Part shown: positions 1-64,000 of the stretch, piece after piece
How the letters are laid out: every line of letters begins with the position of its first letter
How positions within the stretch are numbered: position 1 is the stretch's first letter
IMG/VR virus record: IMGVR_UViG_3300036781_000806
Coordinates: 1 to 64,000 of that record
Length of the DNA stretch: 64,000 bases
Strand: one strand, 5' to 3'
DNA from: a virus
The notes under the pieces: model-generated
Seen by the model: only the letters and a program-made list of their open reading frames with translations
Databases searched by the model: none
What the model was told of the DNA's origin: nothing
Translations under genes and position numbers: made by a program

Positions 1-1458
1 TCACTGCCAGCCGAAAGGGGCGTCAGATACCCCTCCTGGTGCTGAGCGTGGTGCTGAGAGGCCCTCAGACGGCGTCTCCAGGGGGTGAGCGACTGGCCTC
101 ACAGAAGGGGTGAGCGACTGGCCCTGAGGGGTGAGCGACTGGACGGGGGTGTCTTTGTCAAATCCGAACAAACTCACGTAGTGGTTCATCGACTCTACGA
201 AGTGCTCCCACTCGACGTGCGTGTAATGGTCGGTGATGTCTTTGTCGCCGTGGCCCATGACTCGCTTCTGCTCGATGCGACTGAACCGCCCGTAGGCACC
301 AGAGATCGAACTAAAGGTGCGCCGCCCAGCATGCCACGTGTAGTGCGGCAGCCCGAGCCGCTTCACCGTGGGCGTGATCTTGCGGGAAAGCAGGTTGTGG
401 GTGTTGACAGGTCTGTCTCGCTTCTCCGGACTCGGGAACACGAGGTCATGGCCCTCCTTCCATTGACTGGCCTCATGACGCCGCCTGAGCATCTCGCAAT
501 AGATCGGTGCCAGCGGAATCAGGCGTTCTCGGTTCTCAGTTTTGGTAGTTCCGAAGTGTCCTTTAAAGTGATTGCGTGAGATCCGGAGGCAACGCGGTTT
601 GAGATCGAACACGTCGGTCGGGTCATCCACGTCCTGTCGCTTTACGGTCTTGTCCGTATAATTGACGTTCCCCCAGACCAGCCCGGTCAGCTCGGCCTCG
701 CCGAGCGCAAGCAGAGACAACTGGACCATTTCACGCGCTGGTGGTTGCAAAGCTTCTACGAGCGCCTTAGCCTGCTCAGGGTCCAGGTGGTCTAGCACCA
801 TCACGCCCCGGTTTTTCCCATGCAGCAGGGCACCCTCGGCGGGGTTCGTGCGGCACACACCGTTCTCGAAAGCATGTTTGAACAGAGCGCTCAGCGCGGT
901 TCGGAGGTGCCATTGGGTCTTGTAAGAGAGGCCCGGTCGAGTTGCCCTCGGTCCCGAGGCCGATCTGTACTTCGGCTTCTTGCCCGCGTTGTCGGTTTTG
1001 GCAGGCTTGGGAGCGCGTTTACGGACGCCAATCGTAATGGGCGTGGTGGCTAACTCTCTGAGCCAGTCCTCAATCTTAGAAGCAGTGAGGCTACCGAACT
1101 TGTAAGATCCGAACGCACGCTTGATGTAACCCATCAGGTATTTGGCCTGTTGCCTTGACGAGAATTTGAGGGTAGCGATCTTCTTGCTGTAGATCTGGTC
1201 GATATACTCGCCAATCGTCAGCCCAATTCCACTGCCCGTTTGCAAGGTTTCCAGGAACTCGTCGGCCAGAACCCGCGCTTGCGCTGGGGTCTTGATCTCG
1301 CTGCGTCCGAGCCGGTGGGTTTTTCGATCCGGTTCCATCTTGCCGGTCCTTTTATTCAGATGGAAAGTACCGGGGTGATAGACCACGGTCCACAAACCGC
1401 CTAGTTTTTTCGGTTTTTTGACCCACGCGGTCACCCGTTCTTCTTTTGCTTTTGCCAT
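1..1458 (-). CDS. int: Tyrosine recombinase (phage-type integrase)
   Basis: A 485-residue tyrosine recombinase that would integrate or excise the element. An SAM-like core-binding region spans about residues 75-200 and the catalytic domain about 220-425. I see H376-x-x-R379 (WHAGRRTF), GH at 402-403 and the nucleophile Y412 in DHYTHVE. The box I arginine expected at residue 253 (context LLALGEAELTGL) is Gly, one base away from Arg. About 60 residues follow the catalytic domain, a Pro/Ser-rich tail encoded by a triplicated DNA repeat. The ATG at 1458 has GGGAG about 10 nt upstream. The 3' end faces the left edge, where the left attachment site is expected. The family call is firm; activity is doubtful. 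Confidence 0.93.
   Translation of the reverse strand: MAKAKEERVTAWVKKPKKLGGLWTVVYHPGTFHLNKRTGKMEPDRKTHRLGRSEIKTPAQARVLADEFLETLQTGSGIGLTIGEYIDQIYSKKIATLKFSSRQQAKYLMGYIKRAFGSYKFGSLTASKIEDWLRELATTPITIGVRKRAPKPAKTDNAGKKPKYRSASGPRATRPGLSYKTQWHLRTALSALFKHAFENGVCRTNPAEGALLHGKNRGVMVLDHLDPEQAKALVEALQPPAREMVQLSLLALGEAELTGLVWGNVNYTDKTVKRQDVDDPTDVFDLKPRCLRISRNHFKGHFGTTKTENRERLIPLAPIYCEMLRRRHEASQWKEGHDLVFPSPEKRDRPVNTHNLLSRKITPTVKRLGLPHYTWHAGRRTFSSISGAYGRFSRIEQKRVMGHGDKDITDHYTHVEWEHFVESMNHYVSLFGFDKDTPVQSLTPQGQSLTPSVRPVAHPLETPSEGLSAPRSAPGGVSDAPFGWQ
39..58 (+). repeat. Two GTGCTGAG repeats at the left end
   Basis: GTGCTGAG occurs at 39-46 and 51-58 inside the integrase 3' end. The longer form GTGCTGAGCG (39-48) recurs on the minus strand at 1804-1813 and on the plus strand at 61259-61268, near the right end. 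Possible integrase arm-type sites; inference only. Confidence 0.35.
82..142. repeat. Triplicated 15-bp direct repeat in integrase 3' end
   Basis: GGGGTGAGCGACTGG is present at 82-96, 107-121 and 128-142, separated by 10 and 6 bp. It encodes the repetitive Ser-Leu-Thr-Pro tail of the integrase. Its place next to the element end would fit recombinase arm sites, but it could also be a coding expansion. Confidence 0.6.
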
Positions 1459-1480
1459 GTCGTCTCAGCTCCCACAAAGG

Positions 1481-1512
1481 AAAAAACCTCCAGGGGATCA
1501 CCGCTGAAGGTT
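1481..1512 (-). terminator. Intrinsic terminator just upstream of integrase
   Basis: Read on the minus strand, AACCTTCAG (1512-1504) pairs with CTGGAGGTT (1493-1485) with one G-U, and is followed by a run of Ts. It lies between the leftward small-gene operon and the integrase start at 1458. Only 22 nt separate it from the start codon, too little for a separate promoter, so it may act as an attenuator. Confidence 0.7.
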
Positions 1513-1537
1513 CTCCGTCAATGGAATCAGGGGCGTT

Positions 1538-1726
1538 TTAATGAGTTCTGGTCGAGACCGTCAGCGTCGTGCCGTCTCGAAGCTTGACCCCTCCGACGAT
1601 CCCGATGGGAACCTCAACGACGCCGTGCCACTGGATCTCGTAGAAACGGTCTTCGCGGAGGTAGCCAATTACCACCGGCAGTTCATTGATGCCGTTAATG
1701 ACAATGGCTGCTTTCTTCTTCCCCAT
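1538..1726 (-). CDS. Small hypothetical protein (62 aa)
   Basis: I do not recognise this family. It begins MGKKKAAIV, has a beta-rich look (VVEVPIGIVGGVKLRDG) and no Cys or membrane segment. It is the last gene of the leftward early run before the terminator at 1481-1512. The ATG at 1726 is preceded on the minus strand by GAAAGGAATCC, a usable ribosome binding site. Its position next to the integrase would suit an excisionase or regulator, but no helix-turn-helix is visible, so no function is assigned. Confidence 0.6.
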   Translation of the reverse strand: MGKKKAAIVINGINELPVVIGYLREDRFYEIQWHGVVEVPIGIVGGVKLRDGTTLTVSTRTH

Positions 1727-1753
1727 GGATTCCTTTCTTCATCGGACAAACAA

Positions 1754-1828
1754 AAGGCGGCAAGGTGTTTCTAGAGGCAGAGGGCGTCCCGTCTGGGCAT
1801 CTCGCTCAGCACCATGCCTTGCCGCCTT
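1754..1828 (-). ncRNA. Candidate structured RNA or long-stem terminator
   Basis: A perfect 12-bp inverted repeat, AAGGCGGCAAGG (1754-1765) and CCTTGCCGCCTT (1817-1828), encloses 51 nt holding a smaller CCC-AGAC-GGG hairpin. On the minus strand the long stem runs into TTTTGTTTGT, so it could end the transcript coming from 1963-2283 or be the 3' end of a small RNA. The loop carries one copy of GTGCTGAGCG. The pairing is seen directly; the function is inferred. Confidence 0.45.
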
Positions 1829-1962
1829 CGTCCCCCACAACAGCGTGCGGTGATTCCATATCGGCTCCTCTGACGTGCGTCCCATCAGAGGTCGCGCATT
1901 GAACGCTTTGTCGAGCGGCGCGGGATTTCCCCGCGCACCACGCCCGCACCAGGGGAAAGCAG

Positions 1963-2283
1963 TTAATTGATCAAGGTGGCGTCGAAAGACCGGCGTTGAA
2001 TCACGGCCCGCCACAACACCTCTTTCCTCAGCTCGTCGCAGATCACAGCCGCGATCTCATTCGGGCGGAGTTCGGGCAAGCCTCTCGCCAATTCAGAAGT
2101 GCGGTCCAGCTCTTCCACGAACAACTCCGTTGCGGACGCCCTTCTCTTGACTTTCCCGGTCTTCATGACCAGCACAATCAAAGGCCGCTTCAGAGTCAAC
2201 AGGCTGTCTCTCTGTTCGGGGCTGAGGGATTCAAACAAATGCTCGATAAAGGCGTTGCCGTGCTCGGGGTTGTCTCTGCTCAT
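1963..2283 (-). CDS. Hypothetical protein (106 aa)
   Basis: An unrecognised, mostly helical protein beginning MSRDNPEHGNAF, with charged segments such as ELFVEELDRTSELARGL. No domain is visible. Its start overlaps the end of the zinc-ribbon gene 2280-2543 by 4 nt (ATGA), so the two are translationally coupled in the leftward early operon. It ends before a 236-nt gap that holds the long inverted repeat at 1754-1828. Confidence 0.65.
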   Translation of the reverse strand: MSRDNPEHGNAFIEHLFESLSPEQRDSLLTLKRPLIVLVMKTGKVKRRASATELFVEELDRTSELARGLPELRPNEIAAVICDELRKEVLWRAVIQRRSFDATLIN

Positions 2284-2543
2284 TGGGTTGCCTCCCGATC
2301 TTCGAGGGGCGCGATTCCGACCAACCGGTACACGTCCTCCCAGCGCTCTGGGCAGTGCAGGCAGCTAACTTCGATGCGGTAATAGCTAACGCCATCACCC
2401 GAGCCGTGGTGCGGCTCCATGGCTTCGTCCGTGTCGAGGCTTCCGGAGCCGCAGAACGGGCAACTGAAGGGGTTCGCCATATACTCCGCCAACTGGGCCG
2501 GTGTCAGATTCCGTCCGCTATTCTTGGCGTCGGTCTTTTTCAT
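2280..2543 (-). CDS. Small zinc-ribbon protein, copy A
   Basis: An 87-residue protein with CPFC (positions 38-41) and a second C-x2-C in SCLHC, spaced as a zinc ribbon. It ends in WEDVYRLVGIAPLED. It is a paralogue of the gene immediately upstream (2518-2817), which shares CPFC, the second Cys pair and LVGIAPLE. The ATG at 2543 is chosen because it overlaps the upstream gene's end by 26 nt and excludes a low-complexity N-terminal extension open to 2765. A nucleic-acid binding or regulatory role is possible but not shown. Confidence 0.7.
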   Translation of the reverse strand: MKKTDAKNSGRNLTPAQLAEYMANPFSCPFCGSGSLDTDEAMEPHHGSGDGVSYYRIEVSCLHCPERWEDVYRLVGIAPLEDREATQ

Positions 2544-2817
2544 GCGTTCCTTCCGCAGGCGCGGGCCATTCTTCGAGGGGAGCGATCCCAACGAGCTGGT
2601 ACACGTCCTCCCACTGTGCGTTGCAATTCTGGCAGCGCATCTCGGTGCGCCAGTAATGGTTGCCGTCGTCCGGTCCGAAACAGGCGTCCACTGATTCTTC
2701 GGTTTCGAGTTCCTCGGATTTACAGAACGGGCAGCACTGGTTGCGGCTGCCCACGTATCCATCAACTTGCTCCTGAGTCCAGGAGCGTTTCTGCGGCGTC
2801 ATCTTTTTGTCCCTCAT
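2518..2817 (-). CDS. Small zinc-ribbon protein, copy B
   Basis: A 99-residue paralogue of the downstream gene 2280-2543, with CPFC and CQNC pairs and the shared ending WEDVYQLVGIAPLEE, followed by an extra charged tail. The spacer between the Cys pairs is Asp/Glu-rich in both copies. The pair looks like a tandem gene duplication. About 190 nt without a convincing gene separate it from the ssDNA-binding protein gene at 3012-3812. Confidence 0.72.
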   Translation of the reverse strand: MRDKKMTPQKRSWTQEQVDGYVGSRNQCCPFCKSEELETEESVDACFGPDDGNHYWRTEMRCQNCNAQWEDVYQLVGIAPLEEWPAPAEGTHEKDRRQE

Positions 2818-3011
2818 CTCTCTTTCTTGGATTTGAAATGAAATTCACGGCGGAGGGGAGTGTTTCGTCGCCAGGATCAAGGGCTGTCGCAGGATCTCCC
2901 TGCGCACTCATGCTCCGCACTCTGCCGCGCCGCGTGGGTGATTCATTTGGGGCACGACGACCCTGTCCGTGGATCTCCCACGGCACCACAGCCCACGCGG
3001 AAACTCAACAG

Positions 3012-3812
3012 CTAAACAGCGCTCATGCGCTCGAAGAAGTCTTCGCCCTCATCGAGCGCTTCCGCCTTGGGCGGGTTGGTCGATGGTTCAGTCGGAGCCG
3101 CCGCAGATTTCGACGGCTCAGGCGGAGGAGCGGACGGGATCGTGTATTCGGTCCCAAGGAATTCCTGCAGCTTGTTGGACAATCCCAGGTAGCTCGGGAA
3201 AGCGTTTTCGGCAATGAACTCATCGAGTTCGTACGCAGCGTCGAGCGCTGCCGTCATGCGTTCGTCGTTACCGTCGAATAGAACGGACGGCGATTCGAAG
3301 AAGCACTTCTCATAGTTGGGGAATCCGTTTTTGGTGCCCAGAATCACCCGCAAGTTCGAGCCATTCATCGGATCGCACGGCAACGCGCGTTCGCACGCCT
3401 TGTCGTAGATGTCGAACAGTTGAGTGCCGAACTGCGCCAGGAAGACCTTGCCGTTGTTCTGCGGAGTGTTGCGATCCGAGAGCACGACCATGTTGCTGAC
3501 GTAGTTGGAGCGTTTCGCGAAGCGCCGAGCCAATTCCCAATCCCGATTGTGCAGGTGCGCCGCGTGTTCGCACACCGGGCACTTGCGAAAGACGGTGGCA
3601 GGGCACCTGCACACCAGCCACCTGCCGTTGCGTTGCACGCCGTGCGTAAAGAAGCGGACCAAAGGCACGGCGTCATCTGGAGCTGGAAGAAACCGGATGA
3701 TATCGCCGTTTTCCAGCTTCTTGATTCGGGAATCTTCATACTGCGACTTCTCGGGCTTCAACTTCTTAATGGCGTCCCGCATTGCACTGAGCCGACTATT
3801 GACCGGACTCAT
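3012..3812 (-). CDS. T4 gp32-like single-stranded DNA-binding protein
   Basis: A 266-residue protein with the gp32 architecture: a basic N-terminus, an OB-fold start (GDIIRFLPAPDD, 36-47), a zinc subdomain and an acidic tail. Candidate zinc ligands are H57, C70, C78 and C81; the H-x12-C-x7-C-x2-C spacing is close to that of T4 gp32. A Pro/Ala linker (about 226-250) leads to the acidic end ALDEGEDFFERM, the usual docking site for replication partners. It would coat ssDNA during phage replication or recombination. Its start overlaps the stop of 3809-4396 by 4 nt (ATGA). No phage polymerase or helicase is visible nearby. Confidence 0.85.
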   Translation of the reverse strand: MSPVNSRLSAMRDAIKKLKPEKSQYEDSRIKKLENGDIIRFLPAPDDAVPLVRFFTHGVQRNGRWLVCRCPATVFRKCPVCEHAAHLHNRDWELARRFAKRSNYVSNMVVLSDRNTPQNNGKVFLAQFGTQLFDIYDKACERALPCDPMNGSNLRVILGTKNGFPNYEKCFFESPSVLFDGNDERMTAALDAAYELDEFIAENAFPSYLGLSNKLQEFLGTEYTIPSAPPPEPSKSAAAPTEPSTNPPKAEALDEGEDFFERMSAV

Positions 3813-4396
3813 TGGGACACCGCCTCACAGGGGTTGCCGTCTTGATCCCAGTCATCTGGGCCGCTTATCACGATCCGATCGAGCAAGGCTTGGTCGGCGT
3901 CCGCGACCAAGTCGAGGGATACGAGCGGTGCTTCTTTGCCGCCGCGATGGATCTCGAAGATGAACCCGGCGTCCTCGGTCTCATGGCTACAGCCTTCGGT
4001 GAGACAGCTCGAGTATTCGATGAAGTCGCCGCTGAAAGCGGGCCGGACGTTGCGATAGTTGCCTTCGAAGCAAATGTCGCTTTCTGAGTCAGAATCAGCC
4101 GCTAACTCGGTGTTCGCTCTGCTCATCGTGACCGAGGCTATGGGCAGCAGCGTCGTCAACGTGGCTATCATGCTGGCCAAGATTCTTTGAGCGGAAAACT
4201 CGGCCACACTCTGGTTTTCCGGCAATTCGTCCATGCTGAAAGTTTTGAACCGTGATAGGAAGACTTCCAACACGGCGATGATTTGGCGGTGGACTTCATG
4301 AGTCAGACCGTCATTAAAAACGGGCACACAAACGGCGTCGTCTATGGCCGTGGTTTCCACGAGCATAGCTCCGCCCGCAGCAGTTTTCGTCTGCAT
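3809..4396 (-). CDS. Hypothetical protein upstream of the ssDNA-binding protein
   Basis: An unrecognised 195-residue acidic protein. A moderately hydrophobic stretch (ILASMIATLTTLLPIASV, about 72-89) might be a buried helix. The C-terminal half contains several Cys and His (CLTEGCSH) and many Asp. It is the first gene of the leftward run 4396 to 1538 and is translationally coupled to the gp32-like gene, so it may belong to the same DNA-metabolism unit. It is preceded by a 468-nt noncoding region with palindromes. Confidence 0.7.
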   Translation of the reverse strand: MQTKTAAGGAMLVETTAIDDAVCVPVFNDGLTHEVHRQIIAVLEVFLSRFKTFSMDELPENQSVAEFSAQRILASMIATLTTLLPIASVTMSRANTELAADSDSESDICFEGNYRNVRPAFSGDFIEYSSCLTEGCSHETEDAGFIFEIHRGGKEAPLVSLDLVADADQALLDRIVISGPDDWDQDGNPCEAVSQ

Positions 4397-4668
4397 TTTT
4401 GAATACTCCCTAAGTTGTGATGTGCTGGGTTCGAGCGGAGTGGCCTAACTTCGGTCGCTTCGGTGGAACGCCCCTTAATGCCGCGCCCACCTCACCTGCT
4501 CTGTCGGTCGGCCTCGTGTACCGGAGGCTCGCAATTACTGGATCTGTTTTCGCATGAAGGGTGCGTTTCGTCAACCCCCCTCTGAAACAACTTTTTACTC
4601 CCTATTCTTGTGAGTTACTCGCCTCGCCATCGATTGAGCCAAGCTTAAACCCGTTTGTGGAATGACAG

Positions 4669-4692
4669 CAATATCTGCATTTGCAGATATTG
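4669..4692. promoter_or_regulatory. 24-bp perfect palindrome, candidate operator
   Basis: CAATATCTGCA and TGCAGATATTG are perfect inverted repeats separated by 2 nt. A second perfect palindrome, TTGGAATTCCAA, follows at 4695-4706. Paired AT-rich palindromes upstream of an early operon are typical of repressor or activator dimer sites. No repressor gene is visible in the window. Confidence 0.5.
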
Positions 4693-4809
4693 ACTTGGAA
4701 TTCCAATCCGTGTTATGCGCCCTCGGGGATAGCCACGACGTGGCTTCCGGACGCGCTCCGTTGCGCTCAGGAGTAGGGGATAGCTATACCTATAGCCCGG
4801 AATACGGAT

Positions 4810-4840
4810 GAGGCCCGCCGCGTGTGTGCGGGCGGGCCTC
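4810..4840 (-). terminator. Terminator-like hairpin after the 4865-5816 operon
   Basis: GAGGCCCGCC (4810-4819) pairs perfectly with GGCGGGCCTC (4831-4840), a 10-bp GC-rich stem with an 11-nt loop. It lies just downstream of the stop at 4865 in the leftward sense. No T run follows, so termination efficiency is uncertain. Confidence 0.45.
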
Positions 4841-4864
4841 GTTGGGGGCGGCGCTGAGCGGGGC

Positions 4865-5185
4865 TTACTGTGCGAGCAAGGTGTTGATGAGCCGGTTGAC
4901 GGCCAAATCGAGTTCCTGAGTCCGGACGGTCTCAGCTTTCCAAACGACCACGCCGACGCCCACGACCGTGACCAACACCTCCAGTCGCTCCCTGGTCTGC
5001 ATGGCCATTTGGACCGTAATGGCTCGCTCGTTCCCGGTCGCCGATTCCTCGATCACGACGAGGCCCCAGTTCTGATACGCGGTCTGCCAACCTCCGCCCG
5101 TCTCATCCGCCTCGATGGACCACGGGTCCATGACGGAGGTCTCATCAAATGCCAGCTTCAACGGTAGCGCTGTGAGGGCTGGCAT
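4865..5185 (-). CDS. Hypothetical protein (106 aa)
   Basis: An unrecognised protein; alternating polar and hydrophobic segments (RLEVLVTVVGVGVVVWKAE) suggest beta strands or one short membrane-inclined segment. It is the last gene of a tight three-gene leftward operon (5816 to 4865) with 2-nt gaps. Position between replication-type and membrane genes gives no clear role. Confidence 0.65.
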   Translation of the reverse strand: MPALTALPLKLAFDETSVMDPWSIEADETGGGWQTAYQNWGLVVIEESATGNERAITVQMAMQTRERLEVLVTVVGVGVVVWKAETVRTQELDLAVNRLINTLLAQ

Positions 5186-5187
5186 TC

Positions 5188-5466
5188 CTACACCAGCCCT
5201 TTCAGGGCTTCGAGTTCTCGCGGATCAGCAGTCGCAACGTGCTTGCGCAGTTGCCGCGCCGTCTCACCTGCCGCCCAGTCCCACTTCTTGGCCTCGGAAA
5301 TGTTACCGGCCATCCGCCATGCGTCCGCAGTCGCCCGCTGCGCCTCCATGATCTCCTGGGTCGCCAACGCGCCGTCTGTCGCAATGGCCATCGAGAGCAG
5401 CTCGGCGACACGCGCGGCGCGTTGCCGCGCGATGCTTTTCAGAAGAGCGCTGCTTAGGTTGGCCAT
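5188..5466 (-). CDS. Helical hypothetical protein (92 aa)
   Basis: An Ala-rich, helical protein beginning MANLSSALLKSIARQRAARV. The start at 5466 sits 2 nt after the upstream gene's stop (5469). Longer versions of the frame run into that gene and are less likely. No motif is recognised. It is the middle gene of the operon 5816-4865. Confidence 0.65.
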   Translation of the reverse strand: MANLSSALLKSIARQRAARVAELLSMAIATDGALATQEIMEAQRATADAWRMAGNISEAKKWDWAAGETARQLRKHVATADPRELEALKGLV

Positions 5467-5468
5467 GG

Positions 5469-5816
5469 CTACTTGGCCTCCTTGAGCAGATCCCTCCAGC
5501 GGGGTTCCTGAAGGAATGCAACGCTGGCCTGACGCTCGATGGCTTCCTTGCTGACCTTGCCTCTGATGAGCATGCCCTTGAGCCTCATATCGTGGCCCGG
5601 TAAGAAGTTGCGGCCCTTCTTGGTCGTCTCGCCGCAACCGCAGCAGCACTTCAGTCCCGAGAGAGCGGCAGTGCGCTTCTTTGGGGTCTTGGAGGGACCA
5701 GCAGCCTTTTTCGAGGCGCTGGCGTGTCTAGACGCATTTGCGGCTTTGGCGCGGCGGGTGGCCCACGCCGCCCGCATCGCATCGCTTCTGTTGGTCGTCT
5801 TGGTGCTGGTCGTCAT
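5469..5816 (-). CDS. Basic Cys-motif protein with PGHD signature
   Basis: A 115-residue protein with a strongly basic, Ala/Lys/Arg-rich N-terminal half followed by CCCGCGETTKKGRNFLPGHD. This CGCG...PGHD pattern recurs in small phage and bacterial proteins of unknown function, and the Cys cluster probably binds a metal. It is the first gene of a three-gene leftward operon. A GGAGAACCCGAA leader precedes the ATG. DNA binding through the basic arm is plausible. Confidence 0.7.
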   Translation of the reverse strand: MTTSTKTTNRSDAMRAAWATRRAKAANASRHASASKKAAGPSKTPKKRTAALSGLKCCCGCGETTKKGRNFLPGHDMRLKGMLIRGKVSKEAIERQASVAFLQEPRWRDLLKEAK

Positions 5817-5903
5817 TTCGGGTTCTCCTTATTGGTCCTTATTGTGAGATTTCATCAGTAAAACCTCTACTTTCCATTAAAAATTTGCAAGTCCATTCGG
5901 CAC

Positions 5904-5925
5904 AATAACCCTCAGTGCGGTTATT
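5904..5925 (-). promoter_or_regulatory. Inverted repeat between two leftward operons
   Basis: AATAACC (5904-5910) and GGTTATT (5919-5925) form a 7-bp stem with an 8-nt loop. It lies after the small membrane genes (ending 5951) and before the start at 5816, in an AT-rich stretch (5817-5950). It could be a weak terminator or an operator for the 5816 operon. Confidence 0.3.
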
Positions 5926-5950
5926 TGGGAAGGTTTGGGAGACGGCGCGT

Positions 5951-6097
5951 TCAGCGCCGCATCCACACAACGTTGTTCAGGTCGTCTGCGCTTACCGGCT
6001 TCGGATGGACAGCAACCGAGAACAGCGCCACGAAACAGGCAGCCAGAAACAGCTCGACCAAATCCAACCCGATGTTCCGTTTGACCCACTGGTTCAT
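5951..6097 (-). CDS. Small single-pass membrane protein (48 aa)
   Basis: Begins MNQWVKRNIG, with one strong transmembrane helix (LDLVELFLAACFVALFSVAV, about 11-30) and a short polar C-terminus. The start overlaps the stop of another tiny membrane gene by 4 nt (ATGA at 6097-6094). A pair of overlapping single-pass proteins recalls phage lysis accessory genes (holin/antiholin or spanin pairs), but there is no endolysin next to it and no lipobox, so that is speculation. Confidence 0.6.
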   Translation of the reverse strand: MNQWVKRNIGLDLVELFLAACFVALFSVAVHPKPVSADDLNNVVWMRR

Positions 6098-6252
6098 AGG
6101 TCCCCCTGCATGCTCGATTGCCACGTCTGAGTGGTATGTTGCGTCAGTCCTTTGAGCCAGCCTGCTAAGGGGTGCGCTGGCAGGTGCTGCCCGAAAAGGA
6201 CTAGCAGCAGGAGCACCGCCCACATCAGCATCTGTTTGTGCTGCGCCGTCAT
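6094..6252 (-). CDS. Tiny hydrophobic membrane protein (52 aa)
   Basis: Read directly from the minus strand from the ATG at 6252 to the TGA at 6096-6094. It begins MTAQHKQMLMWAVLLLLVLF, a strong membrane helix, followed by a polar His/Thr/Gln tail. It overlaps both neighbours by about 4 nt (6249-6710 upstream, 5951-6097 downstream), which supports translational coupling. A signal-anchor or holin-like role is possible but unproven. Confidence 0.6.
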   Translation of the reverse strand: MTAQHKQMLMWAVLLLLVLFGQHLPAHPLAGWLKGLTQHTTQTWQSSMQGDL

Positions 6253-6710
6253 CGCGCCGCCCTCCTGTTCTGGAAATTCTGCTGTAAGGTCTTCCAGTAA
6301 TCCAGGGGTTCAAACTTGATCGGGTGCGGGATGCCCATCAAGCGGTTGAATGGATAGTTGGCTAAGCGAGCTGGCTGCAGGTATGGCGCGAGCTGAGGGA
6401 GCGCAGTCTCGTCAGATGGGGGCGGCGGTTCGGTAGGAACAGCCAGTCCGAGGCGTGCATCGTGATCCTGCAACCGCGCTACTGCTAGGTCATTGATGAC
6501 TCTGCTGTCTAGACGGTCGTGGTGGCGTGAACAGTAGCGGAGTCGATGCAGGCGCAGCCGACACCCGCAATAGACGCAGCGGTAAAACGAGCGAGTACGG
6601 CGAAGTCTGCGGAGGCCGAATGCCACCCGAAGACCGGCCACCAGCACGAACACCAGGGCGCTCATCACGAAGCGTTGGTGATTGGCGATGAAATGGGTGA
6701 GAGTCGGCAT
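6249..6710 (-). CDS. Membrane-anchored Cys/His-rich protein (153 aa)
   Basis: Starting at the ATG at 6710, one nucleotide after the stop of 6712-6957, it has one N-terminal transmembrane segment (VMSALVFVLVAGLRVAFGL) and then an Arg-rich zinc-binding-like patch CVYCGCRLRLHRLRYCSRHH. The rest is Pro-rich and polar. A longer frame to 6788 overlaps the upstream gene and is unlikely. Function unknown. Confidence 0.65.
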   Translation of the reverse strand: MPTLTHFIANHQRFVMSALVFVLVAGLRVAFGLRRLRRTRSFYRCVYCGCRLRLHRLRYCSRHHDRLDSRVINDLAVARLQDHDARLGLAVPTEPPPPSDETALPQLAPYLQPARLANYPFNRLMGIPHPIKFEPLDYWKTLQQNFQNRRAAR

Positions 6711-6711
6711 C

Positions 6712-6957
6712 CTAGCTGACCTCCACGACGAGATAGCCGAGGTCTGGATCGTAGGCGATGGAAGCGACACGGCACAGCAGCGTGCCATCCACCACGACCG
6801 CTACGGGTGTGTTGGCGATGGCCGGGAACGTCACCTCCCAGCCCAAGAGCATCAAACGAAGTTTGCGAGCTGTGCAGACTTTCTGGATCAGCTCGCTTTC
6901 AGGAGATGGCGGAACCTCAGCCGGTTGCACCACCTGTAGGGCACTTTGAATTTCCAT
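6712..6957 (-). CDS. Hypothetical protein (81 aa)
   Basis: An unrecognised, beta-inclined small protein ending in GYLVVEVS. It is the first gene of the leftward run 6957-5951. It diverges from the plus-strand gene at 7044, so the AT-rich gap 6958-7043 probably carries promoters for both directions. Confidence 0.6.
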   Translation of the reverse strand: MEIQSALQVVQPAEVPPSPESELIQKVCTARKLRLMLLGWEVTFPAIANTPVAVVVDGTLLCRVASIAYDPDLGYLVVEVS

Positions 6958-7043
6958 GCCCCGATTTGAAAATTAAGAAAAATTTGCCCGCAAGGAATAC
7001 CCGGCAGGTTTGCCGATCCAAGACGGAACTGCTACCTAGTTCC

Positions 7044-7388
7044 ATGCAACCCCGCTCACGCCTCCGTGACCCTCTTCAAGACCTCATTGCAAGACAGCGC
7101 CGACAGATGCGCAACGACTGGCTGGCCCTGGATGAGATGAGGTTGCGGGTTCATGAAATGGGTGACCGCGTGGGTGGAAAGGCAGCAAGGCTGGCGGATG
7201 AGCTTGCGGGCCAGCTTGTGGCTTTCAAGACTGAACTCGGGGTCGCTCAGTTTCGGTCAGAGTATCGGGACGAGTCCGGAGGCGAGAGGCTCTCTAGGGT
7301 TGCGATGGAGGACGTATACGAGCAGATCGAGGCCGAGGCTTTCCCGATTCGTGAGAAAGCGCCCAAGCGTAGCAAGGCGTCTGCGTGA
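7044..7388 (+). CDS. Helical hypothetical protein (114 aa), plus strand
   Basis: An unrecognised charged, helical protein beginning MQPRSRLRDP, with long Arg/Glu/Gln-rich helices and a basic end. The frame is open upstream to 6807 but would overlap the divergent gene, so the ATG at 7044 is chosen. It is convergent with the fibre gene ending at 7399 and separates the leftward early genes from late module 1. Confidence 0.55.
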   Translation: MQPRSRLRDPLQDLIARQRRQMRNDWLALDEMRLRVHEMGDRVGGKAARLADELAGQLVAFKTELGVAQFRSEYRDESGGERLSRVAMEDVYEQIEAEAFPIREKAPKRSKASA

Positions 7389-7398
7389 CTCGCCCTGA

Positions 7399-8508
7399 TT
7401 AGTTCCGGGTGTGACCGGCCTCATTGAATGCGTAAGACTTCGTGCCGATCCAGGGGACCGCAACCCGCAAGTTCACCTGACTGCAGATGACGTTCATGTC
7501 GGTTTCGGTCGTGGACGTGACGACCTCCAGAAGCGTTTGGCCCAGCAGGATATCGCCGCCATGCCGAAGCACCTGCAAGAGCGTTTGGCCCAGATTGATG
7601 CCGGTGGCGGATGTTGCTGGTTGAATGTTGGCTTGGCCGGTGAGCGGCTGGTTACTGGAAGCGGCGGCAATCGTTTTGCAGACGACTGCCGAGGGTGCCG
7701 ATTGGTTTCCGGCGTTGTCGACCGCGATGATTCGATAGCAGTAGGTGCCCGGTGGTAGCGAAGCATCCGTGTACGTGAGGGTCGAGCTTGACTGTGTCGA
7801 GACCGTGATGAAGGATGTACACCCGCCGCCTGTACACCGTTGCACCAGATAAGACACGACCGCTACATCGTCTGTGGACGCCGCCCAGGTCATCGAGGAA
7901 CCTGTAATGGTAAGGCCGGTCGGCTGAGTGGGCGCTGTGGTGTCGATTGCGCCCACGTAAGCTTGGCCCGACAGCGTCTTTGTGGTGGTCGCTTGAATGG
8001 AGGCGCTGCCGGTTTGCAGCCTGAGCGTTGTACTCCGCACCACGGCTTGACCTGCGAGAGTCCGCATCGTGAGCACGGTTCCAACCGGCACCAAAAAGGA
8101 CTGGCCTGACAAAGTCCTGCTCTGTGAGACACCCAGGGTTGTTTGGCCCAGCCGGTAGCGACCAAGCCGGATGCGGGTCTTCCTGGAAACCGGAATGGGC
8201 GGAATGATCTGAGCATGCCCGGAGAGCGTCAGGAATGCCCTTTTCTTAACGTTGGCTGATCCGCAGAGGGTCTGAATGCCCCCCAGGATCATGGCTTGTC
8301 CCGAGAGCGTCTGAGATACCACCGTCACGATGTACGACTGGCACACCAAGAGCTTCGTGGTTGTGACCTTGATACCGGCCTGACCCGTTAGCGTGCGGGC
8401 CGTGGTGTTGCGGATGTCAGCAGCACCCGCGAGGGTTTGGGTGCTGGAGGTCGTTACCGCCGAGGGTGCGCCCAGCCGATACCGGCCTAGGCGGATTTGG
8501 GTCGCCAT
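7399..8508 (-). CDS. Tail fibre-like protein with GQA repeats and FN3 domain
   Basis: A 369-residue distal gene of late module 1. RLGRYRLG occurs twice (near residues 6 and 114), and units of the type TLSGQA-x-I recur about ten times at roughly 15-20 residue spacing, which suggests a beta-solenoid or fibrous repeat. Residues about 190-280 form a fibronectin type III domain (APTQPTGLTITGSS, then SYLVQRCTGGG and GTYCYRIIAVDNAGN). It probably belongs to the host-contacting tail appendage. Family not recognised. Confidence 0.7.
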   Translation of the reverse strand: MATQIRLGRYRLGAPSAVTTSSTQTLAGAADIRNTTARTLTGQAGIKVTTTKLLVCQSYIVTVVSQTLSGQAMILGGIQTLCGSANVKKRAFLTLSGHAQIIPPIPVSRKTRIRLGRYRLGQTTLGVSQSRTLSGQSFLVPVGTVLTMRTLAGQAVVRSTTLRLQTGSASIQATTTKTLSGQAYVGAIDTTAPTQPTGLTITGSSMTWAASTDDVAVVSYLVQRCTGGGCTSFITVSTQSSSTLTYTDASLPPGTYCYRIIAVDNAGNQSAPSAVVCKTIAAASSNQPLTGQANIQPATSATGINLGQTLLQVLRHGGDILLGQTLLEVVTSTTETDMNVICSQVNLRVAVPWIGTKSYAFNEAGHTRN

Positions 8509-8522
8509 CTGTGAGGCCCCGC

Positions 8523-9512
8523 TTAAGTCTGCTTGTGGTGGAGAACGTTGAACACTGCCGGTTGGCCGCTCACGGAACCGGAACCATGGAACCCGTAGTG
8601 AGTGGGACCCGCAGGCAAGTAGTCATGCCGAGCACGGCTGTCTTGCTGCATAAAGGTGTTCGGATCGCATCCGTACTTGAAGAGCAGATTTGTACCGTCG
8701 TCGGCCACCTGCAGGTACATCATGTTGCCAACCATCGCGGTGACGTCAGTGTTGGAGTTGTTGTAAGCCGACGCGAATGACGTCAGCGAGGACCATTTGG
8801 ATACGGTGTAGCCGGGTAGAGCTGAACCTGTCGCGGAACCACTCCAATGAAAGAGCACCAGCTTGCCGGAGCCGGAATCGTAGAAGAACATTCCAAAGGT
8901 CGGCCCCACACCCAAGCCCGTAAAGCCAATCGTGATCGTGTATGGCGTTGAGGGTGCGGACCGATAGAATCCCGCAATGGTGGTGTCGGTCCTGGTTTTG
9001 AACTGAAGGCCGCCTCCGGTCAGGTCGGTCAGTACAGCGCTGCCCTGATTCAACCCTGTCCAGTTAGAAGCGGTTGGAGGTTGATTGACGTGCTGGTTGA
9101 TCCGTAGAAAGGGTTGCCACGCTGAACCATCGTAGAGGTACTCGTAATTAGAGTCGCTGTCGGTCGGGACAAAGCGGTCACCGGCCTTCAGGCCGCTCCC
9201 TGGAAGGCTGGAATAAGCGGCCATTCCACTCAGGTTGCTTCGGATCGCATCGAGCGCACCAGCCGTCAGAATCGAATTGATGGTTGCACCGCTCGTGTGC
9301 GAAGCAGCCGTCGTTCCTTCCGCTCCCCTCGTGACCGTCCAGGTCGTGCCGGAGACGGCAGTCACGATCATAATTTCGGAATCAATCAGGATTCGGAAGT
9401 TGCCGCCCGAAGGGTAGCCGATGCTGGAAGACGCCGTTAGGGACGTGACGGAATTGTTGATGCTCCCGTTAAGCGTCGTGCCGGGATCGTTGACGTATTG
9501 TTCGTTTGCCAT
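8523..9512 (-). CDS. Tail fibre/adhesin-like structural protein
   Basis: A 329-residue protein. The N-terminal segment (LNGSINNSVTSLTASSSIGYP, then FRILIDSEIMIVTAVSG and TVTRGAEGT) is a beta-rich module widely seen at the start of phage tail appendage proteins. The remainder is Gly/Ser/Thr-rich without a catalytic motif. It lies in the fibre cluster downstream of the tail hub, co-oriented with it. It may attach to the hub or bind the host surface. Confidence 0.72.
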   Translation of the reverse strand: MANEQYVNDPGTTLNGSINNSVTSLTASSSIGYPSGGNFRILIDSEIMIVTAVSGTTWTVTRGAEGTTAASHTSGATINSILTAGALDAIRSNLSGMAAYSSLPGSGLKAGDRFVPTDSDSNYEYLYDGSAWQPFLRINQHVNQPPTASNWTGLNQGSAVLTDLTGGGLQFKTRTDTTIAGFYRSAPSTPYTITIGFTGLGVGPTFGMFFYDSGSGKLVLFHWSGSATGSALPGYTVSKWSSLTSFASAYNNSNTDVTAMVGNMMYLQVADDGTNLLFKYGCDPNTFMQQDSRARHDYLPAGPTHYGFHGSGSVSGQPAVFNVLHHKQT

Positions 9513-9543
9513 GTATGCGTCATGCTCCTACTGCGTCAATAGT

Positions 9544-10074
9544 TTAGGATTCGTCATAAGACAAGGTCAGCGTTGCCGATGCTGTCGCGCCTGCAGCCGT
9601 AGAACTCGTCGTTTGCATCTGGGTGATGAGGAATTGGGTGTAGCACGGATTTGTAGAGCAAGACGCGCCTGGGCTTGCCGTCTGCGGACCCGTTGCCACA
9701 AACAAAACCGTGTCACCGGAGCCAATCGAGATCGGCGAGGTCATGTCGGTTGTGAGGGCCGAGTTCGTGGCCGTGCTGGGTGTTGTAAAGGTGCTCGAAA
9801 CGACGCCCTTCAAAGCGATGCCGGTCCCAAACGTGCCCGCAGTGTGCGCCCACAGCCCATTTGAGATCGTCGTGAAGGTTCCGGAGAACTTGCCGTAGAT
9901 GAACTTCTCATAGCTGTTGTTGCCAGCCGTGATCGGAAACGACGTGATAGCGCTGGTGGCGTCGTCGATGTTCTTCCAGTTGCAATCGGTCGTCGTAGCG
10001 CCTTGCGTCGTTCCATGGGCCGGTGAGCCTGTGGCCGCGCCGTTGTCTTGAAGAAAAGTAAATGTAGCTGCCAT
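9544..10074 (-). CDS. Putative tail appendage protein (176 aa)
   Basis: A Thr/Ala/Ser-rich, beta-type protein beginning MAATFTFLQDNGAATG. It has two Cys near SCSTNPCYTQF, and the composition fits a virion surface protein. It lies between two other fibre-type genes of late module 1. No family was recognised. Confidence 0.6.
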   Translation of the reverse strand: MAATFTFLQDNGAATGSPAHGTTQGATTTDCNWKNIDDATSAITSFPITAGNNSYEKFIYGKFSGTFTTISNGLWAHTAGTFGTGIALKGVVSSTFTTPSTATNSALTTDMTSPISIGSGDTVLFVATGPQTASPGASCSTNPCYTQFLITQMQTTSSTAAGATASATLTLSYDES

Positions 10075-10085
10075 CTGAAAACCTC

Positions 10086-11177
10086 TTATGAAAACCGTGC
10101 GATCCCAAGCCGTAGGCTATTGACCTGCGTCTGCGTCCATTCCGTTGTCGTGAATGGAAACACCCGCCATGCGTCATAGATGAACTGCCAAGATCCATAC
10201 GACGGATAGAAAAGCCCCGTCGCCTTGGAATCGACATTGTAATAACCGAATGCGGCACCCGCCCCTGCATCGGAGAGCGTCACGTACCAGATTGCGACCG
10301 TGCCTTTCACTGTGCCGCTGAACGCTGGAAGGTCCTGCAAATCGTAAGAGTCTTCCTGTCCCGCTGCGTCAGCGACGTTGTAGGTGGTGCCGTCCGGCGG
10401 ATGATTGTTCACTTCAACGTAATGGGTGGAACCACTGATGGGCGTCCACTGAGAATCGCCGTCGCCGTTCGGATACAACGGAACAATTTCAACATCACCC
10501 AACGGCGTTGAATCATTGGCGGTGACGTAGAAATCGGTCATGATGCCCGTAGTGGCATCAAGCAAAACGTTTTTGATGCTCAGGTGGTCGAGCCAGGGAT
10601 TAGCGCCGACGTTGCCATCTCCGTCTGTCCTGCGATGGGGCGAATCCAAGACGCCACCCACGACCCACGCCTCCCCGTTGACGTAGAAATCGTAGAAGCA
10701 AGTGAGCCAGTACTGCTCGAAGATCTCAGGAGTCGTCGGGGTGGCCGGAATGTGAGGCTGATACTGACGCACTGTCTGCAAATGAAGCTCGAAGTAGTAC
10801 CAAGTCCAGTTGCGGATGGACTTCTGAGTCACGATGCCTGCCGTGGCACTCCCCGCCAAACCCGCCGAGAAGGTAAATCGTCCGTCTCCGACCGGGACCA
10901 CCGAAAACCCGAAACCCGAATAGTCGTTGGTAAAGGTGATGGGGGCGTGGCTGAGATTCTGAGTCTGCCAACGGATACCGACTGTAAGTTCGGTGACCTC
11001 ATCTGGCAACCCAAATTTCAAGGAGCCGTGAACGCTTCCGGGTAGCAGGGTGCTGCCAGCGATCACGTTGTTTCCCGTGCCCGCCTGCAAATCAGCTGTG
11101 GTGTACAGCTGATTCGCTTGAGTTCGCGGATCGTAGAACTGAAAGGAATCCGCAAAGACGAGGGTGTTGGAGGGCAT
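10086..11177 (-). CDS. Tail appendage protein, paralogue of 11200-12513
   Basis: A 363-residue beta-rich protein beginning MPSNTLVFADSFQFYD and ending NSLRLGIARFS. The neighbouring gene 11200-12513 has a matching plan (LIYLDGFEDYD at the start, NGFEIGLRKAP at the end, a TAD.P-type middle), so the two look like old tandem duplicates. Probably a lectin-like or structural tail-tip protein. The ATG at 11177 is preceded by GGAGGGC and a TAAATA box 7 nt upstream. Confidence 0.65.
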   Translation of the reverse strand: MPSNTLVFADSFQFYDPRTQANQLYTTADLQAGTGNNVIAGSTLLPGSVHGSLKFGLPDEVTELTVGIRWQTQNLSHAPITFTNDYSGFGFSVVPVGDGRFTFSAGLAGSATAGIVTQKSIRNWTWYYFELHLQTVRQYQPHIPATPTTPEIFEQYWLTCFYDFYVNGEAWVVGGVLDSPHRRTDGDGNVGANPWLDHLSIKNVLLDATTGIMTDFYVTANDSTPLGDVEIVPLYPNGDGDSQWTPISGSTHYVEVNNHPPDGTTYNVADAAGQEDSYDLQDLPAFSGTVKGTVAIWYVTLSDAGAGAAFGYYNVDSKATGLFYPSYGSWQFIYDAWRVFPFTTTEWTQTQVNSLRLGIARFS

Positions 11178-11184
11178 GCCCTCC

Positions 11185-11190
11185 TATTTA
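11185..11190 (-). promoter_or_regulatory. TAAATA box, 7 nt before the 11177 start
   Basis: Minus-strand context CGCTAAATAGGAGGGCATG. One of 16 TAAATA boxes in gene-start gaps of the two late modules. Confidence 0.4.
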
Positions 11191-11199
11191 GCGAGGGCC

Positions 11200-12513
11200 T
11201 TACGGAGCCTTCCTGAGGCCGATTTCAAAGCCGTTGATGTCATCCCGAGTCCACGGAGTGGCGCTAACCTTGAAACGCATCGGCGCGAAGAAGGCGTCGT
11301 AGTTTCCTAGACTCGGATACCACGTCCCCAATACAAACGCACCACCACCCGACATCCGCAGTCCTTGAACCTTGCAAGGGCCAGCGTTGCTCTTCTTAAC
11401 GTAGAAGTCGGTTTGGCAGCCACGAATGTCCTGATAGATCGGGGATAACTGTTGGAGCGTGTACGAATCCTGGACCGGCGAGCCATCCAGCTTAAGAGCC
11501 GCGTTGCTCGATACGGTGGTCTCGTCGCCGTCTGGCTGAACGTCGTCAACCATCTCCCAGTTCTGCTTTGTTGGATCGGACGGCGTGAAGTCGCTGTACT
11601 GGCCCTGCCCATTCGGACGCAGCGTCTTCACTTGAATTCCTTGCTGGCCGTTGTCGAAGAGTCCATCCGCCAGGAACTCGCCGTCTGTGATGTAAAGGTC
11701 ATCAAAGACGCCCACGACGTTGGTGTTGAAGTTTGCCGTTGCCCAGTTGAAATCGAACTGGCCGAGATCGTTCTCGTTGGTCGTCAAGACGCTGTCGAGC
11801 CAAGTCACGCCGTTGACCTTCAGCACGTACGAGACCTCGGCGTAATAGCGCCCCGTGAAGACGTCGAATAGCTGAGTCGCTTGAGCTTGAAACTCGAAAT
11901 AGTTCCACTGACCCGGCCTAATGGCGTTGGCGGTCGGTAGTCCAAACTCCGCCGTTCCCAGCATGGATGATGCTACGCGGAAGCCGCGTCCACCCGGAGC
12001 AATGAAGACGCTTGGCGGATGCGCGGCGTCGTAACCGGACGCTCCGTTCACCAGAATTGAGATGACTTGCCCGCCGCTGACGGCCACGTCAATGCTCGTG
12101 TAACTGCCGCCCGGTTGACCGTTCACGAGGTATACCTGCGGGACCTGATCGTAATAGGAGCCGCCATGCGTGACTGTCACGATCACTGAGCTGCCGCCAC
12201 TGAAGACCGCCGCAGTCGCAGCAGCGTTGTCGTCGTAGTGGTACAGGTTGAAGTTGAAATTGGTGAGGTTGTTGCTGAACCCACACAACGCGGGCATCGA
12301 GATTGCCGGGATGTAGTCGTTCAGGTGATACGCAAAGCCGATGCAGGCGGTCGGTAGCTCTCCCTCGAAGGTCAGCGAAGCGCCGCCCTGTGCGCCTTTG
12401 CTGCCCCGACCTGGGTAGGCCGTCAGGCTGGAAGACGTGTAGTAGTTGTAGCCCTGTCCCGACAGATCGTAGTCTTCAAAGCCGTCGAGGTAAATGAGTC
12501 TTGAAACGCTCAT
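11200..12513 (-). CDS. Tail appendage protein (437 aa)
   Basis: Starts at the ATG at 12513, which overlaps the tail hub stop (TGA at 12512-12510) as ATGA. A long frame extension to 13128 runs antiparallel-coded through the hub gene and is rejected. It begins MSVSRLIYLDGFEDYD and is Gly/Tyr/Asn-rich and beta-type, with a middle related in plan to 10086-11177. Immediately downstream of the hub, it is a candidate for the first tail-tip or receptor-binding protein. Confidence 0.68.
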   Translation of the reverse strand: MSVSRLIYLDGFEDYDLSGQGYNYYTSSSLTAYPGRGSKGAQGGASLTFEGELPTACIGFAYHLNDYIPAISMPALCGFSNNLTNFNFNLYHYDDNAAATAAVFSGGSSVIVTVTHGGSYYDQVPQVYLVNGQPGGSYTSIDVAVSGGQVISILVNGASGYDAAHPPSVFIAPGGRGFRVASSMLGTAEFGLPTANAIRPGQWNYFEFQAQATQLFDVFTGRYYAEVSYVLKVNGVTWLDSVLTTNENDLGQFDFNWATANFNTNVVGVFDDLYITDGEFLADGLFDNGQQGIQVKTLRPNGQGQYSDFTPSDPTKQNWEMVDDVQPDGDETTVSSNAALKLDGSPVQDSYTLQQLSPIYQDIRGCQTDFYVKKSNAGPCKVQGLRMSGGGAFVLGTWYPSLGNYDAFFAPMRFKVSATPWTRDDINGFEIGLRKAP

Positions 12514-15500
12514 GGTGCGATGATGTTCGTGGTGTTGGAGGCCGTCAGATACAAGTTGATGGTGACGCGGCCACCGGGAGACGTCGCGCCAGTTTGGAGC
12601 ACCTTGGCATAGAACATGTCGCCGGGTGAAACATTCAACGGTGTGGTTCGGAAGGTCGAGCCGTTCTGGAGTGTGGACAGACCATCCGGGATCAGGACGC
12701 CGCCGCCACTGCCCGCGCCCGAAAAAATGCTTGTGTAGGTTGCGCCTTTGTCGGTTGACTGGAAAATGTCGATGTAGATGGCTTGGCCTTCCGGTGCTTC
12801 CTGAGCGTTCGCGGACCACTCGCTGAGGACGCCGCCAATGTTCATCATTCCGACAGTCGTCGTGTCGTTTAGCATCAAGTCTGGATTTCCGGACTGTCCT
12901 GAGAACACGAGCGTCAACTGCGGCTTGGCGATGTTGGCCGAGGTTCCGTAGATGTAGACCATCCGGACTGGCGCGTTGACGTCGTCCGATTCGATGCCGT
13001 TCTGATCGACGGTGTACCCGCCCACCAGCACCGATTGTTTTAGGAAATTCGAGGTCGGTACAGCGATGCTGGTCGAGAGCTGGCTCTGGCTGGTCGTGAT
13101 TTCGGAGGAATCTGCAAACGGTCCCCATGCTCCGTCTTCGACAATGATGACGGAGTCTGTGTCGAGAACCAGCGGAACGTCGAACGTAAAAGAGGTAGAA
13201 GTGTTCGAGACGATCTTAGCTTTCGTGCCTCTGTTGGTGCCAGCGATCACGCGCACGATGTGGCCCTTGTCCTGATCCGTTGCAAGGCCACTGTGGGGCG
13301 TTGGCAACTTGGTAGCGATGTCATAGTTGAGCGAGTTGGAGATGCCGGAATCCGTAAAGGTCGTGGGGCTGCCGGAATTATCGTAGCCCTTGAAGGTCAC
13401 AATGAACGCATCCGTCTTCTGAACGGCGGAGGCGTCCTGATCGAGCGTGAATGTGCCCGTGGATGGATCGAACGCCGTGATGTTGAAGGAGAGATAGGGC
13501 GCGGAGCCTTCCTCCCGACCAATGATGACGAGTTGGCGTCCCGTGTAATCGTCGCTCAGCGACCCGTCTACACAATCACTCGAAACAAGACTGGTTCCGG
13601 ACACGCTTGTGACGCCCGCCCCGAGGATGCCCCCATGCCACAGGATCTTGGGTTTGACGCGGACCTTCTCGCTGTTTGGATTCGGGAGCGCCCACGTGGA
13701 GCGTTTGAGCGGGCCGGTAACGGTGATGCTGGTGGGCGAGATCGAGTCGCCTGAGCCGGTCAACGTGACGATCTGTTGTTCACAGATCAGGTCATCAAAT
13801 TCGGAGACGAAGACAGCACAATCGATGAGACCACTGACCGGTGGCCAGATGATGCCGTTGATCGTGAAAACGTTGGTGTTGGTTCCAGTGGGAATCTGGA
13901 CCAGGATGACCTCGGATGGAGGCGTACAGACCGCGTCCGCATTACGACCGCAGATCGCCACCCGGTAGGTCTTGCCGCCTTCGAGACTGCCGCCCGTTGT
14001 TGCTCTGGAGACGTTGCCGGATGTGATGCTGGGAGCGCCCACGTTCGGGATGAACTCGTTGGCCGGTTCCTTGCCCTCGGTCACGATGTAGGCTTGTGCC
14101 GAACCATCGGCCAGGATGTTGTAAACCTGCTGACAATCGAAAGTCCATTGGTTCGGCCAAAGAGCATCTGTGCTCGGAGCCTGCACCTGGAACGGTGCCC
14201 AGCAGCCCAGAGGTTCCGGATAGAACATGACCGGCAACGGCAGCGGTGCCACATCGACCGGCTTCGGCCCAATGTCGAGCTGGTACATCGAGTCGGTGAC
14301 CGTGCGGCCTTCGATCTGGATGGACCAATCCTTCATGAGCTTCCAGCCGGTGATTCTCCAATCAGCGGTTGCAACGCCATAAGCGAGGCCCGAGCCATTG
14401 CCCGGTGGAGTGCTCACGACTAAATGCGTGGCGTCGGTCACAGCCGCAATGGTGACCTGCACGCCGTTGATGACGACCTCCTTGTTGACCAGGGAGGTGT
14501 CGCCCGTGTACTGCGTGAACTGATCGCCAGACGTGAGGGTCACGTTCACACCCGACACGTCGACGGTGCCAGACTTGCCGGGAATGTCCGGATGCGTCAT
14601 CGAAACCACTTGGCCGACTTCGGTTTCGAGCGCCAGAATGGTCGTGCCCCATTGGGCAGAGCGGGCAGTCCTCCATTCGGTGGCGTCGATGGAGGTGCCG
14701 TTGTTGAAGGTGTTGCCTGATGAGATGCCGCCGACTTCTTCTCGGGTCAGGGTTGCTGTGACACGGAGCGCCTGACTGAGGCTAGAAATGCCCACGCTGT
14801 GCATCTGCTTAACGAGGGGCGAACCGTTGCGGCCATAGTAGGTCTCGTGGTCCTTGTCCTCGTAGGTGGCGGTGTTGGCTTGGTATTGCGCGGCTTTGTC
14901 GGCGAATGAGATTTCGAGGCGCTCAAACTGGGCATCGACAGGCGCAAGCCGCAAAGACTGATACAGCGTGTTACCAGCCGTGAAGGCCGAAACAGACGCC
15001 GCGTTCTCCCGGATGCCCAGCTTCAACTTGCCGAACTCGAACGTAAAGAATCCGTTGCAACACCGCATGATCTCGGTGAGCCAGTCGCGCACTGGCTTCT
15101 GCTGTGCAAAGGTCCCCATGAAACGGAACTGCTTTTCAGTGCCGACCCCCAGAAGATCGTCCACCACTAAGTCCGCGATCTGGGCGCAGCCTGAGACGCC
15201 GTCTTGATTGACGAGCGACTCCAGCACGAACGTATCAAGCTGTGTTGCGGAGTCAGCATTGAAGAGTCCCAGAGCACGGAGATAGACGTTAACGGCAATC
15301 CAGAACGGATTCGTTAGGCCGGAAACTGACGTTCTGGTCCCGTCAGCGTCCCAAACCCAACCAGAAAGACCCTTCGAGACTGGCACGACCATCGAGTGCG
15401 AGTCGGTCGTAGACGGATTGATCCCGGACGGCTTCGCATAGCGCAAATCCACAAACGCTAACCCGGCAGCTTTGTTGTCTCCCTGGATCGCGCCGCCCGC

Positions 15501-17006
15501 CGTCATCAGGAAATCGTCCACGGTGTCGGGGTCCTCGCCGTGCAATTCACGCAAACCCAAACTCGTATTCGAGGTCACGACTAGTTGAGAATTGACCTTG
15601 AAGCCTTGCGGCAACTGGCCATCGGCCATCGGGCTGATGATGTAGTGGTAGCCGTCGCTGTTGGTGTAGACCTGCATCCCGGTGTACTGACCGATGCGGC
15701 CCGCGCCCACGATTCCCAGCACATCAAAGAAGTCGCCCTCGTCACGCACCGCTGCCACGAGGCAGTTCGCAAAGAAAGCGTTGCCGGGGTCACCGTCGTC
15801 ATCGCAGTAAATCTCCGGGAGGGCCTGACCGAAAATCGAATCACTCGCAATCGAGGTTGCCGTCACAGAGTTGCGGTCAAAGCCTAGGAAGCCGGAGCTG
15901 TTGTCGAGAATCTGAACGCCCTGCTGCAAGATGCGGACACCGCCAAAATAGGCCTGCATCCCATGCTGGACACAACCCGATCCGGTGGGATCGTCGTATT
16001 GATAGCTGCACTGGTTGGCATCGCCGCCGCTGCCTGCCGAACCGTACGGGCAATTGGCTCCGTCGTTAAACTTCTTCCAGCAGGTGCGCGAGATCGTTCG
16101 GGTCGGATAGGGCTGTGTGACGCGCCACAGGCCGTCCGAGCAGTGCATCGTGAAAATAGCGGAACCATCGGATTGATAGCTGACTACGAATCCCTTCCAC
16201 AGTTGCAGCAGGATGCCGGTCTGGACGTGGTAGAGGCAGAGATCAATCGAGGCGTTCTTGAGTTCCGTGGCGTTGGCAAGCCTGACCATGGCTCGGTCAG
16301 CATTGCCGAAGCTGAACTGGACGTTATCGGCAGCGCCGCTGATGTTCTGCGACATGATGACCGAAGTGCCGGGTTCACCAATGTCGAGCAGGCGCGGCAA
16401 ATAAACCTTGTCGCCGACCGTGACACGCCGGTCACTCAGGTAAATGTCGGGTACCGACTCGTCCAGAACTTTGATGTGGACAAGCGGAATGATCTGCTGA
16501 ACCTGATTGGCCAGGGCGGTGTTGAGAACGTCAGATGGGAAGCGTGTAACGACTGCGTTGATCGGTCCACCAAAGCTTGGAGCACCATAGTCCGGTGCGC
16601 CCGTGACGGTCGGGGCTTCGAGGAACGTCAACCCGGCTTGGCACATTGAAGCCAAGTGCTGGATGCTGACTGGTGCAACATCGAACACCACCTCGACGGG
16701 TGTGGTCGTATGATCGCCGGTCGGAGCGTTGTAGATGAAGGACTGATAACTGCCCTGGACGGACTCGTAGAAGTCGAGCAGGAGCGCCGCGTCAAGCTGA
16801 TTGAGGGCTTGGCGCTTGAAGATGAACTTGCGCGGGCCAATGCCCGAGAGGAATGTCTGGTTGGCCTTGGTCGCTAGCTCACCAAAACGATGGGTGACGG
16901 TCGTATACGGAGACTGCGTGGAATAGCCGAAATCGGAGACCAGCGGAAATGTCAGGCCGCTGCTTTTGGGCGTAGGGAAGGTGATGGGTCCGAGAGTGTC
17001 TGCCAT
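12510..17006 (-). CDS. Tail hub/tip protein (1498 aa), lambda gpJ-like
   Basis: The largest gene of the window. Residues 1-140 resemble distal tail or baseplate proteins. Residues about 173-350 match the tail-assembly type with DUF2163/BR0599 features, including a Cys cluster C309, C319, C333, C345 (RTCWKKF, then CPYG). Residues about 560-900 resemble the hub region of gpJ-like proteins (VRDWLTEIMRCCNGFF). The C-terminal part contains beta-sandwich and FN3-like segments. It appears to merge functions of lambda L/I/J in one chain. It would plug the tail and carry the fibres. Module 2 has no counterpart. Confidence 0.8.
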   Translation of the reverse strand: MADTLGPITFPTPKSSGLTFPLVSDFGYSTQSPYTTVTHRFGELATKANQTFLSGIGPRKFIFKRQALNQLDAALLLDFYESVQGSYQSFIYNAPTGDHTTTPVEVVFDVAPVSIQHLASMCQAGLTFLEAPTVTGAPDYGAPSFGGPINAVVTRFPSDVLNTALANQVQQIIPLVHIKVLDESVPDIYLSDRRVTVGDKVYLPRLLDIGEPGTSVIMSQNISGAADNVQFSFGNADRAMVRLANATELKNASIDLCLYHVQTGILLQLWKGFVVSYQSDGSAIFTMHCSDGLWRVTQPYPTRTISRTCWKKFNDGANCPYGSAGSGGDANQCSYQYDDPTGSGCVQHGMQAYFGGVRILQQGVQILDNSSGFLGFDRNSVTATSIASDSIFGQALPEIYCDDDGDPGNAFFANCLVAAVRDEGDFFDVLGIVGAGRIGQYTGMQVYTNSDGYHYIISPMADGQLPQGFKVNSQLVVTSNTSLGLRELHGEDPDTVDDFLMTAGGAIQGDNKAAGLAFVDLRYAKPSGINPSTTDSHSMVVPVSKGLSGWVWDADGTRTSVSGLTNPFWIAVNVYLRALGLFNADSATQLDTFVLESLVNQDGVSGCAQIADLVVDDLLGVGTEKQFRFMGTFAQQKPVRDWLTEIMRCCNGFFTFEFGKLKLGIRENAASVSAFTAGNTLYQSLRLAPVDAQFERLEISFADKAAQYQANTATYEDKDHETYYGRNGSPLVKQMHSVGISSLSQALRVTATLTREEVGGISSGNTFNNGTSIDATEWRTARSAQWGTTILALETEVGQVVSMTHPDIPGKSGTVDVSGVNVTLTSGDQFTQYTGDTSLVNKEVVINGVQVTIAAVTDATHLVVSTPPGNGSGLAYGVATADWRITGWKLMKDWSIQIEGRTVTDSMYQLDIGPKPVDVAPLPLPVMFYPEPLGCWAPFQVQAPSTDALWPNQWTFDCQQVYNILADGSAQAYIVTEGKEPANEFIPNVGAPSITSGNVSRATTGGSLEGGKTYRVAICGRNADAVCTPPSEVILVQIPTGTNTNVFTINGIIWPPVSGLIDCAVFVSEFDDLICEQQIVTLTGSGDSISPTSITVTGPLKRSTWALPNPNSEKVRVKPKILWHGGILGAGVTSVSGTSLVSSDCVDGSLSDDYTGRQLVIIGREEGSAPYLSFNITAFDPSTGTFTLDQDASAVQKTDAFIVTFKGYDNSGSPTTFTDSGISNSLNYDIATKLPTPHSGLATDQDKGHIVRVIAGTNRGTKAKIVSNTSTSFTFDVPLVLDTDSVIIVEDGAWGPFADSSEITTSQSQLSTSIAVPTSNFLKQSVLVGGYTVDQNGIESDDVNAPVRMVYIYGTSANIAKPQLTLVFSGQSGNPDLMLNDTTTVGMMNIGGVLSEWSANAQEAPEGQAIYIDIFQSTDKGATYTSIFSGAGSGGGVLIPDGLSTLQNGSTFRTTPLNVSPGDMFYAKVLQTGATSPGGRVTINLYLTASNTTNIIAP

Positions 17007-17019
17007 TTGCGGGCAGAGG

Positions 17020-17025
17020 TATTTA
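17020..17025 (-). promoter_or_regulatory. TAAATA box before tail hub
   Basis: Minus-strand CCATAAATACCTC, ending 13 nt before the hub ATG at 17006. No Shine-Dalgarno sequence is visible between box and start. Confidence 0.45.
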
Positions 17026-17073
17026 TGGAACAGTCCCTTAGCGTGGCAGTCCGGCGAGTGGTAACTTCAGAGC

Positions 17074-17964
17074 ATGGTCACAAAGCTTGCGGAGTTGGCT
17101 ATAGTCGCAACTCTACTGACATTGGGCCAGAGGCTCACCGGCTATGAGAACAAACCGCTCGGCTATTTTCTATTTGTTTTGGCTGCCGCTGCGTTGGGCC
17201 ATTGGGTATGGAACTTCTATCGTGGTGACAAGGACAGTGAGCCGAGCCGAGGGCGCAAAATTGCTACAGTCGCGCTAGCGACGATCTTGATTGGGTGTGT
17301 GGGGTATCCGTGGGTCGTCGGGGCGGGAGCCTCCAAAGATGCGGGTTCGGCCAAGACGCTTGATGGAAGTGCGCTGGAGTTGGCAGCGATTCGTGACGTG
17401 GATACGTTCTTCGCCGGTAAGGATGAGGCCTCTCTTCGGGAGTTTTTTGGCGTCCGGGAGATGTTCGAGGTCAACATGAAGTATGAGACTGAGCGGCTAC
17501 AGCACTTCATGACGACCGGCAATAAAGAGTTTCCATTTGGTCCTTATATGGGAGATGGAACCGCAACGATTGATCTTGGGCTGCCCGGTACCCGCGCTTA
17601 CCCTTTCGGTGGAACTATCAAACTCGACACCGACCCTCGGATGGTACATCTTGCGATTATTCCAAGGTCGTACTCTGAAGGGAGGACGCGAATTTACAAA
17701 TATGAAACACTCATTGGCTTGCCTGATGGTTTGGTGAGTCCACTGAAGGACCTAGTGGCGGCGCTGGATGCGAACGTGAACACGCTAATTGCGGTTCTGA
17801 ATGACCAGTTACAATCTAACCGCAACTATTACTTGATGCGTGAAGACGGCCTGCCTGAATTCAGATACGCGATAGATCATGCTTATTACCAACGGTTTAA
17901 ATCGTTAAATCCGATTGCCGACAAAATTCGTGAATCTGCCAGAGCATCGCTTGGCTTGAAGTGA
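17074..17964 (+). CDS. Membrane protein inserted in late module 1 (moron)
   Basis: A 296-residue protein, antisense to the surrounding late genes and inserted between the tail hub and the minor tail protein. Three N-terminal membrane segments (about 4-20, 28-47 and 65-85) are followed by a soluble domain of about 200 residues. It is not recognisable as a virion protein. Morons in this position are often expressed in the lysogen and can act in superinfection exclusion, but that is inference. Confidence 0.75.
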   Translation: MVTKLAELAIVATLLTLGQRLTGYENKPLGYFLFVLAAAALGHWVWNFYRGDKDSEPSRGRKIATVALATILIGCVGYPWVVGAGASKDAGSAKTLDGSALELAAIRDVDTFFAGKDEASLREFFGVREMFEVNMKYETERLQHFMTTGNKEFPFGPYMGDGTATIDLGLPGTRAYPFGGTIKLDTDPRMVHLAIIPRSYSEGRTRIYKYETLIGLPDGLVSPLKDLVAALDANVNTLIAVLNDQLQSNRNYYLMREDGLPEFRYAIDHAYYQRFKSLNPIADKIRESARASLGLK

Positions 17965-17976
17965 AGGCAGGCAGCC

Positions 17977-18432
17977 TTAGGCGATCTCTTGCAGCTCGAA
18001 CGAAACCGTTGTGAGCGCCATATCGGTCGTTTCGGTCCACGTCATGCTGGAAAATCGAACGACATGTCTACCGATCTCGTTATCCCCAGCCGGGTCGTAG
18101 TTAGAACCAACCGGAGCGTCGTCGGTTTCGTAGGGGTGGTACCACGTAAACGGAATCAGGCCGCCGTAATGACTGTTGAAGAAGTCACGCAGCGATTGGA
18201 GATTCAGTGCCCCTGGTCTGCCGGTGTCGGCATAGCTCGTGACGCGGGCCGACAACTTCCAAGTGCGGATCGACTCTGGCGCGTTCACGCCATCTTGGAT
18301 CAGATGCCGCTCGATGGTGTTGTCGTGATACTGCTGGGTCAGCACCGGAAAGATACGGGTTTCCTCGAAGCTCGTATAGAGCATCTGGGGGAGCACGCCA
18401 ACGGGGACTGCCGCCGCTAGATTTCTCGGCAT
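17977..18432 (-). CDS. Minor tail protein (gpM-like position), module 1
   Basis: A 151-residue protein between tape measure and hub, the lambda M/distal tail position. It begins MPRNLAAAVPVGVLPQML and contains FTWYHPYETD and GRHVVRFSSMTW. It aligns along its length with 57525-57983 of module 2 (shared VLPQMLYT, LIQDGVNAPESIR, WYHP). Probably the tail-tip ring that contacts the tape measure. The gap to the tape measure gene is only 3 nt. Confidence 0.78.
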   Translation of the reverse strand: MPRNLAAAVPVGVLPQMLYTSFEETRIFPVLTQQYHDNTIERHLIQDGVNAPESIRTWKLSARVTSYADTGRPGALNLQSLRDFFNSHYGGLIPFTWYHPYETDDAPVGSNYDPAGDNEIGRHVVRFSSMTWTETTDMALTTVSFELQEIA

Positions 18433-18435
18433 CGG

Positions 18436-21400
18436 CTACACCAACAGCAACGGCTGATTCAGCGTTGCGGAGTTCTGGACGCGCCCAATCGAATACTGAT
18501 TGGCTTGGCTGGTTTGCTGCTGCACGAAGTCAGGCGTCACCACTTGACCGGCCATGAAAGCGCCCGCCCCTTGGCCGTCGATGTGAAGGCTGATGCTGGT
18601 AGGGGTTGGTAACTGCGTGCTGGGCTGGCCTCCGTATGTCGGCAAGTTGGAAGCGTAGGTGTACGCTTGGCCGAACATGTAAGAGGCTTGCTGTTGAAGC
18701 TGTCCGCCCGACTCCACCAATCCGCCCGCATGAGGCATAGTCGAGCTAAGTGGCACTTTCTGCCCGGTGCCCGATGCGTAGACCATCAAACCGTTCCGGA
18801 TCTCAGGGTCTATCACGGCCAACGAGACTTTGCCGCCGTATTTCTGTTGCGCGACCTGGACGACCTTCTGGGCAAACTGAGTGTCAATCGTGACGTTGTA
18901 CCGCTGCTTGACGAGCCGCTTCGCTTCGTTGATGGGCGATTCCACACCGGCCAGTTTTTCGCCGATACCGGCAAGCGTGCCAGCAGCAGCGCCGATAGCA
19001 GCGCCGATTGGTCCACCAAATTTCATGCCGAGTGCCGCACCGCCGAGGCCAGATTCAAAGATCCCCAGACCGGTGCCACGGCTGTTGCCAAGCAGACCAG
19101 CTTCAGCCAGTGATGAACCACCCGCCACTAAAGCAGTGCCCGCGAGTCCATCGACGCCGGTGATGCGGCCACTGCCGGAAACCTTCGCGCCACCGACGCC
19201 TGTGAAATCACCAGCGTGCGTGAACCCACCCCAGTTCAGGCCTTTGAAGTTTGAGAGGTTGAAGCCCTTGCCGCCGAGACCCCTGAGGATTCCACCGAAG
19301 GCACCAGAACTCGGTAGGGACATACCTGAGGGGATACCGGCTGATTCAGTCGCGAAACCGCCGCCGCTGCCACCCGTAGGTTCTACGGCTGATGGGAAGA
19401 ACCCGCCACCACCCGATGCTGGATGGAATGGACTGGAGATCCAGCCACCGCCACCAGAAGACGAGACACCGGGAGTGGTCCCGGTACCCACGACTTGGAC
19501 GAACAGCGGCTTGCTAGCCACAGAGCCGTCATTCTTACCGAACACCACAGGCTGCAAGAAGCTCGCAGTCACGCTGGCCAAGCCTGATTCGATCGGCTTC
19601 AAAGCCGCGTCGCGGACGGTCGTGGTCAACTGCTTATTGAAGGCTTTCGGATTCGTGAAGAGCGTGTGATACAGGCCCTCGGCGGTCTTCTTGATTTCGT
19701 CAAGCTGGCGCTTCTGTTCGTTGGCAAACTCGACGGCTTGCTGGTTTTCAAGCTCGTACACTTCCTTGGCGTTTTTGAGCTTCAAGTCCTTGATGGTGTT
19801 TTCGAGCTGGCCATCGTTGAGGTGCTTCTCTCGCGCCAACTGTAGGTCGTAAGCCAGTTCTTCGTTAGCGAACTTCTTCTTGATTTCGAGTTGCTCTAGG
19901 GAGTTCCGGAGCCGCGCTTGCGGCGTGTCCGCGCCGATGCCTGCCAGCTTGGATTGGTCGAGTTCTTGGGTCTGGCGCAATGACATCTCGGCGCGATCCG
20001 CCGCGATGCTGGCTGTCCTAATCCCCTCGGCCACTTTAAGAAGCTCCCTTACCCGCTCCTCATTAATCTTGAGGCCGCTTTTGATGTTCGAAGCGTTGGG
20101 ATCTTCTTCGCCCTTGCCATGATTGAAGGCGAGCTTGTCGAACTCTTCCTGATACTTCTTCTGCTTCGCCGCAACTTCCTGCTGCAACGCGGCGGGTGCT
20201 GCCCCCAGCAGAGCCGTAAGGTTGTCACCCTTGGCCTTGGCGAGTTCATCAAACAGGCGTGTGCTCTCGGGCAACTGGCTGTCTTTCTTGTTAAGACCGG
20301 TCTGGACGCTGCCGATCAGTTCCAGGATGCGCTTGTGCTCAGTTTCGGCTTCTGTCAGCGCCTTGATCTGATGTTCAAGGTCCTGGATGCCCTTGAGGTC
20401 ACGGGCGAACTCGGCGCGATCCGCGATGGCGACGATGCCGTTCTTCTTGAGGGCGTCGGCGTCCTCTCGCAGATCCTTGAGCTTCTCCTTGAGCTTGTCG
20501 ATGGGATCGAGATAGCGTTGCTCGATGGAAGCGGTGCCTTGGCGGAGGCCAGCTTGAACCGCAAGTTGCGCGTCCGCATCGGCAGCGAAGTTCGGTGGCT
20601 TGGGTCGTTGGTTCAACTGGGCAAGCCCCTCCACGGAATCCATCATGCTGTTGAAGTCCAGGAAGCCGGAAGCCACCGGCCCACCCAGTGCAACTGCTGC
20701 CCCCTTCGCACCATTGGCTAGAAAGGACTTCAGCCAATCTGGTGCCTTGGCAGTGATGTTGATAAGCCCTTCGATGGGAGTAGCGATCTGCCGTTTGAGA
20801 GCTTCCCACTCTAGCCCGACCTGCTTGAGATGCGTAGCTGCTTCTTCGGCTTGGTGGAGCGGGTCCTCTAGACCAAAGCCCATCGCTTCCACGGCATGCT
20901 TTAGATCGCCATACTTCTCAACGAGCACCTGAACGTCTTTTGCACCTTTCTTGCCGAGGATTTCGTTGGCAAGGGCAATCTGTTCGGTCTTGTTGGGAAT
21001 TTGGCTGAGCTTCTCCAGAGTCTCCTCGATCAACTGCCCGCCTTCTTTCTGTTCACCCGAAAGATCAACCGTAGAGATCTTCAAGCGAGCAAGTGCAGAT
21101 TCCATGGTGCGGGCCTTCTGCCCGCCCTGATCGAGAGACACGGCCATCGTTGCGCCAGCGCGGGCGAGTCCGTCGATCTCGACTCCGACCAACTTGCCCA
21201 TAGCCTGGAGCTTGTCGAGGTGACCAACAGAGATGCCTGTCTGGGCCGACAAGATCTTGAGATGCTCTGCGTCTTCCGCGAAGCCTTTGGCGATACTGAA
21301 TAGGGCGGTGCCCAAGGCAGTAGCGGCGATGACGGTTCCGGCAAACACGCTGCCCACCGGTCCGATCTTTTCGAGCAAGCCTGTGATCGCGCCCTGTGCC

Positions 21401-21822
21401 GCCTCGACCGGCGACTGCACGAACTGCTCGATGCCCCGACCAAAACTCTTGAGACCGTTTTCGTCCCCACCCTTCTCGGCAGCGATGAGCTTCTGATAGG
21501 CCGCAGTCACGCGGTTAACGGCTTGCTCGTCCTGCTGATATTTCTTGATGAGCCGGTCTCGGTCTGCGATGAGCTTATCGACGCCGGATCGACCAGCAAG
21601 TTCTGCTTGGCGTTCGAGTGACTTTAGAAACCGCTCCTGGGACTGGGTGGCCTTGTCGCTGAACTTGATGAGGTCATTCGAGACCTTGGCAAAAGCGGCG
21701 CTCAGCTTCTCGTTGTGGCCAGTCAGCTTGCTTTCGGAGTTGGCAATCCCATCGTTCAGGGTCTGCAACGCTTTGAGCGTTGACCGGGTATCGATTTCAT
21801 AAACCGCTGTCTCAAGTCCCAT
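18436..21822 (-). CDS. Tape measure protein, module 1
   Basis: Sets tail length and is ejected with DNA. The frame is open to 21855 (1139 aa), but the ATG at 21822 (1128 aa, MGLETAVYEIDTRST) matches the module 2 start and lies just after the TAAATA box. Features are an N-terminal coiled coil, hydrophobic helices near 170-210, a long Lys/Glu/Gln-rich middle, a Gly/Pro-rich segment and a conserved C-terminal domain (QKYGGKVSLAVIDPEIRNG). N- and C-terminal parts are very close to module 2; the middle is diverged and shorter. Confidence 0.88.
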   Translation of the reverse strand: MGLETAVYEIDTRSTLKALQTLNDGIANSESKLTGHNEKLSAAFAKVSNDLIKFSDKATQSQERFLKSLERQAELAGRSGVDKLIADRDRLIKKYQQDEQAVNRVTAAYQKLIAAEKGGDENGLKSFGRGIEQFVQSPVEAAQGAITGLLEKIGPVGSVFAGTVIAATALGTALFSIAKGFAEDAEHLKILSAQTGISVGHLDKLQAMGKLVGVEIDGLARAGATMAVSLDQGGQKARTMESALARLKISTVDLSGEQKEGGQLIEETLEKLSQIPNKTEQIALANEILGKKGAKDVQVLVEKYGDLKHAVEAMGFGLEDPLHQAEEAATHLKQVGLEWEALKRQIATPIEGLINITAKAPDWLKSFLANGAKGAAVALGGPVASGFLDFNSMMDSVEGLAQLNQRPKPPNFAADADAQLAVQAGLRQGTASIEQRYLDPIDKLKEKLKDLREDADALKKNGIVAIADRAEFARDLKGIQDLEHQIKALTEAETEHKRILELIGSVQTGLNKKDSQLPESTRLFDELAKAKGDNLTALLGAAPAALQQEVAAKQKKYQEEFDKLAFNHGKGEEDPNASNIKSGLKINEERVRELLKVAEGIRTASIAADRAEMSLRQTQELDQSKLAGIGADTPQARLRNSLEQLEIKKKFANEELAYDLQLAREKHLNDGQLENTIKDLKLKNAKEVYELENQQAVEFANEQKRQLDEIKKTAEGLYHTLFTNPKAFNKQLTTTVRDAALKPIESGLASVTASFLQPVVFGKNDGSVASKPLFVQVVGTGTTPGVSSSGGGGWISSPFHPASGGGGFFPSAVEPTGGSGGGFATESAGIPSGMSLPSSGAFGGILRGLGGKGFNLSNFKGLNWGGFTHAGDFTGVGGAKVSGSGRITGVDGLAGTALVAGGSSLAEAGLLGNSRGTGLGIFESGLGGAALGMKFGGPIGAAIGAAAGTLAGIGEKLAGVESPINEAKRLVKQRYNVTIDTQFAQKVVQVAQQKYGGKVSLAVIDPEIRNGLMVYASGTGQKVPLSSTMPHAGGLVESGGQLQQQASYMFGQAYTYASNLPTYGGQPSTQLPTPTSISLHIDGQGAGAFMAGQVVTPDFVQQQTSQANQYSIGRVQNSATLNQPLLLV

Positions 21823-21829
21823 GCCCAGG

Positions 21830-21835
21830 TATTTA
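21830..21835 (-). promoter_or_regulatory. TAAATA box before tape measure, module 1
   Basis: Minus-strand CCCATAAATACCTGGGCATG: the box ends 7 nt before the preferred ATG at 21822. No Shine-Dalgarno sequence. Counterpart of 53625-53630. Confidence 0.5.
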
Positions 21836-21895
21836 TGGGGTGGGATTGTGGCCAAACGTTCACCCGTGCTGGACTGGAATTTTGGGAGGATTCAC

Positions 21896-22231
21896 ATGAA
21901 GTGTTGGCATTGCAATGAAATTATGGCTGACGGAATGCAGTTCTGCTCGGGTTGCGGATCGAACAGAAAATCAACCTTGAGGCACCGGCGAACACGGACG
22001 CTTGCCTTGGTCATTGGAATCGGTGGCCCAGTCCTGTTTATGGTGGTGGTGTTCTTCATTGCCGCGTTCACGCCACCTGTACCGCTAACCCCACAGCAAA
22101 AGGCGGAGAAGGAGCAGAAGCTAAAGCTGATGCGGGAGTGGTGCACCGAAGAGTACGGCTTGATCGGCCCGGAGACTTGCGTGAAGCGCTGGTATGAATC
22201 GCAGCGCCAGCTCGAAGAACAGCTTCGCTAG
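21896..22231 (+). CDS. Zinc-ribbon membrane protein (moron), 111 aa
   Basis: Antisense to module 1, between the tape measure and the gp10-like gene. The ATG at 21896 has GGGAGG 6 nt upstream and is preferred over the open frame to 21821. It has an N-terminal zinc ribbon with two C-x2-C pairs (CWHC, CSGC), one membrane helix (about 39-61) and a charged cytoplasmic-looking C-terminus with two Cys. Module 2 carries an unrelated HEPN-like gene in the same slot. Confidence 0.72.
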   Translation: MKCWHCNEIMADGMQFCSGCGSNRKSTLRHRRTRTLALVIGIGGPVLFMVVVFFIAAFTPPVPLTPQQKAEKEQKLKLMREWCTEEYGLIGPETCVKRWYESQRQLEEQLR

Positions 22232-22680
22232 GCCACTTTGCGGAACTGAATTACATTTCCGGTCCGGAACACCGCCGCAACCGCCTGATTCAGCGCCACG
22301 GCGTCCTTAGGCGAGATCCCGAACATGCGATCGATTTGGTTATTGTAGTGTGCCTTCTGGTCTCCCATCGCATCGACAAACCCGATGATTCCCCGGTTCT
22401 GGTTCACCGACAACACCTGGAGTGATCGCAGCGTGCGCCCCGTCCAGGTCCAATCCCTCAGAGGTTGGAGGCCCCGCGCAGTTTTCGACTCAGGATACCC
22501 TCGTTTGTAAGTGCCGTCTTTCCTCATCCGACCCGGTTTCAGCGGCTTTGCTCGTTGGTCGTTGGCATCGATGCCCGAGGCGATCCTGGAGCGCATGCTG
22601 TCGGCAAGGGCTTTGCCGATGCCCGCCATCTGATCTGAACTGAACGGGGACAACGTGAATCGGGCGCGAGTTACCTTCAC
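22228..22680 (-). CDS. HK97 gp10-like/lambda Z-like minor tail protein, module 1
   Basis: A 150-residue protein with a GTG start, located between the G/GT chaperones and the tape measure. It begins with VTRARFTLSPFSSDQMAG and contains the block TWTGRTLRSLQVLSVNQNRG, which is identical in module 2 (52439-52876). Size and place suit a tail-head joining or tail completion protein. The GTG follows a TAAATA box by 5 nt and there is no clear Shine-Dalgarno sequence. Confidence 0.75.
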   Translation of the reverse strand: MKVTRARFTLSPFSSDQMAGIGKALADSMRSRIASGIDANDQRAKPLKPGRMRKDGTYKRGYPESKTARGLQPLRDWTWTGRTLRSLQVLSVNQNRGIIGFVDAMGDQKAHYNNQIDRMFGISPKDAVALNQAVAAVFRTGNVIQFRKVA

Positions 22681-22684
22681 GCCT

Positions 22685-23146
22685 TTATTTACCGAGCGGC
22701 TTCACTCTGGCCCAGTCAATCGGCTTCTGCTTCGTGGCTTCGATCCGTTCGCCCTGGTGCTTCTGCTGCTCCTGCTTCAACACATCCAAAGCCTGAGCCA
22801 TAACCGCCGACACATCTCCCCAGTCCACTTTGAAACTCTCGGTTGCCCGCTGCAAAATGATTGCGGCCTGTAGCAGCTTGCCCGCGTCGGAGTTCATTAG
22901 CTCTTGCGTTCGCTTGACCGGGCAGTCATCGCACTGAATGACGGTTGTGTCCGGGGAGCTACAGACCGGGCAGTCCTGATTGCGTGCCTTGGTAGTTGCG
23001 CCGCAGTCATCACACATCATCAGCGGATCCTGGAGGCGGAACGGACACTGGACAGGCCCGCCAGGGCAAAGCTCATCGGTACGCAGAAGCCTGTTGATTA
23101 GGAAGCGGAGAGTCGGCGGGTCCGGATAATCAGCAGGCTCTAGGCG
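22685..23146 (-). CDS. gpT-like -1 frameshift extension with zinc ribbon, module 1
   Basis: This frame has no good start of its own near its beginning. It is open from the slippery heptamer at 23152-23146 and gives about 153 residues fused to the G protein (337 aa in total). After PADYPDPPTLRFLINR it carries three C-x2-C pairs (CDDC, CPVC, CDDC) and a helical C-terminus. An internal ATG at 23020 could give the zinc-ribbon part alone. By analogy with lambda G/GT the fusion chaperones the tape measure and recruits tail tube subunits. The same arrangement exists in module 2. Confidence 0.75.
   Translation of the reverse strand, partial: RLEPADYPDPPTLRFLINRLLRTDELCPGGPVQCPFRLQDPLMMCDDCGATTKARNQDCPVCSSPDTTVIQCDDCPVKRTQELMNSDAGKLLQAAIILQRATESFKVDWGDVSAVMAQALDVLKQEQQKHQGERIEATKQKPIDWARVKPLGK
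22686..22691 (-). promoter_or_regulatory. TAAATA box before gp10-like gene, module 1
   Basis: Minus-strand GGTAAATAAAGGCGTG: the box overlaps the T-frame stop and ends 5 nt before the GTG at 22680. Counterpart of 52428-52433. Confidence 0.4.
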
Positions 23147-23697
23147 TTTGGGTCAACATTGACGTACGGGTCGATGGCGCTATGGACTTCATTAATCGCA
23201 CCCAGAGCCAGCGACTTGTGCAGGAGTGGGACGTCACAGCATTCCGCGTATCCTTCCCGACGCAGGAACAGGGCATCGAACAACTGCTGATTGGTCTTGA
23301 GGATGCTGGCTTCTTTGAAGGTAGGAAAGCGAAGAGTGAGGCCGACATTGCAGAGCGGCGTCTTGATCGAGACCACTAGCTCGTCGTTGACCGTCTCGGC
23401 TGACGTGACGGCAGCAGAGATGACCCAGCCAATGATGTGCTCGGCTTCGTATTCGTCGAACTCGTCGCCGTCTGGATCGAGCCGGATCGAGTTGAAGAGA
23501 TCAAGGTAAGGGATCTTATCTTCGCTGTCCGGATTCTTCCGCTTGAGCTTTGCAAACTTATCGGTCGTAGCCGCAAGCTCCTTGTCGGTCGGACGCCGGA
23601 TAACAGCAACCTTAGAAGGGTGCGGTACTTTGACCTTCAAGCCCTGCACCGTCTCTCCTGAATCGAGCTTGATGGTGTTTAATTCGCCGTAGAGCAT
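23140..23697 (-). CDS. Tail assembly chaperone G-like protein, module 1
   Basis: A 185-residue protein beginning MLYGELNTIKLDSGE, upstream of the tape measure in the lambda G position. It ends VDPNA and is closely similar to 51410-51961 (shared PTDKEL, YLDLFN, DEYEAEHIIGW). Most ribosomes would end at TAG 23142-23140; a minority slip at CCCAAAC into the zinc-ribbon frame. Expected to bind the tape measure before tail assembly. About 300 nt upstream are noncoding and include the structured repeat at 23874-23952. Confidence 0.83.
   Translation of the reverse strand: MLYGELNTIKLDSGETVQGLKVKVPHPSKVAVIRRPTDKELAATTDKFAKLKRKNPDSEDKIPYLDLFNSIRLDPDGDEFDEYEAEHIIGWVISAAVTSAETVNDELVVSIKTPLCNVGLTLRFPTFKEASILKTNQQLFDALFLRREGYAECCDVPLLHKSLALGAINEVHSAIDPYVNVDPNA
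23146..23152 (-). promoter_or_regulatory. -1 frameshift slippery heptamer, module 1
   Basis: Minus-strand C CCA AAC fits X_XXY_YYZ in the G frame (GAC CCA AAC GCC TAG). A -1 shift reads CGC CTA GAG onward into the open T frame. It is the same heptamer, at the same distance from the stop, as in module 2. Confidence 0.8.
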
Positions 23698-23873
23698 TTC
23701 GTATTCCTTAGCAACCGCAAAGCGCAGTCACTTTTATGTAGGGAGGCGGCGGAGAGAAGCGGTGCGTTGAACCAGTTTCAACGTTGTACTTTGCGCTACT
23801 ACACCCACCCCCATGCCTAAATGGTGGTTTCAAAGGTATTTGCGTTCGGTCACCGCAATGCACAAGGGGTATA

Positions 23874-23952
23874 CGCGGGGAGCGCGAACGGAAGCAATAA
23901 GGAAGCCGATCAGCGCGGCTACTTTGTAAACTCCAGGGCCGTCCCCCGCGCA
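23874..23952 (-). ncRNA. Structured repeat element, copy 1 (candidate RNA)
   Basis: Read on the minus strand, about 79 nt closely match 61047-61127 (plus strand), sharing ACGGCCCTGGAGTTTACAA and TTATTGCTTCCGTTCGCG. The ends pair (CGCGGGG with CCCCGCG), ACGG pairs with CCGT, and an inner stem holds AAG/CTT and GCCG/CGGC. The inner stem and closing stem differ between copies in ways that largely keep pairing. It lies in the 5' leader of the module 1 G gene. It could be a structured RNA, a MITE/REP-like mobile repeat, or a recombination site. Confidence 0.5.
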
Positions 23953-23996
23953 CTCAGTCTAACCCAACAAAGTGAAGTCTGCTACCGCTGTATATT

Positions 23997-24200
23997 ATGA
24001 ACATGGAGGAAGTATTCCCTGAACCATGTGAGGAGGGAAGCCAGCTCCGGGAACGTTACAGCCACGCTGTTTCCGTGTGGCTTACCGTGGGTGGCGCTGA
24101 TTCCTGCCGGATGCATTTCCCTATGGCTATAGAGGCTAAGGAGCGCCTAGACCACGCAGCAGAAAGGCTGATCCAGCACCGCAAGCAGCACGGTTGTTGA
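23997..24200 (+). CDS. Small protein of the HGC-ending type (67 aa)
   Basis: Plus strand, antisense to module 1, between the G gene and a virion gene. It contains LRERYSHAVSVWL and ends AERLIQHRKQHGC. The minus-strand gene at 60475-60684 ends ALHQHQKEHGC, so the two share a C-terminal H-x3-HGC signature that I associate with small acidobacterial proteins. This suggests host-type cargo rather than a phage gene. Role unknown. Confidence 0.55.
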   Translation: MNMEEVFPEPCEEGSQLRERYSHAVSVWLTVGGADSCRMHFPMAIEAKERLDHAAERLIQHRKQHGC

Positions 24201-24202
24201 AG

Positions 24203-24604
24203 TTAGACGTTCAGGATTGAATCGATAAAGATGTTGGCTGCCGAAACGCCTGCGTTAGTGATGTACAGGCTGGTCACATCGGCGGAGAACGGGCACTTTC
24301 CGATTAGATCGGTTGCGAGCGTCCAAACCATCACTTGACCCGCCGCGACTGCGATTGTGTCTGTCGGGCTGCTACCTGACGCAGCATTGGTGTAGATCGT
24401 GATGGCCTGATCGCTGGTGATGCTCAGGCTCTGCAAGTCGGCTTGAACCCACCCGATCACAACGTGATGGTTAGTGGTCGAGGCCGCAACCTGTACAGCG
24501 AGGTTACGCTCCGTGTTGCCGGTGACGGTTTCGGTGAGAGACCGCGCGGTCGAGCCTTGGTTCTTGTAAGTGCGGATGACGGTGTGGTTAATCGTGGTTG
24601 CCAT
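24203..24604 (-). CDS. Virion structural protein (133 aa), module 1
   Basis: Beta-rich Thr/Ala/Ser-rich protein that is very close to 50885-51286 (shared INHTV, RTYKNQGSTAR, SITSDQAITIYTNAASGSS). It is placed between the tail tube and the G chaperone in both modules, so it may decorate the tail tube or form part of the neck. No known family was recognised. Confidence 0.72.
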   Translation of the reverse strand: MATTINHTVIRTYKNQGSTARSLTETVTGNTERNLAVQVAASTTNHHVVIGWVQADLQSLSITSDQAITIYTNAASGSSPTDTIAVAAGQVMVWTLATDLIGKCPFSADVTSLYITNAGVSAANIFIDSILNV

Positions 24605-24860
24605 TGCTGTTGCTCCGTTCCAATGCTCTAACTCGTTCCTTCACGTCTGAGATTTCCTCTCTCATCTCGTACCGGTGTTCCTTGAAGTCCTGCGCCAAGT
24701 CGTCAACGGCATTGCGGAGCGTTCTCGTGTCGCCGTTGGTGGTCTGGGTCTTCATGACCTTCAAGAGCTTCACCAGCAACGCCACGATAAAGCTAGCAAC
24801 GCCTGTTCCGATAGCGACCGAGACGCCGATCAACGACTGAACTTGCGATAGATCGACCAT
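24588..24860 (-). CDS. Membrane plus coiled-coil protein (90 aa), module 1 only
   Basis: One membrane segment (about 10-33, VSVAIGTGVASFIVALLVKLL), then a hydrophilic coiled coil rich in Glu/Arg. It overlaps the start of 24203-24604 by 17 nt and lies 4 nt downstream of the tail tube gene. There is no counterpart in module 2, where these neighbours are 12 nt apart. Size and topology would suit a holin-type or membrane-anchored accessory protein; there is no direct proof. Confidence 0.65.
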   Translation of the reverse strand: MVDLSQVQSLIGVSVAIGTGVASFIVALLVKLLKVMKTQTTNGDTRTLRNAVDDLAQDFKEHRYEMREEISDVKERVRALERSNSNGNHD

Positions 24861-24863
24861 GTC

Positions 24864-25844
24864 TTACTGGGCCAAGCCCGTAACTCCGCATTTACTGGTC
24901 ACGACGAGCGGGTTGCCGGTTCCATCTGAGTCCTGGACCGCGCACACGACTTTCACAGCGGCGATTCCATCGACCACCGTATTGGTGACAGACTCAAACG
25001 TGACCTTTTCAAATGTGAACGTCGTGGTGTGGGTCGAGTCCTTGGTGACCGTGAGAACAGCGGAACCGCCAGTCAGTCCTACGAGCTTGGTGAACTCAGC
25101 GGAGCTTGCTAGCAAGCGCACCGTGAATTCAAAGGTGTACTGACGGACGCCAATTTCCATGCGGCCCCGAACCGCCGCGCCGTTCTGGGTGCCCGATCCG
25201 GGGAAGAAGCCAGCGTTGAGTAACAGATTGTTCTTGATTCCGACCGTGGCATTCAGGAGCGTCTTAGCGCCCACGTAGTCAACACCGATGATCGTTAACG
25301 CAGCGGAAGCACCGGGCATGAAGTGCTGGGCCGTTAAATCAGGCAGGCTCACGCTAGACGGGCTGGTGTAGTTTCCGGAGCCAACCCAGTTCGCCACGAC
25401 CTTCGTGGATTGCAGACCAGGGCCGCTATTCACCGTGAAGGTCACGTCCTCGACGGCGCAGCCCACATAAAGGTTGTCGATGGCAGAACTGCCGCCCTCG
25501 GGGAGCTGTTCGCAGATCGAGAAATAGGGGAGTTCTAGTGTGGTTCCGTTCTGGATCGGTTTTAGGGTGTACAGGCCGGTCGCTTCCGTTACATGGCCGA
25601 GGCCGTACGCAAAGGCCCAGGTCGTCAGTTCAGCAGAGCCGAACATTTCGACGCGGTTCGAGGGAGTCTGACTGACGGGAAACACGCCAGAGGTTGAAAC
25701 GAACTCGTTCCCTTTGCCGATCCACGCTGCGTCGTTCTCGGTCGTGAAATTGACGCTGGTGATGTCTTCGTTGGTCTTTTCGATGTGCATGAACGACGAG
25801 CTAGCCGTTGCGATGTCGGCCTGCTTGTCGATCCCGAGACCCAT
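24864..25844 (-). CDS. Major tail tube protein, module 1
   Basis: 326 residues from the ATG at 25844. It is highly similar along its whole length to 49863-50873 (shared TSVNFTTEND, TLKPIQNGTTLELPYFSICE, FFPGSGTQNGAAVRGRMEIG). It would polymerise as hexamer rings to form the siphophage tail tube. In module 2 translation starts nine codons earlier at ATG GCA ACC CGT. Here the equivalent frame reads ATC GCC ACA CGT, with AGAGGTAA at the right distance before ATC (25871), so the ancestral start seems to be mutated or a rare ATC start is used. Confidence 0.85.
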   Translation of the reverse strand: MGLGIDKQADIATASSSFMHIEKTNEDITSVNFTTENDAAWIGKGNEFVSTSGVFPVSQTPSNRVEMFGSAELTTWAFAYGLGHVTEATGLYTLKPIQNGTTLELPYFSICEQLPEGGSSAIDNLYVGCAVEDVTFTVNSGPGLQSTKVVANWVGSGNYTSPSSVSLPDLTAQHFMPGASAALTIIGVDYVGAKTLLNATVGIKNNLLLNAGFFPGSGTQNGAAVRGRMEIGVRQYTFEFTVRLLASSAEFTKLVGLTGGSAVLTVTKDSTHTTTFTFEKVTFESVTNTVVDGIAAVKVVCAVQDSDGTGNPLVVTSKCGVTGLAQ

Positions 25845-25930
25845 GTTGAGTGCCTGTACACGTGTGGCGATAAGGTTACCTCTGAGGGGTGCGCTAAGCT
25901 GTGCTTGCGACAGACCCGTCTTCGAGGAAC

Positions 25931-25936
25931 TATTTA
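25931..25936 (-). promoter_or_regulatory. TAAATA box before tail tube, module 1
   Basis: Minus-strand CCGCTAAATAGTTCC, 59 nt before the ancestral start position at 25871. Counterpart of 49817-49822. Confidence 0.4.
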
Positions 25937-25940
25937 GCGG

Positions 25941-26411
25941 TCAGTTGTCGCCGATCTCTGGAAATACGAAGTCGATCTTGAAGAAGTCCGTTCGGGTCTC
26001 GTCCGTGAGGCGCGTGATGGTGGGCGTGTCCATGATCTGTAGATCCGGGAGCACGCTGACTTGGCGGATGTTCAAAGCCGTGCCGTTCACTGGGCCATTC
26101 ACGACGAGCCAGACCAAATCTTCGTAACCGAGAGGATTCTGGACGGTCGCTTGGTTTGGGGCTTTCAGGTAGACGGTGACATGGTGCTTCCACATCGTCA
26201 TACCGTCGAAGTTGCCGCCCAGCGTACCTTCATAGACGACGAGACAGCTTGGGGCTGTCATCTGGTAAATGTCCTCGAAGACGGGCACGACTTGGCCGTT
26301 CACGAAGGTGTGGGCGCGGATGTTCTGCGTGCCATTCATAGCGGTCACGAAATCTTCAATGGTTTGCAGTGTCGAGATGGTGGCGTTGACGATGAGCGAG
26401 GGTTTCAACAT
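25941..26411 (-). CDS. Tail terminator/completion protein, module 1
   Basis: 156 residues, close to 48814-49287 (shared LKPSL, SCLVVYEGTLGGNFDGMT, YLKAPNQATVQ). It is positioned directly before the tail tube gene, the usual place of the lambda U-type tail terminator. It ends in FVFPEIGD. The start abuts the end of 26412-26723. Confidence 0.75.
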   Translation of the reverse strand: MLKPSLIVNATISTLQTIEDFVTAMNGTQNIRAHTFVNGQVVPVFEDIYQMTAPSCLVVYEGTLGGNFDGMTMWKHHVTVYLKAPNQATVQNPLGYEDLVWLVVNGPVNGTALNIRQVSVLPDLQIMDTPTITRLTDETRTDFFKIDFVFPEIGDN

Positions 26412-26723
26412 TTAGGAAGCCCTCCTGAGGTGCAGCATGGCCGAACCCATCGAATCGACGTTGACCTTATCAAGGTTGTACAGGATGCCGTCGAGCGTGA
26501 TAGTGTCGCCGATCATGGGGCTAGGCTGAATCTCGACGAACCGAACCCAGAAGTAAACGATGCTGGTTCCGTGAGTGGAGCCGGGGATGACTTGCTCTTC
26601 AAGCGGGGGAGGCGAGATGATGCCGGTGATGCTTTGCGGACCTGAATAGTCCTGCGGAACCCACAGCGCCGAGACGCCCCAGATGCTTAGACAGGTGTTG
26701 TCGAGTGACGTTGTGAATGCCAT
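26412..26723 (-). CDS. Head-tail joining protein, module 1
   Basis: 103 residues from the ATG at 26723; the frame's extension to 26849 overlaps the upstream gene and is rejected. It shares PQDYSGPQ, GIISPPPLEEQVIPG and GTSIVYFWV with 48483-48821. The family and position fit a neck/stopper protein (lambda FII-like position). The stop adjoins the start of the tail terminator gene. Confidence 0.72.
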   Translation of the reverse strand: MAFTTSLDNTCLSIWGVSALWVPQDYSGPQSITGIISPPPLEEQVIPGSTHGTSIVYFWVRFVEIQPSPMIGDTITLDGILYNLDKVNVDSMGSAMLHLRRAS

Positions 26724-26740
26724 GTGGACCGCATGGCCGG

Positions 26741-27052
26741 TTATGCAAATGCGATGACGTCGAACTTCTTGGTGCTGGAGACCGTCACGACGACGTTGGT
26801 GCCTGTATGGGTGCCATAGCTGACGGTTCCGCCGTCTGTTGGCACACAAACCACGAACGTCGGAGTCGTGCCGAGGCCGTGTGCAATGTTCTGAGATGAA
26901 CCGGTCCCGGTCTGAGCGTTCGCGGTGAAGACCGCCAGCTTTGCTTTGGTGACCTTGCCAGCGCCGATGCTGGTTGTACCCGTGTTGCTGTCCAGGGTCA
27001 CGTCCCCTGTGTTGGGAATTACGATCGGTCGGTTGAATTTCTGGATGCCCAT
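26741..27052 (-). CDS. Minor virion protein (103 aa), module 1
   Basis: A beta-type protein with the blocks GAGKVTKAKLAVFTANAQTG and NIAHGLGTTPTFVV, matching the C-terminal part of 47772-48188. Such domains are common in small phage structural proteins near the neck or tail. Its ATG overlaps the upstream stop (TAATG at 27054-27050). The module 2 version has a longer N-terminus. Confidence 0.68.
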   Translation of the reverse strand: MGIQKFNRPIVIPNTGDVTLDSNTGTTSIGAGKVTKAKLAVFTANAQTGTGSSQNIAHGLGTTPTFVVCVPTDGGTVSYGTHTGTNVVVTVSSTKKFDVIAFA

Positions 27053-27285
27053 TACTGTTTCACCCTCTTTGTCTTCTTCTGTTCCGGGACCACGCCGAAG
27101 TTCTCAGCGGTGGTGATCTTGTTCAGATCCCATAGCTGCCTTGCAACGTGCTGGGTGCCCTCGATTGGGAAGCGGTCGCCCGCTTTGAGGACACGTCCGT
27201 CGATGGTCAACGGGGAACGCCAGACGACTAGATCTGGCGTTCCCGTCTTCCGGAGTGCATCCCACGGTTGAGTGTTCAAGAACAT
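27052..27285 (-). CDS. Small head-completion-type protein (77 aa), module 1
   Basis: Starts at the ATG at 27285, just after the capsid stop. It carries WRSPLTIDGRVLKAGDRFPI, comparable to WNGEMLPIGAMFPVE in 47512-47769, and both end in a Lys-rich tail. Equivalent in place to lambda FI. The frame extension to 27423 lies inside the capsid gene and is rejected. Confidence 0.62.
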   Translation of the reverse strand: MFLNTQPWDALRKTGTPDLVVWRSPLTIDGRVLKAGDRFPIEGTQHVARQLWDLNKITTAENFGVVPEQKKTKRVKQ

Positions 27286-27289
27286 CTGG

Positions 27290-28285
27290 TTAAGCAATAG
27301 CTGAGATGAAGAACCCACCGAGATCGCCGGAAACCTTCTGATAGGTGTAGGCAATTTCGATCTCGACTTCGGTGCTGCGAGTCGGCAGCCATTCGTAAGT
27401 GACGATGCGGCTGCCCGTAGCATTGGAACCTTCCAGGCCGGTCCAGGAGAAATTCAGGCCAGCAGCCGGAGTGTTGAGTCCTACGGTCTTAGGTACGTAC
27501 GCCAGCATTGCGGTCTTGCCGCCGATGAATGCGTTGCTCTCGCTTGCGCCTTCTACTGCGCTGTTCTGAATTGCGGACATCACCAGCACTTCCTCGACTT
27601 CGAAGAGAGAGGCCAGAGTCTGCTTGGCCACAACAGCGGGGTCGCCGTCGCCAGCCTTTTGGTTGTATAGAACACGAGCCACAATGTCCGGATGCTCCAG
27701 CAGCGTGTCATAAACCTGACGGCCCAGTACGAGCTTGTTCGGCTCGCCGACGTTGCCCGAGGCCAACACAATGCTGCGCTTCATGCTGCGCACGTCGGTG
27801 ATCGGCGTGCTGCTTGAGTTGTTCCACTGGAGGAACTGAGAGCCAGACGGACCTGAAGAGACGCCCGTCGACTGTGAGGTCCAAACGCCGCTTGTGAAGA
27901 ACGCATTCGACCATGCAACCTCTTTCTGGAGGAGAACCTGATTGTTCAGCAGGATGGTGGCGTTCATGTCGAGATCGATCATGGCGTCGGCATTCGCCCG
28001 CACCTGCTCGTCAATCGAATGGCCGAGCGCAAACACCTTGGCGTTGTAGGTGGCGGTTGACGTGGTGTAGCCGATGCGCTCAACCCGCGTGCCGGGTGCC
28101 CGCTCCTTCATCTGTGGCCGATTGAACGAACCACGGTCGTACGTGTAATACACATTGCTCTGGTGCTGGACCGGAACAACCGGAAATACTTTGTCTGCTA
28201 CGAACCCATCAGCGCTCTGTTGAAACATCAACGAGAAATCTGTTAGGGGTGCGTTTACGTGAACTGAATTTGCTGTTGGGTTCAT
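27290..28285 (-). CDS. Major capsid protein (lambda gpE type), module 1
   Basis: 331 residues, beginning MNPTANSVHVNAPLTDFS and ending GGFFISAIA. It follows protease/scaffold and decoration protein genes exactly as in lambda C-Nu3-D-E. It aligns throughout with 46520-47509 (shared KRAPGT-type block, DQVRANADA/DQIRANADA, SWTGLEG/NWTGLFG), but is clearly more diverged than the tail tube pair. It would form the HK97-fold icosahedral shell. Confidence 0.88.
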   Translation of the reverse strand: MNPTANSVHVNAPLTDFSLMFQQSADGFVADKVFPVVPVQHQSNVYYTYDRGSFNRPQMKERAPGTRVERIGYTTSTATYNAKVFALGHSIDEQVRANADAMIDLDMNATILLNNQVLLQKEVAWSNAFFTSGVWTSQSTGVSSGPSGSQFLQWNNSSSTPITDVRSMKRSIVLASGNVGEPNKLVLGRQVYDTLLEHPDIVARVLYNQKAGDGDPAVVAKQTLASLFEVEEVLVMSAIQNSAVEGASESNAFIGGKTAMLAYVPKTVGLNTPAAGLNFSWTGLEGSNATGSRIVTYEWLPTRSTEVEIEIAYTYQKVSGDLGGFFISAIA

Positions 28286-28303
28286 AGTTCTGTGTCCTCG
28301 AAA

Positions 28304-28669
28304 CTAGGCGTAGAGGCCGTTGTTTGGCAGCATCAAGACGCTGATGATGTTTCCGGTTGCGCCAGCTTCCATCGCCGTCGCCACCGCCACGCCAGACGCA
28401 AGATTGACGAGCGTTCCACCGCTTGCGATTTCAAGCTGTGCGCCGATAGAAATGGTGTCGGTGATCTTCGCCTTCGTGATGCCCGATACCGCTACCGTCG
28501 CGGTCTGACCCGAGGTCGGATCGTTCTGCAGGAACCCGATGCAGTTCTTGGCGGCGGTCGCGAGCACGGCCTGCTTGGAACTGTTCATCGAAACGGCGTA
28601 GTACTGCTTGGTGCTCAGATCGCTGCCGGTCAAGAGCGAGATGTTTGTTAGATTCTGTTCTGTTGCCAT
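28304..28669 (-). CDS. Capsid decoration protein (gpD-like), module 1
   Basis: 121 residues between protease and capsid genes, the lambda D position. It contains GFLQNDPTSGQTATVAVSG and GDQLEI-type strands; 46121-46495 is its paralogue (GILQDAPKSGQAGNVAIDG). It is expected to bind at capsid three-fold sites and stabilise the expanded shell. Confidence 0.82.
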   Translation of the reverse strand: MATEQNLTNISLLTGSDLSTKQYYAVSMNSSKQAVLATAAKNCIGFLQNDPTSGQTATVAVSGITKAKITDTISIGAQLEIASGGTLVNLASGVAVATAMEAGATGNIISVLMLPNNGLYA

Positions 28670-28674
28670 GTAAA

Positions 28675-29166
28675 TTAACCCCTGGTGTAACGCTCGGTGA
28701 GATAGGCGGCGTACGCTTCCGAATTCGCTTTTAGAAACCGCTTGTATTCCTCAGCGGTGGTCTTGGGAGTGGCGCCAGCTTTTAGGCGGTCCCGTGCCGA
28801 CATACCGCCCATGCTGGGCAATGTGGTGCTGACCTTGGTGCTGCTCGACCTCGCGGCACGCCGTTCCAGCAAGTGCTTCTGAACATCGGCCACGGTGTGA
28901 CCCTGATTGATGAACTCCGCAGCCGTTTTCAGATCAACACCGGCCAAAGTGCAGAGGTTCATGATCTGCTTCAAGTCGGTAGCGCTCATGGCCGGATCGC
29001 AGGATTCATCCTGGTCGTCTTCCTCGTCGTCGTCCGGTTCGTCGTCTTTCGGCTTTGCAGCCTGTGCTGCGGCGTCCGGTTCAACGGCGTCCTCTTTCTT
29101 CATTTCCTCGTCGGCCTCGGCTTTGATTTCGGGCTTTGCTGCTTCCGTCTGTGATTTCTTTCGCAT
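28675..29166 (-). CDS. Nested capsid scaffold protein (Nu3-like), module 1
   Basis: In-frame internal ATG at 29166 (MRKKSQTEAAKPE) would give a 163-residue scaffold identical to the protease C-terminus, as lambda Nu3 is nested in C. A TAAATA box lies 26 nt upstream (29198-29193) and module 2 has the same arrangement. The ribosome binding site (CCAAGG) is weak. Inferred from position and conservation. Confidence 0.5.
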   Translation of the reverse strand: MRKKSQTEAAKPEIKAEADEEMKKEDAVEPDAAAQAAKPKDDEPDDDEEDDQDESCDPAMSATDLKQIMNLCTLAGVDLKTAAEFINQGHTVADVQKHLLERRAARSSSTKVSTTLPSMGGMSARDRLKAGATPKTTAEEYKRFLKANSEAYAAYLTERYTRG

Positions 29167-30060
29167 TGGTTCGATACCTTGGGTTGCCTGATTATTTAGG
29201 AGTGCTGGCTGTGCTGAGGGAGCTACGAGGGCGGTGATGGCTTGGAGAGCGTCGTCGAAAGTGCCTATCTCGTCGGCCAGAAGCGGAACCGCATTCTCGC
29301 CGAAGTAGCAACCGGCTTCTGTGTCGATGACTGACTGCACGCTGACGCCGCGATTGCGTGCGACCAGTGAAACAAACATCTGATACTCCCGGTCGACTTC
29401 AGCTTGCGAGTCGCTCATCGCCGTATCTGAGAGCGGCTCGTGCGGGTTGCCTTCGGTCTTCTTGGCACCGGCCTTGATGTACGTGTATTTCATACCGGCC
29501 TTGGCATCCGCTGCCGATTGGTCGGCGTGCAGACAAAAGACTCCAACCGAGCCGACGCCTGCAGTACGAGTCAGAAAGATTTTCTCGGCACACGACGCGA
29601 TGGCATAGGCCGCGCTAAATGCGGCGTCGTTCGAGACTGCGAAGATCGGCTTGCCAGTCTCAGCGGCGTTGTAGATCTTGTCGGCAAGATCGAACAGGCC
29701 GCTGACTTCTCCGCCAGGGCTGTCGATGTCGAGCAAGACGCCTTTGATGGCTGGGTTGCTCATGCATTCGTCTAGCTGGTTCGCCAACGCCTCGTATGAG
29801 GTGCAGCCACTCATCGCCATCAGACCGGAGGTCTTCTTCATGATCGTGCCTTGCACGGGAATCACTGCGATACCGTCGCGCGTAACGCTGTAAGCCTTGG
29901 GAGCGGCTGATGCCTGGGTTTTCGCGGCCTCTGTAGGGAACGCTTCCAGCCCAACCAATCCGAGGCGCGGCCCGATGGCCTGTAGAATCACCTCCAACTT
30001 GGAGGGCTGGATAGCAAGCGGCGTATCGAAGATACGGCCATGCAAATGCACGTAATTCAT
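28675..30060 (-). CDS. S49 prohead protease with C-terminal scaffold, module 1
   Basis: 461 residues. The N-terminal S49 (SppA/lambda gpC) domain has DIDSPGGEVSG (111-121), the nucleophile S149 in AAFSAAYAIAS and a lysine in AGAKKTEGNP (K200/K201). The C-terminal third is a Lys/Glu/Asp-rich scaffold region with an acidic run near 340. It would cleave scaffold and portal during prohead maturation. The start lies 6 nt after a TAAATA box that includes the portal stop. A nested scaffold start is likely at 29166. Confidence 0.87.
   Translation of the reverse strand: MNYVHLHGRIFDTPLAIQPSKLEVILQAIGPRLGLVGLEAFPTEAAKTQASAAPKAYSVTRDGIAVIPVQGTIMKKTSGLMAMSGCTSYEALANQLDECMSNPAIKGVLLDIDSPGGEVSGLFDLADKIYNAAETGKPIFAVSNDAAFSAAYAIASCAEKIFLTRTAGVGSVGVFCLHADQSAADAKAGMKYTYIKAGAKKTEGNPHEPLSDTAMSDSQAEVDREYQMFVSLVARNRGVSVQSVIDTEAGCYFGENAVPLLADEIGTFDDALQAITALVAPSAQPALLNNQATQGIEPMRKKSQTEAAKPEIKAEADEEMKKEDAVEPDAAAQAAKPKDDEPDDDEEDDQDESCDPAMSATDLKQIMNLCTLAGVDLKTAAEFINQGHTVADVQKHLLERRAARSSSTKVSTTLPSMGGMSARDRLKAGATPKTTAEEYKRFLKANSEAYAAYLTERYTRG
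29193..29198 (-). promoter_or_regulatory. TAAATA box inside protease gene, before nested scaffold
   Basis: Minus-strand CTCCTAAATAATCAGG. It lies within the protease frame at a position equivalent to 45531-45536 of module 2, where the surrounding protein sequence is not conserved. Confidence 0.45.
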
Positions 30061-30066
30061 TGCCGC

Positions 30067-30072
30067 TATTTA
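30067..30072 (-). promoter_or_regulatory. TAAATA box before protease, module 1
   Basis: Minus-strand GAATAAATAGCGGCAATG: contains the portal stop TAA and ends 6 nt before the ATG at 30060. No Shine-Dalgarno sequence. Counterpart of 44663-44668. Confidence 0.45.
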
Positions 30073-31614
30073 TTCGTCGTCGCCTTCGGTGGCGTCTGCG
30101 TCCGTGTCGGAATCCGTTTCAACTGGCTCTTCGGTCAGGGGCTGACTCTCACGGCCAATGAGGACTTTATTCGGGTCGGAATCATAGATGATTCCCAGCG
30201 ATTCCGCACGCTGTCTCTCTTGTGCCTGCTGTGCGTCGATGATTTCTGGATCGAAACCCTGTTCACGCACAACCTGCGTGCGTGATGTGAAACCCGAGCG
30301 CACCGCCATTTGATAAGCGGCCATTTCTTTCGCCGGGTCGATCCAGTTCCAGGACGGAGGAACCCATGTGGCCATCTCGTACGGCGTCGGATCGTTGAAG
30401 TAGTCGTCTGGTAATTCGAGAGCGCCAGTCAGCACGGACTCACGGAGCCACCGCTTCATGACCGGCTCGGCCATCTGATGGATGATGACGTTGGCTTGGT
30501 ACTGCTCACACGCGCGGCGGAACTCCAGAACACCCGCGCGGATACTGGAGTAGTTCACACCCCTGAGGTCTCCGGTTAGCTGCTCGTACGTCAGCCCTAC
30601 ACCGGCTGCGAACTTGTGAAGCTCCTGGTACATGAACTCCGCATAACCCTTGCTCTCCGGCAACGTAGGGAAGGTGATGTTCTCACCCGGCATCAGGTAT
30701 TGAAATGAGCCGGGTTCCATCTTGGCGAGATCGGTTCCGGGATCGGGGTTAGGATCGGACGGACTGACGGGAGCCATCGGCAGGATCGCGTCGTCCGTGG
30801 TCAGCCGGGTGATGAAGCCTGCAAACATGGACGCAACCTTCTTGCGTTCACGCTCGGAGTCCGAGTAGTCGTCGATCTGCTTGAGTAGCGTGAGAACCGA
30901 GACCATATGAGGCTCGCCTCGGAGCTGGCCCGCCCGCGTCGGTCGCATGACGTGCAACATCTCGTCAGCCGGGACGAACATCAAGGTCGTGGCATCATAG
31001 CTTCCGGCTATCGTGTCGAAGGGCTGGCCTTTGTACATCTCATAGCCGATGCGCCGGTCGTTCTCATCAAAGACGATCCCGAACTTGACGACATTCTTCC
31101 GGCCTTCCTGCGTGGCCTGCTGAATCTTGTAAATGGGCAGTTGTTCGGACTCAATCAACTGGATCGAGAAGGAGCCGTCCCGGTCAACGTGGAATCTGAC
31201 AAAGCACTCCCCCGCTTCGAAGAGTTCACGGGCCAGCAGCGCTTGCAGGCCATAAAAGTTGAGTTGCCCGTTGTAGTCGGCGGTCTTGACCCACCTGTCC
31301 CAAGCGGTTTGAATGGCGGTTCTGATCTGCTCATCCGGATGCAGAAAATGAGGAGCGATACCGGACCCGATAACGTTCGACTCGAATTTGTCGATGGCGC
31401 TTCTCGCTATGGCCGAGTTGCGCACGGCGTCCCTGGAACGCCGCGTGAGCGTTGGCAGGTTGTTGGCGAGAAGTGTGTTCGGGCCGAGTGGTGAAGCATT
31501 CCAGCCGAATGCCCGCCTGCCGTGGCCACCGGCGTCGTAGCCGGTTGCAGTGGAGGCTTTGGCTTTCGGTGGTTCAACCAGAAACGCCCTGCGAAGGAAC
31601 GTGAACAGGCCCAT
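30070..31614 (-). CDS. Portal protein (lambda gpB type), module 1
   Basis: 514 residues from the ATG at 31614 (MGLFTFLRRAF), chosen to match module 2; a GTG at 31623 would add three residues inside gpW. Lambda-type portal blocks include NASPLGPNTLLANNLPTLTR, ADEMLHVMRPTRAGQLRGEP and YEQLTGDLRGVNYSSIRAG. It forms the dodecameric DNA channel at one capsid vertex and docks terminase. Strongly similar to 43097-44665. Confidence 0.9.
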   Translation of the reverse strand: MGLFTFLRRAFLVEPPKAKASTATGYDAGGHGRRAFGWNASPLGPNTLLANNLPTLTRRSRDAVRNSAIARSAIDKFESNVIGSGIAPHFLHPDEQIRTAIQTAWDRWVKTADYNGQLNFYGLQALLARELFEAGECFVRFHVDRDGSFSIQLIESEQLPIYKIQQATQEGRKNVVKFGIVFDENDRRIGYEMYKGQPFDTIAGSYDATTLMFVPADEMLHVMRPTRAGQLRGEPHMVSVLTLLKQIDDYSDSERERKKVASMFAGFITRLTTDDAILPMAPVSPSDPNPDPGTDLAKMEPGSFQYLMPGENITFPTLPESKGYAEFMYQELHKFAAGVGLTYEQLTGDLRGVNYSSIRAGVLEFRRACEQYQANVIIHQMAEPVMKRWLRESVLTGALELPDDYFNDPTPYEMATWVPPSWNWIDPAKEMAAYQMAVRSGFTSRTQVVREQGFDPEIIDAQQAQERQRAESLGIIYDSDPNKVLIGRESQPLTEEPVETDSDTDADATEGDDE

Positions 31615-31616
31615 CG

Positions 31617-31865
31617 CTACCAACCGCCTTCTGTGTAGAGCCGCGTCTGGCGAGTGCGGACGGTTGCATTCTGGGCATCCAGATAGGACTTGATGACTTG
31701 ACGAGCGGTCAACAGGTCCGTGATGGAGGCGTAGCGGATGGTGCGATCTGCGAAGCGGACTTCGAGAGCGCCTAGCGCAATCGCCTTATTGATGGCCGTT
31801 AAATCAGCCGCCGTGAAGTCGGGCGTGTCGACGACCAAGTCATCTTGAATCCAGTTGTCAGCCAT
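31617..31865 (-). CDS. gpW-like head-tail joining protein, module 1
   Basis: 82 residues with the lambda gpW pattern: helix-hairpin-helix, LTAINKAIALGALEVRFADR and ITDLLTARQVIKSYL. It lies between large terminase and portal as in lambda A-W-B. It would plug the portal after packaging. Paralogue: 42854-43096. Confidence 0.85.
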   Translation of the reverse strand: MADNWIQDDLVVDTPDFTAADLTAINKAIALGALEVRFADRTIRYASITDLLTARQVIKSYLDAQNATVRTRQTRLYTEGGW

Positions 31866-31876
31866 GTGTGCATGGC

Positions 31877-31882
31877 TATTTA
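31877..31882 (-). promoter_or_regulatory. TAAATA box before gpW, module 1
   Basis: Minus-strand AACCTAAATAGCCATG, ending 11 nt before the gpW ATG at 31865. Counterpart of 42832-42837. Confidence 0.45.
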
Positions 31883-31896
31883 GGTTGGCCGCGTCT

Positions 31897-33879
31897 CTAG
31901 CGATTCATCCACGCTGGCGCGACTTTGCGCGGCGCTCGAATAACCTGCAAGGGTCTTGGGATTTCAGGCTCTTGCTCAACAACGCAACGCGGCGCGAGTG
32001 CCTCTTCCAGGGCCTTCCAGTGGTGCTCTTTGAACCTGTCGGCGCAGAGAGCGTACATGGCGCGGTTGTAGACCGCTAGGTCAAGAGGCTCGTTGCGTTC
32101 AAAGCGCTTCTGCCAGACCGCGAGACCCTTCTCGGTAATGACGCGCCGCTCACTGCATAGCCCCAGAAAGTACTGCATATCGTAACGGGGAAAGTGAATA
32201 CGGTTCGGAGTCGGCTCGCTGGCTGACTTGGAGTATCTGAGGTTGTCGAACAGTTCCGCCTTGATGCACTGCGTGCCGACGTGGACGATTCGGACGCCCT
32301 GCTTTCGCCGTGCCGCCGATTCGTTGGTCACCGAATGAATGATCTTGTTCTCATCGTTGCCACCCTTCACGGGCACGACCGTTTTCTGTGAATGGATCGA
32401 AACGCCCCCGGCGATGTTGTAGGCCGGTTGTGGATGCGTCAGGGCAAAGTTGTAGACCGGCTGAGGATTCATGCCAGTGTCGATCCCGATGGCCCAAATC
32501 GAGAGTGTGTTTCCGGACTCATGCCGGTATTCGCGCTGTAGGACTCGCCTGTCGAGTTCGGCCCAGACTTCGGGAGAGTTCACCGGGAGAGGCGTGCGGT
32601 GGGCGTCTGTCGAGAACGCTTGGATGATCTGATAGTCAACGCTCCACGACTCCCGGTCACGTCCCCAAGCTCTAACCTCGACTTCTAGGCGTGGTGGTGA
32701 TTCCTGAACGTCCACAGCGGCGGTCAGGAATAAGCCGCGCTGTGGCACGACGGCGTTCTCACCGAACGGATAGCTTTCGCGGCGCTTGTAGAGAAGCTCC
32801 TCATCGGGGGTCACACCTAACTCGATCCAAGGCTCAGCGAGAACCGTGTTGATGAAGGTCTTGTGCTTGGTGCGATCCTTCCTGACCCTGAGATAGTGAG
32901 CGACGATTTCCTGGATGCTCTTCTTGGGTGAGTAGAGGTGTGAGATGTGGAATCCGGCTTTACCGGCGAAGGGTCTACGGGCCTTCCAAACGCCTTTCTC
33001 GCAAGCGTTGATCCGTTGCAAGTCGGTCCATCTGGCGTGGCAGTGGATGCACTCATATCGGGCTGACTTGGCCCGCTCCAGGTTCGTGAGCTTCACGCCG
33101 TGCTGATCGAACTTGTCGAACTTCACGCCGGTCCAAAAGTCGAGCACCTGGGACTCCCCGCATGTGTGGCACGGAACCCAGTACTGGCGCATGTCGGTCT
33201 GGTTGTATTGGCGGAGGATCTTGGAGCTGTGTTCGAGCGTGGGCGAGCAGGCCATGATGACCTTGTGCCGAGGCTTAAACTGCATGACCCGGTTCATGGC
33301 GAGTTCGATAGGATCGCCCTCTCGGTCGACGTCGGCGGCATATCGATCGATCTCGTCCATCAAGAGGTACTGAATCGTTTTCGAGGCGAGGTTGCCGCCG
33401 ACCTGGGTGCCGGTCAGCGATAGCGAGCCGTTCGGGAAGGTCTTGCTGAGGATTGTGTTGGTGGCTTTCTTGGCTCCAGGACCGTGGGAGGTCTCGAGGA
33501 CCTTGCCAGTCAGAATCGGGCTGTCGCGCAGCATCGGAGCCAGCCGCTTCGTCGAGAACTCGGCCCCGTCGCGATCCTTCTCAAAAAGCATTAGGACCGG
33601 ACCCGGAACGCACGCGATGATATAGGCAAGCGCGGCCTGCATCGTGAGGGTCTTGACCATTTGGGTTGAGGACATCAGCACGATTTCTTGCGTGTTCTCG
33701 TCCGTGAAAGCGTTGAAGACTTCCCGTTGGAAGTTGTAGAGGCGAATCGGGCCGGTTCGGGGCGCGTATTCGGAGGACAGGTAGAAGTGCTTCTCCGCCC
33801 ACTGATCTAATGGCAGGCGCTCAGGTGGGCTGAGCAACCGCAGCCACTCTCTGAACTGCTTCTTTAGATCGTTAGACAT
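31897..33879 (-). CDS. Terminase large subunit (lambda gpA family), module 1
   Basis: 660 residues. The ATPase has a deviant Walker A (SSTQMVKT, 70-77), Walker B LLMDE (172-176) and adenine-side motif LYNFQREVFNAF. A zinc module with two C-x2-C pairs (CHTC, CIHC) and a C-terminal nuclease (VDVQESPPRLEVEV, DTGMNPQPVYNF) follow. It packages DNA into proheads and cuts at cos-type sites. Same length as module 2 (40852-42834) and similar throughout. Overlaps the small subunit gene by 8 nt. Confidence 0.92.
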   Translation of the reverse strand: MSNDLKKQFREWLRLLSPPERLPLDQWAEKHFYLSSEYAPRTGPIRLYNFQREVFNAFTDENTQEIVLMSSTQMVKTLTMQAALAYIIACVPGPVLMLFEKDRDGAEFSTKRLAPMLRDSPILTGKVLETSHGPGAKKATNTILSKTFPNGSLSLTGTQVGGNLASKTIQYLLMDEIDRYAADVDREGDPIELAMNRVMQFKPRHKVIMACSPTLEHSSKILRQYNQTDMRQYWVPCHTCGESQVLDFWTGVKFDKFDQHGVKLTNLERAKSARYECIHCHARWTDLQRINACEKGVWKARRPFAGKAGFHISHLYSPKKSIQEIVAHYLRVRKDRTKHKTFINTVLAEPWIELGVTPDEELLYKRRESYPFGENAVVPQRGLFLTAAVDVQESPPRLEVEVRAWGRDRESWSVDYQIIQAFSTDAHRTPLPVNSPEVWAELDRRVLQREYRHESGNTLSIWAIGIDTGMNPQPVYNFALTHPQPAYNIAGGVSIHSQKTVVPVKGGNDENKIIHSVTNESAARRKQGVRIVHVGTQCIKAELFDNLRYSKSASEPTPNRIHFPRYDMQYFLGLCSERRVITEKGLAVWQKRFERNEPLDLAVYNRAMYALCADRFKEHHWKALEEALAPRCVVEQEPEIPRPLQVIRAPRKVAPAWMNR

Positions 33880-34348
33880 GGAACTCTTGAAGCTCCGCTA
33901 GTGCCCTCCTGATCTCGTCGTCGAGCAGACGACGCACGTTGCCCTGGTCGGTCTCGGCTGCCAGCCGTTCGGAGAGTTCGGTCGGAATCCTGAGCAGGAT
34001 GTCGCGGAACCGGATCAACATTCCGGACACCCACAGGTTGATTTCGTTGACGTCGGCGAGCTGGCCCAGCTTGGTCCGGTGCTCCAACTCACGGAGATCG
34101 GCTAGCGCCCGTTCTTTTCTGGTCTGAGCAGCATGGAAGGATTCCAGGGCTTCGCCTTCGAGCGCCGGGTTTGATTCGCGCTTCTTCCGACGCGCTTCTT
34201 CACCGGCCAGCCACGCTTGACCCTCGTCGATGATTTGTTGGGGTGTCTTACTGGCCTTGAGCTTCTTCCGGACTAGGGTCGTCGAACAGTGGGCTTGTAG
34301 GGCAATGTCGAGCGCCGACATGCCGTCTACGCAAATCTTTGGTTTCAC
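33872..34348 (-). CDS. Terminase small subunit (Nu1-like), module 1
   Basis: 158 residues. An N-terminal helix-turn-helix-like part (SALDIALQAHCSTTLVRKKL) is followed by a central helical region and a conserved segment (GQLADVNEINLWVSGMLIRFRDILLRIPTELSERLA, read as pieces) shared with 39508-39978. It recognises packaging sites and hands DNA to the large subunit. First gene of late module 1; it diverges from the plus-strand gene at 34482. Confidence 0.82.
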   Translation of the reverse strand: MKPKICVDGMSALDIALQAHCSTTLVRKKLKASKTPQQIIDEGQAWLAGEEARRKKRESNPALEGEALESFHAAQTRKERALADLRELEHRTKLGQLADVNEINLWVSGMLIRFRDILLRIPTELSERLAAETDQGNVRRLLDDEIRRALAELQEFHV

Positions 34349-34481
34349 CCAACTATGTAGGCAAATACCTTTCGAATACCCGAGGCTCTATAGAATGCGC
34401 CGTAGTGCCAACCGCTTGCGGGGGTGGGTAGGGAAGGACCCTGGAATAGCGGAACGGGTGCACGGATGTTAGGCTGTTCGC
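34349..34481. promoter_or_regulatory. Divergent intergenic region
   Basis: 133 nt between the module 1 small terminase (leftward) and the membrane/coiled-coil gene (rightward). It must carry or adjoin promoters in both directions and is also a natural place for a cos site. I see no confident motif and no TAAATA box. Confidence 0.35.
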
Positions 34482-35495
34482 ATGGCAAAAGCGCTCCGTA
34501 CGGCCGGGTCTGTCCTGCTTAGCGTATTCATCGGAATCATTATCGCCAAGGCGCAGACTGACCCGACCCTTCCTTACGGCTGGATCTTACGAGATCCACG
34601 AGTAGTTCCTGTTCTAATCGCCGCGTTGATCGTATGCGTTTTAGTCTTCGCGGGGCAGTTTGCGCCGGTTGCTACTGTTTACTGGAAGCTATTTCGCAGC
34701 GTAGTTCCACTTCAAGCGGCGGATGGCACGCCACTTCCGCTAATGGGATTGACGATCAAATCAGCACGCTGGTATTGCACGGTTCGCGGGACCGAGCAAG
34801 ACGTGACGAGAGCACTCCAAGGAAAGGTGGCTGGCGGCTATCTTAAAGTTCATGCTCATGACAATGTTCTCGGCGACGTTTGTAAACTGCATGGCGGCAC
34901 CGGCGACCCCAAAACACTAGAAGTCGAGTTCGTCTATCATTCACGGGCTACTGCGACCCACGATGAATGGCTGACTATTCCCTGCCAAGAAGACCGCACA
35001 CGGGAACTCCTACGAGAAATAGAGCGACGCTCAAGCGATGTCGAAACCCATCGAATTGAGTTACTGAATTGCAGGCACACTGCACAAGAACAGGCGGCCA
35101 CGGCCCAGAAAATGTCTCGAGACCTTCAGGCAGAACGCGACTCGAACGAGAAGCTTTCAGCCAAGGTCCAGGACCTGCAGGCCCGCATTCCGGTTGTCGA
35201 AGACCCGGCCAAGGATATCGATCCGAACACCTACCAACTTCTTCGAAATGCGTTTCCGCAGGATTGGAGGCAGCGGCTCGCTCTAAAGTGGATCTGGCAG
35301 CAATCTAGCTGCCCATTGGAGCAATTTCGCCTTACGTGCGAGAATAGCGGTTTTGCCGACTTCGAAGAGAAGATGGTTAAGCCAATACTGGGTAATCGCG
35401 TCCTTGTCGATTCTGATGACAAGGCTGCGTGGATAAAAACCCAAGAGGCAAGGAAGGTCCTCACGCAGTTGTTCAGAGAGTTCCCGCTATGTTGA
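34482..35495 (+). CDS. Membrane and coiled-coil protein (moron), 337 aa
   Basis: Two N-terminal membrane segments (about 10-25 and 41-60), a beta-rich domain (about 75-170), a coiled coil (about 170-230, RELLREIERRSSDVETHRI) and a helical C-terminal domain with several Trp and Cys. Plus strand, between the two late modules, antisense to module 1. Not recognised. Architecture fits a membrane-tethered sensor or exclusion protein, which is inference only. Confidence 0.7.
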   Translation: MAKALRTAGSVLLSVFIGIIIAKAQTDPTLPYGWILRDPRVVPVLIAALIVCVLVFAGQFAPVATVYWKLFRSVVPLQAADGTPLPLMGLTIKSARWYCTVRGTEQDVTRALQGKVAGGYLKVHAHDNVLGDVCKLHGGTGDPKTLEVEFVYHSRATATHDEWLTIPCQEDRTRELLREIERRSSDVETHRIELLNCRHTAQEQAATAQKMSRDLQAERDSNEKLSAKVQDLQARIPVVEDPAKDIDPNTYQLLRNAFPQDWRQRLALKWIWQQSSCPLEQFRLTCENSGFADFEEKMVKPILGNRVLVDSDDKAAWIKTQEARKVLTQLFREFPLC

Positions 35496-35552
35496 CGATA
35501 TGCAGATTGCGCTGAAGCCCGAACAGTTCCTCGCCATCAAAATAGGTGACCT

Positions 35553-38261
35553 TCAGTACGTCTTCATGACCAGCACACGAGCGTTGCCCGCTGACGCGCC
35601 TGTGTCCAGGAACAAGACATAGCTGCCGCTGCTGGGTGTGGTGGTTCCGGCGTCGTGCAACTTGCCACCTGACGTGCTCGATAAGATCCCGAAGTCGCCC
35701 GCCGTCCACGCGCCATCCGTTGCCCAACCTTGTACCTCAGTATCCCTTGAACCGGCAATGTAGAGGTTGCCTGATGTCGAGGTCTTGCCCGACAACGCCC
35801 AACCGATAAACGTCGTATCGCTGGTGCCATTGTTGGCGACGTTACCGGTACCATCGAGCTTTACTCCAAGGCCTTGCGTGATCACGTTCGTTGACGCCGG
35901 AAAGTCCAACAACCGGCCCATAGCTGGAACCGCCGTTCCCGCAGTTGAGGTATTGTTCCATTTCACCTGTCCGTCGATGTTACGGATCGTGAGGTTTTTT
36001 GACGGGTCGGTGGTGCCGTAGGTCAGGATGCCGGTCGGGATCTGCACGTCCGAGATCACGCCCTGCATGGTGGAGGCGTCGAGGGCTTTCAAGCTCGAAG
36101 AAACCATCGTGATCACGCAGTCATGAATCCTGACGCCCGTGACGGCTTGGGTCGCATAGATCCCGATTGAATCAGACGTGCAATGCAGCCCGCTCACTTC
36201 ATCGAGGTTTGCGTTGATCGCTAGACACCGGCTCGCTACCGTCTGCGATCCGTTGACGGCGTCGCCGTGCGAGGCCACATTGGTGGCGTTCAGCTTGATG
36301 GCCCCAGTTCCCTGGTTCCAGTTCGAGATGCTGTTGTGATTCGATTCGCAAAAGCTTTGGCTGAGTGAGATTGCAGTTTGATTCTTTCCGGAGTTGGCAT
36401 TCAAGACGCTGACGAAGTTGTTGCTTATCGCGCACGTTGCACCTGTGCCGCCCGAGGTGCCGGACAGCCAAATGCAGCTGGATGTATTGCCGCACGCATC
36501 CTCTAAGAGGTTACCTTCCACCACGGCAGGAGCCTGAAACACGATGCCACCCACAAGGCTTGCGCCGGAGTTCACGCGTTGACGGCACGTGTTCTTGGTG
36601 ATGGTTCCATATCGATTCAGGGGCGTGCCGTTCGGGACCTCGGGGTTTACGCCGTCAGAATTGATCGAGTCGAGGATGATGCACGCCGTGTTGTAGTTCA
36701 CAATGACGTTGCTGTCATAGACGGCTCCGCTCGAATCTTCCTGCGGGACGGCCTTGTGGCCATGGATGCCGTATCCGAAGACACCCTCGATGTAATTGCT
36801 TTCAACTCGGTTGCCTGCGCCCTGGTCGTAGATGCCGTGCTGGGTGGTTGATGAGCCGACGTTGATGATGCGGCAGCCTCGGACCACGTTGCTAGAGCTG
36901 TTCAGTACGATTGCCGTGGCCTTGAAGGAATCATGGATGTAGCAGTTCTCGATGATCGCGCCTTGGTAGCCCTGGCTGTTCGAAGTGACGGTGTCGGAGC
37001 TGGAATGAGCGTTCGCGAACGTCGCCGTGAAGGTGGCGGCGGTCTTCGCGGTCACCGTGACAGCCTCGGACGTTCCCCCAATCAAAAGCCGCTGGCCGAC
37101 ATAGATGAACCCCATGTTGCCCGGTGTGACGGTTTGGGAGCCAGTTGAAACGGACCCGCCCACGGTTGTGTTGACCATCGTCTGTGTGTACGGCTGAAAA
37201 GTCGAGATCCCGGAACCGCCCGACGTGAGGTTGTTGCCATAGATGCCCGAGATCTCAATGTTGTAGAGGTGCGGGCTGAAAGCGCCGTTGTTGATCGCTA
37301 TCCCGGTCCAGTCAAACGATCCGGACATGCCGGAACCGTTCAGGATGCTCAGATCGTGAATACACTGGTTCGTGCCGTTGACCTGGAACACAGTGGTTGC
37401 GCCCGTTAGGGTGACGTTAGCGGCGTACTGAAGAATCGTGACTCCGGGTCCGTCGCCGTAGACGCACAGACCGTTCGATGAAGAAGTCAGATTCAGTATC
37501 GTTCCGGTGGTGCCGGTGATCGAATAGGTTCCGGCTGGGATGTACAGGGCTTTCTTGCCTGATGCGATAACGGCTGACAGAGCATTCGTAAGCGCTGTGG
37601 AAGCATCCGATACGCCTGTGCTGTCGGCTCCGAAATCGGTTTTGGCGTTGACGGTGTCACGCGCCCGCGCGTCGAGTGTCGTGGCAGCGGCTCCTGTGCC
37701 GGGATTCGTGAAGGCCACGTCGCCTGCTACAGGTTGCGCCGCCGAGACCGTGCCATCTGTCGCAATTTGCATCAAAAACTGGTGTGTGACCTGAGAGAAG
37801 GACTTGACGCCGCCCAACGAAGATGGTCCTGGATTGGGAAGACGGCCAGCCGGAAGCGTTCCGTTCGAAATGTTCGATGCGTTTGTGGTGTCGGTCGAGC
37901 ACGAACTGGCAGCGTTAGAAAGATCACCGCAAGCTGGCTGCTGCTTCGTGATTGATCCGTCTGCGTTGATGGCAGTCAGAAAGCTATGAAGCGTCGCCGG
38001 ACTCGTCATGATTCCACCAAGCGTTGAGACCGTGGGCGCGGGCATTTGGCCGGAGGGCAGTTTGCCGGAACCGTCGAGCGAGGCGTAGCCGTTCGATTGC
38101 CCTTTCTGAGCAATGCTTTGCTTGGCAGACAGATCCGTGGTCAAGTTGGTGACGGCGGATTCAGGAACGTTGGAAACGGTGGCACGGTTGCCGTTGATGG
38201 TGGTCTGGCTGAACACAGCGCTCGTGATGAGCAGCCCCAGGGTGAGAAGTTTCTTAGTCAA
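35553..38261 (-). CDS. Beta-helix tailspike with signal-peptide-like N-terminus
   Basis: 902 residues. Residues 1-20 (MTKKLLTLGLLITSAVFSQ) look like a Sec signal peptide, unusual for a virion protein. Residues about 35-200 hold fibre repeats (KLPSGQMPAP, LPAGRLPNPG). From about 205 a pectate-lyase-3 style right-handed beta-helix begins (KTDFGADSTGVSDAS, ALYIPAGTYSI), with Asn/Gly/Ile-rich coils, and the C-terminal region is fibre-like. It likely binds or degrades surface polysaccharide. It lies upstream of the terminase genes rather than after the hub, 7 nt after the fibre gene 38254-38808. Confidence 0.8.
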   Translation of the reverse strand: MTKKLLTLGLLITSAVFSQTTINGNRATVSNVPESAVTNLTTDLSAKQSIAQKGQSNGYASLDGSGKLPSGQMPAPTVSTLGGIMTSPATLHSFLTAINADGSITKQQPACGDLSNAASSCSTDTTNASNISNGTLPAGRLPNPGPSSLGGVKSFSQVTHQFLMQIATDGTVSAAQPVAGDVAFTNPGTGAAATTLDARARDTVNAKTDFGADSTGVSDASTALTNALSAVIASGKKALYIPAGTYSITGTTGTILNLTSSSNGLCVYGDGPGVTILQYAANVTLTGATTVFQVNGTNQCIHDLSILNGSGMSGSFDWTGIAINNGAFSPHLYNIEISGIYGNNLTSGGSGISTFQPYTQTMVNTTVGGSVSTGSQTVTPGNMGFIYVGQRLLIGGTSEAVTVTAKTAATFTATFANAHSSSDTVTSNSQGYQGAIIENCYIHDSFKATAIVLNSSSNVVRGCRIINVGSSTTQHGIYDQGAGNRVESNYIEGVFGYGIHGHKAVPQEDSSGAVYDSNVIVNYNTACIILDSINSDGVNPEVPNGTPLNRYGTITKNTCRQRVNSGASLVGGIVFQAPAVVEGNLLEDACGNTSSCIWLSGTSGGTGATCAISNNFVSVLNANSGKNQTAISLSQSFCESNHNSISNWNQGTGAIKLNATNVASHGDAVNGSQTVASRCLAINANLDEVSGLHCTSDSIGIYATQAVTGVRIHDCVITMVSSSLKALDASTMQGVISDVQIPTGILTYGTTDPSKNLTIRNIDGQVKWNNTSTAGTAVPAMGRLLDFPASTNVITQGLGVKLDGTGNVANNGTSDTTFIGWALSGKTSTSGNLYIAGSRDTEVQGWATDGAWTAGDFGILSSTSGGKLHDAGTTTPSSGSYVLFLDTGASAGNARVLVMKTY

Positions 38262-38808
38262 GGTCTTGTACTCCGTATGTGTCCGCGATCAGCGACAGGC
38301 CGTCAGGAGAGACGAATGTCTGAACGTTCCGTTTACCGGCCAGCGTTCCAAGCTCCATACCGCCCGAGACGTTATCTGGCCATGTAACCGACCGTGGGCC
38401 ATCGGGATCGACCGTAATGATAACGGTAACCCTTTGGCCAACCGTCATGTTCACGAAGGACGGGTTTGTGATGTCGCCGTTCGTGGTGAATAGTTGAACG
38501 TCGCCCCGCTGACAGTCGAAGACCGGTGAAGATGGATCGGGTGTGTTGGGAACCGCGTAAGCGCCGCCACTGCCTGAGAACGGTACGCCGTTGTTCAGGA
38601 TCTGGCCAATGAAATTCAGGTCGCCCAGAACGTCAAGGTCCGCTCCAAAAGTATGGTTGCCGGTCCACTCGTAGTCGCCATCGAGTTGGTCTGGGCCGAG
38701 GGTGCCTTGAACGGCGTGCGGAGCGTTCCAGTCGGAAGGCCGGATTACAGAGCTGTCTGCGCGGTCAGGCTTGTGACTGACCTTTTGGTGAATGATCGTG
38801 AGAGCCAC
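38254..38808 (-). CDS. Tail fibre protein (184 aa)
   Basis: Begins MALTIIHQKVSHKPDRADSS and contains SVIRPSDWNAPHAVQG, a block common in phage tail fibre and collar proteins. The remainder is beta-rich (FDCQRGDVQLFTTNGD). Its end overlaps the tailspike start by 8 nt, so the two are coupled and probably form one appendage. Confidence 0.75.
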   Translation of the reverse strand: MALTIIHQKVSHKPDRADSSVIRPSDWNAPHAVQGTLGPDQLDGDYEWTGNHTFGADLDVLGDLNFIGQILNNGVPFSGSGGAYAVPNTPDPSSPVFDCQRGDVQLFTTNGDITNPSFVNMTVGQRVTVIITVDPDGPRSVTWPDNVSGGMELGTLAGKRNVQTFVSPDGLSLIADTYGVQDLD

Positions 38809-38835
38809 ATGAAGTATGTAGCTCTAACTTGCTCG

Positions 38836-39081
38836 TCAGCAGGCCGAACGCTTGCGCTTGTACCGCCGAGGTGCCGAGGATGTGAACGCTTGCCGCACCA
38901 CCTCCTTCGCAGCTTCTTGTGCCACCGTTTTGACAAATTCCTCAAAGAACAGACTGAGCAGGCTGGGAGGCTGGGCGTTTTGAACTGGAAGAGCACGTGG
39001 AACCACGATGACCCGAGGCTGCTGCATTGGCCCCGGCTTCATAACAGGCATACCGTTGTGTGAACGAGTTGAAACGTACAT
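38836..39081 (-). CDS. Small hypothetical protein (81 aa)
   Basis: Unrecognised. A Pro/Met/Gln-rich N-terminus, an amphipathic helix (SLLSLFFEEFVKTVAQEA) and a basic C-terminus. Upstream of and co-oriented with the fibre/tailspike genes. Confidence 0.5.
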   Translation of the reverse strand: MYVSTRSHNGMPVMKPGPMQQPRVIVVPRALPVQNAQPPSLLSLFFEEFVKTVAQEAAKEVVRQAFTSSAPRRYKRKRSAC

Positions 39082-39112
39082 CTTGCTAAACCCTCCTTGC
39101 TCGAAATCTGGC

Positions 39113-39361
39113 CTATGGCAAAACGTCGAAGGCGCGATCTCCGACCTTTATCCGTGCGACCTTTGCGCATCGCTTGCAGCCGACCCGCTTACCGGGCGCG
39201 GCCTTCACTGGCTGGCTCGAAGGTTGCGTAGAGCACCCGCACAACGTCGAACCAACTGGACCATCCTCGGCTTTGTTGGACTCCGCAAAATGGCTGAGCG
39301 TACCGGATGCGGTTTTAACGACCCAAAGCGGCTGTCTGTGATATAGCGGCACTCGCCCCAT
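39113..39361 (-). CDS. Small Cys-motif protein (82 aa)
   Basis: Contains LCGCS and CKRCAKVA, a spaced Cys pattern as in small zinc-binding proteins. First gene of the leftward fibre/tailspike group, divergent from late module 2. No function assigned. Confidence 0.5.
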   Translation of the reverse strand: MGRVPLYHRQPLWVVKTASGTLSHFAESNKAEDGPVGSTLCGCSTQPSSQPVKAAPGKRVGCKRCAKVARIKVGDRAFDVLP

Positions 39362-39507
39362 TTTAGACCGTCGTCCCGTTCATGCAAAGGGGTATTTGGA
39401 AATCCGAAGAGCGAGAGCAGCTAAGTATTCCAGCAACGATCTCCAGGGTCCTCTCCGCAAACCCCGCGCTCGCGGTTGGTCTTACGGCGCACAAACAGCC
39501 TCCTTAC

Positions 39508-39978
39508 ATGGTCGAAACCTCACAACAACTAACCGTTTCTGAACTCGCGATGCAGGCCGACATCAATGTCGGCACCGCCTCCAGGAAATTGAAGCAGGGT
39601 AAGTCGCCAGAGCAGATCATCGAAGAAGCCCAACAGTGGCGGCACCAGATGAGCCAGCGGAGCCAGAAAAGGGCGTCTGAAAAGGCCGCTCCTGACGGTG
39701 ACATCTCTTACATCGAGGCTCAGCGCCTGAAGGAGATCGCCCTCAAGAATCTGCGCGAGTTGGAATATCAGGTCAAATCCGGTGACTTGGTTCCTGTGGC
39801 TGAGGTCAACGCTTGGGTTGCCGGAATGATTATCGAAGCTCGTAACATCCTGCTCCGCATAGCTCCGGAGCTTCGAGACCGGCTGTGCATCGAGCAAGAC
39901 CCGGCAGAGATCGACCGGCTTATCAGTCAAGAGGTTGACCGGGTCCTGCAGAGGCTGGCTGAATTCAAACCGAATTAA
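39508..39978 (+). CDS. Terminase small subunit (Nu1-like), module 2
   Basis: 156 residues from the ATG at 39508 (MVETSQQLTVSEL), chosen because it matches the module 1 length; the frame is open to 39382 and the ribosome binding site is poor in both cases. Contains a helix-turn-helix-like SELAMQADINVGTASRKL and the conserved VAEVNAWVAGMIIEARNILL. First gene of late module 2. In module 1 small and large subunit genes overlap; here a DUF3800 gene separates them. Confidence 0.78.
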   Translation: MVETSQQLTVSELAMQADINVGTASRKLKQGKSPEQIIEEAQQWRHQMSQRSQKRASEKAAPDGDISYIEAQRLKEIALKNLRELEYQVKSGDLVPVAEVNAWVAGMIIEARNILLRIAPELRDRLCIEQDPAEIDRLISQEVDRVLQRLAEFKPN

Positions 39979-40006
39979 GAATGCGATACTAGACACTGGA
40001 AATCGC

Positions 40007-40798
40007 ATGCTCGTGTTCTATGGAGACGATAGCGGGTCAAGTCCAAGGGACGGCGTTTGCCTCGTTGGAGGTTATCTTGCCACGCAATCGACGTGGTTCT
40101 ACGATATCGAGATCCCGTGGAGACGTGCCTTGGCCGAGGATCCGCAAATCCACTATTTCAAAGCTTTTGAATGTGAAAAACTCGTCGGGGAGTTTAAAGG
40201 ATGGGATCGCCTAATGGCAGACGAGAAGTTAGAACGTCTCGTTGGTGTTGTGGCATCCCAGGCCGTGAAGCTGCGGGAGTTCAGCTCCTCCATCCGTTGG
40301 AGTGAGTTTGAAAACAGCGTCACCGGTGCTGTCCGCTCGGTCTACAATCATCCTTATTACTTCTGCGTGCACGGCGTCGTGAGCTTGATTGCTCGTGAAT
40401 ATCTACTTGAGATTGCAAAGGTGTCTGGCGTTCCAACAAGGGCCACCCGAGCGGTCGCTTATGCCTTTGATCTGCAGGCTCAGCAAGCGGAAATGTCCAA
40501 ACAGTATCACCACGTTGGAGAGACCGTGGATTCGTATATTTCCTCCACAATGGGGTCGATATCGTTTTATGACGACTTGGAAGTGGTGCCACTCCAAGTG
40601 AGCGACCTAATCGCGTGGCACCTGCGTCGAGATATTTTGAAGCCTAAGCGCGATCTCGGAGTGACGCGACCTGCACTTGTGACCTTGAGGAAACATTATG
40701 CATTTGAGACCAAAGAGGCCCGATGGAATCCTAACAAACTCGAGGAGTTTTGCGATAAGGTAGACGCGGGATTAAAGGTGCCTCATTTATGGGACTAA
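40007..40798 (+). CDS. DUF3800 family protein (moron)
   Basis: 263 residues from the ATG at 40007. The N-terminus MLVFYGDDSGSS followed by LVGGYLA and W...IPWRRAL is the signature of DUF3800, an RNase H-like fold found on many mobile elements. Acidic residues D9/D10, H64 and the C-terminal DLIAWHLRRDI fit the family. It splits the terminase pair of module 2 in the same orientation. Biochemical role not established; nuclease or defence roles are possible. Confidence 0.75.
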   Translation: MLVFYGDDSGSSPRDGVCLVGGYLATQSTWFYDIEIPWRRALAEDPQIHYFKAFECEKLVGEFKGWDRLMADEKLERLVGVVASQAVKLREFSSSIRWSEFENSVTGAVRSVYNHPYYFCVHGVVSLIAREYLLEIAKVSGVPTRATRAVAYAFDLQAQQAEMSKQYHHVGETVDSYISSTMGSISFYDDLEVVPLQVSDLIAWHLRRDILKPKRDLGVTRPALVTLRKHYAFETKEARWNPNKLEEFCDKVDAGLKVPHLWD

Positions 40799-40838
40799 AA
40801 AGCTTGCTCTGCTAAGCCTGAAAAACTCATCGGCTCAT

Positions 40839-40844
40839 TAAATA
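40839..40844 (+). promoter_or_regulatory. TAAATA box before large terminase, module 2
   Basis: CATTAAATAGCCGTGCATG: ends 7 nt before the ATG at 40852. No Shine-Dalgarno sequence. Confidence 0.45.
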
Positions 40845-40851
40845 GCCGTGC

Positions 40852-42834
40852 ATGCTTTCAATTGATACCCTGTCCGGCCAGTGGTCTAGCCTTTGGACAC
40901 CGCCCGCACGTCTACCGCTCAGCCAGTGGGTTGAGCAGCACTTCCATCTCACGACCGATTTTGCGACCCGCAACGGGTTGCTCCGTCTGTACGGCTGGCA
41001 GCGTGAAATCTTCGACGCCTTCACGGACCCACGCACGACCGAGATTACTTGCTGCGTGGCGATTCAGCTTGTCAAGACGCTTTTCATTCAAGCTGCCCTG
41101 GCGTACGCTATCGCGGAAGACCCTGGCCCGGTGCTGCTCGTGGAGCCAAAAGAGCAGGACGCCATGGCGTTCTCGAAGAAGCGCCTAAAACCCATGATCG
41201 AGGCCAGCCCGTTGCTGCGCCAGATCATCCGGAAGGACGTTAAGCGTGACAACACAATCCTCTCGATGGACTTTCCAGGGGGGAACTTTACGGCTGTCTC
41301 AGCCCTGGTGCCCGGTAACTTAGCTGGCCGCACGATCCGCTATCTGTTATGCGATGAGACCGACAAATACGAGGTCTCAGCCGGTAACGCCGGTGATCCA
41401 ATCTCGCTTGCGAAAGGCCGCACTACCAACTTCGGGTCGCTCCGCAAGATCGTGCAGGTCTGCTCGCCCACCAACGAGGGTGAATCCAGGATCGCTCTTG
41501 CGTATGATGGCTCCGACCAACGCAAGCCGTGGGTGCCATGCCCACATTGCGGCCAGCACCAGATTCTAAAGTTTGATTCCGTGAAGTGGGGCGAGAAATT
41601 GCCTCCTGCACTCCGTGGTTCCGGCGATGCGGTGCCGGGTCCGACCTACTATCAATGCCTCCATTGCGAAGGCTTCTGGAACGATCTTGAACGCCGGAAA
41701 GCTTGTGAGCTTGTGGAATGGAGAGCCGACAAGCCCTTCAAAGGTCACGCTGGCTTCTGGATCTCCCACCTGTATAGCCCGTGGAACTCGCTGGAAGATC
41801 TGGCCTCAGACTTCTTAATCGCCAAGCGGAACAAGGAGACTTTAAAAGTCTTCATCACGGAACGTCTCGCTGAACTTTGGAAAGAGGACGGCTCCGTTCC
41901 GGACGATCAACGCCTTTACGCGCGTCGGGAAGAGTACGGGTGGGGCGAGGACGCCGTGGTGCCAGAACGCGGCTTGTTCCTGGTGGCCTCCGTGGACGTG
42001 CAAGAAAACCCGCCGCGTCTCGAAGCCTCCGTGATGGCTTACGGTCGTGAGAAAGAATGCTGGCTGATCGACTACCAAGTCATACAGGCCCACGCCGACG
42101 ATAGGGCGCGGACGCTGTTGCCGGTGACGGCTCCGGAACTCTGGAAAGAGCTTGACCGGCGTGTCCTTCAACGTGACTATCAGCACGCCTCCGGTGCCCT
42201 GATGCCGGTTTGGTTGATGGCCATCGACACCGGCATGCGGCCACAGCCTGTTTACAGCTTTGCTTTGCGTCATCCTCAACCGCTCTATAACGCGGCAGGC
42301 GGTCTATCCGTGCCTAGTCACCGCTCCGTCGTCCCCGTCAAAGGTAATGACGACCCGCTCAAAGTCATTTCGTTGATCTCGAAGGAGGACGCCGCCAGAA
42401 AGCGGCAAGGCGTCCGGATTGTCAGCATCGGTACGCCGCGCTGTAAGACCGAGATTTTCGACAACCTCCGATACGTTAAGCCCGATCCGGACGGAAAGCC
42501 CGTCGCCAACTGTTGGCACTTCCCAAAGGTGGAGCGGACCTATTTTGAGGGTCTGTGCTCTGAGCGTCGTGTCGTCCGGAACAACTCCGAGGTTGTTTGG
42601 CAGAAGATCAATCCACGCAACGAACCGTTGGATTTGGCTGTGTACTGCAGAGCAGCGGCCAGCATGGTGGGAATCGACCGCTTCAAAGAGCACCAATGGG
42701 CGGAGCTTGAACGACGCTTGAAGCCGATCGTTCAGCCGGATCAGGACGATTCGGAGCCAGACGCCGCGCCAGCCCTAAAGGTACCGCCGCCGCCCCAACG
42801 CCCGCGCCGCCTAGCTGGTTTCTCGCTCTCCTAA
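40852..42834 (+). CDS. Terminase large subunit (lambda gpA family), module 2
   Basis: 660 residues with the same layout as module 1: LYGWQREIFDAF, a Walker A-like CVAIQLVKT (68-76), Walker B LLCDE, a zinc module (CPHC, CLHC), and the nuclease region VDVQENPPRLEASV and DTGMRPQPVYSF. The ATPase P-loop is atypical in both copies in the same way (no GKT), so the family itself deviates. Intact, with no frameshift. TAA stop at 42832 forms part of a TAAATA box. Confidence 0.92.
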   Translation: MLSIDTLSGQWSSLWTPPARLPLSQWVEQHFHLTTDFATRNGLLRLYGWQREIFDAFTDPRTTEITCCVAIQLVKTLFIQAALAYAIAEDPGPVLLVEPKEQDAMAFSKKRLKPMIEASPLLRQIIRKDVKRDNTILSMDFPGGNFTAVSALVPGNLAGRTIRYLLCDETDKYEVSAGNAGDPISLAKGRTTNFGSLRKIVQVCSPTNEGESRIALAYDGSDQRKPWVPCPHCGQHQILKFDSVKWGEKLPPALRGSGDAVPGPTYYQCLHCEGFWNDLERRKACELVEWRADKPFKGHAGFWISHLYSPWNSLEDLASDFLIAKRNKETLKVFITERLAELWKEDGSVPDDQRLYARREEYGWGEDAVVPERGLFLVASVDVQENPPRLEASVMAYGREKECWLIDYQVIQAHADDRARTLLPVTAPELWKELDRRVLQRDYQHASGALMPVWLMAIDTGMRPQPVYSFALRHPQPLYNAAGGLSVPSHRSVVPVKGNDDPLKVISLISKEDAARKRQGVRIVSIGTPRCKTEIFDNLRYVKPDPDGKPVANCWHFPKVERTYFEGLCSERRVVRNNSEVVWQKINPRNEPLDLAVYCRAAASMVGIDRFKEHQWAELERRLKPIVQPDQDDSEPDAAPALKVPPPPQRPRRLAGFSLS

Positions 42835-42837
42835 ATA
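42832..42837 (+). promoter_or_regulatory. TAAATA box before gpW, module 2
   Basis: CTCCTAAATACCCATGAGG; includes the terminase stop codon and ends 16 nt before the gpW ATG. A GAGG ribosome binding site follows. Counterpart of 31877-31882. Confidence 0.45.
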
Positions 42838-42853
42838 CCCATGAGGCGCACTC

Positions 42854-43096
42854 ATGGATTGGCAAGACCATTTAGCGGAAGACGAATTAGTAGACGGCCG
42901 TCCTGAGTTTACGCGGCGCGATCTCAAAACGATCAACCATGCGATTGCGGCAGGCGTGTTGGAAGTCCGTTACAGCGACCGCACCGTTCGTTATAACTCC
43001 ACCTCGGATCTGTTGAAGGCGCGGCAGACGATCCAGACCTACCTCGATTCACAGAACGGTACTGCTCGCATTCGGCAAGCACTGCTGTACAGCTAA
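42854..43096 (+). CDS. gpW-like head-tail joining protein, module 2
   Basis: 80 residues; DLKTINHAIAAGVLEVRYSDR and SDLLKARQTIQTYLDSQN match gpW and module 1. Between terminase and portal; the stop is immediately followed by the portal ATG. Confidence 0.85.
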   Translation: MDWQDHLAEDELVDGRPEFTRRDLKTINHAIAAGVLEVRYSDRTVRYNSTSDLLKARQTIQTYLDSQNGTARIRQALLYS

Positions 43097-44665
43097 ATGG
43101 GACTCCTCGACAAAATCAAATCTGCGTTCGTATTGCGTCCAAACGCTGATGAGTCCGCACCCTTCAAAACCGGTGCGCTCGGATCTCCGAACGGCTACAG
43201 CGCTGGCGGCTACAACCGCCAGACGAAGACCTGGAACGCCTCGCCCCTCGGACCGAATACGCTCGCCGAGGTCAATCTCCAGACGATTCGCCGCCGCTCA
43301 CGTGATGCGATCCGCGATTCAGTGATTGCGGAGTCGGCCTTCTTGAAGTGGACCAGCAACGTTATCGGCTCCGGCATCGTTCCGCACTTTCTACATCCGG
43401 ACCCCAACACCCGCAAGACCATTCAAGCGGCGTGGGACTCGTGGATTCAGACCGCTGACTACGACGGCATCGACTCGTTCTACGGCCTGCAAACGCTGGC
43501 CGCAATGGAACTGTTCGCAGCCGGTGAAGTGTTTGTTCGCTTCCATACCCGCCGCGATGGTGGGTTCACGATCCAGTTAATCGAGTCAGAACAGCTTAAC
43601 GAGTTCCGCAACATCGCCATGACGAGCGACGGTCACGTCATCAAGATGGGCATCGTCTTCGATCAGGAAGACCGGCGACTTGGTTACGACCTCTGGGCTG
43701 TAAATCCGTACGACACCGTTGTGGTGACCGAAGGCGTCGGCCAGTACATCTTTGTTCCGGCTGACGAGATGTTGCATGTCATGCGGCGCACCAGGGCGGG
43801 ACAGCTTCGCCCCGTTGGTGGCCACATGTCATCCAGCCTGATCCTGCTTCAGCAGATTGAGAAGTATTGCGAAGCAGAACGCCTCCGCAAGGAAATGGCG
43901 GCGTGCTTTGCCGTCTTCATCACGAAGCTCACGCTGGACGACCAAGTTTTACCGCCCGACAACACGATCACGCCGTCAAGCGATCCGATGATGAGCGGCA
44001 AAGAAGAATCTCTGATTCAACCCGGAACCGCTCAATACCTGCTGCCCGGTGAGGACGTGAAGTTTTCGGAGCCGCCCGAGTCTGGCGATTTCAGCTCGTT
44101 CATGTCGCAGCAGCTCCACTTGTTCGCGGCTGCCGTGGGCGTGACCTACGAGCAACTGACCAACGATTTCTCGAAAGTGAATTTCAGTTCGATCCGTGCT
44201 GGGGTTCTGGAATTCCGCCGCGCGGTCGAGCAATACCAAGCCAACATCATCGTTCACCAGATGCTTGAGCCGATCAAAAAGCGCTGGATGAAGGAATCCG
44301 TACTTAATGGCTCGCTGGTTCTGCCGGAGGACTACTTCGTGGACCCGGCTCCGTACGAGGCCGCGAAGTGGGTTGCACCCGGCTGGAACTGGGTCAATCC
44401 GAAAGACGAGGTAGATGCCTACCAGACGGCGGTGCGGGCTGGCTTCATCTCCCGCACGCAAGTCGTGCGTGAGCAGGGCTTCGATCCCGAAATCATCGAC
44501 GCGCAGCAGGCCGAAGAGCGGAAGCGTGCGGCTGAGTTGGGGATCATTTACGACTCCGACCCCAACAAGGTCCTGATCGGGCGTGAGACTCAACCGCTCA
44601 CTCCGACCAACGTGGAGCCGGACTCGAACAGCAGCCAAGAGTCCGAGGAAGACGTTTCCAACTAA
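43097..44665 (+). CDS. Portal protein (lambda gpB type), module 2
   Basis: 522 residues, begins MGLLDKIKSAF. Shares WNASPLGPNTL, ADEMLHVMRRTRAGQLR, VTYEQLTNDFSKVNFSSIRA and FISRTQVVREQGFDPEIIDA with module 1. It forms the portal ring. The C-terminal Glu/Ser-rich tail differs from module 1. The stop TAA overlaps the TAAATA box before the protease gene. Confidence 0.9.
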   Translation: MGLLDKIKSAFVLRPNADESAPFKTGALGSPNGYSAGGYNRQTKTWNASPLGPNTLAEVNLQTIRRRSRDAIRDSVIAESAFLKWTSNVIGSGIVPHFLHPDPNTRKTIQAAWDSWIQTADYDGIDSFYGLQTLAAMELFAAGEVFVRFHTRRDGGFTIQLIESEQLNEFRNIAMTSDGHVIKMGIVFDQEDRRLGYDLWAVNPYDTVVVTEGVGQYIFVPADEMLHVMRRTRAGQLRPVGGHMSSSLILLQQIEKYCEAERLRKEMAACFAVFITKLTLDDQVLPPDNTITPSSDPMMSGKEESLIQPGTAQYLLPGEDVKFSEPPESGDFSSFMSQQLHLFAAAVGVTYEQLTNDFSKVNFSSIRAGVLEFRRAVEQYQANIIVHQMLEPIKKRWMKESVLNGSLVLPEDYFVDPAPYEAAKWVAPGWNWVNPKDEVDAYQTAVRAGFISRTQVVREQGFDPEIIDAQQAEERKRAAELGIIYDSDPNKVLIGRETQPLTPTNVEPDSNSSQESEEDVSN

Positions 44666-44668
44666 ATA
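44663..44668 (+). promoter_or_regulatory. TAAATA box before protease, module 2
   Basis: CAACTAAATACCCCTAGTG: includes the portal stop and ends 6 nt before the GTG at 44675. No Shine-Dalgarno sequence. Counterpart of 30067-30072. Confidence 0.45.
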
Positions 44669-44674
44669 CCCCTA

Positions 44675-46102
44675 GTGAATTTCATCCATCTACAGACGCG
44701 CCTGTTCGACACGCCGCTCGCGATCCTGGAATCCAAGTTCGAAGTGATCGTGCAGGCTATCGGTCCGCGTCTTGGGCTGGATCTGCACGGCTCCGCTATT
44801 GAAGCCGCGATCCAGACGCAGGCGGCTCAACAGAAGAGCTACAGCATGACTCCGGACGGAATCGCCGTCATTCCCATTCAAGGAACGCTGCTCAAGAAAG
44901 CCAGCGGATTGATGGCAATGAGCGGCTGCACCAGCTATGAATCGCTGGGCATGGTGCTCCAGGAGTGCATGAGTTCGCCCTCAGTAAAGGGCATCCTGCT
45001 CGACATTGACAGCCCTGGCGGTGAAGTCAGCGGGCTATTCGACCTAGCGGACTCCTTCTACTCCGCCAAATCCAAGAAGCCCAGCTATGCGGTAAGCAAC
45101 GATTCAGCGTTTAGCGCCGCCTACGCGTTGGCAAGTTGCGCCGACAGGATCTTCATCACCCGCACTGCGGGCGTTGGTTCGGTGGGTGTGTTTTGTTCCC
45201 ACGTGGATCAGTCAGCCGCCGACCAGAAGGCCGGTCTTAAGTTCACCTACATCAAGGCTGGTGCCAAGAAGACGCAAGGCAACCCGCATGAGCCGTTGAC
45301 CGAGCAGGCCACCAGCGATTTGCAGGCCGAGGTCCAGCGGGAATACCAGATGTTCGTTGAACTCGTGGCCCGCAACCGTGGCGTCGGCGCTCAATCCGTG
45401 ATCGATACAGAGGCCGGTTGTTTCTTTGCCGAGAACGCCATTCCGCTGCTCGCCGATCAGGTCGGCACGTTCGATGATGCGCTCGCCGCACTGACGGCCC
45501 TAGTCGCGGCGACACCGCAAGCGGCTTTTATAAATAGCTCTACCAATCAAGAGGCATCCATGAAGAAGAAAGCAACCACCACCGCGACCTCGGAAGAGAC
45601 ACCGCTCGTAGCAGCAATCGAGGCCGAGGACGAAATGGAGAATCCGGAACAATGCGCCACTCCGGACGCCGATCCGGACAACGACGACGAGGACGACGAA
45701 GACGAAAAGAAGCCCGAAGCCACCGACGTTAAGCAGATTCTCAATCTCTGCAAACTGGCCGGTGCCGATCTCTCCACCGCTTCCGACTTCATCACCAACG
45801 GCTTCTCGACCCAACAGGTAATTGACGCACTGGCCACAGAGCGTTCCACACGGAGCAACAAAACCAAAGTGAACACCACGATCAACACCGCAACCACCAC
45901 CGTTGATGCTCTCCAGGAGCAGGCGCTCGCAAGCGCCGACAACCCAAAGAAAGTTCTTGAGAACTTCAAGGCTCTCTTGCGAAAGAACCCGTCAGCGTAC
46001 GTGAACTACGTGGACAGCAAGCTCGAAGCGATGGCGCTGCCTTCTACCAAGCGCAAGTACGTTGCAGAGCTTGAAGCAAAGTACGGCCAGAAGTTGGCCT
46101 AA
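44675..46102 (+). CDS. S49 prohead protease with C-terminal scaffold, module 2
   Basis: 475 residues, GTG start. S49 motifs: DIDSPGGEVSG (110-120), nucleophile S147 in SAFSAAYALAS, lysine K198/K199 in AGAKKTQGNP. An acidic/Lys-rich scaffold with a DNDDEDDEDEKK run forms the C-terminal third. Same role as the module 1 enzyme; the protease domain is much better conserved than the scaffold. Confidence 0.87.
   Translation: MNFIHLQTRLFDTPLAILESKFEVIVQAIGPRLGLDLHGSAIEAAIQTQAAQQKSYSMTPDGIAVIPIQGTLLKKASGLMAMSGCTSYESLGMVLQECMSSPSVKGILLDIDSPGGEVSGLFDLADSFYSAKSKKPSYAVSNDSAFSAAYALASCADRIFITRTAGVGSVGVFCSHVDQSAADQKAGLKFTYIKAGAKKTQGNPHEPLTEQATSDLQAEVQREYQMFVELVARNRGVGAQSVIDTEAGCFFAENAIPLLADQVGTFDDALAALTALVAATPQAAFINSSTNQEASMKKKATTTATSEETPLVAAIEAEDEMENPEQCATPDADPDNDDEDDEDEKKPEATDVKQILNLCKLAGADLSTASDFITNGFSTQQVIDALATERSTRSNKTKVNTTINTATTTVDALQEQALASADNPKKVLENFKALLRKNPSAYVNYVDSKLEAMALPSTKRKYVAELEAKYGQKLA
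45531..45536 (+). promoter_or_regulatory. TATAAATA box inside protease gene, before nested scaffold
   Basis: TTTTATAAATAGCTC; the 8-mer TATAAATA (45529-45536) is identical to the T4 late promoter consensus. It lies 23 nt upstream of an internal ATG with AAGAGG before it (45560). Confidence 0.5.
45560..46102 (+). CDS. Nested capsid scaffold protein (Nu3-like), module 2
   Basis: In-frame internal ATG at 45560 (MKKKATTTATSEE) with AAGAGG 6 nt upstream would give a 180-residue scaffold, co-terminal with the protease, as in lambda C/Nu3. The preceding TATAAATA and the same layout in module 1 support separate expression. Confidence 0.6.
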   Translation: MKKKATTTATSEETPLVAAIEAEDEMENPEQCATPDADPDNDDEDDEDEKKPEATDVKQILNLCKLAGADLSTASDFITNGFSTQQVIDALATERSTRSNKTKVNTTINTATTTVDALQEQALASADNPKKVLENFKALLRKNPSAYVNYVDSKLEAMALPSTKRKYVAELEAKYGQKLA

Positions 46103-46120
46103 ACGGAGAAACACCCAACC

Positions 46121-46495
46121 ATGGCATACGAACAGGTTTCACACAAAATCAGCGCTCCGGCAGCCAGCGACCTTTCTGCTTTGCAGTACACCGCTGTCAT
46201 TTTCGACACAACGGCGGGGGGCAGCAAGATCGCCGCCGCTACAGCCGCCAAAAATATGGACGGCATCCTGCAGGACGCACCTAAGAGCGGTCAGGCTGGC
46301 AACGTCGCGATTGACGGAGTCTCGAAGGCAAAGCTTTCGGGCAGCGTCACGGCTGGCGATCAGCTCGAAATCGACACGGGCGGCACATTCGTTACCAAGG
46401 CAAGCGGTCAAGCAATCGCAAAGGCTTTGATGAGCGGTTCGTCGGGCGATGTCATCTCGGTCCTGCTCTACAAGAGCAACGGACTGTACGCCTAA
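46121..46495 (+). CDS. Capsid decoration protein (gpD-like), module 2
   Basis: 124 residues, begins MAYEQVSHKISAPAASDLS. Shares the LQ-D-P-SGQ strand block and the GLYA end with module 1. Located between protease and capsid. A GGAGAAAC leader precedes the ATG. Confidence 0.82.
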   Translation: MAYEQVSHKISAPAASDLSALQYTAVIFDTTAGGSKIAAATAAKNMDGILQDAPKSGQAGNVAIDGVSKAKLSGSVTAGDQLEIDTGGTFVTKASGQAIAKALMSGSSGDVISVLLYKSNGLYA

Positions 46496-46519
46496 GAGAA
46501 CCACGAGGAATAGAACCAA

Positions 46520-47509
46520 ATGAATCCCACAGTAAACGCAGTCCACTACGACAGCCCGTTGACCTTCGTATCAAACATGTACGCACAAAGCAACGATGCT
46601 TTCGTGGCGTCTAAGATCTTTCCGCTGGTTCCGGTGCCTCAGGCGTCCGACTTGATCTACACGATCAACAAGGGCGATTTCGCACGCAACTCGATGTTGA
46701 AGCGTGCACCCGGCACTGAGTCGGCAGGCATCGGCTACAACGTGGATACCAACAAGTCGTATCGCTGCGGCGTGTGGTCGATCCATCACGACATTCCGGA
46801 TCAGATTCGCGCCAACGCGGACGCTGCTCTGAATCTGGAGATGAACGCCTCAGAACTCCTGACCAAGGCAGCACTTATCAACCGTGAGGTCTCGTTCACG
46901 AGCACCTTCTTAGCCTCCGGCATCTGGAACACCCAGTGGACCGGCGTTGGCTCCAGCCCCTCCACCAACCAGTTCGTACAGTGGAACGATCCAGCCAGCA
47001 CCCCGATTGAGGACGTTCGCGCCGTTGCCACAAAGGTACATCTGAACTCCGGTGGTTTCATGCCGAACAAGATGGTGATCGGAAAGACGGTTTACAACGC
47101 CCTCCGCAATCACCCGGACATCCTGGACCTTATTAAATACCAGGGCACTCCGGCCAGCCCCGCACAGGTCACACTGAACGCGCTGGCTGCGTTGTTCGAC
47201 CTGGACGAAGTTGTGGTGACCGAGGCTGTTTACAACACGGCTGCGGAAGGTCAGACCGCCACGTTCAGCTACGTGAGCGATAAGACAGCGCTTCTGGCTT
47301 ACACGCCCTCATCTCCCGGCCTGAACGTTCCGGCCAGTGGCTATACCTTCAACTGGACCGGCCTGTTCGGAACTGGCGCAGCGGGCACCCGCGTTAAGGC
47401 GTTCCGGATGGAATGGCTCGATTCGCTCCGCATTGAAGTTGACCAAGCGTATGACATGCAGATCATGGACAACACCTTGGGCGGCTACTTCGTTACTGCC
47501 GTTGCCTAA
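46520..47509 (+). CDS. Major capsid protein (lambda gpE type), module 2
   Basis: 329 residues, begins MNPTVNAVHYDSPLTFVSN, ends GGYFVTAVA. Same domain plan as the module 1 capsid, but roughly half the residues differ by eye, so the two shells may not co-assemble. Intact frame. Confidence 0.88.
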   Translation: MNPTVNAVHYDSPLTFVSNMYAQSNDAFVASKIFPLVPVPQASDLIYTINKGDFARNSMLKRAPGTESAGIGYNVDTNKSYRCGVWSIHHDIPDQIRANADAALNLEMNASELLTKAALINREVSFTSTFLASGIWNTQWTGVGSSPSTNQFVQWNDPASTPIEDVRAVATKVHLNSGGFMPNKMVIGKTVYNALRNHPDILDLIKYQGTPASPAQVTLNALAALFDLDEVVVTEAVYNTAAEGQTATFSYVSDKTALLAYTPSSPGLNVPASGYTFNWTGLFGTGAAGTRVKAFRMEWLDSLRIEVDQAYDMQIMDNTLGGYFVTAVA

Positions 47510-47511
47510 AC

Positions 47512-47769
47512 ATGAGACTCGCCGAAACAAAAAACCGGGAAGACTGGCGCACAATCGCCAGTCTTGCCATTCCTGCGATGCAAGTTCGGAACCACCCGTT
47601 GCTTTGGAACGGCGAGATGCTCCCCATCGGCGCAATGTTCCCGGTAGAAAACGTACTGCCTCGGCGCATCAGGCAATTGTTTGAGCAGAACAAAATCGGC
47701 GTTGCCGTCGAGAGCGAGACGAAGCCAAAGAAAAGCAAGACTGGCCATCAGGCTGGCAAGAGGAAATAG
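47512..47769 (+). CDS. Small head-completion-type protein (85 aa), module 2
   Basis: Begins MRLAETKNREDWRTIAS 2 nt after the capsid stop; WNGEMLPIGAMFPVENVLPR aligns with the module 1 gene 27052-27285 and both have a Lys-rich end. Lambda FI position. Confidence 0.65.
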   Translation: MRLAETKNREDWRTIASLAIPAMQVRNHPLLWNGEMLPIGAMFPVENVLPRRIRQLFEQNKIGVAVESETKPKKSKTGHQAGKRK

Positions 47770-47771
47770 AG

Positions 47772-48188
47772 ATGGGCGTACAAAAATTCAAAAGAAAGGT
47801 CCTGGCTCCGTCGTTCGTACCGGAAACCACGGGCATCGCGCTTGCTGACCTCGCACAGGGAACAAACGGACAGGTGTTGATTGCCAACACTGGCGCGGCG
47901 ACCGCCTATCAAACCTTGTCAGGCGACGTGACTGTAAACCAGACCGGTGTTACGGCTGTGGGATCGGGCAAAATCACGAAGGCCAAAATCAAGATGTTCA
48001 CGGCGAACAGTGTAGCTGGAACAGGTTCGGCTCAGAATGTGGCACACGGTCTCGGCACCACCCCAACGTACGTGATCATCTCATCTCCGGATGGCGGAAC
48101 CCTGACGTATGGGACGCATGACGGAACCAACGTGAAGTTCACAGCGGGCGACAACTCGCACCACTTCGACGTTATCGCTTTCGCTTAA
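47772..48188 (+). CDS. Minor virion protein (138 aa), module 2
   Basis: Shares GSGKITKAKIKMF, NVAHGLGTTPTYV and the FDVIAFA end with 26741-27052. It has an extra N-terminal segment of about 35 residues (LAQGTNGQVLIANTG) found in phage fibre and collar proteins. Neck or surface role likely. Confidence 0.68.
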   Translation: MGVQKFKRKVLAPSFVPETTGIALADLAQGTNGQVLIANTGAATAYQTLSGDVTVNQTGVTAVGSGKITKAKIKMFTANSVAGTGSAQNVAHGLGTTPTYVIISSPDGGTLTYGTHDGTNVKFTAGDNSHHFDVIAFA

Positions 48189-48193
48189 CCAAG

Positions 48194-48481
48194 ATGGCAA
48201 ATTTCAGACAAGTGACGCCCTCGGTAAAAATCCAGGGATCGACAATTTCAGCCAGTTACACCGGAACGGCAGGACTTACGGCTGTTACCGGTGCATCCCT
48301 TGTCATGGTCTGCGCTACCACCGATTGCCACATTCGAGTAGGTTCGGCACCAACCGCCGTTTCAACCGATTTCTTCCTACCAGCAAAGACGGTCATCTAT
48401 TTGACTTGCAACCCTACCGACAAGATCAGCGCCATTCAGGACGCATCGGGTGGAACGATCTTCGTAAATCCATGCGGATAA
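48194..48481 (+). CDS. Virion-associated protein (95 aa), module 2 only
   Basis: Beta-rich, Thr/Ala/Ser-rich (ISASYTGTAGLTAVTGASLV) with three Cys. There is no counterpart in module 1, where the flanking genes are 17 nt apart. Probably a small structural protein. Confidence 0.6.
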   Translation: MANFRQVTPSVKIQGSTISASYTGTAGLTAVTGASLVMVCATTDCHIRVGSAPTAVSTDFFLPAKTVIYLTCNPTDKISAIQDASGGTIFVNPCG

Positions 48482-48482
48482 A

Positions 48483-48821
48483 ATGGCCTTCAATGATCTC
48501 ATCCGGCATGCATACGACACCTGCCTAAACGTCTTCGGCGTTCAGCAGGAAGGCATCACGGCTGTTTTCACTCCCCAAGACTACTCAGGTCCACAACGCA
48601 TCAACGGCATCATCTCGCCTCCCCCACTCGAAGAACAAGTCATTCCCGGTTCAATGACCGGCACGAGCATCGTTTACTTCTGGGTCTCGACTTTCGACAT
48701 GCTTCCTGTGCCGAAAATCGGCGACACGCTGACGCTCGATGGAGTGCTTTACAACTTGGACAAAGTGAACGTCGATGTGTACGGCGGAGCGATGCTCCAC
48801 CTGAGGCGTTCCAATGCTTAA
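48483..48821 (+). CDS. Head-tail joining protein, module 2
   Basis: 112 residues; TPQDYSGPQRINGIISPPPL and TLDGVLYNLDKVNVD are shared with 26412-26723. Neck/stopper position before the tail terminator, whose start it overlaps by 8 nt. Confidence 0.73.
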   Translation: MAFNDLIRHAYDTCLNVFGVQQEGITAVFTPQDYSGPQRINGIISPPPLEEQVIPGSMTGTSIVYFWVSTFDMLPVPKIGDTLTLDGVLYNLDKVNVDVYGGAMLHLRRSNA

Positions 48822-49287
48822 ACCCAGCCTCGTTGTGAACGCCGTGATCTCGACGCTGCAAACCATCGCGCCGTTTGTGGCCGCTATGAACGGGCCACAG
48901 AACATCAAGGCGCACAGCTTCGTCAACGGCCAAGTCGTCCCGATCATGACCGACATTTACGAGATGACAGCGCCCAGTTGCCTAGTCGTCTACGAGGGCA
49001 CGCTGGGCGGCAACTTCGACGGAATGACGATCTGGAAGCACCTCCTCACGATCTACCTGAAAGCGCCGAATCAAGCGACCATTCAAACGCCGTTGGGCTA
49101 TGAAGACTTGGTCTGGATGGTCGTAAACGGCGAAGTCAACAGCACGCAGCTCAACATCCGGCAAATCTCCGTCATTCCCGAAGTCAGCTTGATGGACACG
49201 CCCACCATAACCCGGATGACGGATGAATCGAGGACTGACTTCTTCAAGGTCGAATGCGTGTTTCCGGAGATCGGGGATTCGATGTGA
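48814..49287 (+). CDS. Tail terminator/completion protein, module 2
   Basis: 157 residues, close to 25941-26411 (MLKPSLVVNAVISTLQTI, SCLVVYEGTLGGNFDGMT, YLKAPNQATIQTPLGYEDLV). Probably caps the tail tube at the head end. An HNH endonuclease gene follows here but not in module 1. Confidence 0.76.
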   Translation: MLKPSLVVNAVISTLQTIAPFVAAMNGPQNIKAHSFVNGQVVPIMTDIYEMTAPSCLVVYEGTLGGNFDGMTIWKHLLTIYLKAPNQATIQTPLGYEDLVWMVVNGEVNSTQLNIRQISVIPEVSLMDTPTITRMTDESRTDFFKVECVFPEIGDSM

Positions 49288-49326
49288 CCTGTTGCGGTGT
49301 GCGGGCCTGCTCCATACATATGGCCG

Positions 49327-49806
49327 ATGCAAGAGCAGTGGAAAGCGATACCGGGTTTTGAAGGCGTTTATGAGGCAAGCGACCAGGGGCGAATACGGGG
49401 CCTGTCGCGCGTGGTCAGGAGGGGGCGCGGTTTCACCCGCTTGCCTGAACTGATCATCAAACCGGCAGGTTCAAGGTACCTGCACGTTTCCCTGGGGCGA
49501 GATGGAGTTCGCACCAATGCTTTCGTTCATCGGCTCGTCATGTCGGCCTTCTATGGTCCGAGCGACTTGACTGTGAATCACCGCAACCGGATCAAAACGG
49601 ACAACAGGCTCGCCAACCTTGAATACATGACGCAGACCGAGAACACGAGGGACGCATCGTTTCTGACACAGCAACAAGCTCAGGAAATTCGAGAGCTTTA
49701 TGCTTCCGGTGCAGGTTCCCAGCGGGCATTAGCAGTGCAATACGGAGTCTGCCATGCCACCATCTGGCTCATCGTGCACGGCCTCCGCTGGCAAGATGCC
49801 GCGTGA
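49327..49806 (+). CDS. HNH homing endonuclease with NUMOD4 domain
   Basis: 159 residues from the ATG at 49327. NUMOD4 (WKAIPGFEGVYEASDQGRIR) is followed by an HNH domain (FVHRLVMSAFYGPSDLTVNH, then NRLANLEYMT) and a C-terminal helix-turn-helix (QRALAVQYGVCHATIWLIVH). A free-standing homing endonuclease inserted between tail terminator and tail tube genes of module 2. It may favour spread of the neighbouring DNA and drive conversion between the two modules. Confidence 0.88.
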   Translation: MQEQWKAIPGFEGVYEASDQGRIRGLSRVVRRGRGFTRLPELIIKPAGSRYLHVSLGRDGVRTNAFVHRLVMSAFYGPSDLTVNHRNRIKTDNRLANLEYMTQTENTRDASFLTQQQAQEIRELYASGAGSQRALAVQYGVCHATIWLIVHGLRWQDAA

Positions 49807-49816
49807 CACCCATAGC

Positions 49817-49822
49817 TAAATA
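49817..49822 (+). promoter_or_regulatory. TAAATA box before tail tube, module 2
   Basis: ATAGCTAAATAAGGTTTC, 40 nt before the ATG at 49863, which has its own AGAGGA ribosome binding site. Counterpart of 25931-25936. Confidence 0.4.
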
Positions 49823-49862
49823 AGGTTTCGGGGCTACTGGCCCAGAGAGGACAACACATCTT

Positions 49863-50873
49863 ATGGCAACCCGTGTTCAGGCCCTGAAATTGGGACTCGG
49901 TAAAGCAAAGCAGGCCGACATTACGACCGTGGCTGGCTCCTTCCTGACGTTTGAAAAGACGAACGAGGACGTTACCTCAGTAAACTTCACGACCGAGAAC
50001 GATGCAACGTGGATCGGCAAGGGCAACGAGTTCGTATCGAGCGCTGGTGTGTTCCCCGTAAGCCAGACTCCGCAGAACCGAATCGAGATGTACGGTTCAG
50101 CCGAAATGACCGTGTGGGCGTTCGCCTACGCGCTTGGTCACGTAGCAGAAGCCACCGGCCTTTACACCCTGAAGCCAATCCAAAACGGAACCACGCTCGA
50201 ACTCCCGTACTTCAGCATTTGTGAACAGATGCCAGAGGGAGGATCGGAAGCGATTGACAACGTTTACGTCGGTTGCGCGATGGAGGACGTCGTTTTCACG
50301 CTCAACAGCGGGCCGGGTCTTCAATCCACCAAGGTTACGGCGAATTGGGTAGGCTCCGGCAATTACACCAGTCCTTCCGCCGTCAGCCTTCCAGGTTTGA
50401 CGGCTCAACACTTCATGCCGGGTGCCAGCGCCGCGTTGACGATTCTTGGCACCGATTACGTTGCCGCCAAGACCCTGTTGAACGCCCAGATCGGCTGGAA
50501 GAACAACCTGCTTTTGAACGCTGGCTTCTTCCCCGGCTCCGGAACTCAGAACGGCGCGGCTGTCCGTGGCCGAATGGAAATCGGCGTCCGTCAGCCAAGC
50601 TTCGAGTTCACAGTGCGCTTGCTGAATAGCTCCACCGAGTTCGCTTCCTTGGTCGGCCTGACCAGCGGAACCGCAGTCTTGACGGTCACCTACGATTCGA
50701 CCCACACCGTTACCTTCACGTTCGGCGAGGTTACGTTTGAGTCAGTCACCAACACCGTGGTCGATGGCATCGCCGCCGTTAAGGTCGTCTGCGCCGTCCA
50801 GGACAGCGACGGAACGGGCAACCCCTTGGTTGTCACGGGCAAAGCGGGCAGCATCACCGGAATCGCGCAGTAA
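49863..50873 (+). CDS. Major tail tube protein, module 2
   Basis: 336 residues, begins MATRVQALKLGLGKAKQ. By eye this and the module 1 tube are the most similar large pair (long identical blocks such as NGTTLELPYFSICEQ and FPGSGTQNGAAVRGRMEIG), so mixed tubes are conceivable. Intact, with AGAGGA 12 nt before the ATG. Confidence 0.87.
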   Translation: MATRVQALKLGLGKAKQADITTVAGSFLTFEKTNEDVTSVNFTTENDATWIGKGNEFVSSAGVFPVSQTPQNRIEMYGSAEMTVWAFAYALGHVAEATGLYTLKPIQNGTTLELPYFSICEQMPEGGSEAIDNVYVGCAMEDVVFTLNSGPGLQSTKVTANWVGSGNYTSPSAVSLPGLTAQHFMPGASAALTILGTDYVAAKTLLNAQIGWKNNLLLNAGFFPGSGTQNGAAVRGRMEIGVRQPSFEFTVRLLNSSTEFASLVGLTSGTAVLTVTYDSTHTVTFTFGEVTFESVTNTVVDGIAAVKVVCAVQDSDGTGNPLVVTGKAGSITGIAQ

Positions 50874-50884
50874 CGAGGTCACAA

Positions 50885-51286
50885 ATGGCAACCACCATCA
50901 ATCACACAGTCGTCCGCACCTACAAGAATCAAGGCTCCACTGCCCGCACGCTTTCCGAGACAGTGAGCGGCAACACGGAGCGCAACCTAGCGGTGCAGGT
51001 CGCAGGCACCACCACCAACCATCACGTTGTAATCACTTGGGTACAGGCCGACATTCAGAGCCTCAGCATCACCAGCGACCAAGCCATCACGATCTATACG
51101 AACGCGGCCTCGGGTAGCAGCCCACAGGACACGATTGCGATTGCAGCCGGTCAGGTGTTGATCTGGACGCTGGCAACCGACTTAGTCGCACGTTGCCCAT
51201 TCAGCGACGACGTGACCAGCATCTACATCACCAATTCCGGTTCGACCGCTGCCAACATCTTTATTGACAGCGTGCTCTCGATCTAA
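50885..51286 (+). CDS. Virion structural protein (133 aa), module 2
   Basis: Same length as 24203-24604 and nearly colinear in sequence (TTINHTVVRTYKNQGSTAR, QSLSITSDQAITIYTNAASG). It follows the tail tube gene by 12 nt and is itself followed by an intrinsic terminator. Tail tube decoration or neck role proposed. Confidence 0.72.
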   Translation: MATTINHTVVRTYKNQGSTARTLSETVSGNTERNLAVQVAGTTTNHHVVITWVQADIQSLSITSDQAITIYTNAASGSSPQDTIAIAAGQVLIWTLATDLVARCPFSDDVTSIYITNSGSTAANIFIDSVLSI

Positions 51287-51289
51287 ATA
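51284..51289 (+). promoter_or_regulatory. TAAATA box at end of 50885-51286
   Basis: ATCTAAATACTCAC; contains the stop codon. A transcript from here would meet the terminator at 51310-51343, so as a promoter it would be attenuated. It is 120 nt upstream of the G gene start. Confidence 0.3.
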
Positions 51290-51309
51290 CTCACAACTCC
51301 TTAGACTGC

Positions 51310-51343
51310 GGGCCACATCGCCGACCAGCGTGTGGCCCTTTTT
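51310..51343 (+). terminator. Intrinsic terminator before G gene, module 2
   Basis: GGGCCACA (51310-51317) pairs perfectly with TGTGGCCC (51331-51338), then TTTTT. It splits late module 2 between the tail tube group and the G/GT-tape measure group, so the latter needs its own promoter or antitermination. Confidence 0.85.
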
Positions 51344-51409
51344 CATATCCAGCTACATAGTTCACGAACGAGCAGTTCTGCTCGTCAGCAAGGAGCATCC
51401 AACCATCAC

Positions 51410-51961
51410 ATGTTGTACGGCGAATTGAATACAATCACGCTTTCTGACGGCTCAGCCATTCAAGGTCTCAAGGTTCAGATTCCGCATCCCCGGAAGACCG
51501 CCGTTATCCGGCGTCCGACCGATAAGGAGCTAGACGCCACAAAGGAGAAATTCCGTAAGCTGCTCAAAAAGGACCCGGCCAGCACCGACAAGATGCCGTA
51601 CCTGGATCTGTTCAACGGTATCCGGCTGGATCAAGACGGGGAGGACTTCGACGAGTATGAAGCCGAGCACATCATCGGGTGGGCCATTCAAGCGACGGCG
51701 GATTCAGAAACAATAGGTGAGGAACTGGCCGTTACGATCACGACGCCCACCTGCACGGTTCGCCATTTCCTACGCTTCCCAACCTTCAAAGAAATGCAGA
51801 CCAAGACGGGCGCGGCGTTGTTCGATGCCCTGTTCCTGCGTCAGGAAGGCTACGCGACGGGCTGCGAGATCCCAGCACAGCATCGGGAGCTTGCGATGCG
51901 CGAAGTCATCAAGAATCATCTGTCGATTGACCCGTTCGTCTCGACGGACCCAAACGCCTAA
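51410..51961 (+). CDS. Tail assembly chaperone G-like protein, module 2
   Basis: 183 residues from the ATG at 51410 (MLYGELNTITLSDGS), matching the module 1 start; the open frame to 51332 includes the terminator region and is rejected. Ends STDPNA with TAA at 51959-51961. Shares PTDKELDATKEKF and DEYEAEHIIGWAI with module 1. Binds the tape measure by analogy with lambda gpG. Confidence 0.83.
   Translation: MLYGELNTITLSDGSAIQGLKVQIPHPRKTAVIRRPTDKELDATKEKFRKLLKKDPASTDKMPYLDLFNGIRLDQDGEDFDEYEAEHIIGWAIQATADSETIGEELAVTITTPTCTVRHFLRFPTFKEMQTKTGAALFDALFLRQEGYATGCEIPAQHRELAMREVIKNHLSIDPFVSTDPNA
51949..51955 (+). promoter_or_regulatory. -1 frameshift slippery heptamer, module 2
   Basis: C CCA AAC in the G frame (GAC CCA AAC GCC TAA); a -1 slip reads CGC CTA AAG into the open T frame. 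A 5-bp hairpin CCGGA-AGATTA-TCCGG starts 8 nt downstream, the spacing expected of a stimulatory element. Confidence 0.82.
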
Positions 51962-52434
51962 AGCCGGAAGATTATCCGGACCCGCCAACCTTGCGGTTCC
52001 TCATCAACCGGCAACTCCGACGCGACTCCCTGTGCGCGGGCGGTCCAGACGGCGCGGTGCGCTGCCCTGTCAGGATGCAAGATCCGCTCATGATCTGCGA
52101 CGATTGCGGAGCACGACACCGACGGTACAACCAGGACTGCCCATCATGCGGATCGCCCGACACCACCACCGTGCAATGTGACGACTGCCCGGTGAAACGC
52201 CTAGACGAACTTATGCGCTCTGACGCGGGTGCGTTGCTGCCACAGGTGTATGAACTCAACCGAGCAGCCGAAACATTCAACATCGACTGGGGCGACGTGT
52301 CGGCCACGATGGGCAAAGGGTTGGACATCCTCAAGCAGGAACTCAACAAGCTGCACTCCGAACACATGGAGTCGGCCAAGCAGAAACCGGCCAGCATCGA
52401 CTGGGCTAAGGTGAAGCGCTCAAACGGTAAATAA
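51955..52434 (+). CDS. gpT-like -1 frameshift extension with zinc ribbon, module 2
   Basis: About 159 residues joined to G by the frameshift (341 aa in total). EDYPDPPTLRFLINRQL is followed by three C-x2-C pairs (CDDC, CPSC, CDDC) and a helical C-terminus rich in Lys/Glu. Only a TTG at 51991 could start it independently near the beginning, with no ribosome binding site. The zinc ribbon in a GT-type chaperone is conserved in both modules. Confidence 0.76.
   Translation, partial: RLKPEDYPDPPTLRFLINRQLRRDSLCAGGPDGAVRCPVRMQDPLMICDDCGARHRRYNQDCPSCGSPDTTTVQCDDCPVKRLDELMRSDAGALLPQVYELNRAAETFNIDWGDVSATMGKGLDILKQELNKLHSEHMESAKQKPASIDWAKVKRSNGK
52428..52433 (+). promoter_or_regulatory. TAAATA box before gp10-like gene, module 2
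   Basis: CGGTAAATAACGGTG: overlaps the T-frame stop and ends 5 nt before the GTG at 52439. Counterpart of 22686-22691. Confidence 0.4.
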
Positions 52435-52438
52435 CGGT

Positions 52439-52876
52439 GTGAAAATAACCAGAGCGCGTTTCACCCTGAGTCCGTTTTCCTCCGAGCAAATGGCTGGCAT
52501 CGGCAAGGTGCTCGCCAAATCGATCCGGGATCGCATCGGATCGGGCCTCAACGCCCTCGACCAATCAGCCAAGCCTCTGAGACCAGGACGGCGCGGCAAG
52601 AAGGGCTACCCAGAGTACAAACAAGCCCATGGGATCGCGCCCGTTCGCAACTGGACCTGGACCGGGCGCACGTTGCGGAGCCTGCAGGTGCTCTCCGTCA
52701 ATCAGAACCGTGGAACGATCGGCTTCGTAGACGCGATGGGCGACCAGAAGGCGCACTATAACAATCTGATTGAAAAGGCGTTCGCAGTCAGCCCCAAAGA
52801 TGCGGTGGCGCTGCGCCAAGCCGTTTACGACACGTTCCGATCAGAAAAGCCAATTCAATTCCGGCGCGTAGCCTGA
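52439..52876 (+). CDS. HK97 gp10-like/lambda Z-like minor tail protein, module 2
   Basis: 145 residues, GTG start as in module 1. TWTGRTLRSLQVLSVNQNRG and FVDAMGDQKAHYNN are identical blocks with 22228-22680. Tail completion or joining role inferred from position and family. Confidence 0.76.
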   Translation: MKITRARFTLSPFSSEQMAGIGKVLAKSIRDRIGSGLNALDQSAKPLRPGRRGKKGYPEYKQAHGIAPVRNWTWTGRTLRSLQVLSVNQNRGTIGFVDAMGDQKAHYNNLIEKAFAVSPKDAVALRQAVYDTFRSEKPIQFRRVA

Positions 52877-52916
52877 TGCTTCCGGAAGTGTTGGCGAATG
52901 ATAGCATTCAAAGGTA

Positions 52917-53603
52917 ATGTCTATAAGCGTCTCATTCGGGAATCCAACCATTCTGATGCGATCTTACTTTTCCTCTCACCACCTGTGGGCGGCGCGGTAC
53001 TTCGTCGTCCGAGCAATAGAAGTCGAAGCTCGCCAAAAAGACATTCCTCGATTCGACTTGGAGCAGCGGGCCTTTGTTACGGGTGCGATCCTTTCATCTG
53101 TGGCGTTCCTAGAAGCAGCCATTAACGAGGTGTTAAAGGATGTGGCCGATGGACATGAGAGCTACATTTCTCCTATTGCTCCTACCGCCAGTGCTGAAAT
53201 AAAGGCTTTCTGGGAGTCAGCAGGGAACGGCGCTCGGTTGTCGGGGCCGGTTCTGGATAGGTATCAGGCCGTCCTACGGTTTTGTGGCGAAGCGGAATTC
53301 TCCAAAGGGCAAGCGCCCTATCAGGACGCGGATTCAGTGACAAAGCTCCGTAATGAATTAATACACTACATGCCCGAAACTCTCGGGGGCGAGAATCAAC
53401 ATAAGCTCGGGCAACGGCTCTCAAAAAGTTTCCCAACGAACCCTCTGTTAGTTGGTTCGGGGAATCCCTACTTCCCTGACCACTGCCTAGGCAGTCCTTG
53501 CGCGGACTGGGCCGTCAATTCTGTGCGGGCCTTTGCTGACAGCTTCTTCAACAAGATTGGCGTTTCCCCCAACTACATGCGTGTCAACTTTCCTGCGGTC
53601 TAG
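52917..53603 (+). CDS. HEPN-like protein (moron), 228 aa
   Basis: A mostly helical protein inserted between gp10-like and tape measure genes, the same slot used by 21896-22231 in module 1. LRNELIHYMPE (about 141-151) contains the R-x4-H signature of HEPN ribonucleases, and AFLEAAINEVLKD upstream is a typical HEPN helix. AAAGGT precedes the ATG. HEPN proteins often serve as toxins or defence effectors; here that is inferred from the motif alone. Confidence 0.68.
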   Translation: MSISVSFGNPTILMRSYFSSHHLWAARYFVVRAIEVEARQKDIPRFDLEQRAFVTGAILSSVAFLEAAINEVLKDVADGHESYISPIAPTASAEIKAFWESAGNGARLSGPVLDRYQAVLRFCGEAEFSKGQAPYQDADSVTKLRNELIHYMPETLGGENQHKLGQRLSKSFPTNPLLVGSGNPYFPDHCLGSPCADWAVNSVRAFADSFFNKIGVSPNYMRVNFPAV

Positions 53604-53624
53604 TCGCACCAAGCACCTTTCCCA

Positions 53625-53630
53625 TAAATA
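53625..53630 (+). promoter_or_regulatory. TAAATA box before tape measure, module 2
   Basis: CCCATAAATACTCCTATGGG: ends 5 nt before the ATG at 53636, with no Shine-Dalgarno sequence. CATAAATAC is shared with the module 1 tape measure (21830) and hub (17020) boxes. Confidence 0.5.
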
Positions 53631-53635
53631 CTCCT

Positions 53636-56600
53636 ATGGGTTTGGAAACGGTTGTCTATGAAATCGACACACGGTCAACGCTAAAAGCGTTACAAACCAT
53701 CAATGATGCGGTCACGCAGGGCGAAGGCAAGCTCAGCGAGCATAACCAAAAGCTCAGCGATGCGTTTTCCAAAGTTTCCAACGACCTAGTAAAGTTCTCC
53801 GACAAAGCAACCCAATCACAGGAGCGGTTTCTAAAATCGCTAGAGCGGCAGGCTGACTTAGCGGGCAAGTCGGGCGTCGATAAGCTGATTGCAGATCGTG
53901 ACCGGCTCATCCGGAAATACCAGGACGATGAAAAAGCGGTGGATCGCGTCACCGCTGCCTACAAGAAGCTGATCGCCGCCGAACAGGGCGGAGGCCAGAA
54001 CAATCTCCAGAAGTTTGGCCAGAGCATCACCCAGTTCATTCAAAACCCGCTACAAGCGGCTGGTGGTCAGGCCACCACGTTCCTGGAAGGCATCGGACCC
54101 GTAGCGGCTGGCATCGCCTCCGTCGCGACGGCTGCTGTCGCTCTTGGCGTCGCTCTTTATAAGGATGTGGAAGCGTTCGGCGAAGCATCGGAACGGCTTA
54201 TCAATCTGTCTGCCTCAACCGGCATCGCGGTCGGAGACCTGGACAAGCTGCAGGCGATGGCGAAGTTGACCGGCACCGACATTTCCTCGATCACTCGCGC
54301 CGCGACCACCATGGACGAGGCCCTGGAAGAAGGCGGCGAGAAGGGCAAGAAGCTCGCCGACAATCTGGCTAAGCTCCATGTCTCCACGATTGATTTCAAT
54401 GGTGCGCAGAAGCAGGGCGGCGAGATCCTAGGTGAAGTGTTCCACCGGCTGGCGCAAGTTTCAGACCAAACGGAACGGATCGGCCTAGCAGCCGAAATCA
54501 TGGGACCGAAGGTCTCCCGTAACTTCCTGCCCATCATCCAGAACCTGGATGCTCTCAACCAGAAAGCAGAAGAGCTTGGTTTCGGGATGCGCGACGGCCT
54601 GATTAAAGAGGGAGCCGAGGCCGCTGAAACGCTGCATGAAATGAGCTTACGCTTTGACATTCTCGAAGGCAAGATAGCCGGGTTTGTGATTGGCGCGGTC
54701 AAATGGCTGGCACCGTTTAAGGACAGCATCCTAGAGGCGTTTAGTCCGTTGCTCGAAGCGCTCAGCCTGTTGGACCGCTACAACGCAGCGGTTCGAGACG
54801 CCGAGTCAAAGAAGTACGACCTGTCAGGCGGTAGCAAGACCCTCGATGTTTTCAAACAGAAGAACATCGCATCTGCGCAAGCCTTCAATTCCGCGCAGGG
54901 CTTGAATCAGGAAGACGCCATCAAGCAGAAGATCAAGGACCTGGAAGAGCAGAAGCAAAAGGCCCAACTCATCATCGACACCGCCGCACGTGGCCAGCTT
55001 GCAGACCGGCCATCGCTTGTTAAAGCCGAGCACGATGTTACCAAGTCGAATCAGCAGATCGAAGCCAACAAGAAGCTGTTGGAGCAGATCAGCCAGCGCA
55101 AAGAGTTTTTGAAACAGTTGCACGAGCAGGAGCTTGGCGCTGGCGATTCTGAACTCTCCGCGTACGACCGCATCATCGCCAAGCGTGACGAGCAGATCCA
55201 GAAGGCGAAAGAACTCGGTTTCGTGGGTTCGCAGCTTGCCCAAGTCACCGCGACAGAAAACAAGAATGCCATTCGTGACATCGACCTGTTGAATCAGCGG
55301 CTGGACGCTCAGCAGGCTAAGGAGCTAAAAGCAATCGCGGTAACTGAGGCCCGCGCCAACTTGCACCAGCAGCAGGCACGCCAGCTACAGATTCCCATTC
55401 GTGATCTTGGTCAAAAAGGCGTCACGGCATCAGACATAGAGGCCGACATTGCAGCGGCCACGCAGCAAAAGCTGTTATTTGCTCAGCAGGAGCACGACCA
55501 AGAGATTTCGCTCGCCAATGAATTGAAGCTGTCGAACGGCCAAACAGACGAGCGAGCAAAACAGCTAGCCATCGCGCACGCCGACTCGCAGTTGCGTCAG
55601 GAAGCGGGCCAGATCGAGACGGATCGAGAGAAGCATCTCAGCGATCTGCGCCAGAAGCAGATAGACCAGCACCGAGCCTTCCAGGAAGAGCTATCCAAGA
55701 TCACGTCGGGCGGAGCCGCCGACGATGTGAAGTCGCGCTCTGGCCTACTCTCAAAGCTCTCAACGCTCAACCGGAAAGACGACCGGCAAGGCGTCATCGA
55801 AGACGAACTCAAAATCAAGATTGACGAAGCCAACCAGCTTGCCAAGATTGAGCTTGACCGGATCAGCCGAGAGGAGGACGGCTATCAGGCCAGCCTCAGC
55901 GCCGAAAAAGCATTGCGGCAACTCAAAAAGGAAACGGACGACGCCCACTCTGAGGCGATCTTGCAACAGGCAGAGCTTCAGCACCAGCAGTTTGAACAGG
56001 TGAAGTCCGAAGCTGAGAAGCTCTACAACACGCTCTTTACTAAGCCCAAGGATTTCGGGAAGGATTTAGCCAGCACGCTGCATTCAGCGTTTTTGAAGCC
56101 AGTCACGGAAGGCTTCGCAGGCGTCACGTCGCGTGCGCTCCAGCCGTTGATTTACGGTCGGGATGGAAAGTCAGGAATCGCGGGCGCGTTCGGTAACTTG
56201 TTCGGCGGAGCCGACAAGCCTGACAAGCTCACGCTGTCCAACGACCAGAACACCAGGGCCACGGATCAGAACACCGCTACTCTGTACGGACTCACCACCA
56301 TTATGTCTCGTGGGTTGGGTCTTCCGGCTCCTCCCGCACCATCCGGCCTCGCAGGAGCCTCAGTATCCCTGTCGGTATCCGGGAGTGGCTCCGGAGGTTC
56401 TTCTGGGCCTCTCTCGATACTCGGACGGCTGGCCGGGATCGGCTCAGCGCCCATCGTGATCCCGCCGTCCTCGAACGGTAACTTCGGTGGTGGGTCATCG
56501 GGTGTGGCGGCGATCTCCAGCGGCATCAGCTTTCCAGAGCTAGGCACGGGTGAAGACCTCGGCACCAGCATCACCACGCCTTCCGCGCCGATGTTCGGCT

Positions 56601-57523
56601 CCGAGAGTCTCGGTCTGCCTCCGGGTCTCAGGATTCCCAGCGGCACGGGCGGCTTTGGCAGCGTTCTAAACGGCCTCGGCGGGAAAGGTGGGTTCAACCT
56701 CTCCAGCTTGAAAGGCATCAACTGGGGTTCATTCTCACACGCGGGTGATTTCACGGGCGCGGGCGGTGCCAAGGTCTCAGGTGGTGGCCGCATAACGGGC
56801 GTTAACGGTCTTGCAGGAGCGGCGTTGTTCGCGGGTGGATCGCAGTTAGCCGAGGCTGGCTTGCTAGGTAACGCACGCGGAACTGGCCTAGGCATTTTGG
56901 AGGCGGGTGCCGGTGGTGCTGCACTCGGCATGAAATTTGGTGGTCCTCTCGGCGCGGCTATCGGCGCTGCTGCTGGTGTGTTGGCTGGCGTTGGTGAAAA
57001 GCTGGCGGGTGTTGAATCGCCGGTCAACGAAGCCAAGCGCCTTGTGAAGCAAAAATACAGCGTCACGATTGACACGCAGTTTGCGCAGAAGATCGTGCAG
57101 ACTGCACAACAGAAGTACGGCGGCAAAGTCTCGCTGGCCGTCATGGATCCGGAAATCCGGAACGCTCTCATGGTCTACGCTTCGGGCACCGGCCAGAAAG
57201 TGCCGTTGTCGAGCACGATGCCGCACGCAGGCAACTTGGCGATGTCTGGAGGCCAGCTCCAGCAGGAAGCCTCCTACATGTTCGGGCAGGCGTACACATA
57301 TCAATCGAATCTGCCCAGCTACGGCAACGTCAGCAGCACCACGCTACCCAACACGAGTCCTGCCATCAGCCTGCACATTGATGGTCAAGCTGCTGGTGCA
57401 TTCATGGCCGGTCAGGTAGTGACGCCCGATTTCGTGCAGCAGCAAGCCAGCCAAGCTGCAAACTACTCGAATGGACGAGTCCAGAACTCAGCAACCTTGA
57501 ACCAGCCGTTGCTCTACGTCTAA
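53636..57523 (+). CDS. Tape measure protein, module 2
   Basis: 1295 residues. The N-terminal coiled coil (MGLETVVYEIDTRSTLKALQT) and the C-terminal domain (QKYGGKVSLAVMDPEIRNA, MFGQAYTYQSNLPSYG) are nearly the same as in module 1, while the central Gln/Lys/Glu-rich coil is longer and diverged. A hydrophobic stretch near 155-180. At about 0.15 nm per residue the tail would be about 190 nm, against about 170 nm for module 1. Confidence 0.88.
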   Translation: MGLETVVYEIDTRSTLKALQTINDAVTQGEGKLSEHNQKLSDAFSKVSNDLVKFSDKATQSQERFLKSLERQADLAGKSGVDKLIADRDRLIRKYQDDEKAVDRVTAAYKKLIAAEQGGGQNNLQKFGQSITQFIQNPLQAAGGQATTFLEGIGPVAAGIASVATAAVALGVALYKDVEAFGEASERLINLSASTGIAVGDLDKLQAMAKLTGTDISSITRAATTMDEALEEGGEKGKKLADNLAKLHVSTIDFNGAQKQGGEILGEVFHRLAQVSDQTERIGLAAEIMGPKVSRNFLPIIQNLDALNQKAEELGFGMRDGLIKEGAEAAETLHEMSLRFDILEGKIAGFVIGAVKWLAPFKDSILEAFSPLLEALSLLDRYNAAVRDAESKKYDLSGGSKTLDVFKQKNIASAQAFNSAQGLNQEDAIKQKIKDLEEQKQKAQLIIDTAARGQLADRPSLVKAEHDVTKSNQQIEANKKLLEQISQRKEFLKQLHEQELGAGDSELSAYDRIIAKRDEQIQKAKELGFVGSQLAQVTATENKNAIRDIDLLNQRLDAQQAKELKAIAVTEARANLHQQQARQLQIPIRDLGQKGVTASDIEADIAAATQQKLLFAQQEHDQEISLANELKLSNGQTDERAKQLAIAHADSQLRQEAGQIETDREKHLSDLRQKQIDQHRAFQEELSKITSGGAADDVKSRSGLLSKLSTLNRKDDRQGVIEDELKIKIDEANQLAKIELDRISREEDGYQASLSAEKALRQLKKETDDAHSEAILQQAELQHQQFEQVKSEAEKLYNTLFTKPKDFGKDLASTLHSAFLKPVTEGFAGVTSRALQPLIYGRDGKSGIAGAFGNLFGGADKPDKLTLSNDQNTRATDQNTATLYGLTTIMSRGLGLPAPPAPSGLAGASVSLSVSGSGSGGSSGPLSILGRLAGIGSAPIVIPPSSNGNFGGGSSGVAAISSGISFPELGTGEDLGTSITTPSAPMFGSESLGLPPGLRIPSGTGGFGSVLNGLGGKGGFNLSSLKGINWGSFSHAGDFTGAGGAKVSGGGRITGVNGLAGAALFAGGSQLAEAGLLGNARGTGLGILEAGAGGAALGMKFGGPLGAAIGAAAGVLAGVGEKLAGVESPVNEAKRLVKQKYSVTIDTQFAQKIVQTAQQKYGGKVSLAVMDPEIRNALMVYASGTGQKVPLSSTMPHAGNLAMSGGQLQQEASYMFGQAYTYQSNLPSYGNVSSTTLPNTSPAISLHIDGQAAGAFMAGQVVTPDFVQQQASQAANYSNGRVQNSATLNQPLLYV

Positions 57524-57524
57524 G

Positions 57525-57983
57525 ATGCCGATGAACCTTGTAACAGCGAGTCCGCAGGGCGTTTTGCCCCAGATGCTCTACACAGCATTTGAGGAATCGC
57601 GCGTCTTCCCGATGTTGAGCCAGCAGTACCACGACAAAACCGTGGAGCGCTCGTTGATCCAGGATGGTGTGAACGCGCCCGAGTCGATCCGATCCTGGAA
57701 ACTATCGGTGCGCCTGACGAGCTACCAGGATCTCGACGGACCGGGAGCGCTACAGCTTGCCACGCTCCGAGACTTTTACGCCGCCCATCTCGGAGGCTTG
57801 GTTCCGTTTTACTGGTACCACCCGTTTGAACAGTCGGATGGAACGCCGGTTGGCTCCAACTACGACCCAACCGGCGACTCGGAGCCGGGACGTCACGTCG
57901 TGAAGTTTCGGAACCAAAGCTGGCAGGAGACGACCGACATGTCGATGACCAATGTGTCGTTTGAGCTGCTGGAAATCGCCTAG
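57525..57983 (+). CDS. Minor tail protein (gpM-like position), module 2
   Basis: 152 residues, begins MPMNLVTASPQGVLPQMLYT. Last recognisable gene of module 2. It shares LIQDGVNAPESIRSWKLS, FYWYHPFEQ and ETTDMSMTNVSFEL with 17977-18432. The hub gene that follows in module 1 is missing here; noncoding AT-rich DNA follows at once. Confidence 0.78.
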   Translation: MPMNLVTASPQGVLPQMLYTAFEESRVFPMLSQQYHDKTVERSLIQDGVNAPESIRSWKLSVRLTSYQDLDGPGALQLATLRDFYAAHLGGLVPFYWYHPFEQSDGTPVGSNYDPTGDSEPGRHVVKFRNQSWQETTDMSMTNVSFELLEIA

Positions 57984-58512
57984 CCACAGTACCGTACTAG
58001 ATTACACATAGAAATGCGGTGGCAGTAGCCTTGGAACCATCATCTATATCACTGTTTAATAAGCCACTTATTAGCTTGCAGCAGAACTAGTCTCGATGCT
58101 AGGACTGTGATTGCGTAATCTATTGTGGTAGTAACTAGACAAAGGTAAGTCCGACTGTCCCTATTGAAATTCCAGATTTGGAGAAAACGCCGTTACGCCT
58201 CTATTTTACATACTGTTACAGGCTTGCTTGGTAGCTGAACCCATGGATTCCGGTCCAGGCCATCGACGATTTTTCGGGGAAAAAGAGAGAAAGAGGAATT
58301 TTAATCTTGAGGGCAGGAGCAAAGTTGTGCTCCTGCATATTTCGTATAACTGATTGGTTATCTGCATGATACGTGTAAGCACTCGGTTCTCTCCGCCCAA
58401 GACGGCTCGCCATGGCTGTCTATGAGGACGGACATGGTATTGAACAAAGTCCAAGTGTCGTGTACGATGGATCACGTTACGGGAAAATTCGTGGAAGTCC
58501 GTAGAGGTGGTC
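57984..58512. other. 529-nt AT-rich region without genes
   Basis: No credible reading frame. The base composition is clearly more AT-rich than the late genes. It contains one strong hairpin (58313-58336). It marks the abrupt end of late module 2, where hub and fibre genes would be expected, and looks like a deletion or recombination junction. Confidence 0.6.
58313..58336. terminator. 9-bp hairpin, possible terminator
   Basis: GCAGGAGCA (58313-58321) pairs with TGCTCCTGC (58328-58336), loop of 6 nt. Followed by ATATTTCG, a weak T tract. Could end the module 2 transcript. Confidence 0.4.
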
Positions 58513-59229
58513 ATGACTGAAACCAACACCAAGAAGCTGGCGACGCCACCATATGTTGCCTATCGCACCTTAAGGAATTTCCTGGAGGGATTTCAACAGG
58601 GAACTCCGGGAAGAATCGAGCGAAGCGCAATGGGTGGGAAGTCGGGCGCTGTTCAATCGCAGTTGATGACGGCGTTGAGATTTCTCGGCTTTGTCTCGGA
58701 GAACAATGTTCCCTTAGACGTAATGAAAAAGTTTGTTACGGGAGATGCGGCGGCGCAGGGCCAGATGATGGGATCTATTCTTCGGCAGCACTATCCGTTC
58801 ATCTTTTCCGACGATTTTGATTTTGCGACCGCTACAGGCTCCATGGTCAGGGAACGTTTTGAGGAACATACGTCGGCAACCGGCGAGACCGTAGCGAGGT
58901 GCATCAATTTCTTGAAGGACGCGGCTCAAGATGCCGGAATTCAGGTTTCCCCATTTCTCTCACACAAAAACGCAAATGGCCCAAAGAAGCGAAGCGCAAC
59001 TGCGGGAGGGCAACGCAAGACCGAGAGACCTGCCGAGCGCCCAACGAATGAGAGTGGAACTGGCCCCTCAGTAACGAATCAACCGCAAATCGCTGCTCAA
59101 AGCAGCTTATTACTCTGGGGGCTGTTCCAGCGGCTTCCTAAGCCTGGGTCAGTTTGGCCAAAGACTGATCGCGATCAATGGACGGAAACGCTTAACAACG
59201 TCCTGATGCTGGAGTACAAGGAGCAATGA
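58513..59229 (+). CDS. DUF5343 domain protein
   Basis: 238 residues from the ATG at 58513 with AGAGGTGG just upstream. PPYVAYRTLRNFLEGFQQGTP and MTALRFLGFV match the start of DUF5343, a winged-helix-like family common on mobile elements and near defence genes. The C-terminal part is a low-complexity linker (about 155-195) and a short Trp-rich end (SLLLWGLFQRLPKPGSVWP). Role unknown. Confidence 0.72.
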   Translation: MTETNTKKLATPPYVAYRTLRNFLEGFQQGTPGRIERSAMGGKSGAVQSQLMTALRFLGFVSENNVPLDVMKKFVTGDAAAQGQMMGSILRQHYPFIFSDDFDFATATGSMVRERFEEHTSATGETVARCINFLKDAAQDAGIQVSPFLSHKNANGPKKRSATAGGQRKTERPAERPTNESGTGPSVTNQPQIAAQSSLLLWGLFQRLPKPGSVWPKTDRDQWTETLNNVLMLEYKEQ

Positions 59230-59324
59230 GCGCGTCGGCCTACTACAAGTTTCTGCCTTCCAAAAGCAGAGAACCCCGTCGTCACCCAGCTTCCAAAACC
59301 GGGGCGGCGACGGGGCTTACACAC

Positions 59325-59412
59325 GGAGGGTGTCTAGCTGGCGCTAGGAGCGGCCTTATAAACCGCAAATGTCTGTCCGGGCATTGGGGTCCGATCCCCC
59401 CACCCTCCGCCA
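59325..59412 (+). tRNA. tRNA with long variable arm, anticodon apparently UAU
   Basis: An 88-nt cloverleaf with encoded CCA. The acceptor GGAGGGT pairs with ACCCTCC; D arm CTAG/CTAG; anticodon stem GCGG/CCGC with a closing C-A mismatch; loop CTTATAA gives UAU; variable arm of about 17-18 nt with AATG/CATT; T arm TGGGG-TCCGATC-CCCCC. The long variable arm is the class II (Leu/Ser/Tyr) pattern, yet UAU would read the Ile codon AUA. It may be a decayed Leu-UAA tRNA, a phage tRNA or an attachment-site relic. Confidence 0.75.
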
Positions 59413-59434
59413 GTTATTTTAGCAGGGAGATCAA

Positions 59435-59920
59435 ATGCCAACAAACTTTTTAGCAGGGCTTAGCGCGTTGAAAACCGGTACCGATCTATTGCGCGTCCTC
59501 AGGGACGCCGCAAAATCCGGCGAGTTGAAGCCCGACGAGTTTGCCTCGCGCGTCGGAGAGATCTACGACTACATCGTTGACTCGAAGGACGCGCTGGTCG
59601 ATGCCAAGGATGAAATCCAAGAGCTTAAAACTCGGATTCAAGCTCTCGAAAATCATCAACAGATTGATGGCGAGCTAAAGCATGACGGCTACGTCTATTG
59701 GCGCGATCACCCCGATGGGAAGCGGACTGGTCCCTACTGCGTTTATTGCTGGACCAGGGATGGCACGCTAGTTCCAATGACGCACATTTCTGGCACGTTT
59801 GGCGGCACGAAACCATCGCGCCGTTTCGATTGTGCTATTCACGAGACCGTCCTCGTTCCTACTGGGGAGCCAGTACCGGAGTCGCCGCCGTCAGTGCGGA
59901 GAAGACCATATGGCCGCTAG
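59435..59920 (+). CDS. Coiled-coil protein with Cys/His C-terminal domain (161 aa)
   Basis: Begins MPTNFLAGLSALKTGTDLL, then a coiled coil (about 45-75, DSKDALVDAKDEIQELKTRI) and a domain with GPYCVYCWTRDGT and FDCAIH, a small zinc-ribbon-like arrangement. GGGAGATCAA precedes the ATG. TTTTAGCAGGG is directly repeated at 59417-59427 and 59448-59458. Small proteins of this design are common in accessory DNA; function unknown. Confidence 0.7.
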   Translation: MPTNFLAGLSALKTGTDLLRVLRDAAKSGELKPDEFASRVGEIYDYIVDSKDALVDAKDEIQELKTRIQALENHQQIDGELKHDGYVYWRDHPDGKRTGPYCVYCWTRDGTLVPMTHISGTFGGTKPSRRFDCAIHETVLVPTGEPVPESPPSVRRRPYGR

Positions 59921-59943
59921 ATCCCGTGTTACGCTTTTCTTGA

Positions 59944-60192
59944 ATGTCGATTGACGAGATTGTAGCTTTACTGATCCAAGAACGTGACCGGCTCAACGCC
60001 GCCATCGCAGCTCTCCAAGGACCGCTTAAACGCCGTGGGCGACCGCCCCGGAATGCCGCCGCGCCAGCCACGGTTGCACCGACCGCCTCCGCGCCCGCGT
60101 CCAAGAAGCGCATCAAGCGCACAGTAGCGCAGCGGAAGGCTCAGGCCGAGCGCATGAAGCAGTATTGGGCAGCTAAGAAAAAGAAAAGCTAA
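59944..60192 (+). CDS. Small basic AT-hook-like DNA-binding protein (82 aa)
   Basis: A helix (MSIDEIVALLIQERDRLNAA), an AT-hook-like KRRGRPPR, an Ala/Pro linker and a Lys/Arg-rich end (RMKQYWAAKKKKS). Composition recalls histone H1-like or nucleoid-associated proteins. Expected to bind AT-rich DNA. Confidence 0.7.
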   Translation: MSIDEIVALLIQERDRLNAAIAALQGPLKRRGRPPRNAAAPATVAPTASAPASKKRIKRTVAQRKAQAERMKQYWAAKKKKS

Positions 60193-60474
60193 GACAGGCC
60201 GTCAACTATCGACGTTTAAACAGTGGGGGTCTTGGATGATGGTTTCAATATCCACTTTAGGGATTGGGACCACGGGCAAGCGGCGGCGGCTCGTTGTCGT
60301 TCAGGAGGTTGTTTTCGTGCTCCTGAACGCTTTTGAGGTCATCCACAAGGCCCCGCGCACGTCCGATGGATTCAGCAATATTGTCCCGCAGTTCGTCGGG
60401 ATCAGCGCCAACATCTTGGGAGTTCATTGCACTTAACGAGACCGCTGTAGCTGCCAGAACGTTACATCAAACCG

Positions 60475-60684
60475 TCAGCAGCCGTGTTCCTTCTGGTGTT
60501 GGTGGAGCGCCCCGAAAGATCTCTCTTTCAGGCCGACGAGTTGTTCAAGTTCCTTGTCGAGTTGCTGGATTGCTCGGAGGTTGTTCGCTTTGTTCGCATC
60601 GAGCATTTTCTGAGTGATGGAAATGATTTGGCTGAGGGCATCGGTCGCGGACTTCGACAGGCGATCTCGTTCTTGGCAGTGCAT
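60475..60684 (-). CDS. Small protein of the HGC-ending type (69 aa)
   Basis: Helical (SATDALSQIISITQKMLDAN) and ending ALHQHQKEHGC, the same terminal signature as 23997-24200. The ATG at 60684 is one option; the frame is open to 60774. Minus strand. The 282 nt to its left (60193-60474) show no convincing gene. Confidence 0.55.
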   Translation of the reverse strand: MHCQERDRLSKSATDALSQIISITQKMLDANKANNLRAIQQLDKELEQLVGLKERSFGALHQHQKEHGC

Positions 60685-60796
60685 CCATACGAGGATCGCA
60701 CACGGGGAAATGGGTGCTGCGCTCGGAGAAGTGCACAGCAACCTCCGCCGATCCATAAACTTCTGGACAGTCACTCAATTCCACAATTAGGTCCCT

Positions 60797-60830
60797 AAGA
60801 GTACTGCATCAACAAGAGTACTGCATCAAC
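60797..60830. repeat. Tandem 17-bp repeat, two copies
   Basis: AAGAGTACTGCATCAAC occurs at 60797-60813 and 60814-60830 with no spacer. Contains the palindrome AGTACT. Purpose unknown. Confidence 0.8.
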
Positions 60831-61046
60831 TTCCCAGCCCCGAAGAGGGGAATTGAATGCCGCCCGTTCACAGCGTTATGCTCTGTGTGGGAGTGCGACA
60901 CGATCCCATCGGAGGGCGGGTTGCACTCCTGGACTCGCTGGCCAACGAGTGCGACCACCTCGTTACCTTAAAGGGAACGATCCAGTACGGTGAGACGCCA
61001 GAAATCAGGTAACGAACCTGGACGACCGAGTTTCGGTATCCTTTAA

Positions 61047-61127
61047 TGCGCGGGGGGACGGCCCTGGAGTTTACAAGCAGACCGCGCTATCGGTCTGCTT
61101 ATTGCTTCCGTTCGCGTTCCTCCGCGC
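61047..61127 (+). ncRNA. Structured repeat element, copy 2 (candidate RNA)
   Basis: About 81 nt matching the minus-strand copy at 23874-23952. The inner hairpin here is a perfect 10-bp stem, AAGCAGACCG (61075-61084) and CGGTCTGCTT (61091-61100), loop CGCTAT. The outer stem GCGCGG/CCGCGC continues with G-U and G-C pairs and ACGG/CCGT. No gene lies directly downstream on this strand before 61920. Confidence 0.5.
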
Positions 61128-61258
61128 TCAACTCTACTGCACAGTGCTGACCATCGACAAGGCCTTACTAATCAGGCGGTCGTCATCTGGATTGGGTGTA
61201 GGCACGCAAAACGGAAGCCCGGAACTGGCCCAAGGCACGCTACTCTTCTTTACGCTTA

Positions 61259-61303
61259 GTGCTGAGCGCAGGTGTATAGGCTTAGTGCTCAGTTAGTGCT
61301 GAG
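61259..61303 (+). repeat. TTAGTGCTGAG repeats at right end
   Basis: TTAGTGCTGAG starts at 61257 and 61294 with a one-base variant (TTAGTGCTCAG) at 61283; further GTGCTGA copies lie at 61576-61583 and 61587-61593 beyond the tRNA fragment. The core matches the repeats at 39-58. Confidence 0.5.
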
Positions 61304-61449
61304 GGGGGTCCCCCCGAGCCGTCGCTCGACGGCACCCCTCTATGAGTCCGGGAGACTCAGATGTTGCTTGTAAAGCGGTTCGACGGGCCTCAGAGTGCGA
61401 TTGGCGCGGATTCCGTAAAGTCGCTTTTTTGCGCCCTCCGGAAGATCGA

Positions 61450-61493
61450 GTAGCTTAGAAGGCTGATGCTCTATCCACCTGAGCTACGCGCCC
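61450..61493 (-). pseudogene. 5' half of tRNA-Arg(UCU), probable attachment site attR
   Basis: On the minus strand from 61493: GGGCGCG acceptor strand, TA, D arm GCTC...GAGC, anticodon stem TCAGC and loop CTTCTAA with anticodon UCU. The 3' anticodon stem breaks off after GCT, and no T arm or 3' acceptor follows. A break at the anticodon loop is a classic integrase crossover point. The intact tRNA-Arg should lie left of the window, next to the integrase. Confidence 0.75.
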
Positions 61494-61601
61494 GCAAATG
61501 ACGTCGAACGCCCGTCGTTACGTGTTTCCATGATAGCAGCGGTGTCTTCCACAACCGTCGCTTCCCGGGCTCTTCGTGCTGAGTGAGTGCTGAAAAAACG
61601 C

Positions 61602-61730
61602 TCAAGCGCGCCGGCTACCGGAGGCGCGGACCGCGAACGCTAGAGCTGCCAGTCCGAGTCCGCAAAGCGTAAAGCTTCCCGGCTCCGGAGTCGAGAGTGG
61701 CGGAAGATCGGCGATACCCTCGATACGTCG
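61602..61730 (-). pseudogene. 3' remnant of a PEP-CTERM protein gene
   Basis: The frame ends with TPEPGSFTLCGLGLAALAF and a basic end (RASGSRRA): a PEP motif, one membrane helix and an Arg cluster, the PEP-CTERM/exosortase sorting signal. Upstream the frame runs antisense to 61920-62519 and loses protein-like character, so only the C-terminal end survives. It points to an exosortase-encoding host. Confidence 0.65.
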
Positions 61731-61919
61731 GTGCCCAAGGCGCCTACCAGTGTTGCGGCTGCGCTGAATGTCGACGGCGGCGGCGCTTGACGGTTTAGAC
61801 CTCAGATCTCCCTGTGGAGCCCACCGGCCCTTCGTCGAATGGTGGCAATCGCTAAACATTTCTTTCCGTCCTGTGCTCCCCTCCTGCATAATGGTACTGT
61901 TGCTAAATCGGGAGGACGG

Positions 61920-62519
61920 ATGAAGCCAACTGCTCGCAGTTGCGCCTGCGCGGTCGTCTTGCTGTTGATCAATCTGCTCCAGGCAACCGCCTCGGGCCAG
62001 GACGCCGCGCAAGCCAAACTGAATATCGTCATTGTTGAAGGCGAAGGCGCGATTAATAACGTGAAGGATCGCGTGAATCGCGAGCCTATCGTTCAAATCG
62101 AAGACGAAAATCACAAACCGGTGGCCGGAGCGGCCGTGATTTTCTTCCTGCCGAATTCCGGCGCCAGCGGAGTCTTCTCGAACGGCACCAAGACCCTCAC
62201 CCTGACTTCCGATGCCCAGGGACGCGCCGCCGCCCTCGGCATCAAGAGGAATAACGTTTCCGGGCAAATGCAGATTCGCGTAACCGCCTCCGCCTCCGGA
62301 GCCACTGCCAGCGCCGTGATCACGCAGACCAACGTCGCGGCCACTTCTTCAGCCGGCCTCAGCACTACGGCCAAGGTCCTGATCATTGCCGGACTCGCGG
62401 GAGGCGCGATCGCCGGCGGCATCATCGCCACGCGCGGCGGATCGAGCCCCGGTTCCACTCCGCCCCCGCCTTCGATCACCATTACCGCGGGAACTCCCAG
62501 TGTAGGAGCGCCGAAATGA
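61920..62519 (+). CDS. Secreted Big-type Ig-like domain protein
   Basis: 199 residues from the ATG at 61920 (GGGAGGACGG upstream). Signal peptide (about 1-26), an Ig-like/Big_1-type domain (about 30-135; PIVQIEDENHKPVAGAAVIF, LTSDAQGRAAALGI), then a Gly/Ala-rich membrane helix (about 150-170) and a Pro/Ser tail. First of three overlapping host genes. Envelope or surface role. Confidence 0.75.
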   Translation: MKPTARSCACAVVLLLINLLQATASGQDAAQAKLNIVIVEGEGAINNVKDRVNREPIVQIEDENHKPVAGAAVIFFLPNSGASGVFSNGTKTLTLTSDAQGRAAALGIKRNNVSGQMQIRVTASASGATASAVITQTNVAATSSAGLSTTAKVLIIAGLAGGAIAGGIIATRGGSSPGSTPPPPSITITAGTPSVGAPK

Positions 62520-63457
62520 CGCGCCTGACGGCGGTACTCGCTTTGACGGCCTGCACGGGCGCTTTCGGGCAAGTGGCGGCGCCCTTGTTCGGCTATCTCC
62601 CGGACGGAGCGCATCTGCGTCCGGTGTACGGCATCGCGGCTTCGGCGTCTATCGGCGCGGCGGCGGATTTTGGGCGGGATTTCTCGCGGATTGCGGTTTC
62701 TCCCCGGCAGGATTTTGCGGTGGTGGCGGCGGCGGATACCGGCGCGGTCTTCGTCGCGTCGCCCACCGGCGCGATGGCGGCGATTCGCGGCGCGGATCCG
62801 AATCCGGACCGCATTTTCCTGAGCCCGCGAGGATCGGCGGCGCTGTTGTGGTCGGCGTCCAGCGGGCGGCTTCAATTCGTCACCGGCTTCTCCGGGTCGC
62901 TCTCCGTCCGCAATGCCGATGCCACGTTTCTGAAGACGCTGCCGCACGCCTTCGCCGTGAGCGACGATGGGCAGTTCGCCGCCGCGGCCTTTGGAAACGA
63001 CGTCTGGCTCTTCGGCCCGCAAGGACAAGCCACGCTGCTGCCTTCGCCGGAGCGCGCGCAATCGCTGGCGTTCTTCGGCGGCCGCTCGGATTTGGCCATC
63101 GCCACGGCCACTCATATTTTCTCGATCAAAGATGTCGGTGGACAGCCCGCGGTCTCCACGTTGTATGAAGGACCGGAGATGGCTCCCTTGGGCGTCGGGA
63201 TTTCGGCGGACAATCAGCGGCTGGTCGCCGTGGACATCTCCGGCAGCTTGCTTTCGCTGGACCTTTCGTCCGGCTCCTCGGCCAAGTTCGATTGCGGATG
63301 CTTCCCCGAAGGCTTGTTCTCGATGGGACGCTCTGTGTTCCGGTTCACCGGCTTGCAGGGCGCCGTGTTCAAGGTCTTTGACGCATCCACCGGCGAGATC
63401 TTCTTTGTGCCGCTGGCGCAAGCCTCCGTCGATTCCGCTTCGGGAGGCCAGAAGTGA
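62516..63457 (+). CDS. Secreted beta-propeller-like protein
   Basis: 313 residues with a Sec signal (MTRLTAVLALTACTGAFGQ). Repeated blade-like segments (VSPRQDFAVVAAADTG, LSPRGSAALLWSASSG, VSDDGQFAAAAFGNDVWLF, ISADNQRLVAVDISGSLL) suggest a WD40/YVTN-type propeller. Starts 4 nt before the upstream stop (ATGA). Probable extracytoplasmic scaffold; ligand unknown. Confidence 0.72.
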   Translation: MTRLTAVLALTACTGAFGQVAAPLFGYLPDGAHLRPVYGIAASASIGAAADFGRDFSRIAVSPRQDFAVVAAADTGAVFVASPTGAMAAIRGADPNPDRIFLSPRGSAALLWSASSGRLQFVTGFSGSLSVRNADATFLKTLPHAFAVSDDGQFAAAAFGNDVWLFGPQGQATLLPSPERAQSLAFFGGRSDLAIATATHIFSIKDVGGQPAVSTLYEGPEMAPLGVGISADNQRLVAVDISGSLLSLDLSSGSSAKFDCGCFPEGLFSMGRSVFRFTGLQGAVFKVFDASTGEIFFVPLAQASVDSASGGQK

Positions 63458-64000
63458 GCGCGCGCAAAGTGGTCCTCCTTCTGCTGTTGCTGGCCGCGGC
63501 TACGGCGGCCTTCGGTCAGTCCGTCACCATTACCACCACCTCGCCGTTGCCGGACGGCTATCTGAACTTGTCTTACGGCATTCCGCCCGGATTCCAGGGA
63601 CTTCAATTCACTGCCACCACCAATCCGAATCCGCCCACCCCGCCCAACATCACTTGGAATATCGTGTCCGCCGCCGGCAGCAATGCGCCCCCCGGACTCT
63701 CCATGACCACCGGTGGTTTTCTCTCCGGCTCGCCCACCACCGCGGGCGATTTCAGTTTCCAGGTCCATGCGAACTGGCAAGGCTTCACCGACACCAAGAC
63801 ATTTACCATTCACGTCACGGTGCCGCAGGTCAAAGTAACGACCTCTTCGCCCATTCCCGATGGATTTTTGAACCAGCAGTACAGCTTTGCTCTTTCGGCG
63901 AGCTCCAACACTCCTATTGGAGTGACGTGGTCCGCTCCGCAGGGGATGCCTCCCGGGTTGTTCCTGAGCACCGCGGGGCTGGTCTTCGGGACTCCCACGC
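63454..64000 (+). CDS. Secreted He_PIG Ig-like repeat protein (3' truncated by window)
   Basis: GTG at 63454 overlaps the upstream stop (GTGA). Signal peptide (LLLLLLAAATAAFGQ), then repeated putative-Ig units with the pattern TSPLPDGYLN...PPGLSMTTGGFLSGSPTTAG and TSSPIPDGFLN...PPGLFLSTAGLVFGTP. Continues past the right edge. Typical of the large secreted repeat proteins of Acidobacteria. Confidence 0.75.
   Translation, partial: MSARKVVLLLLLLAAATAAFGQSVTITTTSPLPDGYLNLSYGIPPGFQGLQFTATTNPNPPTPPNITWNIVSAAGSNAPPGLSMTTGGFLSGSPTTAGDFSFQVHANWQGFTDTKTFTIHVTVPQVKVTTSSPIPDGFLNQQYSFALSASSNTPIGVTWSAPQGMPPGLFLSTAGLVFGTPT

What the first reader, a model, noticed from the sequence alone, without database searches (positions are those of the whole stretch)
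17977..57983. Two complete, diverged lambda-like late modules back to back in one element
Module 1 (minus, 34348 to 7399) and module 2 (plus, 39508 to 57983) repeat the same order: small and large terminase, gpW, portal, S49 protease/scaffold, decoration, capsid, neck genes, tail tube, G/GT, gp10-like, tape measure, minor tail protein. All frames appear intact, and small signals (frameshift site, nested scaffold, TAAATA boxes) are kept in both. Two functional structural gene sets in one element is unusual and could mean two particle types, or two prophages fused by recombination.
Basis: partly seen in the sequence, partly recalled or inferred. Interest (0 to 1): 0.8.

Follow-up and report, generated by a model that had tools for sequence, protein, structure and literature searches.

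The report
Two neighbouring prophages, one missing parts
A bacterial chromosome, probably of a soil acidobacterium, carries the particle-building genes of two distantly related viruses side by side in mirror image; one set looks complete and the other lacks its host-recognition parts, so this is most likely two neighbouring dormant viruses and not one virus with two kinds of shell.

Summary
The duplicated late module is real. Eighteen collinear gene pairs (29-84% amino-acid identity) run head-to-head: module 1 (M1, minus, TerS at 34348) and module 2 (M2, plus, TerS at ~39508). All frames are intact and dN/dS is low. The -1 slippery site, nested scaffold and TAAATA boxes are kept in both. 'Two complete' is wrong: M2 stops at 57983 and lacks the J-like tip protein and all fibres. 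The record holds one J and one integrase, both on M1's side. M2 is not a copy of M1: its nearest relative is a separate one-module provirus (PR, IMGVR_UViG_3300036781_000799; TerL 79%, capsid 85%). M1 branches outside M2+PR. Both record ends fall exactly on stop codons, so it appears to be a provirus stretch trimmed from a longer contig. M1, the middle and M2 share a k-mer signature that PR lacks, and an 80-bp hairpin repeat occurs in both M1 and the right flank, which argues against a between-species assembly chimera. Best reading: two adjacent or nested prophages of one acidobacterial siphophage clade, the second truncated. A single element making two particle types that share one tip is not excluded (~10%). 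Side finding: a T4-type late-promoter system (TAAATA boxes in all three; gp55-like sigma in PR, absent here).

The parts
1..1458 (-). Tyrosine integrase, the only one in the record; its stop codon is the first three bases of the record
   Evidence: Pfam PF00589 and PHROG 1/216; single match in record
3012..3812 (-). T4 gp32-like single-strand DNA-binding protein
   Evidence: PF08804 E 6e-24, phrog_224 E 4.5e-45; absent from PR
7399..12513 (-). Module 1 tail-fibre and tip-accessory genes (7399-8508, 8523-9512, 9544-10074, 10086-11177, 11200-12513)
   Evidence: 57-82% identical to PR 28910-38458; no M2 counterpart
12510..17006 (-). J-like central tail-tip protein of module 1, the only J in the record
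   Evidence: Phage-tail_3; 82% to PR J; single hit
17074..17964 (+). Inserted 296-aa ORF (looks like a membrane protein) between pre-J and J, absent from PR, at the same point where M2 breaks off
17977..34348 (-). Module 1 shared block: TerS 33872-34348, TerL 31897-33879, gpW 31617-31865, portal 30070-31623, protease/nested scaffold 28675-30060, decoration 28304-28669, capsid 27290-28285, neck genes, tail tube 24864-25844, G/GT 23140-23697 with 22685-23020, tape measure 18436-21822, pre-J 17977-18432
   Evidence: blastp pairs and PHROGs
23698..24202 (.). M1-specific insertion: 80-bp hairpin repeat (23874-23952) plus a small opposite-strand ORF starting at 23997
   Evidence: 82-bp, 87.8% match to right flank 61047-61126; ORF read
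34349..39507 (.). Middle region: 337-aa ORF (+, 34482-35495), tail-spike-like 902 aa (-, 35553-38261), 184-aa ORF (-, 38254-38808), two small ORFs (-, 38836-39081 and 39113-39361). No integrase, repressor or replication gene recognised
   Evidence: phrog_2234 tail spike E 1.5e-6; no relative found in IMG/VR or phages
39508..57983 (+). Module 2 shared block: TerS, TerL 40852-42834, gpW 42854-43096, portal 43097-44665, protease/nested scaffold 44675-46102, decoration 46121-46495, capsid 46520-47509, neck, tail tube 49863-50873, G/GT 51332-51961 with 51991-52434, tape measure 53636-57523, pre-J 57525-57983; no J or fibres
   Evidence: blastp and PHROGs; 61-92% to PR for the main genes
39935..40798 (+). 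Accessory gene between M2 TerS and TerL (weak DUF3800); PR has a DUF2971 gene at the same point
57984..61600 (.). Boundary zone: non-coding AT-richer DNA, DUF5343 gene 58507-59229, 59435-59920, small basic protein 59944-60192, hairpin repeat 61047-61126
   Evidence: 59944-60192 is 48% to PR 41124-41405
61839..64000 (+). Host-like flank, running on to 66429 (putative-Ig-domain protein whose stop is the last base of the record); GC 63%

Best explanation
This is a real chromosomal stretch with two neighbouring (tandem or nested) prophage segments from one clade of lambda-like siphophages, lying head-to-head. The left segment (about 1-34.3 kb, or to 39.4 kb with the middle spike cassette) has an integrase, a gp32-like SSB, complete head and tail genes, J and fibres. 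The right segment (about 39.5-58 kb) is the head-and-tail block of a second, PR-like prophage that has lost its integrase and early side, and its J/fibre side. Shown: gene order, divergence, truncation of M2, single J and integrase, conserved signals, shared composition. Inferred: that the modules arrived as two infections rather than as one phage; that M2 alone cannot make infectious particles; that one late sigma acting on the shared TAAATA boxes would switch on both blocks together, so on induction M2 proteins could be made and might form hybrids with, or interfere with, M1 particles.
For: TerL tree: M2+PR sisters (100/100) with M1 outside (96/94), so M2 is not an internal duplicate. PR is a separate provirus with a single module; its TerS-to-pre-J genes are mostly 61-92% to M2, while its J and fibres find their only counterparts on M1's side. 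One J, one integrase, two TerL. No internal stops and dN/dS 0.04-0.38 where measurable. M1, middle and M2 tetranucleotide profiles correlate at 0.79-0.90, but M2-PR late blocks only 0.60-0.73. A hairpin repeat links M1 with the right flank. The record and PR both start and end exactly on stop codons. Prophage-in-prophage and tandem prophages are documented (PMC8112680, PMC9934374).
Against: No att sites or second integrase found between the modules, so two separate integration events are not shown. M2 shows no decay. Capsid relatives come mostly from phages of about 41-69 kb, the closest of them 62-69 kb, so a single ~58-60 kb unit would not be too large to package.
Confidence: 0.72

Rival explanations
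1. One functional ~58-60 kb temperate element with two alternative head-tail modules that share a single receptor-binding tip (J and fibres), making two particle types.
For: Both modules intact and conserved. The same TAAATA boxes and slippery site are kept. Tail genes are the most alike between M1 and M2 (tape-measure C-terminus 81%, tube 84%). PR's J (82% to this J) sits with an M2-like tail. Closest capsid relatives have 62-69 kb genomes.
Against: Only one example; no other record with both modules found. No late sigma found in the record and no repressor or replication initiator recognised. Heads are deeply diverged (45%). PR shows one module.
Confidence: 0.1
2. Assembly chimera: two proviruses from different cells joined by the assembler in the middle region.
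For: A single virus record with no reads to inspect; head-to-head layout; no second example.
Against: Longest exact match between the modules is 26 bp, too short to join contigs there. Shared k-mer signature across the junction. Hairpin repeat on both sides of the junction, absent from PR. The middle region has ordinary, intact ORFs.
Confidence: 0.1
3. Duplication of the late module inside one phage, followed by divergence.
For: Same gene order and signals in both.
Against: M2's sister is PR, not M1, with full support for TerL; capsids are as distant from each other as from other phages'; synonymous sites near saturation.
Confidence: 0.02
4. M2 is a domesticated, J-less particle (gene-transfer-agent-like) kept by the host.
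For: Intact head and tail genes under purifying selection, lacking J and fibres.
Against: Retains TerS and TerL of phage type; no conservation across host genomes shown; the selection measured includes time before the truncation.
Confidence: 0.04

Closest known systems
Prophage-in-prophage and tandem prophages (E. coli STEC/EPEC, PMC8112680; M. abscessus T36, PMC9934374)
   Same: Two related prophages occupying one locus, with segments of shared sequence
   Different: Here they are head-to-head, the second lacks integrase, J and fibres, and the att sites were not found
IMGVR_UViG_3300036781_000799 (PR)
   Same: Same gene order; M2-like TerS to pre-J genes; M1-like J and fibres; TAAATA boxes; CCCAAAC slippery site
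   Different: One late module; its own different integrase, a gp55-like late sigma and endonuclease VII; no gp32-like SSB; different k-mer signature
Bryobacterales-linked proviruses, group (i), PMC11924767
   Same: Proviruses of soil acidobacteria, a plausible host group for this record
   Different: Their two named IMG/VR records did not appear in the searches here; relationship not tested
RDJL / RHph_Y / KPP23 siphophages (62-69 kb)
   Same: Closest isolate capsid proteins (40-47%)
   Different: They were not among the best terminase matches (Wolbachia WO and Bordetella phages were, ~32-33%); one capsid match in each record

Membership tests
Lambda-like (HK97-fold, long-tailed) late module | TerS-TerL-gpW-portal-protease/scaffold-decoration-capsid-neck-tube-G/GT-tape measure order | tested here: met
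Lambda-like (HK97-fold, long-tailed) late module | -1 frameshift joining G and T | tested here: met
   CCCAAAC at the same place in M1, M2 and PR; translation itself not tested
Lambda-like (HK97-fold, long-tailed) late module | J-like tip protein and fibres after the tape-measure genes | tested here: not met
   met for M1 (12510-17006), not met for M2
Tandem or nested prophages | Two prophage gene sets of separate descent at one locus | tested here: met
   TerL tree, PR comparison
Tandem or nested prophages | att sites flanking each prophage | tested here: inconclusive
   no exact direct repeat of 11 bases or more between the first 160 bases and the middle or right zone; record trimmed at the integrase stop
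Tandem or nested prophages | Host DNA at both outer ends | tested here: inconclusive
   host-like genes on the right; left end trimmed
Single phage with two particle types | Both modules complete enough to build a particle | tested here: not met
   M2 lacks J and fibres, unless it borrows M1's
Single phage with two particle types | Both modules excised and packaged together | not testable with these tools
   needs induction and junction mapping
T4-type late transcription | gp55-family sigma plus TAAATA-type late boxes | tested here: inconclusive
   boxes present in both modules and PR; sigma in PR, none in this record

The most novel reading that the evidence does not exclude
One temperate element carries two deeply diverged head-tail modules in mirror image, both under the same late-promoter box and served by one shared tail tip and fibre set, so that a single induction yields two capsid types with the same host range.
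Probability: 0.08. Interest if true: 0.8.

Novelty: new member of a known kind. Interest (0 to 1): 0.36.

Why it matters
If it is two prophages, it is a clean example of related phages stacking in one probably acidobacterial locus, with one keeping an intact head-tail block after losing its tip: raw material for hybrid particles and module exchange. It also warns that provirus callers can report two prophages as one. If it were one element, it would be a phage with two capsids and one receptor-binding apparatus, which I did not find described in the papers searched.

Tried and rejected
Within-element duplication: rejected by the TerL tree and capsid distances. A DNA-capacity argument against a single 60-kb unit, based on PR's 43 kb: dropped, because the closest capsid relatives belong to 62-69 kb phages and PR is itself trimmed. 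att search between the left end and the middle or right zone: nothing beyond one 10-mer. Relatives of the integrase and the 337-aa gene in IMG/VR, and of the spike in IMG/VR and the phage collection: none; J: only PR in IMG/VR and none among phages. The one genome-contig scan with TerL found only a 29% Duganella match, so no host genome was identified. TIGR03437 (Solibacter domain) as a host marker: no hit. Collection searches for the hairpin repeat found nothing.

Full report
WHAT THE RECORD IS. The window is bases 1-64000 of a 66,429-bp linear IMG/VR virus record. I read its last bases as L004. The first three bases are the stop codon of an integrase gene and the last base is the end of the stop codon of a putative-Ig-domain gene. 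The closest relative, PR, also begins at an integrase stop and ends at a gene's stop. I infer that both are provirus stretches cut out of longer contigs at gene boundaries by the prediction pipeline. The last 4.6 kb has GC 63% against about 57% for the late modules and encodes a three-gene set with a putative-Ig-domain protein. From general knowledge this looks like an acidobacterial (Bryobacteraceae-type) chromosome, but no database test confirmed it (the TIGR03437 search was negative).

THE OBSERVATION. Eighteen collinear pairs run from TerS to the gene just before J. Whole-alignment amino-acid identities: TerS 41, TerL 50, gpW 56, portal 60, protease 62, decoration 48, capsid 46, neck 29-78, tail tube 84, tailX 83, G 63, T 63, gp10-like 74, tape measure 53 (the blastp pieces are 37% at the N-terminus and 81% at the C-terminus), pre-J 69. 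No gene of either block has an internal stop, and dN/dS is 0.04-0.38 where dS is not saturated. The -1 slippery heptamer CCCAAAC lies immediately before the G stop in M1, M2 and PR. The protease gene has an internal TAAATA box followed by an in-frame ATG 23-32 nt later in all three, giving nested scaffolds of 163, 180 and 187 aa.

Module 2 is not complete. It stops at the stop codon of the pre-J gene (57983). The following 500 bp has no convincing gene, followed by a DUF5343 gene and then host-like DNA. A J profile finds one J in the record, at 12510-17006 on module 1's side. The fibre genes at 7399-13128 likewise have no second copy. There is one tyrosine integrase.

THE KEY RELATIVE. PR (IMGVR_UViG_3300036781_000799, 43.4 kb) has one module. 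From TerS to pre-J it is closer to M2 in every paired gene (TerL 79%, portal 81%, decoration 89%, capsid 85%, tube 92%). After pre-J, PR continues directly into J (27 bp later) and the fibres, whose counterparts in this record lie on M1's side (J 82%). A small basic-protein gene near PR's right end resembles 59944-60192, just right of M2 (48%). The simplest reading is that M2 is a PR-type prophage that lost J to fibres on one side and its integrase and early genes on the other. In the TerL tree M2 and PR are sisters (100/100) and M1 is outside them (96/94), the three forming one clade with L017. The capsids of M1 and M2 are as distant from each other (45%) as M1 is from a Roseobacter phage (44%) or M2 from a Rhizobium phage (47%); their joint branching is unresolved.

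IS THE JUNCTION REAL? I cannot see reads. Three results argue for it. (a) The tetranucleotide profiles of M1, middle and M2 correlate at 0.79-0.90 with each other, while M2 against the late blocks of PR, its closer protein relative, gives only 0.60-0.73; so M1 and M2 have probably shared a host. (b) An 80-bp hairpin repeat occurs in an M1-specific insertion (23874-23952) and in the right flank (61047-61126), 87.8% over 82 bp, E 4e-19, and not in PR. (c) The longest exact match between modules is 26 bp, so assembler confusion or frequent recombination between them is unlikely. A chimera of two cells of the same species remains possible (about 10%).

MECHANISM. The most likely history is two infections by related phages at one locus, as documented for prophage-in-prophage and tandem prophages (PMC8112680; PMC9934374), followed by loss of both ends of the second. 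In PR the integrase points away from the late genes, while in M1 it points the same way as them. Two prophages with that difference, inserted at one site, would end up with opposite late-gene directions; this is a possible explanation of the head-to-head layout, not a shown one. All late blocks carry TAAATA boxes: 19 of 67 late starts have one within 25 nt upstream against 0.2 expected (binomial p 2e-32), most often 5-7 nt before the start codon. PR encodes a gp55-family late sigma (phrog_234, E 9e-44); from general knowledge, T4 gp55 reads TATAAATA. This record has no such gene, so its late genes may need a sigma from elsewhere; if supplied, both blocks should be switched on together. That is inference.

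SINGLE-ELEMENT READING. It is not excluded. M2 shows no decay. The closest capsid relatives come from phages of 62-69 kb, so a 58-60 kb unit could be packaged. The tail genes are the most alike between modules, so a shared J is imaginable. I give it about 10%.

VERDICT. Real, well conserved, mostly ordinary in kind: neighbouring related prophages, one truncated, reported as one provirus.

Noticed in passing
window late genes of both modules; L005/L013 (PR): TAAATA is hugely enriched just upstream of late genes (19 of 67 starts, mostly 5-7 nt before the start codon), and PR encodes a T4 gp55-like late sigma (L005:2820-3368). This suggests T4-type, possibly leaderless, late transcription in temperate lambda-like phages.
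   Followed up: partly
23874-23952 and 61047-61126: An 80-bp hairpin repeat (87.8% over 82 bp) in an M1-specific insertion and in the right flank; in the insertion it sits next to a small opposite-strand ORF (start 23997) ending ...HRKQHGC, and a similar-looking ORF ending ...HQKEHGC lies at 60475-60774. Possibly a host dispersed repeat.
   Followed up: partly
39935-40798; 49297-49806; 52917-53603; 17074-17964; L005:6780-7559: Each late module carries different accessory genes wedged between structural genes: weak DUF3800, NUMOD4-HNH endonuclease and a 228-aa ORF in M2; a 296-aa ORF in M1; DUF2971 in PR matching a PADLOC candidate defence family (PDC-S31). The TerS-TerL gap and the pre-J/J gap look like insertion spots.
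   Followed up: partly
35553-38261: Spike-like 902-aa protein with what looks like an N-terminal signal peptide and a phage-fibre-like stretch, upstream of TerS and away from the other fibres; no relative found in IMG/VR or phage records.
   Followed up: no
82-145: Three direct repeats of GGGGTGAGCGACTG (at 82, 107 and 128) inside the 3' end of the integrase gene, possibly integrase arm-binding sites.
   Followed up: no
58507-59229: DUF5343 gene at the right boundary with a weak match to a PADLOC candidate defence family (PDC-M34A).
   Followed up: no

Follow-up and report, generated by a model that had tools for sequence, protein, structure and literature searches.

The locus raises the question of why one phage should carry the same imperfect hairpin of about 80 nt twice, in opposite orientation, and whether such a hairpin acts as RNA or as DNA. 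The initial annotation suggested either a structured RNA or a mobile hairpin repeat, together with a possible inversion of the 37 kb between the copies. Here we analysed a 64,000-nt stretch (the window) of the virus record IMGVR_UViG_3300036781_000806, whose full length is 66,429 bases.

The prophage and its paired late modules

The record reads as a prophage. It encodes a tyrosine integrase (1-1458) and a gp32-like single-strand DNA-binding protein (3012-3812), and its head and tail genes are lambda-like. Judging by the flanking genes, the host is probably an acidobacterium. Two paralogous late modules, each with terminase, portal, protease, capsid, tail, and tape measure genes, are present in this one record in inverted arrangement, with module 1 at about 7399-34348 on the minus strand and module 2 at about 39382-57983 on the plus strand. 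They share ~71-84% nucleotide identity across aligned stretches, and the inverted homology includes 594 nt at 75%. This pairing could reflect the fusion of two related prophages, or else a join made in assembly. Between its two terminase genes, small and large, module 2 also encodes a DUF3800-like protein (39935-40798), with a Pfam match below threshold, and the left arm contains an 80-nt direct repeat (2299-2378 and 2570-2649) at 74% identity.

Toward the right end is the 5' half of a tRNA (61401-61493, minus strand; sub-threshold tRNA match at about 61455-61493), which is broken off near the anticodon stem. With its CTTCTAA anticodon loop, we read this fragment as probably Arg-TCT, and it is likely the right attachment site of the prophage. 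Direct repeats TTAGTGCT(G/C)AG and AGTGCTGA are clustered around the fragment (61256-61303, also 61143 and 61586), and may be arm-type sites for the integrase or an intergenic repeat of the host.

Two copies of a hairpin within a longer unit

The hairpin is found at 61047-61127 on the plus strand (copy 1) and at 23874-23952 on the minus strand (copy 2), in agreement with the initial annotation, and both copies are intergenic. They are homologous, with 88% identity and an E value of 8e-20 in a search of the 66,429-base record, and the long identical blocks that had been described, of 24 nt (GGGGGACGGCCCTGGAGTTTACAA) and 18-19 nt (CTTATTGCTTCCGTTCGCG), were verified. The whole record contains exactly two copies, and a covariance-model search of the window and the related-phage loci returned no third. 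Copy 2 sits 177 nt upstream of a G-like gene (23140-23697, minus strand), as expected from its proposed position in the leader of that gene, and copy 1 is ~0.3-0.4 kb inside the presumed attachment site.

The length of ~80 nt first given for the element describes the hairpin, which is real, but is too short for the repeated unit. Significant homology runs on for ~120 nt 3' of the hairpin, pairing 61128-61247 with 23873-23753, at a local alignment score of 24 compared to 20 for the best shuffle (0 of 1000 dinucleotide shuffles reached it). The unit therefore measures ~200 nt rather than 80. Flank alignment gave no homology beyond this 3' part, and none was found in the 5' flank, where 259 of 1000 shuffles aligned as well. 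The remainder of the unit (61128-61247, plus strand, in copy 1; 23753-23873, minus strand, in copy 2, ending ~55 nt before the G-like gene) is ~60% identical between copies, with shared blocks TGACC, TGGGTGTAGNNNCGCAAA, and AACTGGNNCAA, and folds no better than shuffled sequence. Differences occupy 49 of 123 columns here and only 13 of 82 in the hairpin (Fisher P 3e-4), which makes the hairpin the better-guarded part of the unit.

The inverted orientation of the copies is what recommended them as a recombination site for the intervening 37 kb. However, at ~80 bp, 88% identity, and with gaps, they would make a poor substrate beside the far longer 594-bp inverted homology of the modules (75%), and such an inversion would cut through the module 1 tail operon. 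The inverted arrangement was not seen. The inversion claim is unsupported, and we consider a role of this kind extremely improbable.

Hairpin architecture and stem changes

Copy 1 consists of a closing stem of 13 bp, an inner stem of 6 bp with one bulge, and a perfect apical stem of 10 bp, with two internal loops that are invariant between copies; the first of these loops is GCCC/GUUC. Whichever strand is taken, no other 84-nt segment of the window folds more stably, and the RNA fold z scores of copy 1 are -5.5 (plus) and -5.2 (minus). In copy 2, the closing stem is 12 bp and eight of the ten apical pairs are kept. Among the 13 differing columns, 12 are paired and one is an insertion in the apical loop; unpaired columns carry no substitutions at all. 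The stem differences had been described as mostly pair-preserving, which is a fair description: three apical pairs are altered on both sides yet still paired, and two are broken. The closing stem of copy 2, compared to copy 1, has lost one base on each side, has one G-C changed to G-U, and has one A-U broken.

A conditional permutation for three or more compensations gave P 0.007, based on two sequences only. By the standard covariation control, also on two sequences, 64 of 500 shuffles matched the observed score, which is not significant, so covariation within the hairpin is suggestive only. With just two sequences, these statistics are necessarily weak. The proposal of a structured RNA is thus upheld in part, by the invariant loops, the confinement of changes to stems, and the fold of copy 1.

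RNA or DNA, and the likely strand

For copy 2, the RNA fold z score is -1.2 on the strand of the G-like gene and -3.2 on the opposite strand, which carries a small ORF (described below). The one-sided stem changes that are informative about strand include two that pair only on the small-ORF strand and one that pairs only on the other. Folded as single-stranded DNA, copy 2 fails to adopt the hairpin, and we rejected a single-stranded DNA hairpin for this reason. Based on the strand-wise z scores, the one-sided changes, and the failure of copy 2 to fold as single-stranded DNA, an RNA element is favoured over a DNA element, with a slight lean toward the small-ORF strand as the one transcribed.

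Several other identities were rejected. A coding origin does not fit, as one-base gaps break the reading frames, codon usage in the hairpin frames is not gene-like, and the differences have no codon periodicity. No tRNA or tmRNA was found. A terminator was also discounted: neither strand has a T-run after the complete hairpin, and the terminator scan returned only a 5-pair site at the apical stem of copy 2.

An RNA could instead be read from the other strand, sense with both modules, as a cis-acting element of the late transcripts that might, for example, modify RNA polymerase in the manner of the HK022 put RNAs. Each copy is indeed co-directional with transcription of its nearer structural module, on the late-gene strand no other segment folds as well as copy 1, and two similar ~80-nt copies per phage are reminiscent of putL and putR. 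Copy 2, however, folds poorly on that strand (the z of -1.2 above) and is inside an operon rather than near an early promoter, while downstream of copy 1 no gene was identified on that strand before the attachment site. The element is also a single long hairpin rather than two stem-loops. We regard the late-transcript role as unlikely.

Extra sequence in module 1 and the small ORFs

The spacer that holds copy 2 is bounded by a gene at 24203-24604 and by the G-like gene. Its length is 505 nt in module 1 but only 123 nt in module 2, and a related phage has 235 nt here. What module 1 has in addition is the unit together with a small ORF on the opposite strand (23997-24200). The related phage, IMGVR_UViG_3300036781_000799, was the sole close relative recovered by protein-based scans of viral contigs. 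Its incomplete record, a 43-kb fragment, contains one module, and the element is absent from it. The spacers of module 2 and of this relative, which both lack the unit, are too diverged for the edges of an insertion to be placed. In the leader of the module 2 G-like gene, where module 1 carries the element, there is a short perfect hairpin, ACGAGCAG-TT-CTGCTCGT (51366-51387).

The additional sequence, missing from module 2 and from the relative, might have arrived with a MITE- or REP-like non-autonomous mobile element. Such an element would have come from the host or from elsewhere in the prophage, and its hairpin would be recognised as single-stranded DNA. The two copies are at unrelated, intergenic positions, and on the 5' side the homology stops at the hairpin, all of which is consistent with mobility. 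Against this, only two copies exist in the record and none was found elsewhere in IMG/VR or, at a 21-base core, in 85k genomes; copy 2 lacks the hairpin as single-stranded DNA, and the hairpin has been kept far better than the remainder of the unit, unlike the neutral decay expected of a whole mobile copy. REPs are described as high-copy palindromes of 20-40 bp (PMC3733652). We saw no target duplication by eye at the copies, and no transposase gene was recognised among the proteins scanned. A mobile hairpin repeat of the common type is disfavoured by the copy number and the selective conservation of the hairpin, and mobility in the wider sense is somewhat unlikely.

A further alternative is leftover homology from the recombination of two related prophages into a single record, to which each contributed a copy of an element of the phage family; the hairpin may or may not be functional. 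The inverted paralogous modules are ~75% identical and the unit has diverged to a similar degree. The copies are nevertheless at non-equivalent positions in the modules, and the one close relative, as far as its incomplete record goes, is without the element. This scenario would in any case account for copy number rather than function, and we regard it as very unlikely.

The small ORF beside copy 2 (23997-24200, plus strand) is putatively coding and would specify 67 amino acids ending in HRKQHGC. It is on the 5' side of copy 2 and on the opposite strand. On the same side of copy 1, ~366 nt away and again on the opposite strand, is a second small ORF (60475-60681, minus strand; MHCQERDRL...HQKEHGC), which is likely coding; codon usage was not informative for the first. 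The final 28 bases of the two ORFs match at 21 positions, with an alignment score that is itself not significant, and their whole-length likeness is weak (phmmer E 2-3). Small proteins of this HGC-ending type presumably belong to a family widespread in Acidobacteria. Between copy 1 and its small ORF there are a perfect 17-nt tandem repeat (AAGAGTACTGCATCAAC, 60797-60830) and another possible ORF. No sigma-70-like promoter was found near either copy, and the host may use other motifs.

Searches for relatives of the element

No Rfam 15 family matched at its gathering score, nor was there a consistent sub-threshold match in both copies. The Guanidine-II riboswitch (mini-ykkC, RF01068) gave a sub-threshold match at 61014-61066 (23.5 bits, with gathering at 32), which we rejected as chance since its first hairpin is outside the repeated unit and copy 2 has no match. 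DNA-pattern scans of IMG/VR viral contigs returned chance matches only, mostly in coding sequence. An exact 21-base core searched in 85k GTDB genomes gave three chance matches, a pattern that could miss diverged homologues, and blastn against phage and plasmid records gave nothing credible.

A possible leader of an accessory gene

We tentatively read the element as a structured RNA that belongs to a small accessory ('moron') cassette, a reading that is possible rather than established and leaves the strand uncertain. The repeated unit would be a duplicated non-coding piece of the prophage, ~200 nt long, that acts through RNA and is most likely transcribed opposite to the late genes. In this reading it would precede a small accessory gene, supplying both its upstream region and a hairpin leader. 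The order would then be ~120 nt of conserved unstructured DNA, serving as a putative promoter or operator part, followed by the 80-nt hairpin and the small ORF. The lack of folding in the 120-nt part is what would be expected of a DNA control sequence. A protein or ribosome might read the hairpin, with its invariant internal loops, and so set expression of the ORF beyond.

Such a leader is favoured by the position of the small ORFs, which have similar C-termini and flank their respective copies on the same side. The distance of ~366 nt from copy 1 to its ORF argues against, as do the limited likeness of the ORFs, the missing promoter, the covariation control on two sequences, and the lack of any relative in the searches, and the link to the copy 1 ORF in particular is one that we infer. 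Because only two sequences are available, no family can be defined and no function is claimed; any role assigned from two known copies is a guess. It is quite unlikely, though conceivable, that the element represents a new class of phage-borne structured RNA, used twice in this one prophage as a control or protein-binding element with invariant internal loops. Should it prove to be an RNA element, the phages of a poorly studied soil phylum would gain an unclassified motif, whose two natural variants already define the stems and invariant loops. If it is merely a decaying repeat, it is of little importance.

Comparison with known systems

Like the palindromes of REP, BIME, and REPIN systems, the element is an intergenic imperfect hairpin present in repeated copies. 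It differs from them in having two copies in the record rather than many, invariant internal loops, and a unit of ~200 nt.

The putL and putR RNAs of HK022 are ~70 nt long, similar to each other in sequence, and formed of two stem-loops each, near early promoters (PMC9378689). As in HK022, a single temperate phage has two structured elements that resemble each other and measure 70-80 nt. The present element, however, is one long hairpin rather than a pair of neighbouring stem-loops by an early promoter; it is inside the tail operon in one copy and near the attachment end in the other, with 120 nt of additional homology.

In lambdoid phages, moron cassettes are extra small ORFs inserted between tail genes in the opposite orientation. 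To our knowledge, no moron shares a long conserved hairpin leader such as the one seen here, and the promoter and terminator were not found at this locus. The arrangement in module 1 is nonetheless alike, in that extra sequence with a small ORF lies between tail genes in the opposite orientation.
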